Below are positions 1 through 64,000 of a stretch of 64,000 nt of DNA, one piece after another (positions within the stretch are counted from its first letter, which is position 1; the number at the start of each line of letters is the position of its first letter). The notes beneath the pieces were generated by a model. That model searched no databases. It saw nothing but the letters and a program-made list of their open reading frames with translations, and was not told the DNA's origin. The DNA is taken from the NCBI GenBank assembly GCA_032622095.1, contig CP136069.1:204770690-204834689 (forward strand), in the 5' to 3' direction. The DNA comes from Siphonodentalium dalli. Taxonomy: Eukaryota; Mollusca; Scaphopoda; Gadilida; Siphonodentaliidae. A program made the position numbers and the translations under genes.

Positions 1-48
1 TACCATTCTTACCTTCATTACCATTCTTACCTTCATTACCATTCTTAC
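1..48 (-). repeat. 18-bp tandem repeat of splice donor downstream of zinc-finger exon
   Basis: On the minus strand the exon end AAAG is followed by GTAAGAATGGTAATGAAG repeated in tandem, running off the window start. Each 18-bp unit ends in GAAG and so recreates a GAAG/GTAAGA donor. At least 2.5 units are visible. Confidence 0.8.
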
Positions 49-1861
49 CTTTATGTGTTTCTCCAGGAACTTCAAATCCTTAAACTTTTTCCCACATGTT
101 GCACAACTAACATCTGTGTTAGAGTGATAAGATCTGATATGCTTTATATGTCCATGGAGAGAAAGTAGAATTTGTCCACAAATATCGCAACGAAATCCTT
201 CATTATTAATATCCTTTTGCAATGTTAGTTCATCTTTAGTCCTTATTCCTTTACGATATTTCTGAATTTCTGAATATATTTCTTTGTCTGAGACAACAGC
301 AATGGGTGTGGTAGGGTTATTCGACTGTAAACCTGAGACAACAGCAATGGGTGTGGTAGGGTTATTTGACTGTAAACTTTTATTCATTGCACTTTGTGAC
401 TTCTGTTTCACTTCAGACTTCATGTGTTTATGAGGGGTATGAGTTTCATCATTTAATTCTTCAACGAGTAACTTTTTTCTCCTTTTAAGTCCATTTAGGC
501 TGCTGTATATAGGCTGCTCAAGCCTCTGTGGTTTTCGTATACATCTGCCACTTCTGCTCGTGATATTGACGATATCATTCGATTCCATTTCGAAGTCACT
601 GTCCAATGTTTCATCATCACTGTCATCATTGGAACTAGATTCTTTATATTCTTTCTCTGTGATTTTATTATCATCCTTTGATTCACTGAAGCTCTGCTCC
701 TCTATTACTGAGTCACTGATCAATGTGTCTTGACTTTGCCGGTTTTCTTGTGTTAAATCGGGACTACCGTCATCTTCAAAACGCTGTTCCAAGTCTGAAA
801 TATTGTAGTTTACTGCCAAATCATCATTTTCAAGTTGCTCTATGTCTGAAATATTACAGTTTACTGTCATATCAGATGAATGTCCTCTTGTGCTGCCAGT
901 TACCGAACTGATAATTGAATGAATGGGAATCTCACTCACAGTTGACTCATCAACATCAACCTTTACATAACGAATATCGGATCTTTCAACCAAATGGTTT
1001 GCAGTATTTTGTCGAATATCAGATCCACGCTCTTGTGAATTATCATCTTCAGTAGTTTGTATCATCTCTCGAATGTGAGCTTGCTCATAATCAGAGGCAA
1101 TTCCGTCTTTTGTGCTGCTATTTGCAGAACTGTTTACTGAACGAATAGGAATCTCTGACACATGACATGCTGATCGTGCCACAAATTGGTTCGCAGAATT
1201 TTTTTGGACATCAGATCGTTGTTGTTTTAACTTTTGTTTCTTGATTTTTTTACTGTGATTCTTCTCGTGCTCTTTCAGGCACCTAATATTATTGAACTGA
1301 GCATCACAATGTTCACACGAGTACATTCCTTTGTATGTATGGCTCTTTTTGTGGTGTGAGAGACTAACCATACTCGAGAATTGTCTAGAACAAATATCAC
1401 ATTCGAAGAGGAGCTCGACGTCATCGTCATTATGAGAAGCTTGGTGTATTCTAACTGCAGGAATAGACTGGAAAACCATCGGGCATTTTGAACATTTGAC
1501 ATTCTTATATACAGAAATTATTCGAGCATCAGTTTTGGAGTCAACTGATTTCACTTCATGGTCTTTCTGGAATGAAAAATGTCTTGACATATGAAGAACC
1601 ATATCATGTCGATTGGAAAAATTCTCCTCACAGACGTCACAAGACAGTGGTCTATTCCTTTGAGATTTATTCTTTTGAGATGACATTTTGCTTTTGTTTA
1701 TTTCACAAGAACTGGAACAATCTTGAGATTTTCTTTGTTTTCGAACATTCTTATGCAGAATGTTTGAAGGATCGCTGAGAATCTCATTGAAATGGTCACT
1801 TTCTGTCGAGATAATTTCATTTTCATAATCACATGGTGGATTCTTAACAGTTTTTCCACCT
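49..1861 (-). CDS. C2H2 zinc-finger protein, large internal exon (partial gene)
   Basis: One big exon of a C2H2 zinc-finger gene, presumably a nuclear DNA-binding protein. The minus frame is open for about 604 codons, from a likely acceptor (CACCAG ending at 1862) to a GTAAGA donor starting at 48. Four C-X2-C-X12-H-X3-H fingers lie at 1641-1579 (CDVC...HMSRH), 1494-1432, 1401-1339 and 1317-1255. A finger-free linker of about 1.05 kb, rich in Ser, Asp and Glu, follows. Finger five is at 189-124 (CDIC, H-X4-H). Finger six starts at 105 (CATCGKKF) and is cut by the intron after its first His, so at least one more exon lies beyond the window. The linker holds a 45-bp in-frame duplication (SNNPTTPIAVVSGLQ, 289-377). 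No start codon is assigned; 5' exons should lie to the right. Target DNA and orthologue are not recognisable. Both exon ends carry tandem repeats of the splice junction. Confidence 0.85.
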
Positions 1862-2005
1862 CTGGTGATGCTAACATTGGGATGTCCCCATCACGTGCCG
1901 GATCCTTAACAGTTTGTCCACCTCTGGTGATGCTAACATTGGGATGTCCCCATCACGTGCCGGATCCTTAACAGTTTGTCCACCTCTGGTGATGCTAACA
2001 TTGGG
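1858..2005 (-). repeat. 62-bp tandem repeat spanning the zinc-finger exon acceptor (3 copies)
   Basis: Three copies begin at 1858, 1920 and 1982. Read on the minus strand, each holds the acceptor CACCAG followed by the first ~24 nt of the exon (AGGTGGA/CAAACTGTTAAG). Only the copy joined to the open frame is the real exon start; the others put a TAA in that frame. This mirrors the MSH6 junction arrays. Confidence 0.8.
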
Positions 2006-2209
2006 GTGTTGATACTGCTGCTGCTATCCATAGATGACTAGTAGTTTCTATCGCTCAAGTTATAACTCCAAATCTAAAAAATAAAATAGATACATTATTA
2101 GATCACAAGCAGTCACTGGACTGTCTAGTTGAGGTACATGTAGTTACTGGTACATTAGAGCCATATCTAATATGGAACAAGAGCACACCGTCGGGGCGTG
2201 GGCACAATA

Positions 2210-2860
2210 CGCTCTTTCTGGAGTAAAGTGGGGCAAGGTTTAATTCATTCGTTTGAAACTTGGTTTAGTTCACTCGATTCAATCTAAAGTTATCATGCGA
2301 AAACCACAAATCAGGTGAAATCTAAGTTGAAAAAGGGGCATAACTCTGTCAAAATCATGCGGACGAAACCCATTTTAAAACTTGATCTGCATTTTGTTGT
2401 GTTAAACTAACATACCATATTTGGTTCAGTTCACTCAATTCAATCTAAAGTTATCATCCGGAAACCACAAATCAGGTAAAATCTAAGTCGAAAAAGGGGC
2501 ATAACTCAGTCAAAATCATGCGGACGAAGCCTATGTTCGAACTTGATCTGTGTTTTGGTGTGGTAAACTAACATACCAAATTTGGTTCAGTTCACTCGAT
2601 TCAATCTAAAGTTATCATCCGGAAACCGCAAATCAGGTAAAATCTAAGTCGAAAAAGGGGCATAACTCCGTCAAAATCATGCGGACGAAACCCATATTCG
2701 AAATTGAGCTGTATTTTGGTGTGGTAAACTAACATACCAAATTTGGTTCAGTTCACTTGATTCAATCTAAAAAGTTATCATCCGGAAACCAAATACGGAC
2801 GGACGGACGGACAACCCATTTCCATAATACGACCTTTTTTTCAAAAGGGTGTATAAAAAT
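2210..2860. repeat. Degenerate tandem repeat, ~180-bp units
   Basis: At least three units share ACTAACATACCA, TTGGTTCAGTTCACTCGATT and GGGGCATAACTC...GTCAAAATCATGCGGAC. The block ends in a short GGAC-repeat run at about 2790-2812. It is non-coding. Similar ~150-190-bp 'ATAACT...GAAATTTGG' families occur at 16.8, 53.6 and 57.4 kb. Confidence 0.7.
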
Positions 2861-2984
2861 AGATACATTAGATCACCGGTAGTCACGCTCAATTGGTCAT
2901 TGACAAGGAACATTATTAATATAGATTTGTCTGTTATGTTATAATACGCTTTGAGTCGATGTCAAGTCTGAGTTTAGTGTGCCT

Positions 2985-3055
2985 TCATTTGCAGAATGAG
3001 GTCCCTTGAGGGTGAATTTTGTGACGCTATACCATATGTGGAAATATTACTAGTA
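2985..3055. mobile_element. Half copy of palindromic MITE family A (GCAGAATGAGGTCCC)
   Basis: The sequence CATTTGCAGAATGAGGTCCC, then GAGGGTGAATTT and a GACGCTA core, matches one arm of the palindromic family seen complete at 42999-43253. Confidence 0.6.
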
Positions 3056-3099
3056 CCATTTGAGATAATTTTTAGGGCATTCTCCTGTAATTTTCTAAT

Positions 3100-4475
3100 T
3101 TTAGTAAGATTTTATTTGGTTGACGAGCTCCAGATTGCATTACAGTAGGGTATAATTAATGATAGATACACGGTTTTCAATGTAGCAGTAGGAACAAAGT
3201 CACTGATTTTTCTAAGAATTCCAACATTACTGGAAAGTTTAGAGCATATTAAACTTATGTGTTTATCCCAAGACAGATTGTCTTCAATAGTGACACCTAA
3301 AAATTTAGTATTCGTCACTCTGTTGATGTTCTTGTCATTTATATTAAGTATTGGTAATACTTCAGGTAGTGGACAGTTAGTGAAGAGCATATAATTTGTT
3401 TTATCAATGTTCAATGACAATTTGTTAGCAGCGAACTACTGATTCATATAGTCCATTTCAATGTTAACTCTGTTAAATAGGTTGTGGATATCTTTATCAG
3501 AACAAAATGCATTTGTGTCGTCAGCAAAAAGAATCAGTTTGACATCTTTACATACACTAGGTAGGTCATTCATGTAGATTAGAAATAGAAGAGGCCCTAA
3601 GATAGAACCTTGTGGAACACCACATGTAATTTCATTGAGTTCTGATATGTGACCATCATATTGGACACATTGTTTTCTATGCGTAAGATAATCATGAAAC
3701 CATTTCAGTGCAACCCCACGACATCCATAATTCTCTAGTTTTTTTTAGCATTATACTGTGATTAATTGTATCAAATGCCTTAGTCAAATCTTATGTTTCT
3801 CCAAGTACTTAATTAGTCTGTTATACATAAGTTTTTCAAGTATTTTAGAAAAGATTGGTAGTACAGATACAGGTCTGTAGTTGCCAATTACACTTGGGTC
3901 TTTTGCTTTAAAGATTGGTGATACTTTAGCAAATTTCATTTGTTCTGGGAATACACCCTGTGAGAGAGATAAGTTACATATATATGTCAGAGGTTGGATA
4001 AAGAATTCTGCACACTGTTTTAAGGCGCCACAATTAAATTCAATCCAGCAGCTTTTTTTGAGTCTATGTTATTTAGTATATTCATTATCTCTAATTCTCC
4101 AGCAGGTTCAATATAAAATGAAGATGATTTGGGAACTGGGAGAAAATCATTAGGATCTTTAGTTGAGTTTATCTTTGCTGCAAGGTTAGGTCCAATATTA
4201 GTGAAGAATTCATTGAATTTTTCTGCAATTTTGACTTTACCATTTATGTACTTGTTTTCATGTAGAAATTGTTTCACAGTAATATTGTTTTTGTTCTTAT
4301 TGAGGATTTTTTTCAGTACAGCCCAGGTTGATTTCATGTTTCCTTGGTAACGCTCAAATTTGTTATGGTAATAGCTTCGTTTCGCCATTCTTATTGTAGT
4401 GATTAGTCTATTTTTATATGCTTTGTATCTTTCATTGTTATTTTTAGATCTGTTTTGTAGGAAGTTTCTATACAA
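3100..4475 (-). pseudogene. Reverse transcriptase of the non-LTR element, frameshifted
   Basis: The N-terminal part (4475-4020) runs up to SKKAAGLN, where the frame breaks. Reading on in shifted frames gives FPEQMKFAKVSPIFK and NYRPVSVLPIFSKIL (about 3965-3810), then GVPQGSILGPLLF and the catalytic FADDT (about 3640-3500). After a TAG near 3438 comes LSLNIDKTNYMLF and FLGVTIEDNLSWDKHI (3420-3112). It has at least two frameshifts and one nonsense codon. Confidence 0.8.
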
Positions 4476-4575
4476 TTTATTCTTTCTCTTGATTGAGTTA
4501 ACTATTCCTGCTGTTTGTTGTTATGAGTCCTAATTTTCTTTCTACGTTTTGGAAAGCTGTGATTGTATGCATCAC

Positions 4576-5337
4576 TCATATAATCAATGAAAGTTTCATA
4601 GGATGAATTGCAGTGTTCTGATTTGAAAAACCGCGTTGGTAGATGTACATCTCTTTATTTGGGCAGTGTTTATTTTCATGACCAGTTATTATAAGGAATA
4701 TTGGTAGGTGATCAGATATATCTTCAACAAAAATGCCTGAGTATTTTTGGGAAGAATGGTGACAGTTGGTGAATATGTTGTCTATTAGGGTTGCACTGAA
4801 CTCTGTTATTCGTGTTGGTTTAGTTATCATTGGGAGGAACATAAAAGATTTCAATAGATTGGTGAAATCTTTACCTGCATTATTATCAGATCCTAGATTA
4901 ATATTAAAGTCTCCCAACAAGATACAATCCCGCTTCTCTTTGGTTATTTTCAACATTATAGACTCCATTTTCTCCATGAATTTCTCAAGATCTGAATTTG
5001 GGGGTCGATATATGCAGCCTACTATTTGTTTTTTCCCTCTATTATTTTCCAGCTCAATGAAAATGCTTTCCAGAAAGTCATTGTTGATATTCAAGTCAGT
5101 ACGGATCTCAGTTTTTAGTGAAGAGTTTATATAAAGTCCAACTCCTCCTCCCCCTTTATTTTCTCTGTGATTTTCAATCAAGTTATATCCATTTAATTTC
5201 ATGAGGTTCATTGGTGAGTCTTTAGATAACCATGTTTCAGTAACACCTATAATGTCAAAGTTATGTCTGCAATTGTTGAGAAAGGTTGATAATTTATCTA
5301 TGTTCTTACTTATGGATCTCATATTAAAGTGAATCAT
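4576..5337 (-). pseudogene. AP-endonuclease domain of the non-LTR element
   Basis: A 253-codon frame with the apurinic-like endonuclease motifs FNMRSI, GVTETWL (catalytic Glu), GCIYRPP, LLGDFNINL (Asp/Asn pair) and ISDHLPIF (terminal Asp-His). In an intact element this enzyme nicks target DNA to prime reverse transcription. The frame ends early at 4576 and the RT continues separately. Confidence 0.85.
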
Positions 5338-5364
5338 AGATGCTGTTAAACTATTGTCGATATG

Positions 5365-5775
5365 TTAAATTTTTTCATTGAATTCTTCTAATAGATAATT
5401 TGAGGAATTCGGGTAGTCTAACAAACTCGCATTTTCTTCTGAATCATACTCATTTTGAAAATCATCGTTTAATGTAAAGGGGTTTGTTAGAAGTTGTTTC
5501 ATATTTGGCAGATCTAAATGATTGACATTTTGTTTCATGTCATATATTGCTAGCTTGAAGAGAGCTTCTTCTTCAATATGATTGAAGGGGAAGACTTCTT
5601 GGATACAGTGGTAGCAGAACCCAGATGTGTTGTCTTCATCAAGTTTTCGCAGATCAGTTTTATTTAGCTTAGAGCATTTCAAATGAATCCACTGGTCACA
5701 CAGGTCACATCCTAGAGCATTTTGGTTGTTTCTTACAGATTTCTTGAAGGTTGAGCATGGATACTTTATTGGCAT
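5365..5775 (-). pseudogene. PHD-finger-like N-terminal segment of the non-LTR element
   Basis: A 136-codon frame with the cross-brace pattern CDLCDQWIHLKC followed by FCYHC, as in the PHD-like segment found ahead of the endonuclease in many invertebrate non-LTR elements. The expected first Cys pair is degenerate (the frame reads YPCSTFKKSV). It stops shortly before the endonuclease frame, so the two are now separated. Confidence 0.7.
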
Positions 5776-5924
5776 TTAGTTTTTGGTGGGGTGGGGTTGG
5801 CTTTGGGTATGGTATAGAGAAAAATAGAAAGGAAATTTAAGAGATGGTGCAGTTGGATGAGGTTTCCAACGTAAATCAGTGGTTGGCAGTCAAAGGAATC
5901 ACTTTACTAATAAATGTATTGTTA

Positions 5925-6142
5925 TTACAGTAATGTTCCAATTAATCGACCCCCCAAACACAGCAGAACCATGGGCAACCCATCAGGACCCATTCAGAAA
6001 CATGGCCCGCTGCCATTCATCGGGAAGCTCTCAGGGAGAGCTTTCCAATGAATGGCAACAAGCCATATCCCCGACCAAATCCCGAAAAGCCACCCACAAC
6101 TCTGCCGCGTCTAAGGAGTCGATCAATTAGAGCATTACTGTA
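5925..6142. mobile_element. Small TIR element (MITE), ~215 bp
   Basis: The ends ACAGTAATGTTCCAATTAAT and its imperfect reverse complement (ATCAATTAGAGCATTACTGT) enclose about 170 bp, with an inner hairpin (GCCATTCATCGGGAAGCTCT against AGAGCTTTCCAATGAATGGC). It has no coding potential and its superfamily is unassigned. Confidence 0.65.
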
Positions 6143-6149
6143 TTTCTGG

Positions 6150-7860
6150 GCCAGTAAAGGCCTGATCTTTGTACGATCAATTGATTTGTATGTAAATTAT
6201 ACTTGAATGGAGATATGGTAATAAATACAGAATTTTTGTTCTTGTTATATGGAATTCTTGGAATCATATATCAGTAGTTAATACCATTATACAATGTTGA
6301 TATTACATTGGTTTAGTTTTTTTATATAGGAATATAGTACCGGTACCGTGATCTTCAACTGTGTATAATGCTAAAGGCTATTTATCCATTTAAGAATATA
6401 GTAAACATAGTTTATAATTGTTTGAATATTTATACTTGGGCTATAGTCAATTAATAGCTGAGTTAGACAAAACTTTAGGATCAAGCTTGATCCTGGTTAT
6501 TCTAGATATATTACAGTGGTAGAATGTGAAGGCTATTTCCTTTTGTATAAAGGGTTAAATAATCTCTGGGTCAGGTTAGATCCTGATTCGTTTTTATATT
6601 AGTCATTGACATTAAGTGTCTTTATCATTTTAGTTACATGTAAGGGTGGTAGACAATACAGTGTTACAAGGTTGGTACATGTATTGCACTGTTTTTAATG
6701 ATTCAAATTAATCGTTTAGTTAAATTTTACTACAGAAAGCAGCTTTACAGGAAGCAGCGACTAGTGATTTTATAAGTTTAATTAAACAAGTCTTAGAGTT
6801 CTAAGTTTAATTAAACAAGTTTTAGATGGGGGTATTATATATACCTATTTTTATGCAAGACTTAATATACCCAGTATGTATGCAAGGACACTACCAGATG
6901 ATGTTCTGGAAGTGTTCTTGGTATATACTAGTTAGATCAGATCATCAGTAGTGATAATGATTAGAGGATGTTCTTGGATTCATGCTGTCATGTGCCAGGT
7001 AAAATAAAGCATGCAGACAAATAGATAAGAGTTATGCATTCATAGATAATTAATGTTCATGCAAATGTTATAACCTGTCATGCAGAAATTTGTCCTGGTT
7101 ATTCTGGACTACACATAGATTTATGAACAAATAATCATAAAGGTGTAATATGGCATAGACAGTATAGATAATTACCATGCAAGGCAACATATATAATATC
7201 ATAACATCATCATTAGGTTCATGCAATTGTAATGTATTTCATGCACTGTGTTAATGTATTCTTCTTGGTGTTGTTGAGGGCATAGTTCACTCACAAGATT
7301 TTGACTGTTAAAAATAATAGAGCCAGATTTTCGTCAATGTTAACTGAATGATATTGAATTATTTACAATGTTTCTGATATACATATATCTTTATACGACT
7401 CATATGAATTAAATACTATATTCATGTGGACAGATGACCTGATATACAGTTAGTTCTGCTGATGAAAGACTGAGTGAGCAATAAGCCACTCGTGTTTTAT
7501 GTATCTATTGAAGAAATGAAGAGCATGCAAGCTATATAAAAGTATACATATATGTATACTACTTACAGATAGAGAGTATGATTAAACATTTTATAAGGAA
7601 AGGGGTTCATGTATAGTCACATGATTTATTTTTTATTCATGCGATAAGAGTACATGCAGAAGTAGCAATAGATAGCAGTAATATTTGGTTATATATAGCA
7701 CACCAAGGTAGATACACATACAGTGACAAACAAACATATATACATAGGAACAAACAAGATCATGCAAGAACATGCAAGAAGACACATGATTGCATGTTGG
7801 TTATCCTTGACCTCAAGAGTTTCTTGAGGTCACTGAGTTTCAGAATGAGTGACTTTGTGT
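6150..7860. other. AT-rich non-coding stretch
   Basis: No convincing exon or element was seen. There is a 29-bp direct repeat (AGTTTAATTAAACAAGT) near 6776-6825. The word CATGCA recurs unusually often between about 7000 and 7800. Confidence 0.5.
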
Positions 7861-7869
7861 CATCATGTG

Positions 7870-8322
7870 TTAACCCTTTCAGTGCCAGGTCCGATTTTTG
7901 TATCAACCCATATACCCTGTGCCAATGCATTCTCTTATATATGCGAGTCGACCATATATAAGAGAATTCATTGGCCTAACAATTTTTTATCTTTTGTTAT
8001 TATTTTTACAATTTTTTACAATTTTAATAATTTTTTCTTATATTCTTTAACAGACTTATTTAGTAGGTTTAGTGCCAGGGAATCTTATGTTTTTTATGGG
8101 CATCAAAATTATTACTATGAATACTTGGTGATAGCTTTGAGTTATAACATGCCCCTAAGGTGTTATCCAGTTTGTTTTTAAATTCGCTATAGCATGCTTA
8201 AGCATACCCAAAAAAATTCAACCCAAAAAAAATAAATAAATTTTTTTTAATGTTTTTAGGGCCGATTTTACACACCGTAAATTAGGGCCGATGAGATCGG
8301 CCCGTGGCACTCAAAGGGTTAA
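7870..8322. mobile_element. piggyBac-like MITE flanked by TTAA
   Basis: TTAA + CCCTTTCAGTGCCAGG at the left and GTGGCACTCAAAGGG + TTAA at the right. TTAA duplications with CCCTTT-type ends are a piggyBac signature. Inside is a hairpin (CCAATGCATTCTCTTATATA) that recurs at many sites in the window. A shorter relative lies at 36152-36400. Confidence 0.8.
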
Positions 8323-8329
8323 GGCAATA

Positions 8330-9080
8330 ATCTTGCCGTCCATGGTCCAAGAATTCTTAACATTTGGATGTTTGTGTACTTCCTTGAGAAGCTCCATGTT
8401 TGTGTACTTCCTTGAGAAGCTCCATGTTTTTCGCGGTAAGGCTTTCTGTTATTACAAGTTTAGTGTCATTCCCGAATAGCTTACAGTTTTTTAGAGCACG
8501 TTTCGCCATGAAGAGTTCATGTTTCTGATCATGTCGCGTTACTCTGACTATTATCGGTCTAGGACTTTGTTTACTTTTTTTTTGTCAAACTTTCCAAGGC
8601 GATGAGAGCGGTCTACATGTATGTCATTTTTGTCTGTTTCCACTTTAACACGTTGACTGCCGACCCCCATTCAATTACATGCAAAATGTACGAGATAACT
8701 CGTGGTCGGCAGTCAACGTGTTAAGCGCTTTTCTAAATATATTCAAAGCTTTCTCATTAGTGTTTTCATCCTTTTCCTCTGGTACACCATGAATCAGAAG
8801 GCAGTTACGTCTACTGTAATGCTAAAGATTGTTCATTTCATGTTTTAGTTTTGCATTCTCCTCCTTGATTTTGCTCAACTCTTTCTCAACTTTGTTAAGC
8901 CTTTCCACTAGTGAATTATCGGTGGATTCATTCACTGATTCGCTCACGGATTTTGCAAACTGTTCATTTCCTATTAGAGCTTTTACAATGGTGCACTTGG
9001 TGGCCTCGTTGGAAATGATTTCACTGACAATTTTATCTGCCAAATTTTGGACAAGGATTTTTAGAATGTTATCATCCTTT
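8330..9080 (-). pseudogene. ORF1-like protein of a non-LTR retrotransposon, interrupted by a MITE
   Basis: The minus strand encodes a short N-terminal helix region and a coiled coil (LVERLNKVEKELSKIKEEN, 8822-9043). After a stop near 8822 come NCLLIHGVPEEKDENTNEKA, VDRSHRLGKF and RPIIVRVTRHDQKHELFMAK. This resembles the coiled-coil plus RNA-binding ORF1p of L1-like elements. It is dead: a frameshift and stop at the junction, a TTAA MITE at 8645-8724, a run of A's changing frame near 8570, and a 34-bp tandem duplication at about 8363-8430. Confidence 0.7.
8645..8724. mobile_element. 80-bp hairpin MITE flanked by TTAA inside ORF1 relic
   Basis: TTAA + CACGTTGACTGCCGAC ... GTCGGCAGTCAACGTG + TTAA, with perfect 16-bp arms and about 40 bp of spacer. 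Removing it and one TTAA rejoins the ORF1 relic, so it inserted into the retrotransposon after that had landed. Confidence 0.85.
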
Positions 9081-9159
9081 AATAGAGCTTGTGTGATAGT
9101 TTTTCATAGTTCAGACTCAACTTCCCTATCTTCGTGGTATAACAACAGTTGAATCTGTT

Positions 9160-10082
9160 AATCGATAATTTTACAATTTTATTGGGTTTGAAAGTTTTAC
9201 GGTCTATCCAATATATGCAGTTTATTCATATTGGAAGATTACGAATACTTGTCTTCCTCTAGATCTTTCAGTAATTCATATTTTGTGTGATGTTTTGACT
9301 GCCAAATTTTTTTCCGTTTTTTCACATCGTAAACCGGAAGTAAGCATGTAATCTACATATGTTTAGCGGTCTGAGATAGGTCTGGAACATCGATAACAAA
9401 TGATTTGTTGTTGGAACTTCGGATGCCTACAAGTCGCTGTAGCTATATGTATGCATTTCGATTCATTTTTGCTGTAACCGTTTGCTGACATTCCGGGTTT
9501 CAGTACTGGCACAATTGATTGTTGCACTACCACCCTACAAGTGTTTTTTCCTATAGTGTTTTTGAAACATGTCTCTCTGTGGTGTCATTCTTTTGGTATG
9601 CCCGTTATTTAGTAAAGCCAAAGGTAAGATTTTACTAAACAACAGGTTCAATATTAGAGTTATGTTTCTTTGAAAAACTCTAAACATTCGGCGATGACGG
9701 GGAAGTCGTATGATATTGCCATTAATAAAATGCCAGTCATTAGCCTGTTAGCTCTTGCATGGAACCACCCACTGTGTGTGACTGTGACACAGCGCCCCCC
9801 CCCCCCCACAAGTTGCACAACCCTCCCCTCCCTCTATCACTGACGGTAGTTTCAGACAGAATCAATTGAGAATATAGAACCGTACTTGCTATGCACATGG
9901 ATAACTTATAATGGTAATAATTCGTATTCATTTAAGCAACAAAACACCCAGTAACTTTCTCTGTAATCAGTAATTAAAAAAAACAAACTGAACAAAAACA
10001 ATTCTGCGAATTCGGAAACGGGTCAATTACAAGTTTGGTAGACAAGTTTCTTTAATTACTTTGAAAATTATTTTATCATTTG
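9160..10082. other. Intergenic stretch upstream of MSH6, no gene seen
   Basis: No exon is recognised. It contains a poly-C run (about 9796-9807) and a CCGGAAGT word near 9334. The 5' exons of the zinc-finger gene could lie here or further left, but none can be supported. Confidence 0.4.
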
Positions 10083-10559
10083 TTAAAGGTACTCAACCCG
10101 ATAAAACTCCTCTCAATTACTATTTCAATGGCTTCGGGGGTCAAAAAAATTTGATTCGAGTCGAGGAAGTCACCCATCAAAGCTCAGATTTGTTAGATAT
10201 CGATTTTAGAAATCTATTATTTTTCATTATCGGGAATTCTTACTGGCCCAGTACGTAGTCAATTATTACCACTTGATTATAGAGTTATCCATCCTTGTCT
10301 GTTTGAATAGAATTTTGGCGTAAAATCTCGAGAATGTTACCAAATTGACGGCAGTTATAAGTACTCATCTCGAGAACATAAGAATTTTCAAAAATCAATA
10401 TCTAATAACTCTGAGCTTTGTTTGATGGGTTCCTCGACTCGAATCAAATATTTTTTACCCCCAAAGCCAAAGAAATAGTAATATAGGACCCTCTGATCGG
10501 ATTGTTGTTGTTGGAATCTGTTGAGATGGGGACCCTCTATACGGGTTGAGTACCTTTAA
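10083..10559. mobile_element. TTAA-flanked MITE, family B, copy 1
   Basis: TTAA + AGGTACTCAACCCG at the left and CGGGTTGAGTACCT + TTAA at the right. The two halves are long imperfect inverted repeats (for example ATTTGATTCGAGTCGAGGAA against its complement). A second copy sits at 60333-60766 inside MSH6. Confidence 0.85.
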
Positions 10560-10871
10560 AGGGGTACTGTACGCCATTTTCAATAAATTTCCGGTGATAA
10601 CAACGATCTATTATCGATAATATATAGAAACATAAGTAGTTTGAGTCGAAGATGTACCTTTAATCGTATCTTTAAAGAAGATATGATATGTCTAAATATG
10701 TTTCTAACATTAAGCGTGTGTTTTTTTTCTGTTCTTGGTTTTTCGGGTTCTTTCGTTCCGTTATCTTCTCTCGCTTTGCCGGCGGGTTTTTAATTTGCCG
10801 GATTTATTAGAACCGGAAGTAAACATTGAAAACGCGGGAGATATTCATTTTTCATCACGTTGAAGAGAAAT
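10560..10871 (+). promoter_or_regulatory. Probable MSH6 promoter and 5' UTR
   Basis: The stretch between the MITE and the MSH6 start codon has a locally GC-richer patch (TTGCCGGCGGG) and an ETS-type ACCGGAAGT at 10812-10820, about 55 bp before the ATG. An ACGCGGGA word follows at 10832. ETS sites close to the start are common in TATA-less housekeeping promoters; use here is inference. No TATA box was placed with confidence. Confidence 0.45.
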
Positions 10872-11061
10872 ATGTCTAAACTTGGCAAACAGAACACCAT
10901 ATTTTCATACTTTACCAAGAGTCCAGCCTCAGATAAGAAAAAATTATCAGATCCTCCTCAAAATAATGTGCTGTCACCCAAACCTTCGCCGAACACACCA
11001 AAATCTTCGAAAATTGCAGAAGTGAGAACACCATCTGAGAAAAAATCTACAGACTCAAATG
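10872..11061 (+). CDS. MSH6: MSH6 exon 1: start codon and PIP box
   Basis: The ATG at 10872 has A at -3. The N-terminus [20 protein letters not shown] contains a PCNA-binding PIP box (QNTIFSYF) in the position known for MSH6. The rest is a low-complexity Ser/Pro/Lys tail. The donor is placed at G/GTAAAC (11062): it leaves phase 1, which fits exon 2 and gives a Glu codon. The frame stays open to 11201, so a later donor (for example after 11088) is not excluded. An upstream in-frame TTG at 10860 is not used as start. Confidence 0.85.
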
Positions 11062-14000
11062 GTAAACAACAAGTGAACAACGAAATCGTAAAAAAAAAAA
11101 TACTCCCAATTCCCATCCTACCGCTACCAGAAGAATATATGAAAATTGCCCCCACTGCCTTCCATGCACAGGCACTTGTAACATTTTTAAAATATTATTA
11201 ACAAACGAAAGTCCGTACAAGAGCCTGAGGTAGCGTAGCGGTACTGGTCTCCCATGCTAGCGACCGGGAATCGCAACCTGGTCAGGTTATTCTGACAAAA
11301 ATCAGAACAAGGTCAGATACTAAGTTTGTCAGTCTGATATGGGTGTAACGATACGGGGTATGGGGTCACGATACGATGCTTATCGCGATTTTACTTATCT
11401 GTAACTAAAATTATAGTGATATTGCCGAGTCTGTGTACGGACTGTATATACACTGATTTATAGCGATAACGACGGGTGGGTATGTGCTTGCATGGCTATT
11501 GGTAGGCCTATCTCAACTCACTAAAATATGTGTACTAGATGTCAATTCGTCTACAATGTTTGTTGTTGCAACTTCCCTTATCAAAAAAACATGTATGCGG
11601 CAAATTTGCTGCAAAGCCTTCCCGCAAATTTGCTGCAAACCTTCCAGCTGCGAACTTTTATCATGCAAATTAGGTTTGCAGCAAATGTTCCGCAAATTTG
11701 CTGCACAGTTTGCCGTGACCTAATTTGCTGCAAATTTTACCATGCAAATTAGGTCGCGGCAAACTGTGCAGCAAATTTGCCGCAAACTAATTTGCATGAT
11801 AAACGTTTTAGCAGCAGATAATTGTTTGCGGAAAGCGTGCAACAAATTACTCAAGCTTCCTGCATATATATACTCACTCAGGGTTTCCGCTAGGGGTAGG
11901 GGAATGGGGCCGGTAGCCGTCAAGGGGAAAAATCCAGGTAAAAGTAGCCTGTTTTACTTTTAGCACTGGTTGAACTACTTTCGTTATATCGGCCAATAGA
12001 ATCGTGTGAGAGTAGAAACGGAAGATTGTTTTGTTCCATTTCTGCCCAAGTGCCAAGCTATCAAACCTTATACATGTACCTGTAGCTTTAAAACTAGTAA
12101 ATTTATTAGATATATATTAATTTACGAAGTACATGTACAGAAAACCAGTAATTTTAATCCCGAGTTAAACGTGCTCGTTAATGTTAAATGACTCACTGTG
12201 GAAGACACAGCAGATGTTTCGGATGCATAACGTAATCGGAATATATTAAGGCTGATTACATACAACCGCAACGTAACTAACCGACCTCAAAGGCATAGCT
12301 CCTAGCGATGTCAGTTCTGATCACTTCCTGTTTCAATTTAACAACGCGTTTTAGAGTGTACACTCACAAGATATAAAATAAATTCACCTTTTAAAATTCC
12401 TTAGTACTATTCCAACAAAATTCAGAAGTTTTAAACATCTTTATACCTTTATAGACATGCAGTATGTCCTGGGGTATGGCAGGAGGGGAAAACTTGGCGA
12501 GGGGAACGGGGCCGTCAAGGGGACCCTGTGCCGGTATAGCGGAAACCCTGACTCACTGCAACCAACTCTTTAGCAAATTGAGGTGAATTTCAAACAAATG
12601 TATAAAACAAGAAACTAAGACCTTAGAAAAAGAAAGGTTTGGGTCAAGTTACATGTCAGAAAAATTGGGGGGAGTATGGTATAGGCAAGCTTGAACTATA
12701 TTTTTTTAATATTATTTTGACGTTCTTATGATTTTTCGTGTCTTAATGCATAATTTTCTTTGTATATAAAGCGGTAATAAACACAATATACTTTGACAGA
12801 TACCAAACAGTCCATTCTGAATATCTGAGAAATAAAAATTATTTTTCAACAAAATTATTGACACCATGAAAATCTGGGGTTGCAGTGTGTTTAGAAAAGG
12901 CTGGGCTGGTATAGGGAAACATGAACCACAAACATTTTTGGGTATATGGTTATACTGTTATAGCATTTTAATGTCAGACTAGGAAGAATGTGTGCTGGTC
13001 AACATGTGGTCTATAAATTTGTGCCCAGGATAACTGTGGATAACAGAAATAACGAGGCACCATTTAAATAATAATTATATTGGATCTAAATTTAATTAAA
13101 TTGCAATTTTGTTCTACATAAATAATGTGCACACACACCTGTACATAGATCATGTCATGAAACTCTACTTTGGCTATGCCCGTACATAGAGAATTGGAGA
13201 TCGTATTCCATCATTTGACATATGGGAACTTTTTGATGTTCTTTGAAGGTTCCGGTCACAATCGTATGTAGCTAGCTAAAATGTCGACATCATGCTCCAT
13301 AATTGACTTTGTTTATCAACTTACGTTGGAATATAATTCGAGTATTCTATCAACATTGATCTGAAACCTCAGGGTATTAGATGAACTATTAAATATCAAT
13401 TTAAAAGTAAAGTTGTTTTTTCATCCACCAACTCAGAAAAATTAGATAAAAACATAATCGTGTTCACCGATGCTCGCATGAATATGAAAAGCTGGCTACA
13501 AATATGATCACCATAGAAAATCTGGCTACATTTGTGATCAATTTTAAAATCTGGCCACAATTGTGATCAATGACTTGTGACAATAAGCCCATCAGCCATG
13601 ATCAGCGGTACTAAGTTGAACTTGACACAGTCACAGGATTTGTAACATGAACAATTTTAAAAGAATGTTCCTTCAAGTTTATGACCTTAATCTTCATCAA
13701 GTTCCATGGCTTCTATGCATAATCCCCGGGGGAAATCAATTCAACTTATTCAAGGGCAGTCACCTGCACTGCAGACAGTGTCAGTATTGTCACCTGCACT
13801 GCAGTGGCATCACCATCAGAACTTTAGTATGAAAACGACTCAGGCCGGCTTGGTCTGGCCTAGATCCTAATATACTTGAATGAATGTATATCTATATGGA
13901 ACATCATTTTAATTTCATAGTTGATCAACTGAATCCGAATTTCATGGTCATTGATTTTTCCTATCCAGTCTCCACTGTTCATCCCATTAAAAATCGGCGA

Positions 14001-17000
14001 GCTCGCCGGTTTCCGTGTCAAGACACCATTTTCACTTCGAAGTTTGAGTTGAAATTTGGATGTATTGTAAACAGTACTATTTCCTTCACATAATAATGAT
14101 CAAAAATGATTACGGTATTCCAATTTTATAGTTTTACGATGTGTATACACTGTCATAATAATCATATTTCTCAATGCTCCCTCTTTATAAGTTCAACAGA
14201 TCCACTGCATGCAGCGGCGGTTTTCAACTTAAAAAAATAGACGGCCAAATTCCACCTGTTTGAAAAGGCGGCTTGCAGAAAGAAACGCATCGCTGATGTT
14301 GTTTTATGGGTATTGTGCTTCATCGGGATTATTTCTACACAAATATATACAAACAATGATTTACATTGGCATTATATTAATAACTGATATATCTAAAACG
14401 TCGCACATTTTGTATGACTCAACTCCATATTCCAGTTCCCGTTTCACTTTTTAATTTTTATAACTTTCGATTTCAAAGGGCACATCCGCCCACGATTTAT
14501 TAATTTGTTTTGTTTTCATGATTATAAACCCAGGATCGCGATAATAAAGCTATTTGGCAAAAGAACTGATAAAGCCACATGGGGGTATTGAACCTTTTAA
14601 AAACATTATTTGTAATTTTGTTGTCCATAAATTGCATAATCCATCGCTTGTTAGATCGGAATTTAAAAAAAAATAATCAGCCCATGAAATTAGGAAAAAT
14701 GTCCCCACGGCAAATTTAATCAAACTGTAATATAGATTTCACATGTTACATCAGTGTTTCACACAGAATTGCTTTATTTTGCTGTGGATTATGTTGAAAT
14801 TAATGATGCAAATTATGAAACCCAAATTTTAAACAAATATATATGGTAAAAACAAAATTGAAATATTCCAAGTTTAAAACGCACATGTGGCGAAAAAATT
14901 TTTCAAACAGAGATTCTAATGCATTAACTGCGAACTTGAAACTAATATAAAATTTACTGTGAACTTATCGCAAACTTTTGCATCCAATCTAAATTGACTG
15001 CAAAAAATATACATGAAATATTTGTGGATTGGCCTGGAAGGAGGGTTCATGGCTAAAATAAAAACACTCGGCCAAGGATTGATGCCTTAATTAATTTAAT
15101 GTTTCAAATTATCAAATCCAAACTTTAAATAAATATTTAGTTAAAAACAAAATGAAATTCCAAGTTTGAAATGCACATGCAGTGAACAAATATTCCAAAC
15201 CAAGATTACTGTGAACTTATCGCAAATGGTTTGCCTCGAATCTAAATTTTCTGCAAAGTTGCAGCAAACAAACTAAATTTACTGCAAAGTTGCAGCAAAC
15301 AAAAAGTTTGCGGCAAAGATCAGCGAATATGTGCTATTGACTTTCTGCGAACAAACCATTTGCTGCAAACATGCCGCATATTTGCCGCTAACTTGCAGCA
15401 AACAATCATTTCGATAAGGGAATTGTATTGTATTGTCTAAGAAGGAAAAAAAATGATTAAAACCTTGTCTATGTCTCAACTATCAGTGATATCCCATCGG
15501 CCCGGAAGCATAAAGATGCCGACATTGAGCCCATTGTTGCACTGCGTTGTCTGAACAAAATTAATTAGAGAATACAAACACTACCAGTTGACCAATGAGG
15601 AATGTCGTCACTGAAAATCTCTCAATGTTACGAGATTGACAGTTAACTGGGAGGGGCTTTATATTAATAACTAATGTCAAGTAGTCAACAAGTAGTCTGT
15701 TGACATGTTTATTCTTGGAAGTTTAACAATTGGTCGGCAACCTGCATGGACCTGTGCAGTGTCCAGTGTTGACGTGACATGGGGAAAGACATACATGTAC
15801 ATGTAGATTGATATGATATAGGTTGAGACTACAGCAGCTGCATCACTCTGGTTAACACTGAAATAAAATTGCAGCAATAGCAGTAAGACAGGCATCAAAG
15901 GTTTGCCGCCAGTTGTAAACGACATGTCATTGACAAAGTAGGTTACTTGCTGCATGACGTGTACTATTGAAATAGGTCAATAAAATTGAGGTCACTCAGG
16001 TCAGGTCTGTGCTTTGATCAGTGGACCACTAGCGACTGATTGATCTATTAAAATAATGTGTTTCAGGAAGATGGTATCATATTGTCCACACATGCAAATT
16101 GATACAAAGCGGTCTGTTGGCCTCACGGTTACTCTGTGATAAATAGGGAATGCTTATCACTTTTGTGGGCGATTACCTTAATTTTTTGTTAGATACTGAT
16201 TCAACATTGACCGCTCCTTAATTAGGCCAAAAAAACAAAGATTTGTTTCTGGTAACGGAGCGAAAAAATTAGGGTAGGTAGGTAGGGAAATATTCTTTTA
16301 TTATACCCCCCGCAACGAAGTTAGGGGGGTATGCTGGAGTCAGCTTGTCTGTCTGTCCTTGGACACAAATTTGTCCGGAGTTTTTCTCAGTCGTTTTTTT
16401 ATTAATTTTTTGTGAAACTTGGCACAGACATCAACCACCATGGGAACCTGTGCACCTGCGATTATGACGTCTGTCAGACTTTTTTTGGTGGAATTATTTT
16501 CCCTTTTTTGACTTAGAAAATTTTTGCAAGATGTATAATTTTGTGCGAGCTTTTATTCCTACATTTTTAGGTCAATTTTTTTTTAACTTGGCGCAGACAT
16601 TTAGTACCCTGGGAACCTGTGCACCTGCGATTATGATGTCTGTCCGGCATTTTTGGTGGAGTTATTCCCCTTTTTTCGACTTAGAAAATTTTTGCAAGAT
16701 GTATAATTTTGTCTGAAAAATTTGGTGTGTGAGTACATATACATGCACGTAAGCTGCAGACAAAAAATCGGGTTCGTCCGCACATTTATTACAGAGTTAT
16801 GCCCCTTTGCCATTTTTCACTGATTTTAGGCTCGTTAGCGCAACAACTTCAACAAACGTTATCTGATTCGATTGAAATTTGGGATATAGGTGTCTCCGAA
16901 GAATATCTCGGACGAGTTCGAAAACCGGCCTGGTCCGATAAAATTTGATAGAGTTATGGCCCTTAATTAGTAATTTTTTCACAAATTTTCAGCTCGTTAG

Positions 17001-19360
17001 CACGATAATTTAACAAACATCATCCTATTTGATTGAAATTTTGATATATAGGTGTCTCCCAAGAATACCTCGGACGAGTTAGAAAACCGGCCCGGTCCGA
17101 TAAAATTTGATAGAGATATGGTCCTTAAGTAGTCATTTTGTACGAATTTTGAGCTCGTTAGCGCGATAACTTCAAGAAACGTCATCCGATTCAACTAAAA
17201 TTTGGTATATAAGTGTCTTCCAATAATATCCTGGACGAGTTCGAAAACCAGCCTGGCCCAATAAAATTTGATAGAGTTATGGCCCTTAACCCTTTGAACC
17301 CGAGAGACCGGAATCCTTATATTCCTATATCCCGGGAGACCGGAATACCGGTCCGGAAATCAGACGATATTTGACACGAAATTACAGCTCAATAAACGCA
17401 CATATCAGCTAGAGTTGTACTTCTACTTTGCACACACGTGTCACACGTGACTTTGATCGACAAACTGACGACAGAGGGTTTGTTTCTTTGCGCATGCGCA
17501 GAGGCCTATTTAGAGGAAAAAAACCCGCTTTTTATCGTCGGAAAAGGGGAAGTATTTCGTTAAAAATTTCGCGATAAAAACACAAATTAACTAGAATAGT
17601 GCTTCTATACTTTGCGCGAATGACTCACATGTTCATACCTTTGATTTTAGCAGCCAAATTGGAAACAGCGGGTCTGTTTCTTCGCGCAAGCACACATGTG
17701 CATTTTGAGAAATGCCTTCTATTGTAGGCAAAATGTAAGAATTTCGTTATAAATATATAGCGCGGCCATAGGAAGCCGCAATATATATATACATGTATAT
17801 TGAACGTGGAATAGACTGTCTCGTTGAAATACATTGTGACATATTTCACCGCACACTTGTTAAGTTAGCATAGTAGATTGCCGTATAGTTGAGCGTGTAT
17901 ACATGTATATATACGTCCCAATTTAGAGCTTTATTAGTTACGTCGTCGGAACACTATATAACGTCAGGCGCCTCGGGTTGGGGTCATTTAACGTTCAGGA
18001 CGTCAGGGTTTAAAGGGTTAATTAGTCATTTTTCGTTAAATTTTAGCTCGTTAGCGCGATAACTTCAACAAACGTCCTCCGATTTGTTTAAAATTTGGAA
18101 TAGACATACTTGCCAAGAATATTTCGGACAAGTTCGAAAACCAGCCTGGCCCGATAAAATTTGATAGAGTTATGGCCCTTAATTAGTCATAAATTTTCTT
18201 GATTTTGAGGCCGTTAGCGCGATAACTTGAACAAATATTAACCGATTTTACCTATTAATTAGTCTACCGATACTGATGCACACCAATTGGCGGTAGCCAC
18301 CGGCGGTAGCCACCGGCGGTAAGCCACCGAAAACGAGACACAGCATCTCTGATGCCACCTCTTGTTAGGTCAATGTTTTTAAATCTTGGCACTGATATTT
18401 AGTACCATGGGAACCTGTGCACCTGCGATTATGATGTCTGTCCGACTTTTTTTGTGGAGTTACATGTATTCCCCTTTTTCGACTTTTTGCAACATGCATA
18501 ATTTTGTCCTAGCTTTTATTCCTACATTTTTCGGTAATAGGTTTAAGATTAGGGTTATGGTTGTGCACCTGCAATTGGAACTGTTATTTTATTATTTTAT
18601 CTAAATGTTTACTGACATGTGGAACATCTTAGTATTTTAAAAACACGGGGGGGGGGGATGTATCCTTAGTCCCATTGGGACAGTCACACCTCTAGTTTTA
18701 TTATCCAGCTGCAGAAATATTGAACTACCTCGACCAAAGTGACATAAAATGCCAACCCGTGCTGTGGGGAAAGTATTACTTGATCAACACAGTGGAAATA
18801 TACATTAAGATTGATAAAAAATCAAACTTACTTCATGCTTAAGTATGTTTTTTATTATTCACATACCACATTACATCAATTTGGCTATAAACTTGGTACG
18901 AAATTGATGTCACTAACTTTTTATAAGAATTTTACCAATAATACCGCCATTATACCATACTTGTATTGTGATGACTACATGTACATCCCATTGTCTGGGG
19001 GTAGCCAGTACGCCCACCGAGCATGCCTGGTTTTTGGAAACAGTAGCTATACACCTAACATATGTGGTGATAACCTCTATACATGTATATATACAGATAC
19101 ACACCAACCATGTCTGTTGATAGTGTTCCATAGGTTCCAAACAAGACAAAAAGCAGACAGGAGCTCCACTCTCCTGAAATTAAAATTGCAAAATGTATGC
19201 CCATCAATCCACAACCCATCGAACACCTGGCATACCTGGTGACCTGGGGCTTTTGTGACAGCTGTCACTTCATGGTCACTTTTCACAGGGATATATGTTA
19301 TAAACCATGTGTTTTGCACACTAAAGATCATCAATATTTATGAACATTAGTGGTAAAAAC

Positions 19361-19396
<36 letters not shown>

Positions 19397-22300
19397 TTTT
19401 TAAGTTTTGACTTTTTCTCAAAATATCAATACAAAATTTAGGGTCGGTGGTTTATTTTTAGGGTCGGTCGATGTACGGAAACATAGTATCTTTTTTCTTT
19501 GGCCTTACCTGAATAGGAAATAACAATATGCAAGTTATGTATCGAGATACGTATCGTTTGAACGCCCGTATCGATGACCCTATCGTCAGTGCTGTATCGT
19601 GTTCGCATCGATACATCAATGTATCATTACACCCCTACAGTCTGAAAAGTCTTATTCATGATCGCTGAACAATGATCCGAATGGAAAATGCCGACTCCCC
19701 CCCCCCCCCCATTACAACACTTGTCCAGGTATGTTGTCGTGGGTGCAGTACGCTGTCCGATCAGGCACGGACATTAATGGCTGACTCGTGTACACGCCTC
19801 GGTGTGTGCACATTAAAGAATGCTACTGGAGTCACCACAAGGTTATAAAGTTACTCGGCCATGGTAGCACCTGACCCAGTGCGTCAACAACCATAATATA
19901 TGCAACTCTAACTTTTGCTCCAGAGATACTAACTTTGAGTAAACATATTAATGTCCGATAATTGCTCCATATATTGCATATTTCATCATTCCACGATAAA
20001 TAGTTTTATTTGATCAGCGTTATGATTTTAAATAAGGAGCTAACCATGAATCTTTCCGGCATGTACGGTAAGCAACTCCATGCAGGGATACTAGTAACCT
20101 CCCTTGATGAGGGTCCTCATAAATGTCAAACACAACCGAACATAACCGAACACAAGTCCAAATAATGGGAAATATAACAAATTAAGTTCATAGGCATATG
20201 TATTCATGTTCAGACTATTACCATACGAAGTTTGGTTCAATAAGTGTTTTATTTGATTATTTGTAAAACGCATTTTGTGTTCGGCATAGAAAAGCCGAAC
20301 ACAAGCTTCTGTTCGGCATTCAGTCACCGGTAATTAAATAACACATAGACTAAGAAGTGATTAATGCTGGTCTTATGAATCTTATCTTTTATGAAAGACA
20401 TGACCGACAAATTAGGTTCTCCCAGCCTAACTGGTTCATATTTGAAATAAATCAATAATAAACGTTTTTATTTTAAAGGAATGGGTAGTGTTCACAGTTG
20501 GTAATGCTGTAAAAATATGCACATTCGTTGAAACGTGACACTGGTGTCTATTTATTAGAAATAAAGTTAAAATATAGAAAGATTTTTCGCCTATAGTGTT
20601 CTATACCAATCCTAAATATTGCGTAAATTGAATGTTATCTTCAATATTTACAGTATACAGATACTGTGTTATGTAACAAAAGCCAAATTATGTAACATAC
20701 TTTGGCTTTTGTTTACATAAAACTGTGCAGCTTTTGCATGTTATCTGCACGATAATTATCATTGGTATAAGTCACTATAAGAACAAAATATGTCAACATT
20801 TTAATATTCTTTCTGTTTATGGTGGTGTTAAATTATGGATGAGAGTTTTAGACTTCAAATTCATGCAAGATCTGGAAGTGCCGTGATTTGTAGCGATCTG
20901 CATTGGTTTGCGCGAAACATTCTGTCACACATATTTCATTTAAAAACCAAACCTCAGTATTTAAAAATTTTAATACAACGATATTGAATCGAAGCTTCAC
21001 GACAATTTTGAATTGAATCAAATACTTGGAAGCTTCGCAGGCTCCTAATTCCGAGGTTTTAATTAACAGAATATGCTGCTGGAGATCTGCTGTGGTGTAA
21101 GTTGGATGGGTTTCCTTGGTGGCCCGGTATGGTGTGTAATCATCCAACTCATAATGTTCATTATAAAGATGGCAAGACACCACAAGTACATGTCCAGTTC
21201 TTCGATGAACCTACAACAAGGTCCTGGGTGAAAACAAAGTAAGTGTCTAATGTAATCCTATAACAACAATGTCCTGGGTGAAAACAAAGTAAGTGTCTAA
21301 TGTAATCCTATAATAACAAGGTCCTGGGTGAAAACAAAGTAAGTGTCTAATGTAATCCTATAATAACAAGGTCCTGGGTGAAAACAAAGTAAGTGTCTAA
21401 TGTAATCCTATAATAACAAGGTCCTGGGTGAAAACAAAGTAAGTGTCTAATGTAATCATATAACAAGGTCCTGGGTGAAAACAAAGTAAGTGTCTAATGT
21501 AATCCTATAACAAGGTCCTGGGTGAAAACAAAGTAAGTGTCTAATGTAATCCTATAACAACATGCCTCAAAATATGGTGCTGGACATTTGCAGAATTCGG
21601 TCCCCAGAGGGTGAATTTAGTGACATTACCCCGCACAGTGGGGACCTCATTCTGCTTAGGCCTCGTCTTTGGAAAGTATCTCAATTATCAAATTAACAAG
21701 TCTTAGTTTCTTGAGAAATTTTCTTCTTTAGTTTAGTTTCTCTATATCCCCAAATTGGCAGACAACACATGGCATAATCGGTGTGCCCAAAGGGTGCACA
21801 TCATCATGTTCACCAGCTGGGAACTTAAATTTGTGACCAGGACTCCCATAGCAGATGAGGCCATGTAGAATGAGGTTCCCAGAAGGTGAATTTGGTGACA
21901 GCGCCATATTTTGAGGCAAATAAACCTCCAAATGTAATCTAATAATGGTGTGACATCTTCATTGTTTTCATAGTTTATCATTATATGATAATGATAAAGT
22001 GAGACTAACTGGCTGCTACATGTTAAGGTAAGAAAAACTCAAGTGGATGGGGGGGGGGGGTGGGGGGTAATTATTATTGCCTATTGCCTTCTCTGGAAAA
22101 TACATGCTTCATTGTCATCAATAATTGTTTTTCTTTGTCGCATATTCACATTGAATAATAAAATGAGAGTAATTGGCCATCATATGTTGATATCAAAGAA
22201 ATCAGCCGGGGATAGGGGGGGTATAGGCGGTAAACAAGGTGATTTTAAGCAAAAGAAAATTCTGAACTGTAATGCCTCTGCCGAAGAGAAAACATGCTTC

Positions 22301-25300
22301 CTTGTCACCAATGAGTTTTTTTAGTCACATATTGATATTGAATGATAGAATGAGACTAACTAGCCACTACAGGTTAAGGTAAGGTAAGAAAAACTCAGAT
22401 GGGGGATGTGCCGTGGGAGATGAACTGTTACACTGGGTATATCTTGTTCACTCCCTTGTCTTTCTATTTAGAAGTGCAAAACCCTTCAAAGGCACGGATG
22501 ATGAGTCCTTCCAGAGCGGCGGCCAATTCCACACATATAACAATGACTGTCGTAAAGGTGCGAAGGAGGCAGATAAAGTCCTCAAACTGTCTGTGGATGA
22601 ACGCATGAAGCTTATTGTTGATCTCCAACCATCGGAGAGTGAGGATGAGGGCATGGATGTGGATGAAGAGGAACAGTCGGCAGATGAAGCGAATGACAGC
22701 AAAGAGAATCACAATTCATCACCTAACCCATCGGTAGTGTAGATATATAATTATATTAAGAGAATCACAATTCATCACCTAACCCATCGGTAGTGTAGAT
22801 ATATAATTATATTAAGAGAATCACAATTCATCACCTAACCCATCGGTAGTGTAGATATATAATTATATTAAGAGAATCACAATTCATCACCTAACCCATC
22901 GGTAGTGTAGATATATAATTTTATTAAGAGAATCACAATTCATCACCTAACCCATCGGTAGTGTAGATATATAATTATATTAAGAGAATCACAATTCATC
23001 ACCTAACCCATCGGTAGTGTAGATATATAATTTTATTAAGAGAATCACAATTCATCACCTAACCCATCGGTAGTGTAGATATATAATTTTATTAAGAGAA
23101 TCACAATTCATCACCTAACCCATCGGTAGTGTAGATATATAATTTTATTAAGAGAATCACAATTCATCACCTAACCCATCGGTAGTGCAGATATATAATT
23201 ATATTAAGAGAATCACAATTCATCACCTAACCCATCGTTAGTGTAGATATATAATTTTATTACACACTTGTTCCCAGAAGTACAGTGTTATTGCTGTTCC
23301 ATATTTACAAATACGTATGGAACGTATGTTCGATATGTATCTCGTTGACGTAAAATGGTGTACATGACGTTCGCCTCAACCATGAAACCGGAACTGTAAA
23401 ATAAAAGCATCATCACACATGACAAAACACGCCCTCTATGTGCACAAATAAATCTTCTAAGTCTGTATTTTTAATGCACAGATTCTAGGAAGCGAAGCGT
23501 CACGCATGTAATAAACACAGAACGATACGATGTGTAAATGGGTTTGTCAATACGGCACTTGTGCCGACAAACCCATTTACACATCGTGTCGTTCTGTGTA
23601 TATATGCTGGAGTTTATCCACTGACATAATAAACACGTTACGGGATGCTAGTGGTCTGATATGGTGACTCAATGCATTGATGTTCAACGCCCATGGTGTG
23701 TCACTACGATGTTACATAAGATAATGGCCATAGAGTCCACTGACATAATAAATAATATTGATCTCCCTTCGCCTCACATGACACCATATCCGACCATTAA
23801 GTGTCCCGTAACTTATATTATCAAGCAAGCCTTCAAATAGTGTGGCTGTCGATTTGCAGAAAGAGGTCTCCAAAGGGTGAATTTAGTGACGCTACCCCAC
23901 ACATCGGGCTAGCATCACCAAATTTACCCTAAAATTATGCAAAAACCCTGTGCCAATGCATTCTCTTATATATGTGAGCTTCCCATTGTGAACATTGCAT
24001 TTTTAAAAGAATGCTTTGGCCTAACAATATTTACATTGACCTTGTAAGACAGAGCATTCTCTTGCAGGGTTGGTTCAACAAAAAGCCCTGTTTGGAGGTA
24101 TTTTATGCGTCTAACTGGAGACGACTCCAAGAAATGTCGCTGCTTAATATGTCATAAAAACGTCGCTTAAGCCAGAGTCTGGCTAACTATATGAATGCCG
24201 AACACAAGTCCAAATAAGGCGATAATCGCCAACCAAAAAAATTGAAGCGTCTGCTAACTCGAAAACTAAACCAAGTAAATGGTATGAACACTTTGATCGT
24301 CTGGACATTCAGATGTGACGTAATCTGGTAGAAGTTTGCAGCCATATGTGGCATTATGTGCAGCTTGTAAACAATGTCGCAACATCAAAGCGATCACACC
24401 GCAGTCATTGAATGTGGGTCAATCATGCACGTGTCAAGAATTGTTACAGTCAGGTCAAGGACGCCCACTGGTTGTGATTTTGCTGCTGTTTGCGGTTGAA
24501 TTCTCAGATACTAATGCATATAATATGTTAAATATGTTTTAAACATGTCAGAAAGGGATAAATAGTGAAGATGGGGGTGTTTATTTTTTTACCGAATTGT
24601 ATCATCTTATCGCGTTGGATTCAGTTTGCGTCGGCATTTTGTCCCGTTGTTTACCTGTGATCGCATTTCCTTCCTCAAATATTCAATGTTATTGGGACAT
24701 TATTGACTCTAATTACGGTTACTTTGAAAGTATATACTCAAATTGTATGTATTTCAGTCTAATTTCACTATCTAGTAAAAAAAAAACGAAAACCGAACCG
24801 AAACCGAGGTTTTTTCTCCCAGATAAACCGAAGCCGAACATAAAAAATAAAAAATAAAAACCGCCCATCTCTATCCATGGTTCAAATTCATTTGCATATA
24901 ATCTGTTGAGTATAATAGGAGACGGTGCCATAAATGGCCAGACTTAGCGTACAGTTTTTACTTAAGTCAACCATTAACGATTATTTTTAAAAAAGACAAT
25001 CGGTATGAAATATTTATCATGGCAGAAACTATGGTTTGTTTTCAGGAAGTTAAAACACCAGATAAGTCGACCAGGAAGTCAGCGAGATCAAAGAAAGGAA
25101 ATAAAAGACGGAGAATAGTCGAAGCAGATAACAGCAGTGAGGCTGAGTCTGGTTCGTGTTTATTTCCCCCCTCGTAATGGGTTATGGGGGGGTGTGTGTA
25201 GGAATCAACTTGTCTTTCCGTCTTGCCATACATCTGCAGACGCAGCTTTTTCCTATCTTTAATTCCTACATTTTTGGGTAAATTTTTTTAAAACTTGGCA

Positions 25301-28300
25301 CAGATATTTAGTACCATGGGAATATTGAGGTCCGTCAGACTTTTTTAGCTCAAGTTTGAGCTATTGCCGTGGGTTGGCATCCGTCCATCAGTCCATCTGT
25401 CAATTAACAATGCCTCCAGCAGCCATTTTGGATTTCACATTTGAATCTTGGGGCACACCCTGTAGTCCGCATTTATTGGAGAAATGTTTTGAAAATTTAC
25501 AAGCTTGTTTAGGATCACCGAGATGGGAGCTGTCAAATGTTAGCGATTTTTAGGGAATTAATTTCTCGGGATATGACATAATCTGTCATATTTCCACAAA
25601 AACATTGATTTATTTTGGCAGATATAACATCCCAAATACATAGAAATCATGTCTGCAACATTAAAATACATAGACATCACGTCTGCAACATTAAAATACA
25701 TAGAAATCATGTCTGCATTAAAATATGATTTAGAGTAACTGATTGTATTGCTGATTTCCTTGATATTTTATTTCCTTGTACTGACATTTTTTGGCCTGAG
25801 AATGTGAGACCATTATGCAATTTGAACTATTCACAACTTGGGTTATTTTTCTTGACCAAGAGGTATCACAGAACATAGACACATCTTTACATAGGCTTAT
25901 TATGTTTCTGTTTAGACATATGAAAAAAAAAAGAAAAAAAATCATCAGCACTAAATTATGACATGGTTTCGGACATGGGTCAGTTGGGTTAGAAGAATCA
26001 CGCACAATTTTATTTAGACCTTATCAATAAAAGTACATGCTAACATGTTCAACTCTCATACTCACCACATTAGTAATGGTCATAGACATTTTGTTTCCAA
26101 GTCTGCAAATAGTGTCAGTCATTTGCAGAATGAGGTCCCCAGAATGTGAATTTAGTGATGCTATCCCTCAAACTGGGCTAGCTTCGCCAGGGTGTGAATT
26201 TGGTGATGCTAGCCTGCCTTGCGGGATAATATCACTAAATTCACACTCTGGGGACTTCATGACAGACACACTATTTGCAGGCTTGGACCTACTCCGATAG
26301 TGAAATAACTCCTGAATGTTTTATATGTAACCCACAGGGAGCCTCCCACAGATGGAAACATACACTACACAGCGTCGTCTGCTCCAGTCTGTGTGGGGTT
26401 CTCGATGGGTTAAACACTCTATTTGTTCCTTTCTTCCACAGAGGATTCTTTTGAAGCTGGATCTAGTGCTAGTGATGATAGTGCCAGCAGTGGTGTCGAT
26501 GAAGACGATATATCGGATCCCGACCCGGTGTCTGAAATCGATTCTCCAATTAAAAAGGTAAGGAAGTGTCAGTAGTGGCGTCGATGATGATATATCAGAT
26601 CCCGACCCGGTGTCTGAAATCGATTCTCCAATTAAAAAGGTAAGGAAGTGTCAGTAGTGGCGTCGATGATGATATATCAGATCCCGACCCGGTGTCTGAA
26701 ATCGATTCTCCAATTAAAAAGGTAAGGAAGTGTGAGCAGTGGCGTCGATGATGATATATCAGATCCCGACCCGGTGTCTGAAATCGATTCTCCCATTAAA
26801 AAGGTAAGGAAGTGTGAGCAGTGGCGTCGATGACGATATATCAGATCCCGACCCGGTGTCTGAAATCGATTCTCCCATTAAAAAGGTAAGGAAGTGTGAG
26901 CAGTGGCGTCAATGAAGACGATATATCAGATCCCGACCCGGTGTCTGAAATCGATTCTCCCATTAAAAAGGTAAGGAAGTGTGAGCAGTGGCGTCGATGA
27001 AGACGATATATCGGATCCCGACCCGGTGTCTGAAATCGATTCTCCCATTAAAAAGGTAAGGAAGTGTGAGCAGTGGCGTCGATGAAGACGATATATCGGA
27101 TCCCTACCCGGTGTCTGAAATCGATTCTCCCATTAAAAAGGTAAGGAAGTGTGAGCAGTGGCGTCGATGATGATATATCAGATCCCGACCCGGAGTCTGA
27201 AATCGATTCTCCAATTAAAAAGGTAAGGAAGTGTCAGTAGTGGGCTAGTGGCGTCGATGAAGAAGATATATGAAATAGATTCTCCCATCAAAAAGGTAAG
27301 GAAGTGTGAGCAGTGGCGTCGATGAAGACAATATATCAGATCCCGACCCGGTGTCTGAAATAGATTCTCCCATTAAAAAGGTAAGGAAGTGTGAGCAGTG
27401 GCGTCGATGAAGACGATATATCAGATCCCGACCCGGTGTCTGAAATCGATTCTCCAATTAAAATGGTAAGGAAGTGTCAGCAGTGGCGTCGATGAAGAAG
27501 ATATATTGGATCCCGACACGGAGTCTGAAATCGATTCGCCCATTAAAAAGGTAAGGAAGTGTGAGCAGTGGCGTCAATGAAGAAGATATATGAAATTGAT
27601 TCACCCATTAAAAAGGTAAGGAAGTGTCAGCAGTGGCATCGATGACGATATATCAGATCCCGACCTGAGTCTGAAATCGATTCTCCCATTAAAAAGGTAA
27701 GGAAGTGTCAGCAGTGGCATCGATGACGATATATCAGATCCCGACCTGAGTCTGAAATAGATTCTCCAATTAAAATGGTAAGGAAGTGTCAGCAGTGGCG
27801 TCGATGACGATATATCAGATCCCGACCCGGAGTCTGAAATCGATTCTCCCATTAAAAAGGTAAGGAAGTGTGAGCAGTGGCGTCGATAACGATATATCAG
27901 ATCCCGCACCCGGAGTCTGAAATCGATTCACCCATTAAAAAGGTAAAAAAAGATCTGGCCCAGAGACCATACTAGAAAATACAAATTCGGAATTATTATT
28001 GGAGAGAAATTGATGGTTATATGGGAGAAGTCATAAATGTCATATAAAATGTTTTCATTGTATATATATAGAGGATATCTGCACTTTTTGGTTGGATATG
28101 GGAATTATCTCATGAGTAATGACAAAAAAAAAATGAATTTCCACAAGTGGCTTTGCCACGAGTGGAAATTTATTTGTTTCCGCCAAGGAGAAGCCCTTCA
28201 ACTGAACTATATGGATTATTATCCTCGGCCTTGTGTTATCAGGAGGGTTAAAATTTATTGTCCGTTTATTTGCCTACTCCGGTCAATCAGCGACTCCGGT

Positions 28301-31300
28301 CAATCAGCGCTCGGATTAGCCCACGCATGAATGAGTCCCATGCAAATCCCGCACTCTTAACAATTCATCTAGCCAGTTTTATTTCTCTCCTTGGACCTAT
28401 CAGACGTGGTTTTAACTAAAGGAAGTATTTCTCTATTGCGAGTTTATCAACTCAATATTTATTGTTGATAACAAACTTGCAATTTATCTGTTGCTTACCC
28501 GGTCGTTTAATATTTTTAAGTTCGCGCAGAAACTCTTCGTTTCGTAGTATGCGCAACGCTATTTATAAAAATTCCGTGTTTTATCGACACATTTTATCTC
28601 GAAAATTTTGGGATTGGAATCGACAAAATCACGTTGAGAACTTCGCCATTGATGGCCATTTTGACAATGACTACAGACGCACATCGTTTACTTGTAGCAA
28701 ACCTATATTGCATTATTGTGCAACATATACGGTGGCATGAATCGTCCGATTTCTGAGTCCACGTGGTACGGTATGCGAAGTCTCCTAATTTCGTGCTAAC
28801 TATATTTCATGAAGCCGGCTTCTCGCTACGTTCATTTCATCTACACTACCTAATCGTATATGCAACAGCTCTGTTAGTGCGCAGAATGTTGGCCAGGACA
28901 GAAATGTCTCCTTTGGCGATAATTTACATGTATTAATAAACAAGATAGACTTGTAATCCAATGAAATTTCTTTTGCCTCAACTAATTGTAAGTTGAAGTT
29001 GAGCGACTGGAACTTAACCGACATTTGGTAAATGATTATCACAGAACATCATTGTACATATACAACATGTCGTTATAATTAATTGTGCTTACCGATTAAT
29101 ATTTGCAAATCTTAGCTAGCCCGAATGTATTACTATTAACATGAGGGCTCATATTTGGATACTTGGAACGTCGCAAACGTTACATCGACTTCAAGATATT
29201 TATTTGAAATTCTGACTCTGTTCTTGCGATTCCATTTCCTTTCCCTCATTGTATTATCGGAACAATCGTTAGAAACAATGAGATTATGTTTGTTATAACA
29301 TATAGTATTATATGGCCTGTGTTCAAATAATGCTGTGTCTCTTGAATAGTCTCTTTCTTTACATGCCTGTCCAGTATTACTGACAGTGTCCGCTTGCTAC
29401 GCATCGTGCAACTGGTTTGATTGGGGACTAGGATTATCTGACACAAGATTGGGCACCAAGGATTTTCATTTCAAGTTCCAGGGCTCCAAATACATTTAAT
29501 TTTATGAGAATCAAATGCTGAATCATGTCAGTCATAAGGCACTGAAAATTGTAAAGTTTTGTGAGAATCATTACGGGAATCGATTCGGTGATTCTCGTCG
29601 AATCTTGAAGCCTGAGTTCCCATTGTCGAATGGCGATCTCCATCAATTCATATCGGTACTCTGTCGTTATTTCGGCGACAATTGTGTCTGTTTCTTTGCA
29701 ATCACTCAATGCATTTTGTGGAATGGGCTTCCCTGTTCCATGACTGTACAGATATGCAAGTGCAGTAGCCTGAACCTTCAGCTATAGTTTGCTTAAATAT
29801 CCAAGGATACTTCCGTCCATGGTCAGATCTCTTTGGAGTAATTTTGGATGAGAGCCTTTGGCTGGCCTACTTGTGGCAAGTCACCATATCCGTGTGACCT
29901 AGCATGGTCGCAGTGTTGAAATGATTCATTGGCTAGCCAGTGTCTCAATAAATTTTCAGTCAATCAATGTTTATACTTTTGATGATTTTGATGTTTGACA
30001 TTTCCATGTGTTCACTGTACCAAATAGACAACATCTGAACTGTTATCCTCAGACATTAGTGTTTGTCGATACATTCAAATTACGAATTTCAATGATACAA
30101 AATGGTGAGTTTAAAAACATGTATGGCCAGCCATAATTGTTCCATACTAGTACAAGGGTATCAGTGCCTCAAAGGCTCAATGACATACGAACTGACTACC
30201 TGTATATCAATATGACGTAAATTTTCACTGATACCGACATACTTCTGCGCTTTCAATCCGTGAATAGTCAAGGTGAACTACTATGCATTTATATTGTCAT
30301 GTGCCCCCGATGCACTGCCAATAGCCTTTCCAACAGAGTCCATCACTTGGCTCTCTACCTTCTATTTCCACATATAGAAAAGATCAAATGTCAAATAGCC
30401 TTCACTCACGTATAAAGCACAGTTACATGAAATGCATTTATATTGCGCAGGGCCGCTGCCACTATAATTTCCATCAGAGACCAACACATGGCTCTTTTCC
30501 TTCTATTGCCTCATATCCAATTGATTATCGGGCAAATAACAGAAAGGACAGCATTTGTATTGTCACACATATTAAGTGCAGTTACATAAATAGCGTTTAT
30601 ATTTAAATTGCGCACGACCACTGCAGGCCTGCGTATTGGAGGCGAACGATGGTTTGGTTTACCTGGAGGTTGTGAAATCTAGGTCGCGTCAAAGTGTATG
30701 TGGCTCTCGTGATACTGAATATAACAGTTTGTGTAACCTATGGGTACCTAAGCACAACCCGACAAATACGTTACGGCTTACGCTTCATTTTGCATTCTGC
30801 AGGCCTGCCAGTGCCAATTTCAAAAGAGTCCAAAACATGGCTCTTCTCCTTCTATTACTACATATCCATATGATTATCTGGTGAATAGAAAACCTAAATG
30901 AATAACACAAATGAAAGCATTTGTATCATCACACATATAAAGCGCCGTTCCGCAAGAAGCCTTTATATTGTGCATGACCACTGCCCAGTACCAGTGACTG
31001 GCGGGGTGCTACCATCGTTGATTTGGAAAACAAATCTTAACGGGCGAATGCCACAGCTCCTGAGCCTTAGGGTGAGGAAGACTCATCATGTGCCACTAAC
31101 GGCGCACCAGCCAACCAGACTTCAGTTCTTCCCAGATGTAAACGCAGCTCGAGCTCTCATTTGCTCTCGCAATTCAGAAGACGGATGTACTTGCGCCTGT
31201 ATAATCATCAGTTGTGTTTTTCTCAAATTCAATGTCATTGTGGGATAGACCTCAAAACATGCATGTTCCAGGGCACTTTCACCTTCCCATAATTTAACTG

Positions 31301-34300
31301 CGATGGGAACGGTTTTAAATATACCTTCCAATAGTTTAATATTGAATCCGTAAGTGTATAAAACGTTCTCCTCACCGTAAGCAAGGACACCGCTATGTTC
31401 TTGCACAGGAGAAATCGGATCTCATCGTCCTCTTCGCCGAGAAAAGACAGTATCTTACCTGCGGTTTAATTTCTAGCAGGTAAGATCACGTGGCCATAGT
31501 AAATAACGGAATTTACCTTATTAACCTTGTTTTGCAATAACTAACAAATGCTGCAAGCCCCGTCTTCTGCAGACCGTGGGAGGCAGGGTACCGTCCTCCG
31601 GAGATTCGGGCAACCAGGACACAAGCACCCGCGCCTTTGGCGACTGTTCTGGGTGGGGAAGCCTCGTTGTCCCGTGCCGCACAAAGCGCACCAGCCAACT
31701 GGCCTTCTGACGCTTCCCCACGGCGCCGTGACCCACTCCATTACGAGGGTCGGTCTTGTCCCCCTGGAAACGTCATCCCAAGTGATACGTCCAGGCCTGC
31801 TCCTCTGCCGTCAGGGGATCCTAGTGGTATGTCATCAACATTTATGTCAGGACCACCTGCATTTGGGAGATTCGGTGGGGGGCTTTCCCTGGTCAAATGG
31901 ATCCTTTCAATTTCCCTTTTTTCCGCCATTCTGGCCTTGGGGTGGGAAATAACACCTTAAAATCTAACTGCGAGCGCAATTGTTCCTCGTTCGAGCCATT
32001 CCCAGTGTGGGCTTCCCTCTAGTACCTTACCTCAACCTGATGCAGGCTGTTCTGTTGCTGGCGTCGATCCTGACATGCTTTCTAGTTTCTGTAATTCTCC
32101 TGGCGTCTGATGGCTTTGACGACGATGAGCAAGGATCTCGGGCCGACTGTGGTTCCCACTGGCGGTCAAGGATTCTGTCGTTCCTCGGGAACTCGCTTTG
32201 CGTACGGAAACGACACGGGTCGATCTCTTGTAAAAACTTCATCACAGGATATGTGTCAAATCTTGTTACAATGAATTACACAAACTTTGCACAACTGTAC
32301 CAGTCCTCGGGCTGTACCAGTTCGCGCCCCCTGGTCCTGCATCAGCAGACCGTGGCAGGCAGAGTGCCGTTCTCTGAGATTCGGGCAACCAATCCTCCGG
32401 GACAATAGCACCCGAGCCTTTGGAGGCTGTTCTGTGTGAGGAAGACTCGCTGTCGCGTACCGTCAATAGCGCTTTCTATTTGGGAAGATATAAATAGTAA
32501 ATACAGACATCACTCTCATCGCAGGAAACGAGAAAAAAGCAACAGAAGAAGAAGTCTCTACTGCTCGGTTTCTAGTAGTAGCTGGCACGTATGGTATGGC
32601 ACTGCCTGGGATGTTTATTCCAAAAGACAAGGGGGGGGGGGGGGTACAAGCTTGAGCAATGCTGGAATCTGAATTTATGAGCTCTTTCACATAACATATC
32701 AAAGCTGATTCATGACTAAATCACATTTACATGAAATCTGTTTGGAAGAGTACATTCCCGTCAAACTGGAATATTAAATTTATTGCTCGTTGCCTCCTCC
32801 TGGGCTTGCATTCTAATCCATATAGTTCAGTTGAAGGGCTTCTCCTTGGCGGAAAAATATAATTTTTAAAATTAAAATTAGTTTTTCCTCAAGGGAAGCC
32901 CGAAACTGAACTATCATAGATCCCTCCCATGGCGGTGCCATTCCCAACCCCGCGACTCGCAAATCTTATTATTAAAAGTCGGAAATAAAATTGGCTAGAT
33001 GAATTGTTAAGAGTGCGGGATTTGCACGGGACTCATTCATGCGTGGGCTAATCCGAGCGCTGATTGACCGGAGTCGCTGATTGACTGGAGTAGGCAAATA
33101 AACGGACAGTAAATTTTAACCCTCCTGATAACACAAGGCCGAGGATAATAATCCATATAGTTCAGTTTCGGGCTTCCCTTGAGGAAAAACTAATTTTAAT
33201 TTTAAAAATTATATTTTTGTCATCACGAATGAGATATTAAATTACCATGTCCAACCAAAAAAGTGTAGATGTTCTGTTTATTATATACTCGACTCAGTTG
33301 GACCATGACTCAACTAGAAAGAAGAGTAAAGAGAGCAAATTTGTAAACACAAGCACAACCATGGTAATGAGCTTGTGCATATTAAAATAGTTCCATTTTT
33401 CAAACAGATTGGTTGAGGGATAAGTGTGTTAACATCATAGTATGTTTAACAAAATAATTGAATCGATCATATATCACAATTATTTCAAACTGAACACTCA
33501 GGGACTTTTAGCTTAGTCTTCCATCAAGTAACCTAATCACTGTTAGTTATAGCGCGGATGAATACGAGTGAGATATCGATATCTTACTAGACGGATAACG
33601 GTTTGTATCTGTTGCAAAAATACTACTATTTCATAGCTTAGCATATAATAGATATATATATTTCATGCCCTGGTTTTGTAGGTTTCGATTAAGAGGAAGA
33701 AGCCTGGATTGAATGGTTAGTCAGTGAGACGGCTGTTCCTCAATGAATCTGCGGTATCGTCCCTGTCAATAATGCCATATAAAATGTTTTCATTCTATAT
33801 ATATATATTTCATGCCCTTGTTTTGTAGGTTTCGATTAAGAGGAAGAAGCCTGGGGCCAATGGGAAGTCAGTGAGACGGCCGATCTTCAATGAGTCCATC
33901 GTATCGTCTCCGTCGGGTTCACCGTCTGTCAGCAATTCAACCAAGAGCAAACTCTCCTCATTTGCTGCTTTGGATTCGGTATGTATATAGACACAACACA
34001 ACGCACATCTTAATTGGGAACTTTTTATCAAATGAGTTGTCGATGGTGCAAGGATATTTAAGAAAAAATATTGTGACATCAACCATCGGTTGAACTGGCC
34101 CTTATACACAAGAGGAGCTGTCATCTTAAAGTTCTGTCTTCCGGTGTAAATAAATTTATAATGCAGATCGGCGACTGATCAGCACTATTTAGTTGTTGCT
34201 TTTTTCACAGGGTTGATTGATTGACTTATTGATTGGGGTTTAATGTCGCTTTCAACAACCAAGTCCAAATCACTAATCTAACAGTGATTTCAATGGCTGA

Positions 34301-37300
34301 TAAACTCTTAGACCATGTGCGGCAAACCACCAACCATCGCACCAGCGTAACTGGAAACTCCACCAGATAACGATTTTTAGTTACAAAGTCCGCAATGGAA
34401 ACCTTTGAATTTGAACCCTCATTGCCAGTGCTGGAGGGCGAAACAGCTTGGAGTCATACCCCTAACTGACTGAGCCATGGACGCCCCTTTCACAGGGTTG
34501 ATAAAATTAGTAGGGGCGGAAGTCTGGACTAGGTGGGTTACTGGAAATATCACTATTTTTTTTAGGCCTAACCAAATATTTTTATATTAGCTCCTTCTGT
34601 AAATTGATGTTATGTTTGATTACTTGGCTTCATTAGGTCGAAAGCACTCCAGCTTCTGTAAATTGATGTAATGTTTTATTACTTTGTATCATTAGGTTGA
34701 TATATATTGATTATTGATGTAATGTTTTAAATATTACTTTGTATCATTAGGTTGAAAGCACCCCAGCTTCTGAGAATGATGGATCACATTTCCCACATTT
34801 AAAATTAGAATTCCTCCATCCAGAAAATATCAAGTGAGTATAATTGAGGTTATTTATGTTACTATGTGTTCCCATTATATATACTATCAGTATACTGGTA
34901 TTTATACCCCCCACCCCCCCCCCCCCCCCCCCTAACGAAGTTAGGGGGGTATACTGGAGTCAACTCGTCCGTCCGTCGTCCATTCGTCCGTCCGTGGACA
35001 CAAATTTGTCCGGAGTTTTTCTGTCGTTTTTGTTATCAATTTCCGTGAAACTTGGCACAGACATCAACCACCATGGGAACCTGTGCACCTGCGATTATGA
35101 CGTCTGTCGGACTTTTTTGGTGGAGTTATATCCCCCCTTTTTCGACTTATAATTTTTTTCGCAACATGTATAATTTTGTCTGAGCTTTTATTCCTACATT
35201 TTTAGCTCAATTTGTTTTTAACTTGGCACAGATATTTAGTACTATGGGAACCTGTGCACTTGCGATTATGACATCTGTCCGACGTTTTTTGGTGGAGTTA
35301 TCCCCCTTTTTCGACTTAGAATTTTGTTTGCAACATACCTAATTTTGTCTGAGCTTTTATTCCTACATTTTTAGGTCCATGTTTTTTAATCTTGGCACTG
35401 ATATTTAGTACCATGGGAACCTGTGCACCTGCGATTATGATGTCTGTCAGACCTTTTTTATGTGGAGTTTTCCACTTTTTCGACTTAGAACATTTTTGCA
35501 ACATGCATAATTTTGTCCGAGCTTTTATTCCTACATTTTTCTGTCAATATGTTTAAGATTAGAGTTAGGGTTGTGCACCTGCAATGGGAACTGTTATTTT
35601 ATTATTTTAACTAAATGTTTACTGACATGTGAAACATCTGATTATTTTAAAAACACGGGGGGTATCCTTATTCCCATTGGGACAGTCACACCTCTAGTTT
35701 CGTCAGTCGACGTTTATTTGTTTTTCTTCTGATGATAATTCAGTTTGGTTTGTAGTTTTTATAAAACGGGACATATTATGTTATTGGTCCATCTGTCCAC
35801 CCGTCTGTTCGCTTTTGGTTTCCTGAATTTATATAGTCTCAACTGATTGGAATGTGATATTAGGGACCTGCGAACGGTTCGATATTCGGCTTGATTCGAA
35901 CCTCCGAAATGTGTACCTAGTTTTCCCATAGTTTAAAACGACATAGACGTAGTAAACTCACAGTAGACTTATAAAATTTAAATTAGGAAGTAACTTGCGA
36001 TGATTGTAACAAGTTCACAAAATCCGCATGTGAACTTTGACAATGTGTCGATTACGATGTGGATATTATATGATTGCATGCTCAGCTCTTCTGAATTGCA
36101 TATGCCATTTGCATGGTCACGATGTGTTATTTAATACAACGTAAACTTGTTTTAACCCTTTGAGTGCCAGGGGCCGATCTCATCGGCCCTAAACCTACAA
36201 AATAAATCTGTTAAAGAATATAAGAATAAATTATTAAAATTGTAAAAAATTGTAAAAAAAAATAAAAAAAATAATTGTTAGGCCAATGCATTCTCTTATA
36301 TATGCGAGGCGACCTATGGTCGACTCGCATATATAAGAGAATGCATTGGCACAGGGTATATGGGTCGATACAAAAATCGACCTGGCACTCAAAGGGTTAA
36401 ATGATTATATGTGAAGGAGGAGGTGGGCGGATTATCAGCTTATGCATGTCGATGTTCACTTTCTAGTAGCAACAGATGCAAGTCTCAAATAATACATCGA
36501 TATGTGTAGGCATATACCGGTCTATAAAACATAAAACTATGGTTATCCTCCATTTATAATAAATTTAGCGATCACAGTCGCATGCTGGTGGCTGCTGCGC
36601 ATTATCCTACGATCGAGCATTCCAAAATAAATACTGACAGATTGAATAAAACACAGATAACCGATTAGTGGCTCAAAAAGCATTTTATCAAAAGGATACA
36701 ATTCGTGAAATTGATTTATTTGATTCATGTTTATTTTACGGTATCATGATTCGAGATTTGGCTCGATTCGAAACCACATCCCTGATTCGGTTCGAAATTT
36801 GATTCAATCTAAAATGAATGAATCGCAGGTCCCTATGTGATATATAAGTGTACTAACCTAAAATACAGGTCAAGTCTGTGGCCCTATGTTGGAATTTGCC
36901 ACGCCCTAGAAATGCTCTTGTCATATGGAAGGATTTCAGAGGGTGGAGTGTGAAGCCGACTGACCTGGTAATATGGTGTCTATCATTTGCAGAATGAGGT
37001 CATCAGAGGGCTAGTGTCACCAAATTTGCCCTCTGGGAACCTCATTCTGCTTAGGCTTCAACTGAGACTGAAGAGGCGGCGTTCAGAGGTCACTGCAAAA
37101 CCAGGGACATAAACCTGATTGGAAGTGTGATCAATGTGGTTATGTTTAAAAAATAATTCTCCATCTTCCCTCAAGAGACACCTCAGAGTGCAGCATCATA
37201 CTACGTAGGAGGTCATCAGGTCTGCAAATAGCATATCTGCCAATTGTAGAATGAGGTCCCCAGAGGGTGAGTTTAGTAATGCTAGCCCTCTGTGTGGGAT

Positions 37301-40300
37301 AGCATTCCTATATTTACCCTCTGGGGACCTCATTCTGCTTAGGTCTCAACTGCTATGGGAGAACTAGTCACCTCAATTATTTAATTTATTTTCTGCAACT
37401 TAGGGGATATAATAACTGAAAACAATGTTAATTTGAGACTATAGATACTTACCAGAAGATGAGGATAAAACAGAATGAGGCCCCCAGAGGGTGAAATGGT
37501 TATGCTAGCCCGCTGTACAGGGTAGCATCACTAAATTCACCCTCTGGGGACCTCATTCTGCAAATGACAGACACCATATTTTTAGGCTTGGACCCTCCCT
37601 ATATGCCAAATTTCGCACAGAATGAGTGAGCATATGCATCAGAGTTTTGGTCGTCTCCCTAAATGTTTTTCATTAGTAACTTTCTTATACTACCTATAGT
37701 AAGAATTTTTTTTTTTAATTTCAGAGACATTAAGGGTCGACCAAGATCAGATCCAGATTACGATTCGAAAACTCTGTTTGTCCCGAGTGATCATATGACC
37801 AAGTGTACACCTGTATGTATTTAATGAGCTACACAGCCATGTTCTGTTCACTATTTTATAATCATCAGACTATTCTATATACCAAAGACTCCCATTATAC
37901 TCTTCTATTTGTGAATGCCAACCAATAATCGTTTGATCATGATCATGGGACCAGATTATTATTACATTACGTTATTGGCCTACCTGGATGTCTTCCCTTG
38001 TGAATATGTAACTATATAACTCCTGATTACGATCCGAAAACTATCGTTTGTCCCGAGTGATTACATGACCAAGTGTACACCTGTACGTATTTAATGAATT
38101 ACACAGCCATGTTCTGTTCACTATTTTATAATCATCAGACTATTCTATAGACCAAAGGCTTCCAATACACTATTATCACAGTGATTTGTGAATGCCAACC
38201 AATAATCGTTTGATCATGACATGTTCTGACAACTGCCAAACTGTCTGGGACCAGATTATTATTACATTACGTTATTGACCTACCTGGATGTCTTCCTTTG
38301 TGAAGATGTAACTATATAACTCTTGTTGCTATCTGTTCTTGATTGCAGGTAATGCGACAATGGTGGGACATTAAAGATGTAACTATATAACTCCTGTTTA
38401 TATCTCTTCTTGATTGCAGGCAATGCGACAATGGTGGGACATTACTCTCTCCTGCCAAATAAACGTGACGTCACGTTTATTTATTTAAAGAAAAATACGA
38501 CAGCATCACGATTATTAGGCGCCATCACGATTATTTAAAGTTCTTGCAAAGTCGCGGAATTTTCAGTCAAAAAGTTAGAAAAAACGTGCAGCTCACTAAA
38601 AAAAATAGAAGTGCACTTGACAAGTTGACAGGAATGTGGGAGAATCTCATTCCTAACAGGATTTAGGCCTCTAGATCATGATGTCCGTGTATAAACAGAC
38701 GGATTATCGCAGTTAATTACAACTCATCAAAGCTTATAATCACACAGTGACAACTAATTATCGTTGGGACGGAACCGACTTCTACTATCAAAACGGGACT
38801 TAATGCTAAAATCACATCACCAGGCTTATATTATAAAATAATCAGTGAAACTAATCTGAGTGTCAACTGATGAACTAATTTAACTTGACGTGGCCGACTT
38901 CTCCAAACAATACTGTTATCGTGACCCAATTATGCGCTATCATGAAGACACAGAAGCTGTGAGTCGTGTGCACACATGCGTGACTGGTTTTGGCTATAAA
39001 TGGAAAGTTACGACACCGCAGTAGCTTCTGTGTGTACACAGGAACATGTATTTAAATCTATGCAATAAAGCAATACAATAACATGTCCGTGTATTCAAAG
39101 CACAGTTTAATTATGAATGCGATGACTTGGCAACAGTTCCACATTATTAACCACAACTTACGTTTTATGTCGGATTTAAGTTTTATGTCGGATTTTAAAT
39201 AGCCGATGTGCGACATAAGAAAGATAATCAAAATCAGAGGAAAATGGTAAAATGCCATCATTGTGCGCCATCACTATTATTTGGCACCATCACTATTATT
39301 AATAACACCCGAAAATGTGCACCATCACTATTATTAGGCAGGGGAGAGTAAAGATGTAACTATATAACTCCTGTTTATATCTCTTCTTGATTGCAGGCAA
39401 TGCGACAATGGTGGGACATTAAAGATGTAACTATATAACTCCTGTTTATATCTCTTCTTGATTGCAGGCAATGCGACAATGGTGGGACATTAAAGATGTA
39501 ACTATATAACTCCTGTTTATATCTCTTCTTGATTGCAGGCAATGCGACAATGGTGGGACATTAAAGATGTAACTATATAACTCCTGTTTATATCTCTTCT
39601 TGATTGCAGGCAATGCGACAATGGTGGGACATTAAAGATGTAACTATATAACTCCTGTTTATATCTCTTCTTGATTGCAGGCAATGCGACAATGGTGGGA
39701 CATTAAAGATGTAACTATATAACTCCTGTTTATATCTCTTCTTGATTGCAGGCAATGCGACAATGGTGGGACATTAAAGATGTAACTATATAACTCCTGT
39801 TTATATCTCTTCTTGATTGCAGGCAATGCGACAATGGTGGGACATTAAAGATGTAACTATATAACTCCTGTTTATATCTCTTCTTGATTGCAGGCAATGC
39901 GACAATGGTGGGACATTAAAGATGTAACTATATAACTCCTGTTTATATCTCTTCTTGATTGCAGGCAATGCGACAATGGTGGGACATTAAAGATGTAACT
40001 ATATAACTCCTGTTTATATCTCTTCTTGATTGCAGGCAATGCGACAATGGTGGGACATTAAAGATGTAACTATATAACTCCTGTTTATATCTCTTCTTGA
40101 TTGCAGGCAATGCGACAATGGTGGGACATTAAAGATGTAACTATATAACTCCTGTTTATATCTCTTCTTGATTGCAGGCAATGCGACAATGGTGGGACAT
40201 TAAAGATGTAACTATATAACTCCTGTTTATATCTCTTCTTGATTGCAGGCAATGCGACAATGGTGGGACATTAAAGCCAAGTACTTTGACACAGTTCTTT

Positions 40301-43300
40301 TCTTTAAGGTAATATTTTTCATCTGTGGAATGTTGGAATTGATCTAGGTCTCAAAATATAGGCTGGCTCTTTGCAGACACTACCTTACACAGTGGACAAG
40401 CATCACTAAATTCACCCTCTGGGGACCTCATTCTGTTTAGGCCTCATCTTCTCTGGAAAATATCTTTATTTTCAAATTAACTAATTTGTTAGTTTCTTTA
40501 GAAAGTTTTTTTGTAGTTTAGTTTCTCAATATTACCAAATTGGCAGACGAAACAATAGAAACATAAATCTATGTATAGGTCTCCTATAGCAGATGAGGCC
40601 ATGCAGAATGGGGTCCCCAGAGGATTAAGTTGGTGATGTTAGCCTGCTGTGTGGGTTAGCGTCACTAAATTCACCCTCTGGGGGACCCCATTTTTTTACC
40701 TTGTGCCAATGCATTCTCTTATATATGCGAGTCGACCATAGGTCGCCTCGCATATATAAGAGAATGCATTGGCCTAACAATTTTTTACAATTTTAATAAT
40801 TTTTTCTTGTATTCTGTAACAATTTTATAATTTCACCCATACAGAGCCCCAGACAAACATGAGCAGACGACACTCTTCTATATGCTTCTATATATGTTTG
40901 GGGCTCCCTGCAGGGTAATGGATGTTTTTTATTTTATGTCCTAAAAATTGTCAGAAACATTTATTTTAAAAAAATGATAAAAATTGTTAGGCCAATGCAT
41001 TCTCTTATATATGCGAGGCGACCTATGGTCGACTCGCATATATAAGAGAATGCATTGGCACAGAGTAAAAAAATCCCGACTTACGACTGGATTTGATATG
41101 GCGGGTCATATATGTTTTATATTTTATTCTGCAAATGACCAGCACAATATTTTGAGGTCTGAATTTATCCTACCCTGATCAAGACTGATTTGGGAAAAAG
41201 TGTCGTCTGCTCATGTTTGTCTGGGGCTCTGTATGGGTGAAATTATAAAATTGTTAAAGAATACAAGAAAAAATTATTAAAATTGTAAAAAATTGTTAGG
41301 CCAATGCATTCTCTTATATATGCGAGGTCGACTCGCATATATAAGATAATGCATTGGCACAGGGTAAAAAAATGAATGTCCCCACATAGCAGGCTAGCAT
41401 CACTAAATTCACCCTCTGGGGACCTCATTCTGCAAATGACCAGCACCATATTTTGAATTCTGAATTTATCCTACCCTGATCAAGACTGATTGGGAAAAAG
41501 AACCCATTGGAAAAAATTTACAAATGACAGATGTACGAAGCTTGTGCATTATAACGCAAGTGATTTCAAGGGATATACGCAAGAAAAACTTTTTTGTAAC
41601 GATGGTGTATTCTCGTTGTTAGGTGATTGGTCATCAGTATCAGTTGATACACATCGTCTTATAGACCTGCACACCATGATTGACTAGAATGCAGGGCATT
41701 TTTTCCCCACTAAGTGTACATATAACGTGTTAACAACTAATAACAACATTTTGTTACGTCAATCTTGTGAACCATTAGTGACAGTCCCTGTAGCCTCATC
41801 CACCAAAAATACTACTTCATCATCTGAATTTGAAGCATATATGTGATATTGAACAGCCCTCGCATATTATCCCTTTTCAAACACTTTCACTAAGCTCATA
41901 AATACATAAATTACGCACACAATCTGTGAACGGCTCACTCGATGCCATCTTACTATAATTTACTTTCCCTTTACCATACTGGTGATGGCAGGAAGACAGT
42001 CTTGCCACATTTTACCATCCCCAACAATATACTACTTAATTATTCATAATTTTCATCATTATTATGTAGTATATATATATGTGTATTGGAAATAAAATAC
42101 CTTAATATATCCGTAATATATCCTTAATATTTCCTTAATATATCCTTCGTTTACTGTATATGAGGCATATGTAACTATGAGCAATAAAAATGCCGAAAGC
42201 AAAAAGTAGTTGTTAAATCCAAAATGAAAAGAGTTGTCTATATCCATCATTGATAACCTTCATTACATATGACCCAACAGCAGCATTGACTCGCCAATAT
42301 AAAGAGAGTAATCAATTGGTTCCGAGAATTACGTTATATAATTCATGAGAGGGGAGAGACATCGGTAAGAAATGAGTGTGCATTAGCGCATGAGTTTCTT
42401 ACCTAAATGTCTCTTACCTACGTTGCCTCGAGTGAATTATTTAACGTAATTCTCGGAACTAATTGATTACCCTATTTAGTACACTTCTGCATCAATTTGG
42501 TACACCAAATATGATTAATAGATCCAGAATTAATAAATGAAAGTCCCGATGTGGCGAAAAAGATCAGCCATAAAAAATTAAGTCTTTATCAGTAATGCGA
42601 TGTAACGTCTATGACGTCAGGAGAAATGATATAATTCACTAGTTTAATTCACCATGTTTAATTAACGGCGTTTTCAGTGGAAATCACGCATAGTAGTGTA
42701 ATAAAAAAAATTAATTGCAATGCCATGCTAACACCTAAGGTTAGCTAATGGTGATCCTATCAAACAGTCACACCACAGCATGTAATGGGAGGCCATGGAT
42801 TCACGAACGATGGCCAGTACACAAGAAATATTTTGCATGTGCATTGCTTCAGTATTTACCATGGATATGCGTGCGAGTATAATACACAAGCTTTGTACAT
42901 CTTACTAGGATTCCATTAGGGTATTTTCAAACGGTTTAATTTAATCAATATTTATTTCATCCCAAATATATATGTAGATTATGAAAGTATGCAAACAACC
43001 AAGCCTTGAAATAGTGTGTCTGTCATTTGCAGAATGAGGTCCCCAGAGGGTGAATTTAGTGATGCTACCTCGCATAGCGGGTTAGCATCACCAAATTCAC
43101 CGTCTGGGAACCTCATTCTGCTGAGGTGTAAGCAGAATGAGGTCCCCAGAGGGTGAATTTGGTGATGCTAGCCCGCTATGCGGGGTAGCATCACTAAATT
43201 CACCCTCTGGGGACCTCATTCTGCAAATGACAGACACACTATTTCAAGGCTTGCAAACAACATTAAAGTCTTATAGCAAGGAAGAAGTTTGGCAAGAAAC

Positions 43301-46300
43301 ATTCAATGCTCAGAACCTTCAAACGATTTAATAATTACAACAGATTGAAAAATTTCCCTGCCGTAACTCTGAAAGAAATGAAAACGAAATTGTTGTAAAC
43401 TGTACCTAAACAGCAATGGGAGGCCGTGGATTCACAAACAATTGTACAATACACAAGAAATATTTCACATGTGCAATGCTATGGATACGCATCTGAGTAT
43501 ATTTACATACTAAGTGTGATTATCACTAAATCCAGCATTCCGATTGGTCGGCGCCCACGTGACTTGTTGCAGTTATTTCTCCGGTGAACGCACAACAGCT
43601 CATAACTGCAACCCCATAATTACATCATAATACGTCATCGATACCGGAAAGAAAAACGCGTAATGTTTTGGTCGCAATTGGACTCGCGCAGGATTGACTT
43701 AAATTAAATCATCAGGTTTCAATATAAAGATATTGTTCCTGTTAACTTTTGCCAAGGGTGCTATGGGATATTTTGGGCTGGTTTTGTCACGATACACTTT
43801 TCGATTTAAATACATTTACAAAAGTGGCTTCGGGTTTTACACAAGTTATGACCACTTACCTCACGGTTACATCTCCATAAAAACAGTCCACATGACAGTT
43901 AATCCTTATATAATACCCAAGCTTTGTTAATCTCGCCATAAGATTCTATCAGGGAATTTTCAAATGGTTTAATTTAATCAATATTTGTTTCATCCCAAAT
44001 ATATGATGGTATGAAAACAACATTAAAGAAATAAAGGGAAGAAGAAGATTTGGCAAGAAACGTTAAATGCTCCATGCCATCTCCATCAAAAGGTTTAACA
44101 AGTACAACAGATGAAAAATTGCCCTGCATTAAATCCAAACTATTTACAAGAAATGAAAACGAAATTGTTGAAAACTCTGAACCTACGCATCTGGTGTCAA
44201 CAAAAATAATCCCAGAAAGATGTCACCATTCAAATATTAATCACTCTCACCGCTCTCGCGGAGAGAGCTCTTTGAAGAATACCATTGTTAACATCATCTC
44301 TTATCTGCAGGAATCCAATCTGCCTTGAGAATATTGTCCTGGACATTTGCAAAATGAGATCTCCAGAGGGTAAATTTATTGACGCAATACACAAACCAGG
44401 CTAGCATTACTAAATATACCCTCTGGAGACCTCATTCTGCTTAGTCTTCATCTTTGGAAAGTATATTTATTATCAAATTAACAAGTTTCTTTATAAACTT
44501 CTTCACAAAGATGCTATTCTTTTTTTTAGATTAGTTTCTCTATATCCACAAATTAACTTAGCAGACGACGCATTGCATAATTGAGGTGCCCAATGGGTGC
44601 ACATCACAATATTCACCATCTGGGAACTTAAATCTATGTCTAGGTCTCCCATAGCAGATGCTATCACTATTTAGCGTCACTATATTCACCCTCTGGGGAC
44701 CTCATTCTGCAAACTACCAGCACCAATTTTTGAGGCCTCAATTTATCCTACCCTACAAACCTATTTTTATGTCCACAGATGGGAAAGTTTTATGAGTTGT
44801 TCCACATGGACTCGGCGACAAGCGTCAACGAATTGGGACTTCTTTATATGAAGGTGAGTTCGCAATCAGAATAATTTTCACAGAGAAATTAAAGTCAAAC
44901 ACTCCAGTGAGGCATTCCCAGTAGTGGAGCGGACGGAACCGATTTCAGAAAGTTTAGTCCATCGGCACCACACACGGGCTTGTGATACATCATTTTGAAG
45001 GTTATGACATTCCGCATCGGATAGGACCCGGTGTGAAATATACAGATGATGCAAAAGATGATTTTTAGCCGATTAAGTGCCAAAATTCAGCAAAATCCCT
45101 GTTTTTGTAAAATTCGGCAAATGAGAAATAAAAGTATAGTAACGCGAACATTTTGCGCTAAAATATTGTAGTCTACATACCTCTAGATATTTACTATGAT
45201 AGTGGTACGATTTCTCTGATATAAAGAAGATTTTTTTAGATTTATTGTAAAAATAGACAAAACAGCGCAATTTTTCATTTTTTTTTGCCTCACTTAATGG
45301 GCGATAGATCAATATTGTTTTGACCAATGATATCGTATATAGTCTAGAAAAGTGCGGATATATATACCGCATACGACAATTTGCTGAATATGCCATGATA
45401 TTTAACACGTGAATGTGTTATGTAAGATTATTTCAACCCTCACCCCAAAATTCATCAAAAAGTCACTGTTTTAGGGAAATTCGGCACAAATGAATACAAA
45501 AGGACAGATATTCGGAATATGTTTGGCTATGATATAGCAGGTTACACACTTATAAATACAAAGTAATGAAATGGCATGATTGCGGTGATAGATGTAAAAA
45601 TTTCTTAAATTTACGTGGAAAATAGACAAAAAATCATTCATTTTCAGTTGTTTCGCCCCTCTTAATAGGCGATTATTCAGTATTGCATTGAAAGGACATC
45701 CAGTATACAATATAGAAACTTGTGAAAATATATACTGCATATGACTGTAAGATAAGGATGTCATTCTTTGCCATAGATGCTATGTGGTGGTAGATTGTGT
45801 CACCCCCACCCCAAAATTCAGAAGAAAAAAAATCAGTTTTATAAATTTCGGTATGGCAGAATACAAAAGCACAACTCCGATTATTTTGTGCTGTTATATT
45901 GAAGTCTACCCACTTCGAGATATACATTATGATAACGTCATGGTATCATTTACAGATGGCAAATTTCGGAGTTTTCTGATGAAAGTAGACCGAAAATCGT
46001 GAAATATAAACTTGTTTTGCCCCTCTACATGGGTTATAATTCAATTCCATTTTGAACAATAATCCAGGACAAACTTCAAGAGTTGACGAGACACATAACG
46101 CATATGAATGTTTTCGGATTGTATCATCTTCTGTCGCATTTGTTTGGTTACGTTATATTGCGCCCATCGCCCCAACAATACAATACATTGCAAGATGAGA
46201 CAAGCAAGGAATATTCCTATACACATTTATGCATTATACACATACCTTATCAAGCTGAGGCGTTTGATAGTTACTTGAGTTGAAGAAATTACATCATTGT

Positions 46301-46899
46301 ATATGTTTACTTCGCATAATATAGCTTCACAGTTGTATAAGATTATACGTATTGGGAGGTTTAGTTATTGTTAATAACTAGGTTCAGCCACAGTACGTGT
46401 AACGTGTGTTGCCATTACCAACGAAATCATCGACTCACATGACCATTCCGCTCACATGTACACCATCAAACAACCGTTTAGACGTTTTGTGTCAATTGTG
46501 CAGCATTGCGAAATGTGTATCAGAGGGGTGTCCAATCTTTATATCAATCGACGAACATGTGCTCAGTTAACTTTTGTTAAATTCTTCAGCAGCGGTGACC
46601 ACGACGTTACTTTTCCCAAATGGGTTGTTGGTACGACTTCCTTTACATACCGTAGGTCGTCTGCACCCTGGAACCGATGAAAGTCAAAGTTTGTTTGTAT
46701 CTGGATGCAGAAATGTTCTCCAATGAGGTCGCATAGCCTACTCTTCTTCGATACACATAGAGGGTTTTTAGCGACCAATGGGCATGAACTACACACGAGA
46801 CGGCACAGCCACTAAGGTGAGCTCGCGATCTCACCACATCTATTCATGGCTCAACCCTGCAAGTTGAGCCAAGGGGTCGTGTTTGGAATGAACCTGCAG

Positions 46900-46931
<32 letters not shown>

Positions 46932-49900
46932 TGGGGAATTTGTGTTGATGTGCTCTGACAAGTGACGAGAAGATACTATCTCTGGCAGAGTTTCCGATGA
47001 GTTAGATGATACAACTCGGTAAGCCTTATTCGTTTCGTTGGACTCGATGATCAGCAGCTCGTGTGCTACATCATTTATGTAACATATGGTGTTTATCTTC
47101 CGATAAGTAGTCATACAGTTTCTTTGAGAGTATGGAAACTGTTGTTCCAGTACCAATCAGAAACCTCACTGGCTGCCCATAGAGATTCCAATCTAAATAC
47201 AGCCCCCCTCTTCAGAAGAGATGTACATGTATCTAACAAACTCGTTGGAGTTACGATGTCCACTTGTGTTCTGCACGTCTCCCCTACCACGATAGGCATT
47301 ATGAGACATGTCGCGTGGATTGTGAGAAGTTCTGCATCTGGTGCGTTCTTTGTATTCGTTTGTGTTATAATCAGGATTATCATTATAATTATGTCTCCAC
47401 TGTCTATCGTCACGACAGTCCATCCAGGACTCATTTGTGTTACTCTTTTTCTCCGTCAATATTTGTTTTATCTCCTTCGTCTCAGAGATGGACTGTGATA
47501 TCTGGGACGGTTGTGAGCTATTTTGAGTTTTCCCCATTAGAACCAGTTTGGGGCTTCAGTTCATCTCTTATCTTTTTGAGTTCTTCAAGTTCTATATTTT
47601 TGCTTTGTGTTGAGTCTGCTTCATTTACTACCCTAGCATAGTATTTAACCCTATGTTTGTCAGACTTGGCAAAATCCTCTAATTCAACTGCATGTCTTAT
47701 GAATTGGTCCTTTGCCAAGGTGTCTCTCAATTCATGTGTTGCAGTATGATATAACATTATAGCTATCTGGTGTCACAAATTGTTTCCGTTTTTCACCGGA
47801 TTTTCTAGAACAATTTCGGTTCGGGTGGTATCTGGTGCAATGTATTACAATGCATGCCTACCGTAAATTATTATTTGCTGTGTTGGCACTTGACAGCTTA
47901 CGCATAATAACCTATTGCACGCATGAATTACGCATATGGTGCTACAGGTACATCACTAGAATATGTGTTCTTTCTATCAGTTGTCGATTTTCAATAGTTT
48001 CGAGAAAACCAAGTATATCGGCACGCGAGTTTTGCACTCATTCATCTAGTGTACAACTAACAATATTTATCATGTAAACAACAGAATTAAATACAAACAT
48101 AACTATATCACAATGCTGCGTGTGGCAAGAAGATTGAATGCAATGAACGGCACTATTTTCTCCCAAAATGGACTCGCAGTCGTCACTTCTGTAAAAATGT
48201 GTTTAGACCGTACCAAACACATACGCCTACCATAAGCTATACTTGTAATTCTTATATGTATAGTACATACTACTATAATAGTAGTTCGTACCAACAACCC
48301 ATTTGGGAAAAGTAACGGCGTGGTCACCGCTGCTGAAGAATTTAACAAGAGTTCACTAAGCACAGGTTCGTCGATTGATATAAAAATTGGACACCCCTCT
48401 GATACGCATTTTGCAATGCTGCACATTTGACTCAAAACGTCTAAACGGTTGAATGATGGTGTACGTGTAAGCGGAATGGTCATGTGAGTCGTGTGATTTC
48501 GTTGGTAGTGGCAACACACGTTACAAGTTACATGTACTGTGGCTGAACCTGGTTAGTAACAATAACTAAACCTCCCAATACGTATAATTGTATACAACTG
48601 TGAAGCTATATTATGCGAAGTAAACATATACAATGATGTAATTTCTTCAACTCAAGTAACTATCAAACGCCCCAGCTTGATATAAGGTATGTATACAATG
48701 CATAAATGTGTATAGGAATATTCCGTGTTTGTCTCATCTTGCAATGTATTGTATTGTTGGGGCAATGCGTGCAGCAACGTAACCAAACAAATGTGACAGA
48801 AGATGATACAATCCGAAAACATGCATATGTATTATGTGTCTCGTCAACTCTTGATAGTTTGTCCTGGATTATTGTTCAAATTGGAATTGAATTATCACCC
48901 ATGTAGAGGGGCAAACAAGTTTATATTTCACGATTTTCGGTCTACTTTCATCAGAAAACTCCGAAATGTTGCCATCTGTAAATGATACCATGGCGTTATC
49001 ATAATGTATATCTCGAAGTGGGTAGACGTCAATATAATAGCACAAAATAATCGGAGTTGTGCTTTTGTATTCTGCCATAACGAAATTTCTAAAATTGATT
49101 TTGTTTCTTCTAAATTTTGGGGTGGGGGTAACACAATCTACCACCACATATCATATATGGCAAAGAATGACATCTTTATCCTACAAACATGTGCAGTATA
49201 TATTTCCACAAGTTTCTATATTATATACGGGATCTCCATTCAATGCAATACTGAATAATCGCCTATTAAGAGGGGCGAAACAACTGAAAATGAATTATTT
49301 TTTGTCTATTTTCCACGTAAATTTAAGAAATTTTCACATCTATCACCGCAATCATGCCATTTCATTACTATGTGTTTGTAAGTGTGTAACCTGCTATATC
49401 GTAGCACAAACATATCCCGAATACCTGTGCTTTTGTATTCATTTGTGCCGAATTTCCCTAAAACAGTGACTTTTTGATGAATTTTGGGGTGAGGGTTGAA
49501 ATAATCTTATATAACACACCACGTGTTAAATATCATGGCATATTCAACATATTGTCGTATGCGGTATATATATCCGCACTTTTCTAGACTATATACGATA
49601 TCCTTGGTCAAAATAATATTGATCTATCGCCCATTAAGTGAGGCAAAAAAATTGAAAAATTGCGCTGTTTTGTCTATTTTTACAATAAATCTAAAAAAAA
49701 TCTTCTTTATATCAGAGAAATCGTACCACTATCATAGTAAATATATAGAGGTATGTAGACTACAATATTTTAGTGCAAAATGTTCGCGTTTCTATACTTT
49801 TATTTCTCATTTTGCCGAATTTTACAAAAACAGGGATTTTTGCTGAATTTTGGCACTTAATCGGCTAAAAATCATATTTTGCATCATCTGTATATTTCAC

Positions 49901-52900
49901 ACCGGGTCCTATCCGATGCGGAATGTCTTAACCTTCAAAATGATGTATCACAAGCCCGTGTGTGGTGCCGATGGACTAAACTCCTACTTCTAGTGAGCTT
50001 TTTGAGTTTGTCCGCTCTACTACAGATGGAATAACAGATAATCATACCAAAATAAGTTATTTTCATAAATACATTCACAATCAATTGAGTCACAAGGAAG
50101 GTTTTTATAAAAGAAAAATGTGGCCTAGCAATGAGCGTGGGGGTCAGCCAAAATTATTTTGTTTTCTACTGAGAGACCTGAAAAAACCTCAATCCACATA
50201 CCGTAACGGTCGGTGGATAAATCGCTTCGTTGGATAAGTCGCATTGAATTTTGAAGCTTAAAATGTTGCCTTTTGGCTCTTTCTGTTGTATATGTCGCAC
50301 CTATTTCAGTGGATTGTAAGGGAACATCAAAATGACAGATTGAGCTGAATTTAGAGTTATTTTAAGAGCAGAGGAATCATTTTTTAAATAGAATTTATCA
50401 CAGACGTAAAATGAACGAACATTCCACCAAGGCTTCAGGTATTCCCAATGTGATTTGGGGGAATTCCCAAACAGGGGAGATAACATTGGTTCATTTTAAT
50501 TAGGAGTGTGTGGGAGCGTGGATTATAAAAACTGTCAACTTGTATGAACTTTCGTAACTTAGACATTTCATTGTGATGCCACATTTATCCATTTTGAATT
50601 CGAAGAAAACTGATACGTATAATAAAGAACGATGTCGTTTGAATATTTTTAAGGTATGGGGAATATATGAATATAAAATTGAGACTCCGCTTACTGTTGT
50701 TTTAGGATAATGGCATTGTTAATTTAGTTGTCGCCTAATTGTCGCGGAGCATGAATGAAAACTCTTTGGGCTAATAGTGATGCAATGCACTTTTCAGTAT
50801 TAAGTGTCAAATATACTCAACGTGGGGATTAAATGTTTGCGTACAGCATAAAATAATGTTTGTGTAATATAAACAGGAGTTCGCGGCTTCGCACTGTTTA
50901 AAGCCTCATTAAAATATGAGAACACGCTGTCCAGACATGCATTTGGAGTCAGGGTTTATATAATGCTCATTCCCGGGCTTTAAATAAACATTCTGATGTG
51001 ATGTCATCTGTCAGAAGTTTGCAGCTACATACAGCTTGTAAACTATGTCATCAAAGACATCAAAGCGATCACACCGCAGTCATTGAAGGTGGGTCAATTG
51101 TGCACGTGTCCAGAATTGTTACACAGTCAGGTCAAGGACGCCCACTGTTTGTGAATTTGCTGCTGTTTGCTGTTGAATTCTCAGATACTAATACATATAA
51201 TATGATAAATATGTTTTAAACATGTCGGACAGGGAATAAAATAAAGACAAACAGTGCATGAGGATGGGGGTGTTTTTAATTTTTTTTATACCGAATTGTA
51301 TTATCTTATCGCGTTGAAGTTAGTTTGCATTGGCATTTTGTCCCGTTATTTACCTGTGATCGCAGTTTATTCCTCAAAATTCGGCTGAAAATATGCCCCT
51401 CATTGACTTACCGATCTATAAGTCGCAGGAGGATTTTAATAGGGGAAATTGGGTTAAAAAGATGCGACTTATCCACCGGCGGGTACGGTAAACAATACTG
51501 CATGGTAACCTTTCCCGTCTAAAGTTTTCTAGCTAATGTCATTAGTATTTCGTCACAAGGTTTACCATGTATGTAGAAATAAAAATTATTAGTTCTACTG
51601 TTATTCTCGGCATTCAATAACCTGTCAATTAAAAGATTTATTGCTGTTTTTGCACAACCTGCCAGTTGAGCATTAAACAGTTGCTCAAATGTTAAATTAC
51701 TCATTGTGTCGCTGACATGGCTTTACTAGTAGTTCAATAACATACACATAGTGTTGCCTACATGGTTTTAGTTCATTAAATTAAATTATGCATTGTGTCG
51801 CTTACATGGTTTTAGTTCATTAAATTAAATTAAGCATTGTGTCGCTTACATGGCTTTAGTTCATTAATTTGAGGTCAAAGAAACACAATCTGTTTCAATT
51901 GCTTTCTGTACAAAGGTTCAAAGTTCCTGCTTGTCTCATGTACAAGGAAATGGTTACTTTTAATTGACAACAAACCAAATTTCTCCCATTGTGTGTTTCC
52001 CCAATACGGCCTCATTTATTTTCCCCTGGCAGAAACCCTGCATAATGTCAACATTTTTTTTTCATTCAGGGTGGTGAATATGCCCACTCAGGTTTTCCAG
52101 AAATAGCATATGGACGGTATTCGGAAACACTTTTACAGAAAGGATATAAAGTAGCTCGTATCGAGCAGACTGAAACACCAGACATGGTGGCTGAAAGATG
52201 CAGAACAAGTAAGTCTTATCACGTTCTCAGGTAGACCTGGCTGATAGCCGAAGATGCAGAAAAATTTGATTACTTTTGTTTTGGTTGGTGTAATCAAATT
52301 TAGACACTGAGAAATGTTTCGTTGAATCTTTTCTATACTAAATACTCATTGACGTGTACGTCCCTTAAGAAATGTTCAGATAATAATTTCCACAAACTAC
52401 AATTTTCCCACCAATTAATAGGAATCCTTCTGCACTTGTATTATCTGTCGTTTGGTTACATTCCCTAAACTCTCCAAATGAATAATAGACCATTCCATTG
52501 TATACTTGTATAACTGAATGGGAGAATCCATTAGTAAAGAAAGGGTTAACCCTTTACCCAACAGAAGGGCCCTGTGCCAATGCATTCTCTTATATATGCG
52601 AGTCGACCATAGGTTAACCCTTTACCCAACAAACCGGCCAAATAAAGCTTCAACAGCCTAAAATATCTTCGGTCTGTCTCAATAACACCATACAAATATG
52701 AATATCATTGGAACCGGCTCCTTGACCACATTGTGATAGTTACAGTTATACCCTGTGCCAATGCATTCTCTTATATATGCGAGTCGACCATAGGTCGCCT
52801 CGCATATATAAGAGAATGCATTGGCCTAAAAAAACTCTTTTTTTAACACTTTTTACCATTTTTTCTTACATTCTTTAACAATTTTATAATTTTTAATGTG

Positions 52901-55900
52901 TTAAGCCAATGCATTCTCTTATATATGCGAGGCGACCTATGACTGTTTGGAAACATTCAAATCGGCCCTAAAAACTCACCTATTCATCTCCCATTTCGGA
53001 CAAATAACATCAGAAAACGTTGAGGAGACTTAATTATTGTAATACATGCATATTATTTATTGCGTATATGTTATAGTGTGAATGTGTGTGACTGCGTTTG
53101 TGTGAATTGTTCAGCGCCATGAGCCATACGGGATATGGCGCTATACAAATACTCTATATTATTATTATTATTATTATTATATATAAGAGAATGCATTGGC
53201 ACAGGGCCCTTCTGTTGGGTAAAGGGTTAACATTAGGCTGAATTTAGTGATGCTAGCTCACTATACGAGATAACATCACAAAATTCACCCTCTGGGGACC
53301 TCATTCTGCAAATGTCCGGCACCATATTTTGAGGCCTGATGGAATTCAAATATAATTATTTATTTTCAATATATGGAAGCCTCAGTTTATTGTGCCTGTC
53401 ATTTGCAGAATGAAGTCCTCAGAGGGTGAATTTTGTAATGTTATCCCGTATAGTGGGCTAGCATCACTAAATTCACCCTCTGGGAACCTCATTATACCCC
53501 CTTTTAAAAAAAAAAGGGGGGGTATACTGTTTTGCACCTGTGCGTGCGTCCGTGCGTGCGTCCGTACGTCCGTCCGATGTCTGTTCATGTCATAACTTGA
53601 ACAGTAGTGCTCGGATCTCAATGAAATTTGGTATGGATGTTCACTACTATGAGGACATTAAAAAGAGGGTTCCATCGTTTTGTTCGGATTTTCCATTCTA
53701 GAGTTATTCATCTTTGTTTATCTTGAAATGTTGGATTTTTGGTCTGTCTGGTGTCTGTTCATGTCATGACTTCAAAAGTTGTGCTGGGATCTCAATAAAA
53801 TTTGGTATGGATGTTCACTACTATGAGGACATTAAAAAGAGGGTTCCATCGTTTTGTTCGGATTTTCCGTTCTGGAGTTATTCATCTTTGTTTATCTGGA
53901 AATGTTGGCTTTTTGGTCCGTCTGGTGTCTGCACATGTCGTAACTTCAACAGTTGTGCTGGGATCTCAATGAAATTTGGTGTGTATGTTCACTACTATGA
54001 GGACATTTAATAGAGGGTTCCATTGTTCTGTTCTGCTTTTCCATTCTAGAGTTATTCATCTTTGTTTATCTGGAAATGTTGGTTGTTTGGTCCATCCAAT
54101 GTCTGTTCAGCTCATAACTTCAACAGTAATGCTCAGATCTCAATGAAATTTTGTATGGATGTTCACCACTATAAGGACATTTAATGGCACATTCAAATGT
54201 TTGTTTTGTTTTTATTGTTCTATAGTTACTCATCTTTGTTTATATGAAAATGCTGGTGTTTGGGTCCATCTGTCTGAGTATAGCCCTCATAAGTTATAGA
54301 TATGCCCACACGAGGCGGTATGCCACGAGGGGGTATGCATCGGACGACAGTCCATCTCTTGTTCTGCAAGGCCTCATCTGCTATGTGAGACATGGACTCA
54401 GATTGAAGTTCCTAGATGGTGAATATTGTGTAAATTATTATGCAATTTGTCATAAATTTGGTGATATATACGAAACTAAACTAAAAAAGTATTTAGAATC
54501 TTTGTGAAGAAGTTTCTATAGAAATTTGATAATGAAGAAACTTTCCATAGAAGATGAGGCCTAAGCAGAATGAGGTCCCCAGAGGGTGAATTTAATGATA
54601 CTAGACCGCTATGCAGGATAGCGTGACTAAATTCACCCTCTGGCAACCTCATTTTGCAAATGGCAGGCGCACTAAACTCAGGCTAGAATATATGGATATA
54701 CAAAAAATGACCAATTCAACAAGCAACAAATCGATTACCAACCTAGAGAACTTAACCCTTCCATGACAGGATTAATGGAGCTTCCTGAAATTTTGCGAAA
54801 ACCCTGTGCCAATGTATTCTCTTTATAGGGAGTCTCGCATACATAAGAGAATACATTGGCCTATCAATATTTACCTTGATCTTGTAAGCCAGTGCATTCT
54901 CCACGTTTGTCGGCTTCGTAGACTTAAGTAAAGCCTTTGATATGGTCGATCGTGATCTCTTAACATATAGGCTTCTATCAGCGGGGGTCAGTGGAAAAAT
55001 ATTTTGATCTATAGAATCTTTATACTCGGACGCTGAAGCACGCGTAAAGCTCGGCGATAGTTATACTGACAGGTTTAACTGTTCTAAGGGGGTTCGATAG
55101 GGTGACAATATGTCTCCTACTCTGTTTAACTTATACATAAATGATCTTGCCTCTGAATTGAATAGCCTCGACATTGGAGTGAGCATCGGATCTAGGAATA
55201 TTTCTGTATTATTATATGCTGATGATATTGCACTGATAGCAGAACATGAACATGACTTACAATTACTTTTCGACGTGATTACCTCATGGTGCAGTAAATG
55301 GCGCGTAAATATAAATGCTAATAAAAAGAAGGTTATCCAGTTTCGGAAACCATAACGTACTCTGAGCTTGTCTGTGTTCAGCTTGTGTGACCAAACTATT
55401 GACATAGTCCCCAGCTTGAAATACTTAGGAGTGATCGTTGACGAACATATATAATTTAAAGCGAATTGTGAGAACCTCGCAAAAGCCGGTGGGCGTGCAC
55501 TCGGAGCTGTAATTTCTCAAATTCATAATTTGAAAGAAATAAGTGTTGAAACATATGAAAAACTCTATAATTCCTGTGTTATTCCAGTTACAGACTATTG
55601 CAGTGAAGTTTGGGGATTTGGTCAATTCCACTCAATTAACACAGTTCAACACCGCGCTTTACGCTAATTCTTGGGAGTTGGTCGTTACACTCCTTGACCC
55701 GCACTTAACGGCGATGTTGGATGGACATCCCCTTATTGCCGTCGGTGGTATTCGATGCTGAGATTCTGGAATCGTTTATTGACCATGCACGCTGGCAGAA
55801 TTACTAAACAAGTATTTTTATGGGACATCTTAAACTGTAAGAAAGATAGTTGGGCTGCCCACTTTTAATTAATCACACAGATACTGAACATGAATAATAT

Positions 55901-58900
55901 ATTTGACGATAGACGAATATGTAATCTTGATGAGTGCCATGAAGCCCTTAAGAGACATTTTCAGAAAACTTGGTCTGCAGATACAAAAAAATTTACCTAA
56001 ATTGAGAACTTATATATTATTTAAACACACATACGAATTAGAAAGATATGTAACTCTTAACATCAGTAAAGCTGAAAGATCGATTATGGCACAATTTCGA
56101 TGCGGTGTTCTCCACTTGAATATTGAGACCGGGAGGTATAATAAGGAAGATTCCGACAAGATATATTGTTCTGTGTGTGATTGTAGCCAAGTTGAAGACG
56201 AGACACATTTTCTCCTTAACTGTCAAGCGTATAAACACTTGCAATCAAAACTGATGTCATATATCGCGATTGAATATGGACAGACACAATTTAGTGATGT
56301 CGGCTTGCTTACTCGGCTAATGAATCGGTATCCTCTTCAATTAGTTAAATTTCTTCATAGTGCTTATAAAAAAAGACAAGATCTTCTTAGCAAAACCTTT
56401 TCTATCCCATGAATGTGCACAACAATTTTCTTTATTATTTTGTTTAAAGTGACTTATAGGCCTTTTTGGCCGGGTGTGTTGTTATTTTGTTACTCGACAT
56501 TGTTATCACCTGTATGTGATATGTTTTTATACACTATACACACATGTCACTATAATAAAATATTGTATCTCACGTGACTTTGTTATTGAAATCAAGCTTT
56601 CCGATTGGTTGGCTACTCGACTCTATTAGTCGTAGTTGTATACTACGCCTTCAAGTCTCTCCCATCGTGCACTATGCATATGTAGTTTTGACTACTAAAA
56701 ATAGTAACGAACACTACATCAAACTTTGTTCTGAAACTACTTGTTATTTCGCCGCTGATCCAAATTAAAGCTTCAGTAAGGCGAACATCAATTATCTGAA
56801 CTTATTAAAAGTTGAAAATAGTAGTTTCCTACTGCTAAATCAAAATTACAAAGGTAAATTATAATGAGGTTTAGAGAGACTTACATTCAGTAAATTATAA
56901 TGAGGTTTTAAGAGACTTACATTCAGTAAATTATAATGAGGTTTGTAATTTCTGCATTTGTTCGATACAATATAATAATTAGAGCATGACTTGTCGTGAA
57001 ATACGCCGATATAGTGCATAGTGCGGTTGTGTAGTTCACTCCGCTTCGCGTCGTGAACTACACAACCTCACTATGCACTATATCGGCGTATTTCACTCCA
57101 AGCCATGTTCTATTTATTAAATATTCGTTCGTTCGTTCTCTCTTATGGGAGACTCTCATTTATAAGAGCACTGGCACAGGATCTTTAATGCTGCACCAGC
57201 TCAGCTCCTGTAAGGGTTAAAGTCAAAGATTGTCTATCTTTTATGGACCTCAATTACAACAACAACATATGTTGATTGATAACACTGATACGGCAAGATA
57301 ATATTAATAGATCTTTTCTCTGGGATTTTTTTTCCAAGTGATGTGGAAGGCACATATCTATTATATATTTGAATTTATTAGCTCAACTTTACTTAGTAAA
57401 GTTTGAGCTATTGCCATGGCTTGGTATCCGTCGTCCGTGTGTGTGTGTGTGCGCGTGTGTGATTCGTCAACAATTTCCTTTAGCACAGGCTACGGGTCGT
57501 ACCTTTGGTCGGATCATTATAAAATTTGTCATAGCTGTTGACATTGACATGTAGATGGGAACGAGTCATTTGGAGGTCATTTGGAGAAAAAAACATGGCC
57601 GCCAGCAGCCATCTTGGATTTCAAAATTCAATCCATTAGCACGGGCTACAGGTCATACTGTTCGTCTGATAATCATGAAATTTGTCATGGATGTTAATAT
57701 TGACATGTAGATGGGAACGAGTAATTTTGGGGTCGTTCAGCCAAAAAGCATGGCCACTAGCAGCCATCTTGGATTTTACTCTTTGCATGACTAAATCCTT
57801 TGGCATGGGCTACAGGTCATACCTTTGGTCGGATCATCATGAAATTTGTCATGAATGTTAACAATGACATGTAGATTGGAAACGAGTCATTTTGGGGTAA
57901 TTCGGCCAAAAAACATGGCCCCAGCAGCCTTCTTGGATTTTACTCTTTGCATGACTAAATCCTTTGGCTACATCTCGTACCTTTGGTCAGATCATTATGA
58001 AATTTGTCACAGCTGTTGACATTGACATATAGATGGGAACGAGTCATTTTGGGGTCATTCAGCAAAAAAACATGGCTGCCAGTGGCCATCTTGGATTTTA
58101 AAATTCAATCCATTAGCACAGGCTACAGGTCACTCTGTTTGTCTGATCATCATGAAATTCTGGATGTTAATATTGACATGTAGATGGGAACGAGTCATTT
58201 TGGGGTCATTCGGCCAAAAAACATGGCCGCCAGCAGCCATTTTGGATTTTACTCTTTACATTGGTCCTATCTTTATCAAATTTGTCATGGCTATTGACAT
58301 TGACATGTAGATGGGAACGAGTCATTTTGGGGTCATTCGGAAAAAAAACAGCCATCTTGGATTTCAAACTTCATTCCATTAGCACAGACTACAGGACGGA
58401 GTGTTGGTCTGATCATCATGAAATTTGTCGTGGAAGTTAACATTGACATGTAAATGCCTTAATGGGAACGAGTCATTTTGGGGTGTTTCGGCAAAAAAAC
58501 ATGGCTGTCAGTGTCCATCTTGGAATTTACTCTTTGCATAACTAGACCTTTCAACTTTCCACATTCCTAATCACTCCATTGACTGTAACACATGAAATTA
58601 TTCCCTTTCCAAGATGAGCTAGTGTCATTGTCACTTTCATTTTTTGTCAGGAGTGATATTTATATATAAATTATCTAAGTATGTGGGAGGGGAGGTGTCA
58701 TAGTATTTGGTTCTATTACAGGCCTTAAGATTCAACGAGAATCACAGAATCGATTTTCATAATGATTCTTGCGTAACTTTTCAATTTGCAGTGCTTTTAA
58801 GACTAACTTGATTCAGCATTTGATTCTCACAAAATTAATTGTATTTTTATCCCTGTATACACCTTGGAACCTCTATTAATCCAGGTTTTTTCCTCAATTC

Positions 58901-61900
58901 AGGTTTAGAAACCTCTGCTTTAACATAATTTAATTATTCTACAGTGGCTGGACAGCCGACAAAGTTTGACAAAGTTGTCAAAAGAGAAGTTTGTCAAATT
59001 ACAACCAAAGGAACAAAGACATACAGTTTCTTAGATGGTGACTGCTCCGACTCAAAGAACAACTATCTTCTGGCTCTCTGTGAAAAGGTGAGTATTAGAT
59101 AATATATAGAGTCCATACACCTATCACCTGGCTCTCTGTGAAAAGGTGAGTATTAGATAATATATAGAGTCCATACACCTATCAACGGATGAAATTCCAT
59201 CATCTTTCCAGGATTTTTGGTATTTTTCCATGACCTCTGGGCAATGAAATTATATGAGTCCAAAAAAAATATATTTGAGTCTCAAACTTTTTTTCTTTCT
59301 GATTCAACGAGGCAGGGAGGACTTTATTTTTCATTTTTTTGTGCACATAGTAAGCATGGTATGATAGCTTCCCTTGTCTATAAATTGAAACATCTCCATT
59401 ATAACGTGTGATCCTAAACTTCCTCCAGTGCCGTTCAATTTGTTCTGGAGTTACAATTAGTACACCAGACTTTGATGATCAATAATCATTTGATACTTAA
59501 TTGTTATAAGACGTTAATGATAATTATTATCCTGATGAGCCTGAACACTGAGTAACCATCTACTGCTCCCCAGGGTCGGGGGATGAACAGCCACAATCTG
59601 GCTAGTATGCTAACAAGATCTTTCACTGCTCATAATCAGGTACGCTTTCAATGCATGGGTGGTCCGAAGCGGATACTATATGAGCGACATTGCTCAAGGG
59701 TCACAGCTTGGTGCGAAATTTGTAAAGCGTCCAATCCGACAATGCATGTCGATCAGTTTGGGTCAAGCCACTGCTGTGTGAATCTCACATTAGACCAGCG
59801 GCGGCTCCAAACTCATCTCGATATGTTGACAGCGAAGACAAGTCAGATGCGCTAACCTTTAGAAAACAATCCTCTACTGTACTATTTTCTGTCAGCTAGA
59901 GGATAATTCCTATAAAGTCTCACCATACAGCGGTGGTACACTATATATAATTAATCCATATTTCGTCATAATTTCAGGAGTGTACCAGCGATGGATATAA
60001 CACATATGGAGTGTGCTTTACTGATACGTCTATTGGGAAATTCTATGTAAGTATAACCATCATTCATGTTACGTGGTCTATGTAAAGTATAACCCTCATT
60101 CATGTTATGGTTGTTTATTGTTCAGTTTTAGTATCAATGTTCATCACTAGATAGTTGATCGGATCTCAATGGAATTTGTTATAGAGGAGTGCATGATGCA
60201 TCAAAAGGGGGCCATATGACATTGTTTGCATTTTCCGTTGAGTTATCTTTATTTATCTGGAAATTATTGTTTTTTGCCCATCTGCCGGAGTATCTTATCT
60301 CAATGAAGTTCGGTTTCAATATAACAAGGGCTTTAATGGTACTCAATCCGAATTAACGCTCGCAAATTACTATTTCCTTGGCTTCAGGGGTAAAAAATAT
60401 TTGATTCAAGTCGAGGAACCCACCCATCAAAGCTGGAGTGATCAGATATCGATGTTTGAAATCTATTATTTTAATTATAAGTGGCCCAGTAAACTGTCGT
60501 CGAGAAGAACTTATGTGACCAGATAGCGGATGAAGATCGATAACTCTAAAATCCAGTGGCTTTTTTATGTCTGATATTTGACAACCGACAAAATTTCGTT
60601 GAACAAAACGTTGATAGGTTTTGGGCAATTTTAAACTATAGTTGACTATGGTTAGCATTATTTTTGGGCAATTAATCGATTCTGATAACTGAAGCGGCAT
60701 TTCAAAAAATGTTGTTGTTGGAATCTGATGATATGGGGACCGTCGAATCGGATTGAGTACCTTTAATTAGGAAGCCATCCTGCCCATGTTTGAATTTACC
60801 ACCATGTGGGGTATGACCGCACCTCTAGTGCTATTGTTTTAATCACTCTTAATATGAATATTGTTGCACCAGATATTTTTCACCTGTAAATCCACTATCT
60901 AAACCAGTTTCATAAAAAAAAATTCCTCGAACTGTTTAGCAGAGAGACTCAATACAGATTCGCCCTCTTTATTTCTTAGGTCGGACAATTCAGTGATGAC
61001 CGACATTGTTCTTTATTTCTTAGGTTGGACAGTTCAGTGATGACCGACATTGTTCTTTATTTCTTAGGTTGGACAGTTCAGTGATGACCGACATTGTTCT
61101 TTATTTCTTAGGTTGGACAATTCAGTGATGACCGACATTGTTCTTTATTTCTTAGGGCGGACAGTTCAGTGATGACCGACATTGTTCTTTATTTCTTAGG
61201 TTGGACAGTTCAGTGATGACCGACATTGTTCTTTATTTCTTAGGTTGGACAGTTCAGTGATGACCGACATTGTTCTTTATTTCTTAGGTCGGACAGTTCA
61301 GTGATGACCGACATTGTTCTTTATTTCTTAGGTCGGACAGTTCAGTGATGACCGACATTGTACTTTATTTCTTAGGTCAGACAGTTCAGTGATGACCGAC
61401 ATTGTACTTTATTTCTTAGGTTGGACAGTTCAGTGATGACCGACATTGTTCTTTATTTCTTAGGTTGGACAGTTCAGTGATGACCGACATTGTTCTTTAT
61501 TTCTTAGGGAGGACAGTTCAGTGATGACCGACAATGTTCTTTATTTCTTAGGATGGACAGTTCAGTGATGACCGACATTGTTCTTTATTTCTTAGGTTGG
61601 ACAGTTCAGTGATGACCGACATTGTTCTTTATTTCTTAGATTGGACAGTTCAGTGGTGACCGACATTGTCATTATTTCTTAGGGCGGACAGTTCAGTGAT
61701 GACCGACATTGTTCTTTATTTCTTAGGTTGGACAGTTCAGTGATGACCGACATTGTTCTTTATTTCTTAGATTGGACAGTTCAGTGGTGACCGACATTGT
61801 CATTATTTCTTAGGTCGGACAGTTCAGTGATGACAGACATTGTTCTTTATTTCTTAGGTCGGACAGTTCAGTGATGACCGACATTGTTCTTTATAGGTCG

Positions 61901-64000
61901 GACAGTTCAGTGATGACCGACATTGTTCTTTATTTCTTAGGTTGGACAGTTCAGTGATGACCGACATTGTTCTTTATTTCTTAAGTCGGACAGTTCAGTG
62001 ATGACCGACATTGTTCTTTATTTCTTAGGTCAGACAGTTCAGTGATGACCGACATTGTTCTTTATTTCTTAGGTCAGACAGTTCAGTGATGACCGACATT
62101 GTTCTTTATTTCTTAGGTCAGACAGTTCAGTGATGACCGACATTGTTCTTTATTTCTTAGGTTGGACAGTTCAGTGATGACCGACATTGTTCTTTATTTC
62201 TTAGGTTGGACAGTTCAGTGATGACTGACATTGTTCTTTATTTCTTAGGTTGGACAGTTCAGTGATGACTGACATTGTTCTTTATTTCTTAGGTTGGACA
62301 GTTCAGTGATGACTGACATTGTTCTTTATTTCTTAGGTCAGACAGTTCAGTGATGACCGACATTGTTCTTTATTTCTTAGGTTGGACAGTTCAGTGATGA
62401 CCGACATTGTTCTTTATTTCTTAGGTTGGACAGTTCAGTGATGACTGACATTGTTCTTTATTTCTTAGGTCAGACAGTTCAGTGATGACCGACATTGTTC
62501 TTTATTTCTTAGGTTGGACAGTTCAGTGATGACCGACATTGTTCTTTATTTCTTAGGTTGGACAGTTCAGTGATGACTGACATTGTTCTTTATTTCTTAG
62601 GTTGGACAGTTCAGTGATGACTGACATTGTTCTTTATTTCTTAGGTTGGACAGTTCAGTGATGACTGACATTGTTCTTTATTTCTTAGGTTGGACAGTTC
62701 AGTGATGACTGACATTGTTCTTTATTTCTTAGGTCAGACAGTTCAGTGATGACCGACATTGTTCTTTATTTCTTAGGTTGGACAGTTCAGTGATGACCGA
62801 CATTGTTCTTTATTTCTTAGGTTGGACAGTTCAGTGATGACCGACATTGTTCTTTATTTCTTAGGTTGGACAGTTCAGTGATGACCGACATTGTTCTTTA
62901 TTTCTTAGGTTGGACAGTTCAGTGATGACTGACATTGTTCTTTATTTCTTAGGTCAGACAGTTCAGTGATGACCGACATTGTCTTTATTTCTTAGGTTGG
63001 ACAGTTCAGTGATGACTGACATTGTTCTTTATTTCTTAGGTTGGACAGTTCAGTGATGACTGACATTGTTCTTTATTTCTTAGGTTGGACAGTTCAGTGA
63101 TGACTGACATTGTTCTTTATTTCTTAGGTTGGACAGTTCAGTGATGACTGACATTGTTCTTTATTTCTTAGGTTGGACAGTTCAGTGATGACTGACATTG
63201 TTCTTTATTTCTTAGGTTGGACAGTTCAGTGATGACTGACATTGTTCTTTATTTCTTAGGTTGGACAGTTCAGTGATGACCGACATTGTACTTTATTTCT
63301 TAGGTTGGACAGTTCAGTGATGACCGACATTGTTCTTTATTTCTTAGGTTGGACAGTTCAGTGATGACTGACATTGTTCTTTATTTCTTAGGTCAGACAG
63401 TTCAGTGATGACCGACATTGTCTTTATTTCTTAGGTCGGACAGTTCAGTGATGACCGACATTGTTCTTTATTTCTTAGGGCGGACAGTTCAGTGATGACC
63501 AACATTGTGCTTTATTTCTTAGGTTGGACAGTTCAGTGATGACTGACATTGTACTTTATTTCTTAGGTTGGACAGTTCAGTGATGACCGACATTGTCTTT
63601 ATTTCTTAGGTCGGACAGTTCAGTGATGACCGACATTGTTCTTTATTTCTTAGGTTGGACAGTTCAGTGATGACCGACATTGTACTTTATTTCATAGGTT
63701 GGACAGTTCAGTGATGACCGACATTGTTCTTTATTTCTTAGGTTGGACAGTTCAGTGATGACCGACATTGTTCTTTATTTCTTAGGTTGGACAGTTCAGT
63801 GATGACCGACATTGTTCTTTATTTCTTAGGTTGGACAGTTCAGTGATGACCGACATTGTTCTTTATTTCTTAGGTTGGACAGTTCAGTGATGACTGACAT
63901 TGTTCTTTATTTCTTAGGTCAGACAGTTCAGTGATGACCGACATTGTCTTTATTTCTTAGGTCGGACAGTTCAGTGATGACCGACATTGTTCTTTATTTC
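10872..64000 (+). CDS. MSH6: DNA mismatch repair protein MSH6, 5' part of gene (exons 1-13 and start of 14)
   Basis: MSH6 pairs with MSH2 to form MutSalpha, which recognises base mismatches and small loops in the nucleus. Exons: 10872-11061, 21070-21238, 22472-22733, 25046-25151, 26442-26557, 33829-33978, 34751-34833, 37725-37812, 40249-40308, 44779-44853, 52070-52208, 58945-59087, 59978-60046. All introns are GT-AG and phases match at every junction (1,2,0,1,0,0,2,0,0,0,1,0,0). Joined they give 1650 nt (550 residues) without a stop. Domains in order: N-terminal PIP box, PWWP domain, charged linker, mismatch-binding domain I with MGKFYELF, and start of the connector domain. The lever, clamp and ATPase domains lie beyond the window. 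The gene exceeds 53 kb because of intronic transposons and splice-junction repeats. Orthology to MSH6 rather than MSH3 rests on the PWWP domain, the SxxFF-type start and the WW..K..FD context. Confidence 0.96.
11580..11835. repeat. Dense GCAAATTTGCTGC inverted/direct repeat cluster
   Basis: The words GCAAATTTGC, TTTGCTGCAAA and CATGCAAATTAGG occur many times in both orientations and form foldable arms (11650-11700 against 11740-11800). The same words recur at about 15240-15410. It is non-coding; the short frames here are artefacts. Confidence 0.7.
11879..12550. mobile_element. Small hAT-like element (672 bp)
   Basis: Ends CAGGGTTTCCGCTA ... TAGCGGAAACCCTG are perfect 14-bp inverted repeats. 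They are flanked by the direct repeat ACTCACT (11872-11878 and 12551-12557), a 7-bp match with an eighth base differing. Similar subterminal GGGGCCG..GTCAAGGGGA blocks lie on both sides. It has no ORF and is nested within the 8.3-kb element. Confidence 0.8.
12560..15235. other. Non-coding intron DNA within the large insertion
   Basis: No exon or complete element was recognised. A ~36-bp unit (AAAATCTGGCTACA..TGTGATCA) repeats about three times at 13490-13570. Confidence 0.45.
15236..15420. repeat. Second GCAGCAAAC/TTTGCTGC repeat cluster
   Basis: It shares words with the 11.6-kb cluster (CTGCAAAGTTGCAGCAAAC, TTTGCTGCAAACATGCCGC) in the opposite sense, so the pair may be inverted ends of one older element spanning about 11.6-15.4 kb. 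Confidence 0.5.
16305..18705. mobile_element. TACCCCC-type repeat element with ~155-bp tandem core
   Basis: It starts with ATACCCCCCGCAACGAAGTT and its hairpin partner AGGGGGGTAT, and ends near a G-run, then TCCCATTGGGACAGTCACAC. The core has tandem units built from AGCTCGTTAGCGCGATAACT, GAAATTTGG and GTTATGGCCCTTAA. A related shorter copy is at 34905-35700 and a fragment at 25165-25350. It is non-coding and interrupted at 17286 by a TTAA MITE. Confidence 0.7.
17286..18021. mobile_element. piggyBac-like TTAA element (736 bp) nested in the repeat
   Basis: TTAA + CCCTTTGAACCCGAGAG at the left and CAGGGTTTAAAGGG + TTAA at the right. The host repeat sequence ATGGCCCTTAATTAGTCA is restored when the element and one TTAA are removed. 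No transposase frame is seen. Confidence 0.75.
18706..21069. other. Remainder of MSH6 intron 1, no exon seen
   Basis: It contains an A-run then T-run at 19365-19400, a C-run at about 19688-19701, and the right end of the hAT-like element at 19637. The words CCGAACACAAG occur in both orientations at 20140-20320, suggesting a small degenerate TIR element. Confidence 0.5.
21070..21238 (+). CDS. MSH6: MSH6 exon 2: PWWP domain
   Basis: After TTAACAG comes [18 protein letters not shown], a textbook PWWP motif, then [18 protein letters not shown]. In animal MSH6 the PWWP domain binds histone H3K36me3 and brings MutSalpha to chromatin. The aromatic cage residues W, W and F are present. It enters in phase 1 and leaves in phase 2 at a strong GTAAGT donor, which is then repeated seven times downstream. 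Confidence 0.95.
21213..21560 (+). repeat. Splice-donor array of exon 2 (7 copies, 50/47 bp)
   Basis: The last ~26 nt of exon 2 (AAGGTCCTGGGTGAAAACAAA) plus the donor and ~24 nt of intron (GTAAGTGTCTAATGTAATCC) repeat head to tail. Copies of the GTCCTGGG word start at 21221, 21271, 21321, 21371, 21421, 21468 and 21515. Only the first copy is joined to the complete exon. Each copy keeps a perfect GTAAGT. The unit is not a multiple of three. Confidence 0.95.
21563..21918. mobile_element. MITE family A variant, 356 bp
   Basis: Ends TGCCTCAAAATATGGTGCTG and GCGCCATATTTTGAGGCA are inverted repeats. Inside are arms with GAATGAGGTTCCCAGAAGGTGAATTTGGTGAC and its relatives. It lies directly beside the exon-2 donor array. 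Related copies are near 40350-41160 and 44328-44735. Confidence 0.75.
22472..22733 (+). CDS. MSH6: MSH6 exon 3: post-PWWP linker
   Basis: After TTTCTATTTAG the frame reads [20 protein letters not shown], then a helix-like stretch ([20 protein letters not shown]) and an acidic run ([15 protein letters not shown]) ending NSSPNPS. This fits the part of MSH6 just after PWWP. It enters in phase 2 and ends in phase 0 at TCG/GTAGTG. The donor is weak, and if it is missed the frame stops after two codons (GTA GTG TAG). The junction is repeated ten times downstream. Confidence 0.9.
22703..23262 (+). repeat. Splice-donor array of exon 3 (10 copies, 56 bp)
   Basis: Ten head-to-tail copies start at 22703 and every 56 bp to 23207. 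Each holds the last ~31 nt of exon 3 (AGAGAATCACAATTCATCAC..), the donor GTAGTG and 24 nt of AT-rich intron. Copies are nearly identical, differing mainly at ATTATATT/ATTTTATT. The last copy reads TCGTTAGTG at the donor. Confidence 0.97.
23516..23600. mobile_element. 85-bp near-perfect hairpin
   Basis: Arms of about 36 bp begin ACACAGAACGATACGATGTG and pair with CACATCGTGTCGTTCTGTGT, around a GGCACTTGTGCC centre. It is a MITE-like hairpin with no coding capacity. Confidence 0.75.
23615..23825. mobile_element. Imperfect inverted-repeat element
   Basis: ACGTTACGGGATGCTAGTGG at the left pairs with the complement of ATTAAGTGTCCCGTAACTTA at the right, and CACTGACATAATAAA occurs at 23620 and 23739. 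It looks like a small palindromic element or two tandem ones. Confidence 0.5.
23845..24065. mobile_element. Family A MITE followed by a degenerate hairpin-family copy
   Basis: GCAGAAAGAGGTCTCCAAAG..AATTTAGTGACGCTA and its inverted partner lie at 23855-23940. It is followed by CCAATGCATTCTCTTATATA and a decayed return arm (AGAATGCTTTGGCC). Confidence 0.6.
24330..24690 (+). repeat. Dispersed repeat, copy 1 (second copy at 51005-51375)
   Basis: About 360 bp, sharing long matches such as ATCAAAGCGATCACACCGCA and GTCAGGTCAAGGACGCCCAC with the copy at 51005, same orientation. Frames in it are short; it is a non-coding repeat in two MSH6 introns. Confidence 0.8.
25046..25151 (+). CDS. MSH6: MSH6 exon 4: basic linker with likely nuclear signal
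   Basis: After TTTGTTTTCAG the frame reads [20 protein letters not shown] then [15 protein letters not shown]. The KKGNKRRR cluster looks like a nuclear localisation signal, as in the linker of known MSH6. Phase 0 in, phase 1 out. The donor G/GTTCGT is weak, and a TACCCCC-type repeat fragment begins about 12 bp past it. This junction is not duplicated. Confidence 0.88.
25165..25560. mobile_element. Truncated TACCCCC-type fragment joined to an AGCTCAA-type fragment
   Basis: It begins TTCCCCCCTCGTAATGGGTT and reaches the CTTGGCACAGATATTTAGTA block of the family at 34905. At 25348 it changes to TAGCTCAAGTTTGAGCTATT, the start of the family at 57380. Confidence 0.6.
25640..25725 (+). repeat. ~37-bp tandem repeat, 3 copies
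   Basis: The unit AATACATAGAAATCATGTCT + GCAACATTAA occurs three times, the last one shortened. Confidence 0.75.
26100..26285. mobile_element. Family A palindromic MITE
   Basis: The ends GCAAATAGTGTCAGTCATTT and AGACACACTATTTGC are inverted. The arms carry GAATGAGGTCCCCAGAATGT and its complement. Confidence 0.75.
26442..26557 (+). CDS. MSH6: MSH6 exon 5: acidic linker
   Basis: After TTCTTCCACAG the frame completes Glu and reads [20 protein letters not shown] then [18 protein letters not shown]. This matches the acidic SSDEISSGV...SPVK part of MSH6. Phase 1 in, phase 0 out at a strong AAG/GTAAGG donor, which is the seed of an 18-copy array. Confidence 0.93.
26488..27960 (+). repeat. Splice-donor array of exon 5 (18 copies, ~82 bp)
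   Basis: Eighteen copies hold the last ~69 nt of exon 5 (from AGCAGTGG.GTCGATGA to ATTAAAAAG) plus GTAAGGAAGTGT. Donor GTs are at 26558, 26640, 26722, 26804, 26886, 26971, 27056, 27141, 27223, 27296, 27381, 27466, 27551, 27616, 27697, 27778, 27860 and 27943. Unit length varies (65-85 bp) by GAAGAC/GATGAT changes and internal deletions. Nearly every copy keeps GTAAGG; the last reads GTAAAA. The repeated SGSD..SSS peptides on the minus strand are artefacts. Confidence 0.97.
30285..31005. repeat. Degenerate repeats inside the long-TIR element
   Basis: Blocks with GCATTTATATTG, CAC(G/T)GCC or CCACTGCC, CAACAGAGTCC..CATGGCTCTT and CTTCTATT recur at about 30290, 30440, 30600-30620, 30810 and 30960. 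Confidence 0.6.
31439..32480. repeat. GC-rich repeats and stem-loop inside the long-TIR element
   Basis: A stem-loop CTTACCTGC...GCAGGTAAG sits at about 31456-31486. The block CAGACCGTGG.AGGCAG..GAGATTCGGGCAACCA occurs at 31570 and 32348, with a partial third copy at about 31060-31130 (GAGGAAGACTC..CAGCCAACCA). Base composition is higher in GC than the surroundings. Frames here are open in several directions but match no family known to me. Confidence 0.5.
33682..33828 (+). pseudogene. Broken duplicate of MSH6 exon 6 (pseudo-exon)
   Basis: This 147-bp block is a diverged copy of the start of the real exon 6 with its acceptor. It begins VSIKRKKPG like the exon, then hits TAG after NG, and decays after about 85 nt before the TATATA..TTTGTAG acceptor of the true exon. 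It is an acceptor-spanning tandem duplication. Confidence 0.85.
33829..33978 (+). CDS. MSH6: MSH6 exon 6: basic/serine linker
   Basis: After TTTTGTAG, exactly 50 codons, phase 0 to 0, beginning [20 protein letters not shown] and ending [14 protein letters not shown] before GTATGT. It corresponds to the VKxxRKR...TKxxLxxFxA linker of MSH6. KRKK and VRR may add to nuclear import. Confidence 0.92.
34218..34487 (-). mobile_element. tRNA-derived SINE with 15-bp target duplication
   Basis: Read on the minus strand it starts GGGGCGTCCATGGCTCAGTC, with a pol III A box (TGGCTCAGTCAGT, 34477-34465) and B box (GGTTCAAATTC, 34417-34407). It ends in AATCAATAAGTCAATCAATC. The flanks are the direct repeat TTTCACAGGGTTGAT at 34203-34217 and 34488-34502. 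This is a clean retroposed SINE in MSH6 intron 6. Confidence 0.88.
34590..34780 (+). repeat. Splice-acceptor duplication of exon 7 (3 copies, 55-59 bp)
   Basis: Three acceptors (CATTAG) end at 34636, 34695 and 34750, followed by GTCGAAAGCACTCCAGCTTC, GTTGATATATATTG and the true GTTGAAAGCACCCCAGCTTC. Only the last joins the full exon. The first copy is followed by TAAATTG, which stops the frame. Confidence 0.9.
34751..34833 (+). CDS. MSH6: MSH6 exon 7: entry to mismatch-binding region
   Basis: After TATCATTAG the frame reads [20 protein letters not shown] then FLHPENI; the codon split with exon 8 gives Lys. Phase 0 in, phase 2 out at AA/GTGAGT. It corresponds to the W..ETLEWLK region before domain I. 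Confidence 0.92.
34905..35700. mobile_element. TACCCCC-type repeat element, shorter copy
   Basis: It starts with a C-run and TAACGAAGTTAGGGGGGTAT, followed by GTCCGTCC runs, then three or four units with AACTTGGCACAGA.AT, CATGGGAACCTGTGCACCTG and TCCTACATTTTT. It ends with ACACGGGGGGTATCC and TCCCATTGGGACAGTCACAC. Homologous to 16305-18705. Confidence 0.75.
35860..36834. mobile_element. hAT-like element (975 bp) with 8-bp duplication, hosting a TTAA MITE
   Basis: The ends AGGGACCTGCGA ... TCGCAGGTCCCT are perfect 12-bp inverted repeats (two extra bases TT at the left). Flanks are ATGTGATA at 35852-35859 and 36835-36842. It has no transposase frame. The piggyBac-like MITE at 36152-36400 sits inside it. 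Confidence 0.8.
36152..36400. mobile_element. piggyBac-like MITE (249 bp) flanked by TTAA
   Basis: TTAA + CCCTTTGAGTGCCAGG ... CCTGGCACTCAAAGGG + TTAA, perfect 16-bp ends. The interior has GGCCGATCTCATCGGCC and the long hairpin CCAATGCATTCTCTTATATA..GGCGACC / complement. It is the best preserved copy of the family also seen at 7870. Confidence 0.92.
36967..37584. mobile_element. Composite family A element
   Basis: Ends TAATATGGTGTCTATCATTT and AAATGACAGACACCATATTT are inverted. Three GAATGAGGTCCCCAGAGGGT-type hairpins lie at 36990-37055, 37245-37345 and 37470-37560. Confidence 0.7.
37725..37812 (+). CDS. MSH6: MSH6 exon 8: start of mismatch-binding domain I
   Basis: After TTAATTTCAG the frame reads (K)[20 protein letters not shown] then SDHMTKCTP, matching the RRRP.HPDFD..TLYVP...CTP block of MSH6. 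Phase 2 in, phase 0 out at CCT/GTATGT. A frameshifted copy of its end follows at 38025. Confidence 0.95.
38025..38324 (+). pseudogene. Broken tandem duplicate of exon 8 end plus intron (~268-bp unit)
   Basis: 37757-38024 is repeated from 38025. The copy reads GATTACGATCCGAAAACTATCG where the exon has ..TTCGAAAACTCTG, so it carries a one-base insertion and loses the frame. Its donor-like GTACGT follows ACACCT. The repeated unit also includes intron sequence ending TAACTATATAACTCCTG, which reappears in every unit of the exon-9 array. Confidence 0.88.
38329..40260 (+). repeat. Splice-acceptor array of exon 9 (15 copies, 71 bp)
   Basis: Acceptor Gs are at 38348, 38419, then 39396 and every 71 bp to 40248. 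Each unit has 43 nt of intron (..CTCTTCTTGATTGCAG) and the first 28 nt of exon 9 (GCAATGCGACAATGGTGGGA..). The last 13 units look identical; the first reads GTAATG. A TA-flanked transposon splits unit 2 at 38445-39348. Only the final unit runs into the full exon. Confidence 0.97.
38445..39348. mobile_element. 904-bp TIR transposon inserted at TA inside the array
   Basis: Ends CTCTCTCCTGCC ... GGCAGGGGAGAG (11 of 12 bases) are flanked by TA. Removing it and one TA restores the 71-bp unit exactly. Near the left end is a 26-bp perfect palindrome (AATAAACGTGAC/GTCACGTTTATT, 38457-38482). CACCATCACTATTATT repeats lie near the right end. No transposase frame; a Tc1/mariner-type TA target is likely. 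Confidence 0.88.
40249..40308 (+). CDS. MSH6: MSH6 exon 9: domain I
   Basis: Twenty codons, phase 0 to 0: [20 protein letters not shown], then GTAATA. It matches the MRKWWQIKSQNFD block of MSH6 just before the mismatch-reading loop. The acceptor is the last of fifteen tandem copies. Confidence 0.95.
40345..41465. mobile_element. Cluster of family A arms and recurrent long hairpins
   Basis: Family A arms lie at 40370-40440, 40600-40690 and 41390-41460. Three copies of the hairpin CCAATGCATTCTCTTATATA/complement lie at 40702-40772, 40992-41060 and 41302-41357. They are joined by CAGACAAACATGAGCAGACG and its complement, which suggests one composite palindrome of about 1.1 kb. Confidence 0.65.
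42305..42475. mobile_element. Palindromic MITE, ~170 bp
   Basis: GTAATCAATTGGTTCCGAGA..ATTACGTTATATAATTCA pairs with TGAATTATTTAACGTAATTC..TCGGAACTAATTGATTAC. An inner arm pair (GGTAAGAAA/TTTCTTACC) supports a long hairpin. Confidence 0.75.
42770..44190 (+). repeat. Diverged tandem duplication in intron 9
   Basis: 42775-43420 (GGGAGGCC.TGGATTCAC, ACACAAGAAATATTT, TTTAATTTAATCAATATTT, GAAATGAAAACGAAATTGTT) recurs at 43415-44180, with the second copy split by about 400 bp at 43507-43905. Confidence 0.65.
42999..43253. mobile_element. Family A palindromic MITE, best copy
   Basis: Outer ends CCTTGAAATAGTGTGTCTGT / complement are perfect over more than 30 bp. Inside are two nested hairpins of GCAGAATGAGGTCCCCAGAG + GGTGAATTT(A/G)GTGATGCTA. 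It lies inside the left copy of the tandem duplication, so it arrived after that. Confidence 0.88.
44328..44735. mobile_element. Family A variant (~408 bp) just upstream of exon 10
   Basis: Ends CTTGAGAATATTGTCCTGGA and CAGCACCAATTTTTGAGG are related inverted ends, like 21563-21918. It ends only about 45 bp before the exon-10 acceptor. Confidence 0.65.
44779..44853 (+). CDS. MSH6: MSH6 exon 10: mismatch-reading FYE motif
   Basis: Twenty-five codons, phase 0 to 0: [20 protein letters not shown] then LLYMK, before GTGAGT. The Phe-X-Glu in GKFYE is the motif that stacks on and hydrogen-bonds the mismatched base in MutS and MSH6. Both key residues are intact, so the protein should be competent. 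Confidence 0.97.
46899..46932. repeat. Long poly-C tract (~31 nt)
   Basis: An uninterrupted C-run in the foldback spacer. Shorter C- or G-runs are at about 9796, 18646, 19688, 22050, 32631 and 34911. Confidence 0.9.
47110..47757 (-). pseudogene. Retrotransposon gag-like remnant in foldback spacer
   Basis: The minus strand reads [11 protein letters not shown] followed at once by [18 protein letters not shown], then a hydrophilic tail. This resembles the gag C-terminal part of Ty3/gypsy-like elements, with the residues that usually lie between these two blocks missing. The frame ends at 47518 and a second frame (47537-47193) continues with Asn/Arg-rich sequence, so it is broken. No protease, RT or LTRs were found. 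Confidence 0.5.
50199..51490. mobile_element. ~1.29-kb TIR element with TA flanks
   Basis: TA + CCGTAACGGTCGGTGGATAA at the left and TTATCCACCGGCGGGTACGG + TA at the right are inverted ends; GTCGCAT/ATGCGAC follow inside. The dispersed repeat at 51005-51375 lies within. No transposase was recognised. Confidence 0.65.
51005..51375 (+). repeat. Dispersed repeat, copy 2
   Basis: Homologous to 24330-24690 in the same orientation (see GTTGAATTCTCAGATACTAA and CATTTTGTCCCGTT). Here it is inside the TIR element at 50199-51490, which suggests copy 1 is a remnant of the same element. Confidence 0.8.
51700..51880. repeat. ~54-bp tandem repeat, 3 copies
   Basis: The unit GCATTGTGTCGCTTACATGG + TTTTAGTTCATTAAATTAAATTA is repeated; the first copy is diverged. 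Confidence 0.8.
52070..52208 (+). CDS. MSH6: MSH6 exon 11: domain I core
   Basis: After TTTTTCATTCAG the frame reads [20 protein letters not shown] then [20 protein letters not shown] and [26 protein letters not shown] and the MVAERC end are hallmark MSH6 residues. Phase 0 in, phase 1 out at A/GTAAGT. This junction is not duplicated. Confidence 0.97.
52546..53230. mobile_element. Nested TTAA element carrying hairpins and a LINE tail
   Basis: TTAA + CCCTTTACCCAACAGAAGGG ... CCCTTCTGTTGGGTAAAGGG + TTAA, perfect 20-bp ends. Another TTAA + CCCTTTACCCAAC end lies inside at 52614. The recurrent hairpin CCAATGCATTCTCTTATATA occurs at 52575, 52757-52823 and split around 52908/53182. A LINE 3' tail has landed inside one such hairpin. 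Confidence 0.85.
52938..53180 (+). mobile_element. 5'-truncated non-LTR retrotransposon 3' end
   Basis: The frame [24 protein letters not shown] ends in TAA at 53033 and is the usual C-terminus of a non-LTR RT protein. Its 3' UTR ends GGCGCTATACAAATAC and an (ATT)n tail. It splits the arm of a hairpin repeat (ATATATGCGAGGCGACCTAT / ATATATAAGAGAATGCATTG). Confidence 0.8.
53231..53495. mobile_element. Family A MITE copies
   Basis: Arms with ATTCACCCTCTGGGGACCTC at 53285 and TTTGCAGAATGAAGTCCTCA at 53402 with inverted partners. The last one is cut by the next repeat at about 53493. Confidence 0.65.
53493..54330. repeat. TATACCCCC-headed repeat with ~185-bp tandem units
   Basis: The start TATACCCCCTTTT/AAAAAGGGGGGGTATA is a hairpin. 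Four units follow with ATCTCAATGAAATTTGGTAT, GTTCACTACTATGAGGACAT and TTATTCATCTTTGTTTATCT. A related fragment lies at 60120-60330. Confidence 0.75.
54545..54680. mobile_element. Family A palindromic MITE
   Basis: GCAGAATGAGGTCCCCAGAG + GGTGAATTTAATGATACTA pairs with its complement ending CCTCATTTTGCAAATGGCAG. Confidence 0.75.
54890..56412 (+). pseudogene. Degenerate non-LTR retrotransposon, RT and C-terminal zinc motif
   Basis: The plus strand reads [36 protein letters not shown] and the catalytic [12 protein letters not shown] (about 54905-55240). Then come [13 protein letters not shown] and [20 protein letters not shown] (about 55405-55610), and a 169-codon frame (55903-56412) with [19 protein letters not shown], a Cys/His motif common at the end of some non-LTR pol proteins. 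Stops (TGA ~55006, TAG ~55098, TAA ~55354, 55453) and frameshifts show it is dead. The 5' part with endonuclease is absent. Confidence 0.85.
56840..56955. repeat. ~42-bp tandem repeat, 3 copies
   Basis: The unit GTAAATTATAATGAGGTTT..AGAGACTTACATTCA is repeated at about 56853, 56894 and 56926. Confidence 0.8.
56981..57111. mobile_element. 130-bp near-perfect hairpin MITE
   Basis: GAAATACGCCGATATAGTGC + ATAGTG.GGTTGTGTAGTTCA pairs with its complement around CTCCGCTTCGCGTCG. Arms are about 57 bp with few mismatches. Confidence 0.85.
57380..58600. repeat. AGCTCAA-headed repeat with ~165-bp tandem units (about 7)
   Basis: The head AGCTCAACTTTACTTAGTAA/GTTTGAGCT is a hairpin. Units carry GACATGTAGATGGGAACGAG, ACATGGCCGCCAGCAGCCAT and ATCATGAAATTTGTC. 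The TTGGATTTTACTC frames are not genes. A fragment lies at 25348. Confidence 0.8.
58945..59087 (+). CDS. MSH6: MSH6 exon 12: end of domain I
   Basis: After ATTCTACAG, completing Met, the frame reads [20 protein letters not shown] then [20 protein letters not shown] and [20 protein letters not shown] is the conserved MutS/MSH6 VxREV..I.T.GT strand. Phase 1 in, phase 0 out at AAG/GTGAGT. Confidence 0.97.
59071..59186 (+). repeat. Splice-donor duplication of exon 12 (2 copies, 58 bp)
   Basis: TGGCTCTCTGTGAAAAG + GTGAGTATTAG and 30 more intron bases occur at 59071 and again at 59129, essentially identical. It holds 17 nt of exon and 41 nt of intron. Confidence 0.95.
59190..59975. other. Intron 12, no further exon seen
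   Basis: No element with clear ends. The frame at 59583-59855 has scattered Cys/His but no flanking splice sites consistent with MSH6 and no recognised family; it is taken as non-coding. Confidence 0.5.
59978..60046 (+). CDS. MSH6: MSH6 exon 13: start of connector domain
   Basis: After CATAATTTCAG, 23 codons, phase 0 to 0: [20 protein letters not shown] then KFY, before GTAAGT. YGVCF.DTS.GKF is the conserved start of MutS domain II in MSH6. Confidence 0.97.
60042..60111 (+). repeat. Splice-donor duplication of exon 13 (2 copies, 35 bp)
   Basis: TCTATGTAAGTATAACCATC + ATTCATGTTA.G recurs from 60077 as TCTATGTAAAGTATAACCCT. It carries only about 5 nt of exon plus the donor; the second donor has an inserted A. 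Confidence 0.85.
60333..60766. mobile_element. TTAA-flanked MITE, family B, copy 2
   Basis: TTAA + TGGTACTCAATCCG and CGGATTGAGTACCT + TTAA. It shares TTGATTCAAGTCGAGGAACC and ATGTTGTTGTTGGAATCTGA with copy 1 at 10083-10559, but the middle differs. Confidence 0.85.
60968..64000 (+). repeat. Splice-acceptor array of MSH6 exon 14 (about 69 copies, 44 bp, runs off window)
   Basis: From 60980 a 44-bp unit repeats to the window edge: GT(T/C)GGACAGTTCAGTGATGAC + (C/T)GACATTGTTC + TTTATTTCTTAG. The first part encodes [10 protein letters not shown], the next residues of MSH6 after exon 13 in the right phase, and the end is an acceptor. So each unit is the exon-14 start plus its splice acceptor. Variants at GTTGG/GTCGG/GTCAG, CCGAC/CTGAC and length (43 bp, one 36 bp) mark subfamilies. 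Read through, the 44-bp unit shifts frame and meets TGA within three copies, so it is not a coding repeat. The copy joined to the full exon lies beyond 64000. Confidence 0.96.

Follow-up and report, generated by a model that had tools for sequence, protein, structure and literature searches.

The 64,000-nucleotide stretch of contig CP136069.1 analyzed here (C9:204770690-204834689; hereafter the window) carries, on its plus strand, the 5′ portion of MSH6 from the scaphopod Siphonodentalium dalli, a gene rich in introns. Protein homology, exon ends, and phases place exons 1 to 13 and the start of an acceptor array belonging to exon 14 at positions 10872..64000 (+). Homology was established by tblastn with a human MSH6 sequence as the query, and the gene was traced past the window to at least exon 31, which ends at position 108091 in joined coordinates (L007). 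The exon map, comprising splice ends, phases, and open frames, covers E2 to E31, and the exon-1 donor lies outside it. Splice-site inspection found AG/GT ends at every one of these exons, and the phases agree throughout, by computation across E2–E4 and E8–E31 and by hand, from the same output, from E4 to E8. Exons with the Pfam MutS_V domain lie 3′ of the window, and over the in-frame exons 2 to 31 the gene looks functional, judged on its sequence. The intron between exons 16 and 17 (L004 to L005, joined 74906-77800) contains broken frames resembling those of a hAT or BED-finger transposase.

The first part of the window holds a neighboring gene on the minus strand. At its edge, an 18-bp donor array of ~3 copies (AAG/GTAAGAATGG...; 1..51, minus strand, running to the window edge) probably marks where a C2H2 zinc-finger exon ends, both the donor assignment and the zinc-finger label following from the reading frame. 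The long open exon of this gene, zinc-finger-like by eye, includes an in-frame 45-bp tandem duplication in which 15 residues occur twice (window 288-377, minus strand), and near its 5′ end a 62-bp unit is present in 2.8 copies (window 1838-2009, minus strand), possibly as another exon-edge array. Broken frames at window 5775-2770 (minus strand) resemble those for endonuclease and reverse transcriptase in non-LTR retrotransposons. Dispersed repeats are present as well: a 69-bp near-perfect palindrome, recognized by eye (GCCAATGCATTCTCTTATATATGCGAG...), occurs in several copies (40705-40773, 40991-41059, and 52757-52825) and is like a small inverted-repeat transposon, and a 93-bp family with inverted ends (GCAGAATGAGGTCCCCAGAGGGTGAATTT...; 37246-37338, 43029-43224, and 53405-53497) has up to 10 copies in the window at 60-100% identity.

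Along MSH6, Tandem Repeats Finder and a self-comparison of the window place tandem arrays at the exon edges where an earlier sequence-only reading had reported them, all on the plus strand. On the donor side, exon 2 (21070-21238) carries ~7 copies of 47-50 bp (21213..21560), exon 3 (22472-22733) 10 copies of 56 bp (22702..23262), exon 5 (26442-26557) 18 copies, mostly of 82-85 bp (26488..27946), and exon 12 (58945-59087) two copies of 58 bp (59059..59184). Two donor copies at exon 8 (37725-37812), spaced 270 bp apart (37776..38171), are non-adjacent and therefore stand outside the event count given below, and the donor-side duplication at exon 13 (59978-60046), of two copies spaced ~36 bp apart (60042..60107), is marginal, its match to the exon being 1 bp, or 5 bp by eye with one indel. 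On the acceptor side, exon 6 (33829-33978) has two copies at a spacing of 147 bp (33652..33893), exon 7 (34751-34833) ~3 copies of 55-59 bp (34594..34755), and exon 9 (40249-40308) 13 copies of 71 bp (39342..40276), with a detached pair of the same 71-bp acceptor unit ~0.9 kb 5′ of the main array (38303..38444). The acceptor array of exon 14 consists of a 44-bp unit repeated over ~69 unit lengths within the window (60966..64000) and runs a further 1,136 bp into L003; joined, it extends from 60966 to 65136, 4.2 kb or ~95 unit lengths in all, and exon 14 itself occupies 65105-65176 in joined coordinates. The array holds 88 copies with no more than 10 mismatches from the unit, one of which lacks the AG.

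Nine of the ten exon edges that had been listed as duplicated do span a junction, and the tenth, at exon 13, barely touches the exon. The events had also been described as anchored on a GT or AG boundary; these dinucleotides are included, but the units span the junction: in the clean arrays, the exon contributes roughly 18-70 bp to each and the intron 10-46 bp. Beyond the window, donor arrays are found at exon 20 (57 bp, 4 copies), exon 27 (31 bp, 10 copies), and exon 31 (34 bp, 2 copies). Single copies lie farther from the junction at exons 19 and 25, the acceptor array of exon 16 reaches the AG only, and a gap of 5-50 bp separates the junction from the arrays that lie by the exon-24 and exon-27 acceptors and 3′ of the exon-28 donor. 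When 14 MSH6 units were compared with each other, there were 0 cross-matches, which upholds the earlier view of the arrays as independent events.

One event caller, which recognizes adjacent duplications, was applied to MSH6 and to a sample of other genes. With exons E8, E19, and E25 left out of the count, MSH6 has 31 tandem events, 11 of which (seven donor and four acceptor) span one of the 60 junctions tested, against the 0.82 junction hits that the remaining 20 events predict at the intronic rate. A second expectation came from pseudo-junctions, that is, junctions shifted 60-1000 bp into introns and counted only where they fall inside the exon-proximal unit of an array (the founder-unit null); it amounts to 1.4 junctions, so that the 11/60 observed is an 8-fold excess. 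The contention that junctions are affected beyond chance is therefore borne out for this gene. By present-day coverage, 11/60 MSH6 junctions compare with 3-5/60 intronic points, and in 40-base windows a local copy is found at 14/60 junctions versus 636/3,521 (18%) intronic windows, some of which sit inside junction arrays themselves. The affected junctions are concentrated in E2–E14, the half of the gene within the window (8/26 by the event caller, versus 3/34 in E15–E31), and this half is an upper-tail sample, chosen for looking striking.

The sample of other genes comprised 180 exons from eight families, each with 400-600 bp of flank per side, and several of these exons share a gene or come from paralogues. 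All listed rows were used for PolB (12 of 12), RNA polymerase (10 of 10), and MSH genes other than MSH6 (11 of 11, a further 5 of the 16 rows being MSH6). CCT contributed 42 of 53 listed rows, two intronless matches and near-duplicates being left out, tRNA synthetase 20 of 31, kinesin 40 of 123, SNF2 30 of 73 (best-scoring first, with three read-through rows skipped), and myosin 15 of 85, hand-picked for spread; the neighboring zinc-finger gene was kept out of the sample. Many myosin exons with near-equal scores lie within ~1.3 Mb (C4:274219458-275508405), which suggests a recent local expansion of a myosin gene. Two myosin exons match a scallop myosin best, with a lead of ~2 bits, a weak pointer to a mollusc, and a search for molluscan haemocyanin, uninformative as a negative, found nothing. 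Splice positions were assigned by script, or by hand for L011, L028, and L077, and where one was missing the match edge was used. The array of L127 lies within the match and was left out of the count. The event caller missed acceptor copies at L023 (83 bp upstream) and L035 (154 bp upstream), and these are uncounted. L180 was suspect beforehand from the match table, and results are also given without it.

In this sample, 12 of 360 junctions (~3%) lie in arrays, against 5.1 expected under the founder-unit null (2.3-fold, P = 0.007). The arrays are those of L011, L022, L025, L028, L032, L072, L077, L090, L147, L170, L180, and L181, eight at donors and four at acceptors. When the unselected downstream half of MSH6 is added, the figures become 15/394 versus 5.9 (P = 0.001, or 0.003 without L180), and in the sample a rate-based estimate likewise exceeds expectation at three stringencies. 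Junction arrays occur in several unrelated genes, and the excess is modest on average. Over all 23 junction arrays, units range from 31 to 147 bp, and donors outnumber acceptors 15 to 8 (P = 0.21), from which no bias is claimed. Median copy number over all arrays is 4.0 at junctions versus 2.1 in introns (P = 0.007), 3.8 versus 2.1 in the sample plus the downstream half of MSH6 (P = 0.09), and 2.9 versus 2.1 in the sample alone (P = 0.21); copy number was dropped as a sign of extra junction instability, its significance resting on the selected window. A gene-blind scan for arrays with three donor motifs found no excess over the reversed motif, either in total (2,268 versus 2,417 matches) or over the initial 85 Mb of contig 1 (9 versus 11 loci, counted by eye among the first 100 places listed); the scan is a weak test, because of that scope and because a few satellites dominate it. 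A satellite of ~26/52-bp units with AGGTAAGT came up in it at C1:231991190-232058398.

Present-day coverage gives no excess in the sample, with arrays at 7-14/360 points placed 100-300 bp into introns and at 12/360 junctions. Since a single event can leave a long array that overlaps many points of today's sequence, our preference is for the founder-unit null; this null was adopted after the coverage result was known, and the preference is a choice. The coverage result favors an explanation by tolerance and persistence, in which duplication proceeds at a uniform rate and the excess is an effect of detection, since selection on one copy would keep junction arrays recognizable for a longer time. 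Such an effect could plausibly account, by inference, for as much as about a twofold excess, and the sample excess is only 2.3-fold; the lack of a significant difference in copy number outside the selected window points the same way. However, junction arrays look no older than intronic ones. Identity among copies is 95.7% versus 92.8% (23 versus 55 arrays, P = 0.08) and, without the selected window, 94.6% versus 92.8% (15 versus 46 arrays, P = 0.41), so that arrays at junctions are no more diverged than those in introns, which is evidence against mere longer survival. The 8-fold excess in MSH6, though selected, also speaks against persistence, which we regard as a possible but not a probable source of the excess.

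A different explanation would confine the phenomenon to MSH6 or its chromosome region, as a local hotspot in an otherwise ordinary genome. The per-junction comparison of MSH6 with the sample (11/60 versus 12/360; Fisher P = 7e-5, with the window half selected) argues for it, and the neighboring zinc-finger gene seemingly has a donor array too. Yet the sample by itself lies above the founder-unit expectation at the P value given above, and MSH6 outside the window, a window chosen as striking, has arrays at only 3/34 junctions. Within introns, MSH6 and the sample have the same density of tandem events, ~0.21 per kb; MSH6 is therefore not simply repeat-rich, and part of its density arises because the dense half was the one chosen. 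The same equality does not fit the suggestion, made in the sequence-only reading, of selection against all other duplications. That reading had also presented the amplification as systematic and special to MSH6: the gene is indeed denser per junction than the sample, but the same structures are present at ~3% of the junctions of other genes, and the half that prompted the description was a selected one. A purely local hotspot thus appears rather doubtful.

The surplus splice sites might instead be functional, for example by guiding the spliceosome to exons that are short and set in long introns, and be kept by selection. In seven MSH6 arrays, AG or GT is missing in only 2 of 151 copies, and variability is lower at the splice columns than elsewhere in the unit in E14 (0.013 versus 0.027), E27 (0 versus 0.057), and E2 (0 versus 0.008) and slightly so in E5 (0.028 versus 0.033), as function would predict. 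Against this, the two kinds of column are equal in E9 and E3 and the order is reversed in E20 (0.062 versus 0.046), and the copies within an array are not independent; with four arrays lower, two equal, and one higher, the picture is mixed and there is no clear sign of selection on splice columns. The GT is no longer present in several of the copies at L025, a CCT exon. Moreover, were splicing to move to one selected surplus copy (the adjacent one or, for E7, the second upstream), a stop codon would follow in 10 of 11 arrays and a frameshift in the other, E27; the frame would be broken in all 11, which makes useful spare sites unlikely. Unit lengths are spread evenly over the remainders 0, 1, and 2 modulo 3 (8, 8, and 7 of the 23 arrays), and surplus copies are therefore not kept as protein. 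Function of the surplus sites is, in our judgment, very unlikely. Least credible is an assembly effect, also raised earlier, which is highly improbable because, although tandem arrays pose difficulties for assembly, neighboring copies are imperfect (median identity 96% over the 23 junction arrays), unit lengths vary, and the copies are diverged in the two-copy cases.

Collectively, these analyses favor near-neutral, junction-spanning minisatellites of the kind that has been called "mirages," produced by an edge-biased duplication process, a reading to which we assign a probability of roughly 0.62. In this model, a segment of 31-147 bp, consisting of tens of bases of exon edge, the splice site, and neighboring intron sequence, would have undergone head-to-tail duplication, each junction independently of the others, and some of the duplications would later have expanded, one of them to ~95 unit lengths. 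Splicing would use the junction adjoining the exon body; because it must do so, the protein would survive and the surplus copies would leave with the intron, being neutral to a first approximation. That the surplus lies in the intron had been noted before and is so, but it is to be expected of any junction-spanning duplication if the exon-proximal site is used. The arrays should be harmless only while the exon-adjacent splice site stays the choice. The excess itself would be mutational, with the exon edges of transcribed genes duplicating more than intron interiors and the products not being kept for function. A splicing- or transcription-linked duplication process, as envisaged in the sequence-only reading, is possible, and the coupling of edge duplication to either activity is a guess. 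The strongest form of the idea, in which exon edges in this lineage would be true hotspots of duplication and expansion through a transcription- or splicing-coupled process, so that junction minisatellites would recur in unrelated animals, with the repeat-guarding MSH6 among the worst hit, we consider unlikely.

The arrays constitute a natural experiment on splice-site choice, above all at exon 14, where more than 80 near-identical acceptors lie upstream of the one required. They also extend what was a lancelet curiosity to another genome, with a first estimate of junction excess, and this estimate makes junction-linked duplication testable in any long-read genome.

Processes that copy splice-site sequence have been described in several forms. 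Introns can be gained when an exon segment that contains AGGT is duplicated in tandem, as set out in the accessible text of a review (PMC3443670). On that description, the two cases share a tandem duplication that takes in splice-site sequence, but in MSH6 the copied junction bounds, on one side, an intron that already existed. An AGGT-type supply of both intron ends was sought by comparing the donor of E5 with the acceptor of E6 and the donor of E8 with the acceptor of E9, and neither pair shares sequence; the remaining introns with arrays have them at one end only. Introner elements are repeated sequences that bring splice signals into introns. The MSH6 arrays differ from these in that each stems from its own exon edge and the units are unrelated, and no introner-like family common to many introns was found (0 cross-matches among the 14 units).

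For the structures themselves a published precedent exists, although the sequence-only reading cites none. In lancelets, mirages are minisatellite-like tandem duplications of the intron–exon boundary, described in Adh3 and in the globins BflGb6 and BflGb9, with units of 10 to ~160 bp across these three genes (PMC3087553). A further mirage is described in troponin C, together with similar but imperfect repeats in PGBD5, also in lancelet (PMC3902484). According to the accessible portions of these reports, mirages lie on the donor or the acceptor side, the surplus is absent from mRNA, many copies carry AG/GT, splicing is undisturbed, and length varies between haplotypes and, at Adh3, also in soma (PMC3087553, PMC3902484). 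As far as those portions go, the arrays in MSH6 and in the other genes studied here share with mirages a unit that spans the exon–intron boundary, the involvement of donors and acceptors alike (7 + 4 in MSH6, 8 + 4 in the sample), and unit lengths (31-147 bp) within the 10-160-bp range. They differ in their host, which is not a lancelet, with a genome of ~0.5 Gb, but a scaphopod with a 2.23-Gb genome in 9 contigs of 190-301 Mb. Differences on our side further include 11 junction events in one gene, an array of ~95 unit lengths, and the application of an intronic null. Undisturbed splicing was reported in lancelets; here, the MSH6 frame is intact when the proximal junctions are taken. Variation in length between haplotypes is a lancelet feature, the present assembly representing one haplotype. 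Among the matches listed in full-text literature, a body that most subscription journals lie outside, no junction minisatellites beyond lancelets were recognized. The structures are real, striking, and of an already named kind, apparently new in this lineage, dense in one gene, and accompanied by a junction excess that is measured but modest.
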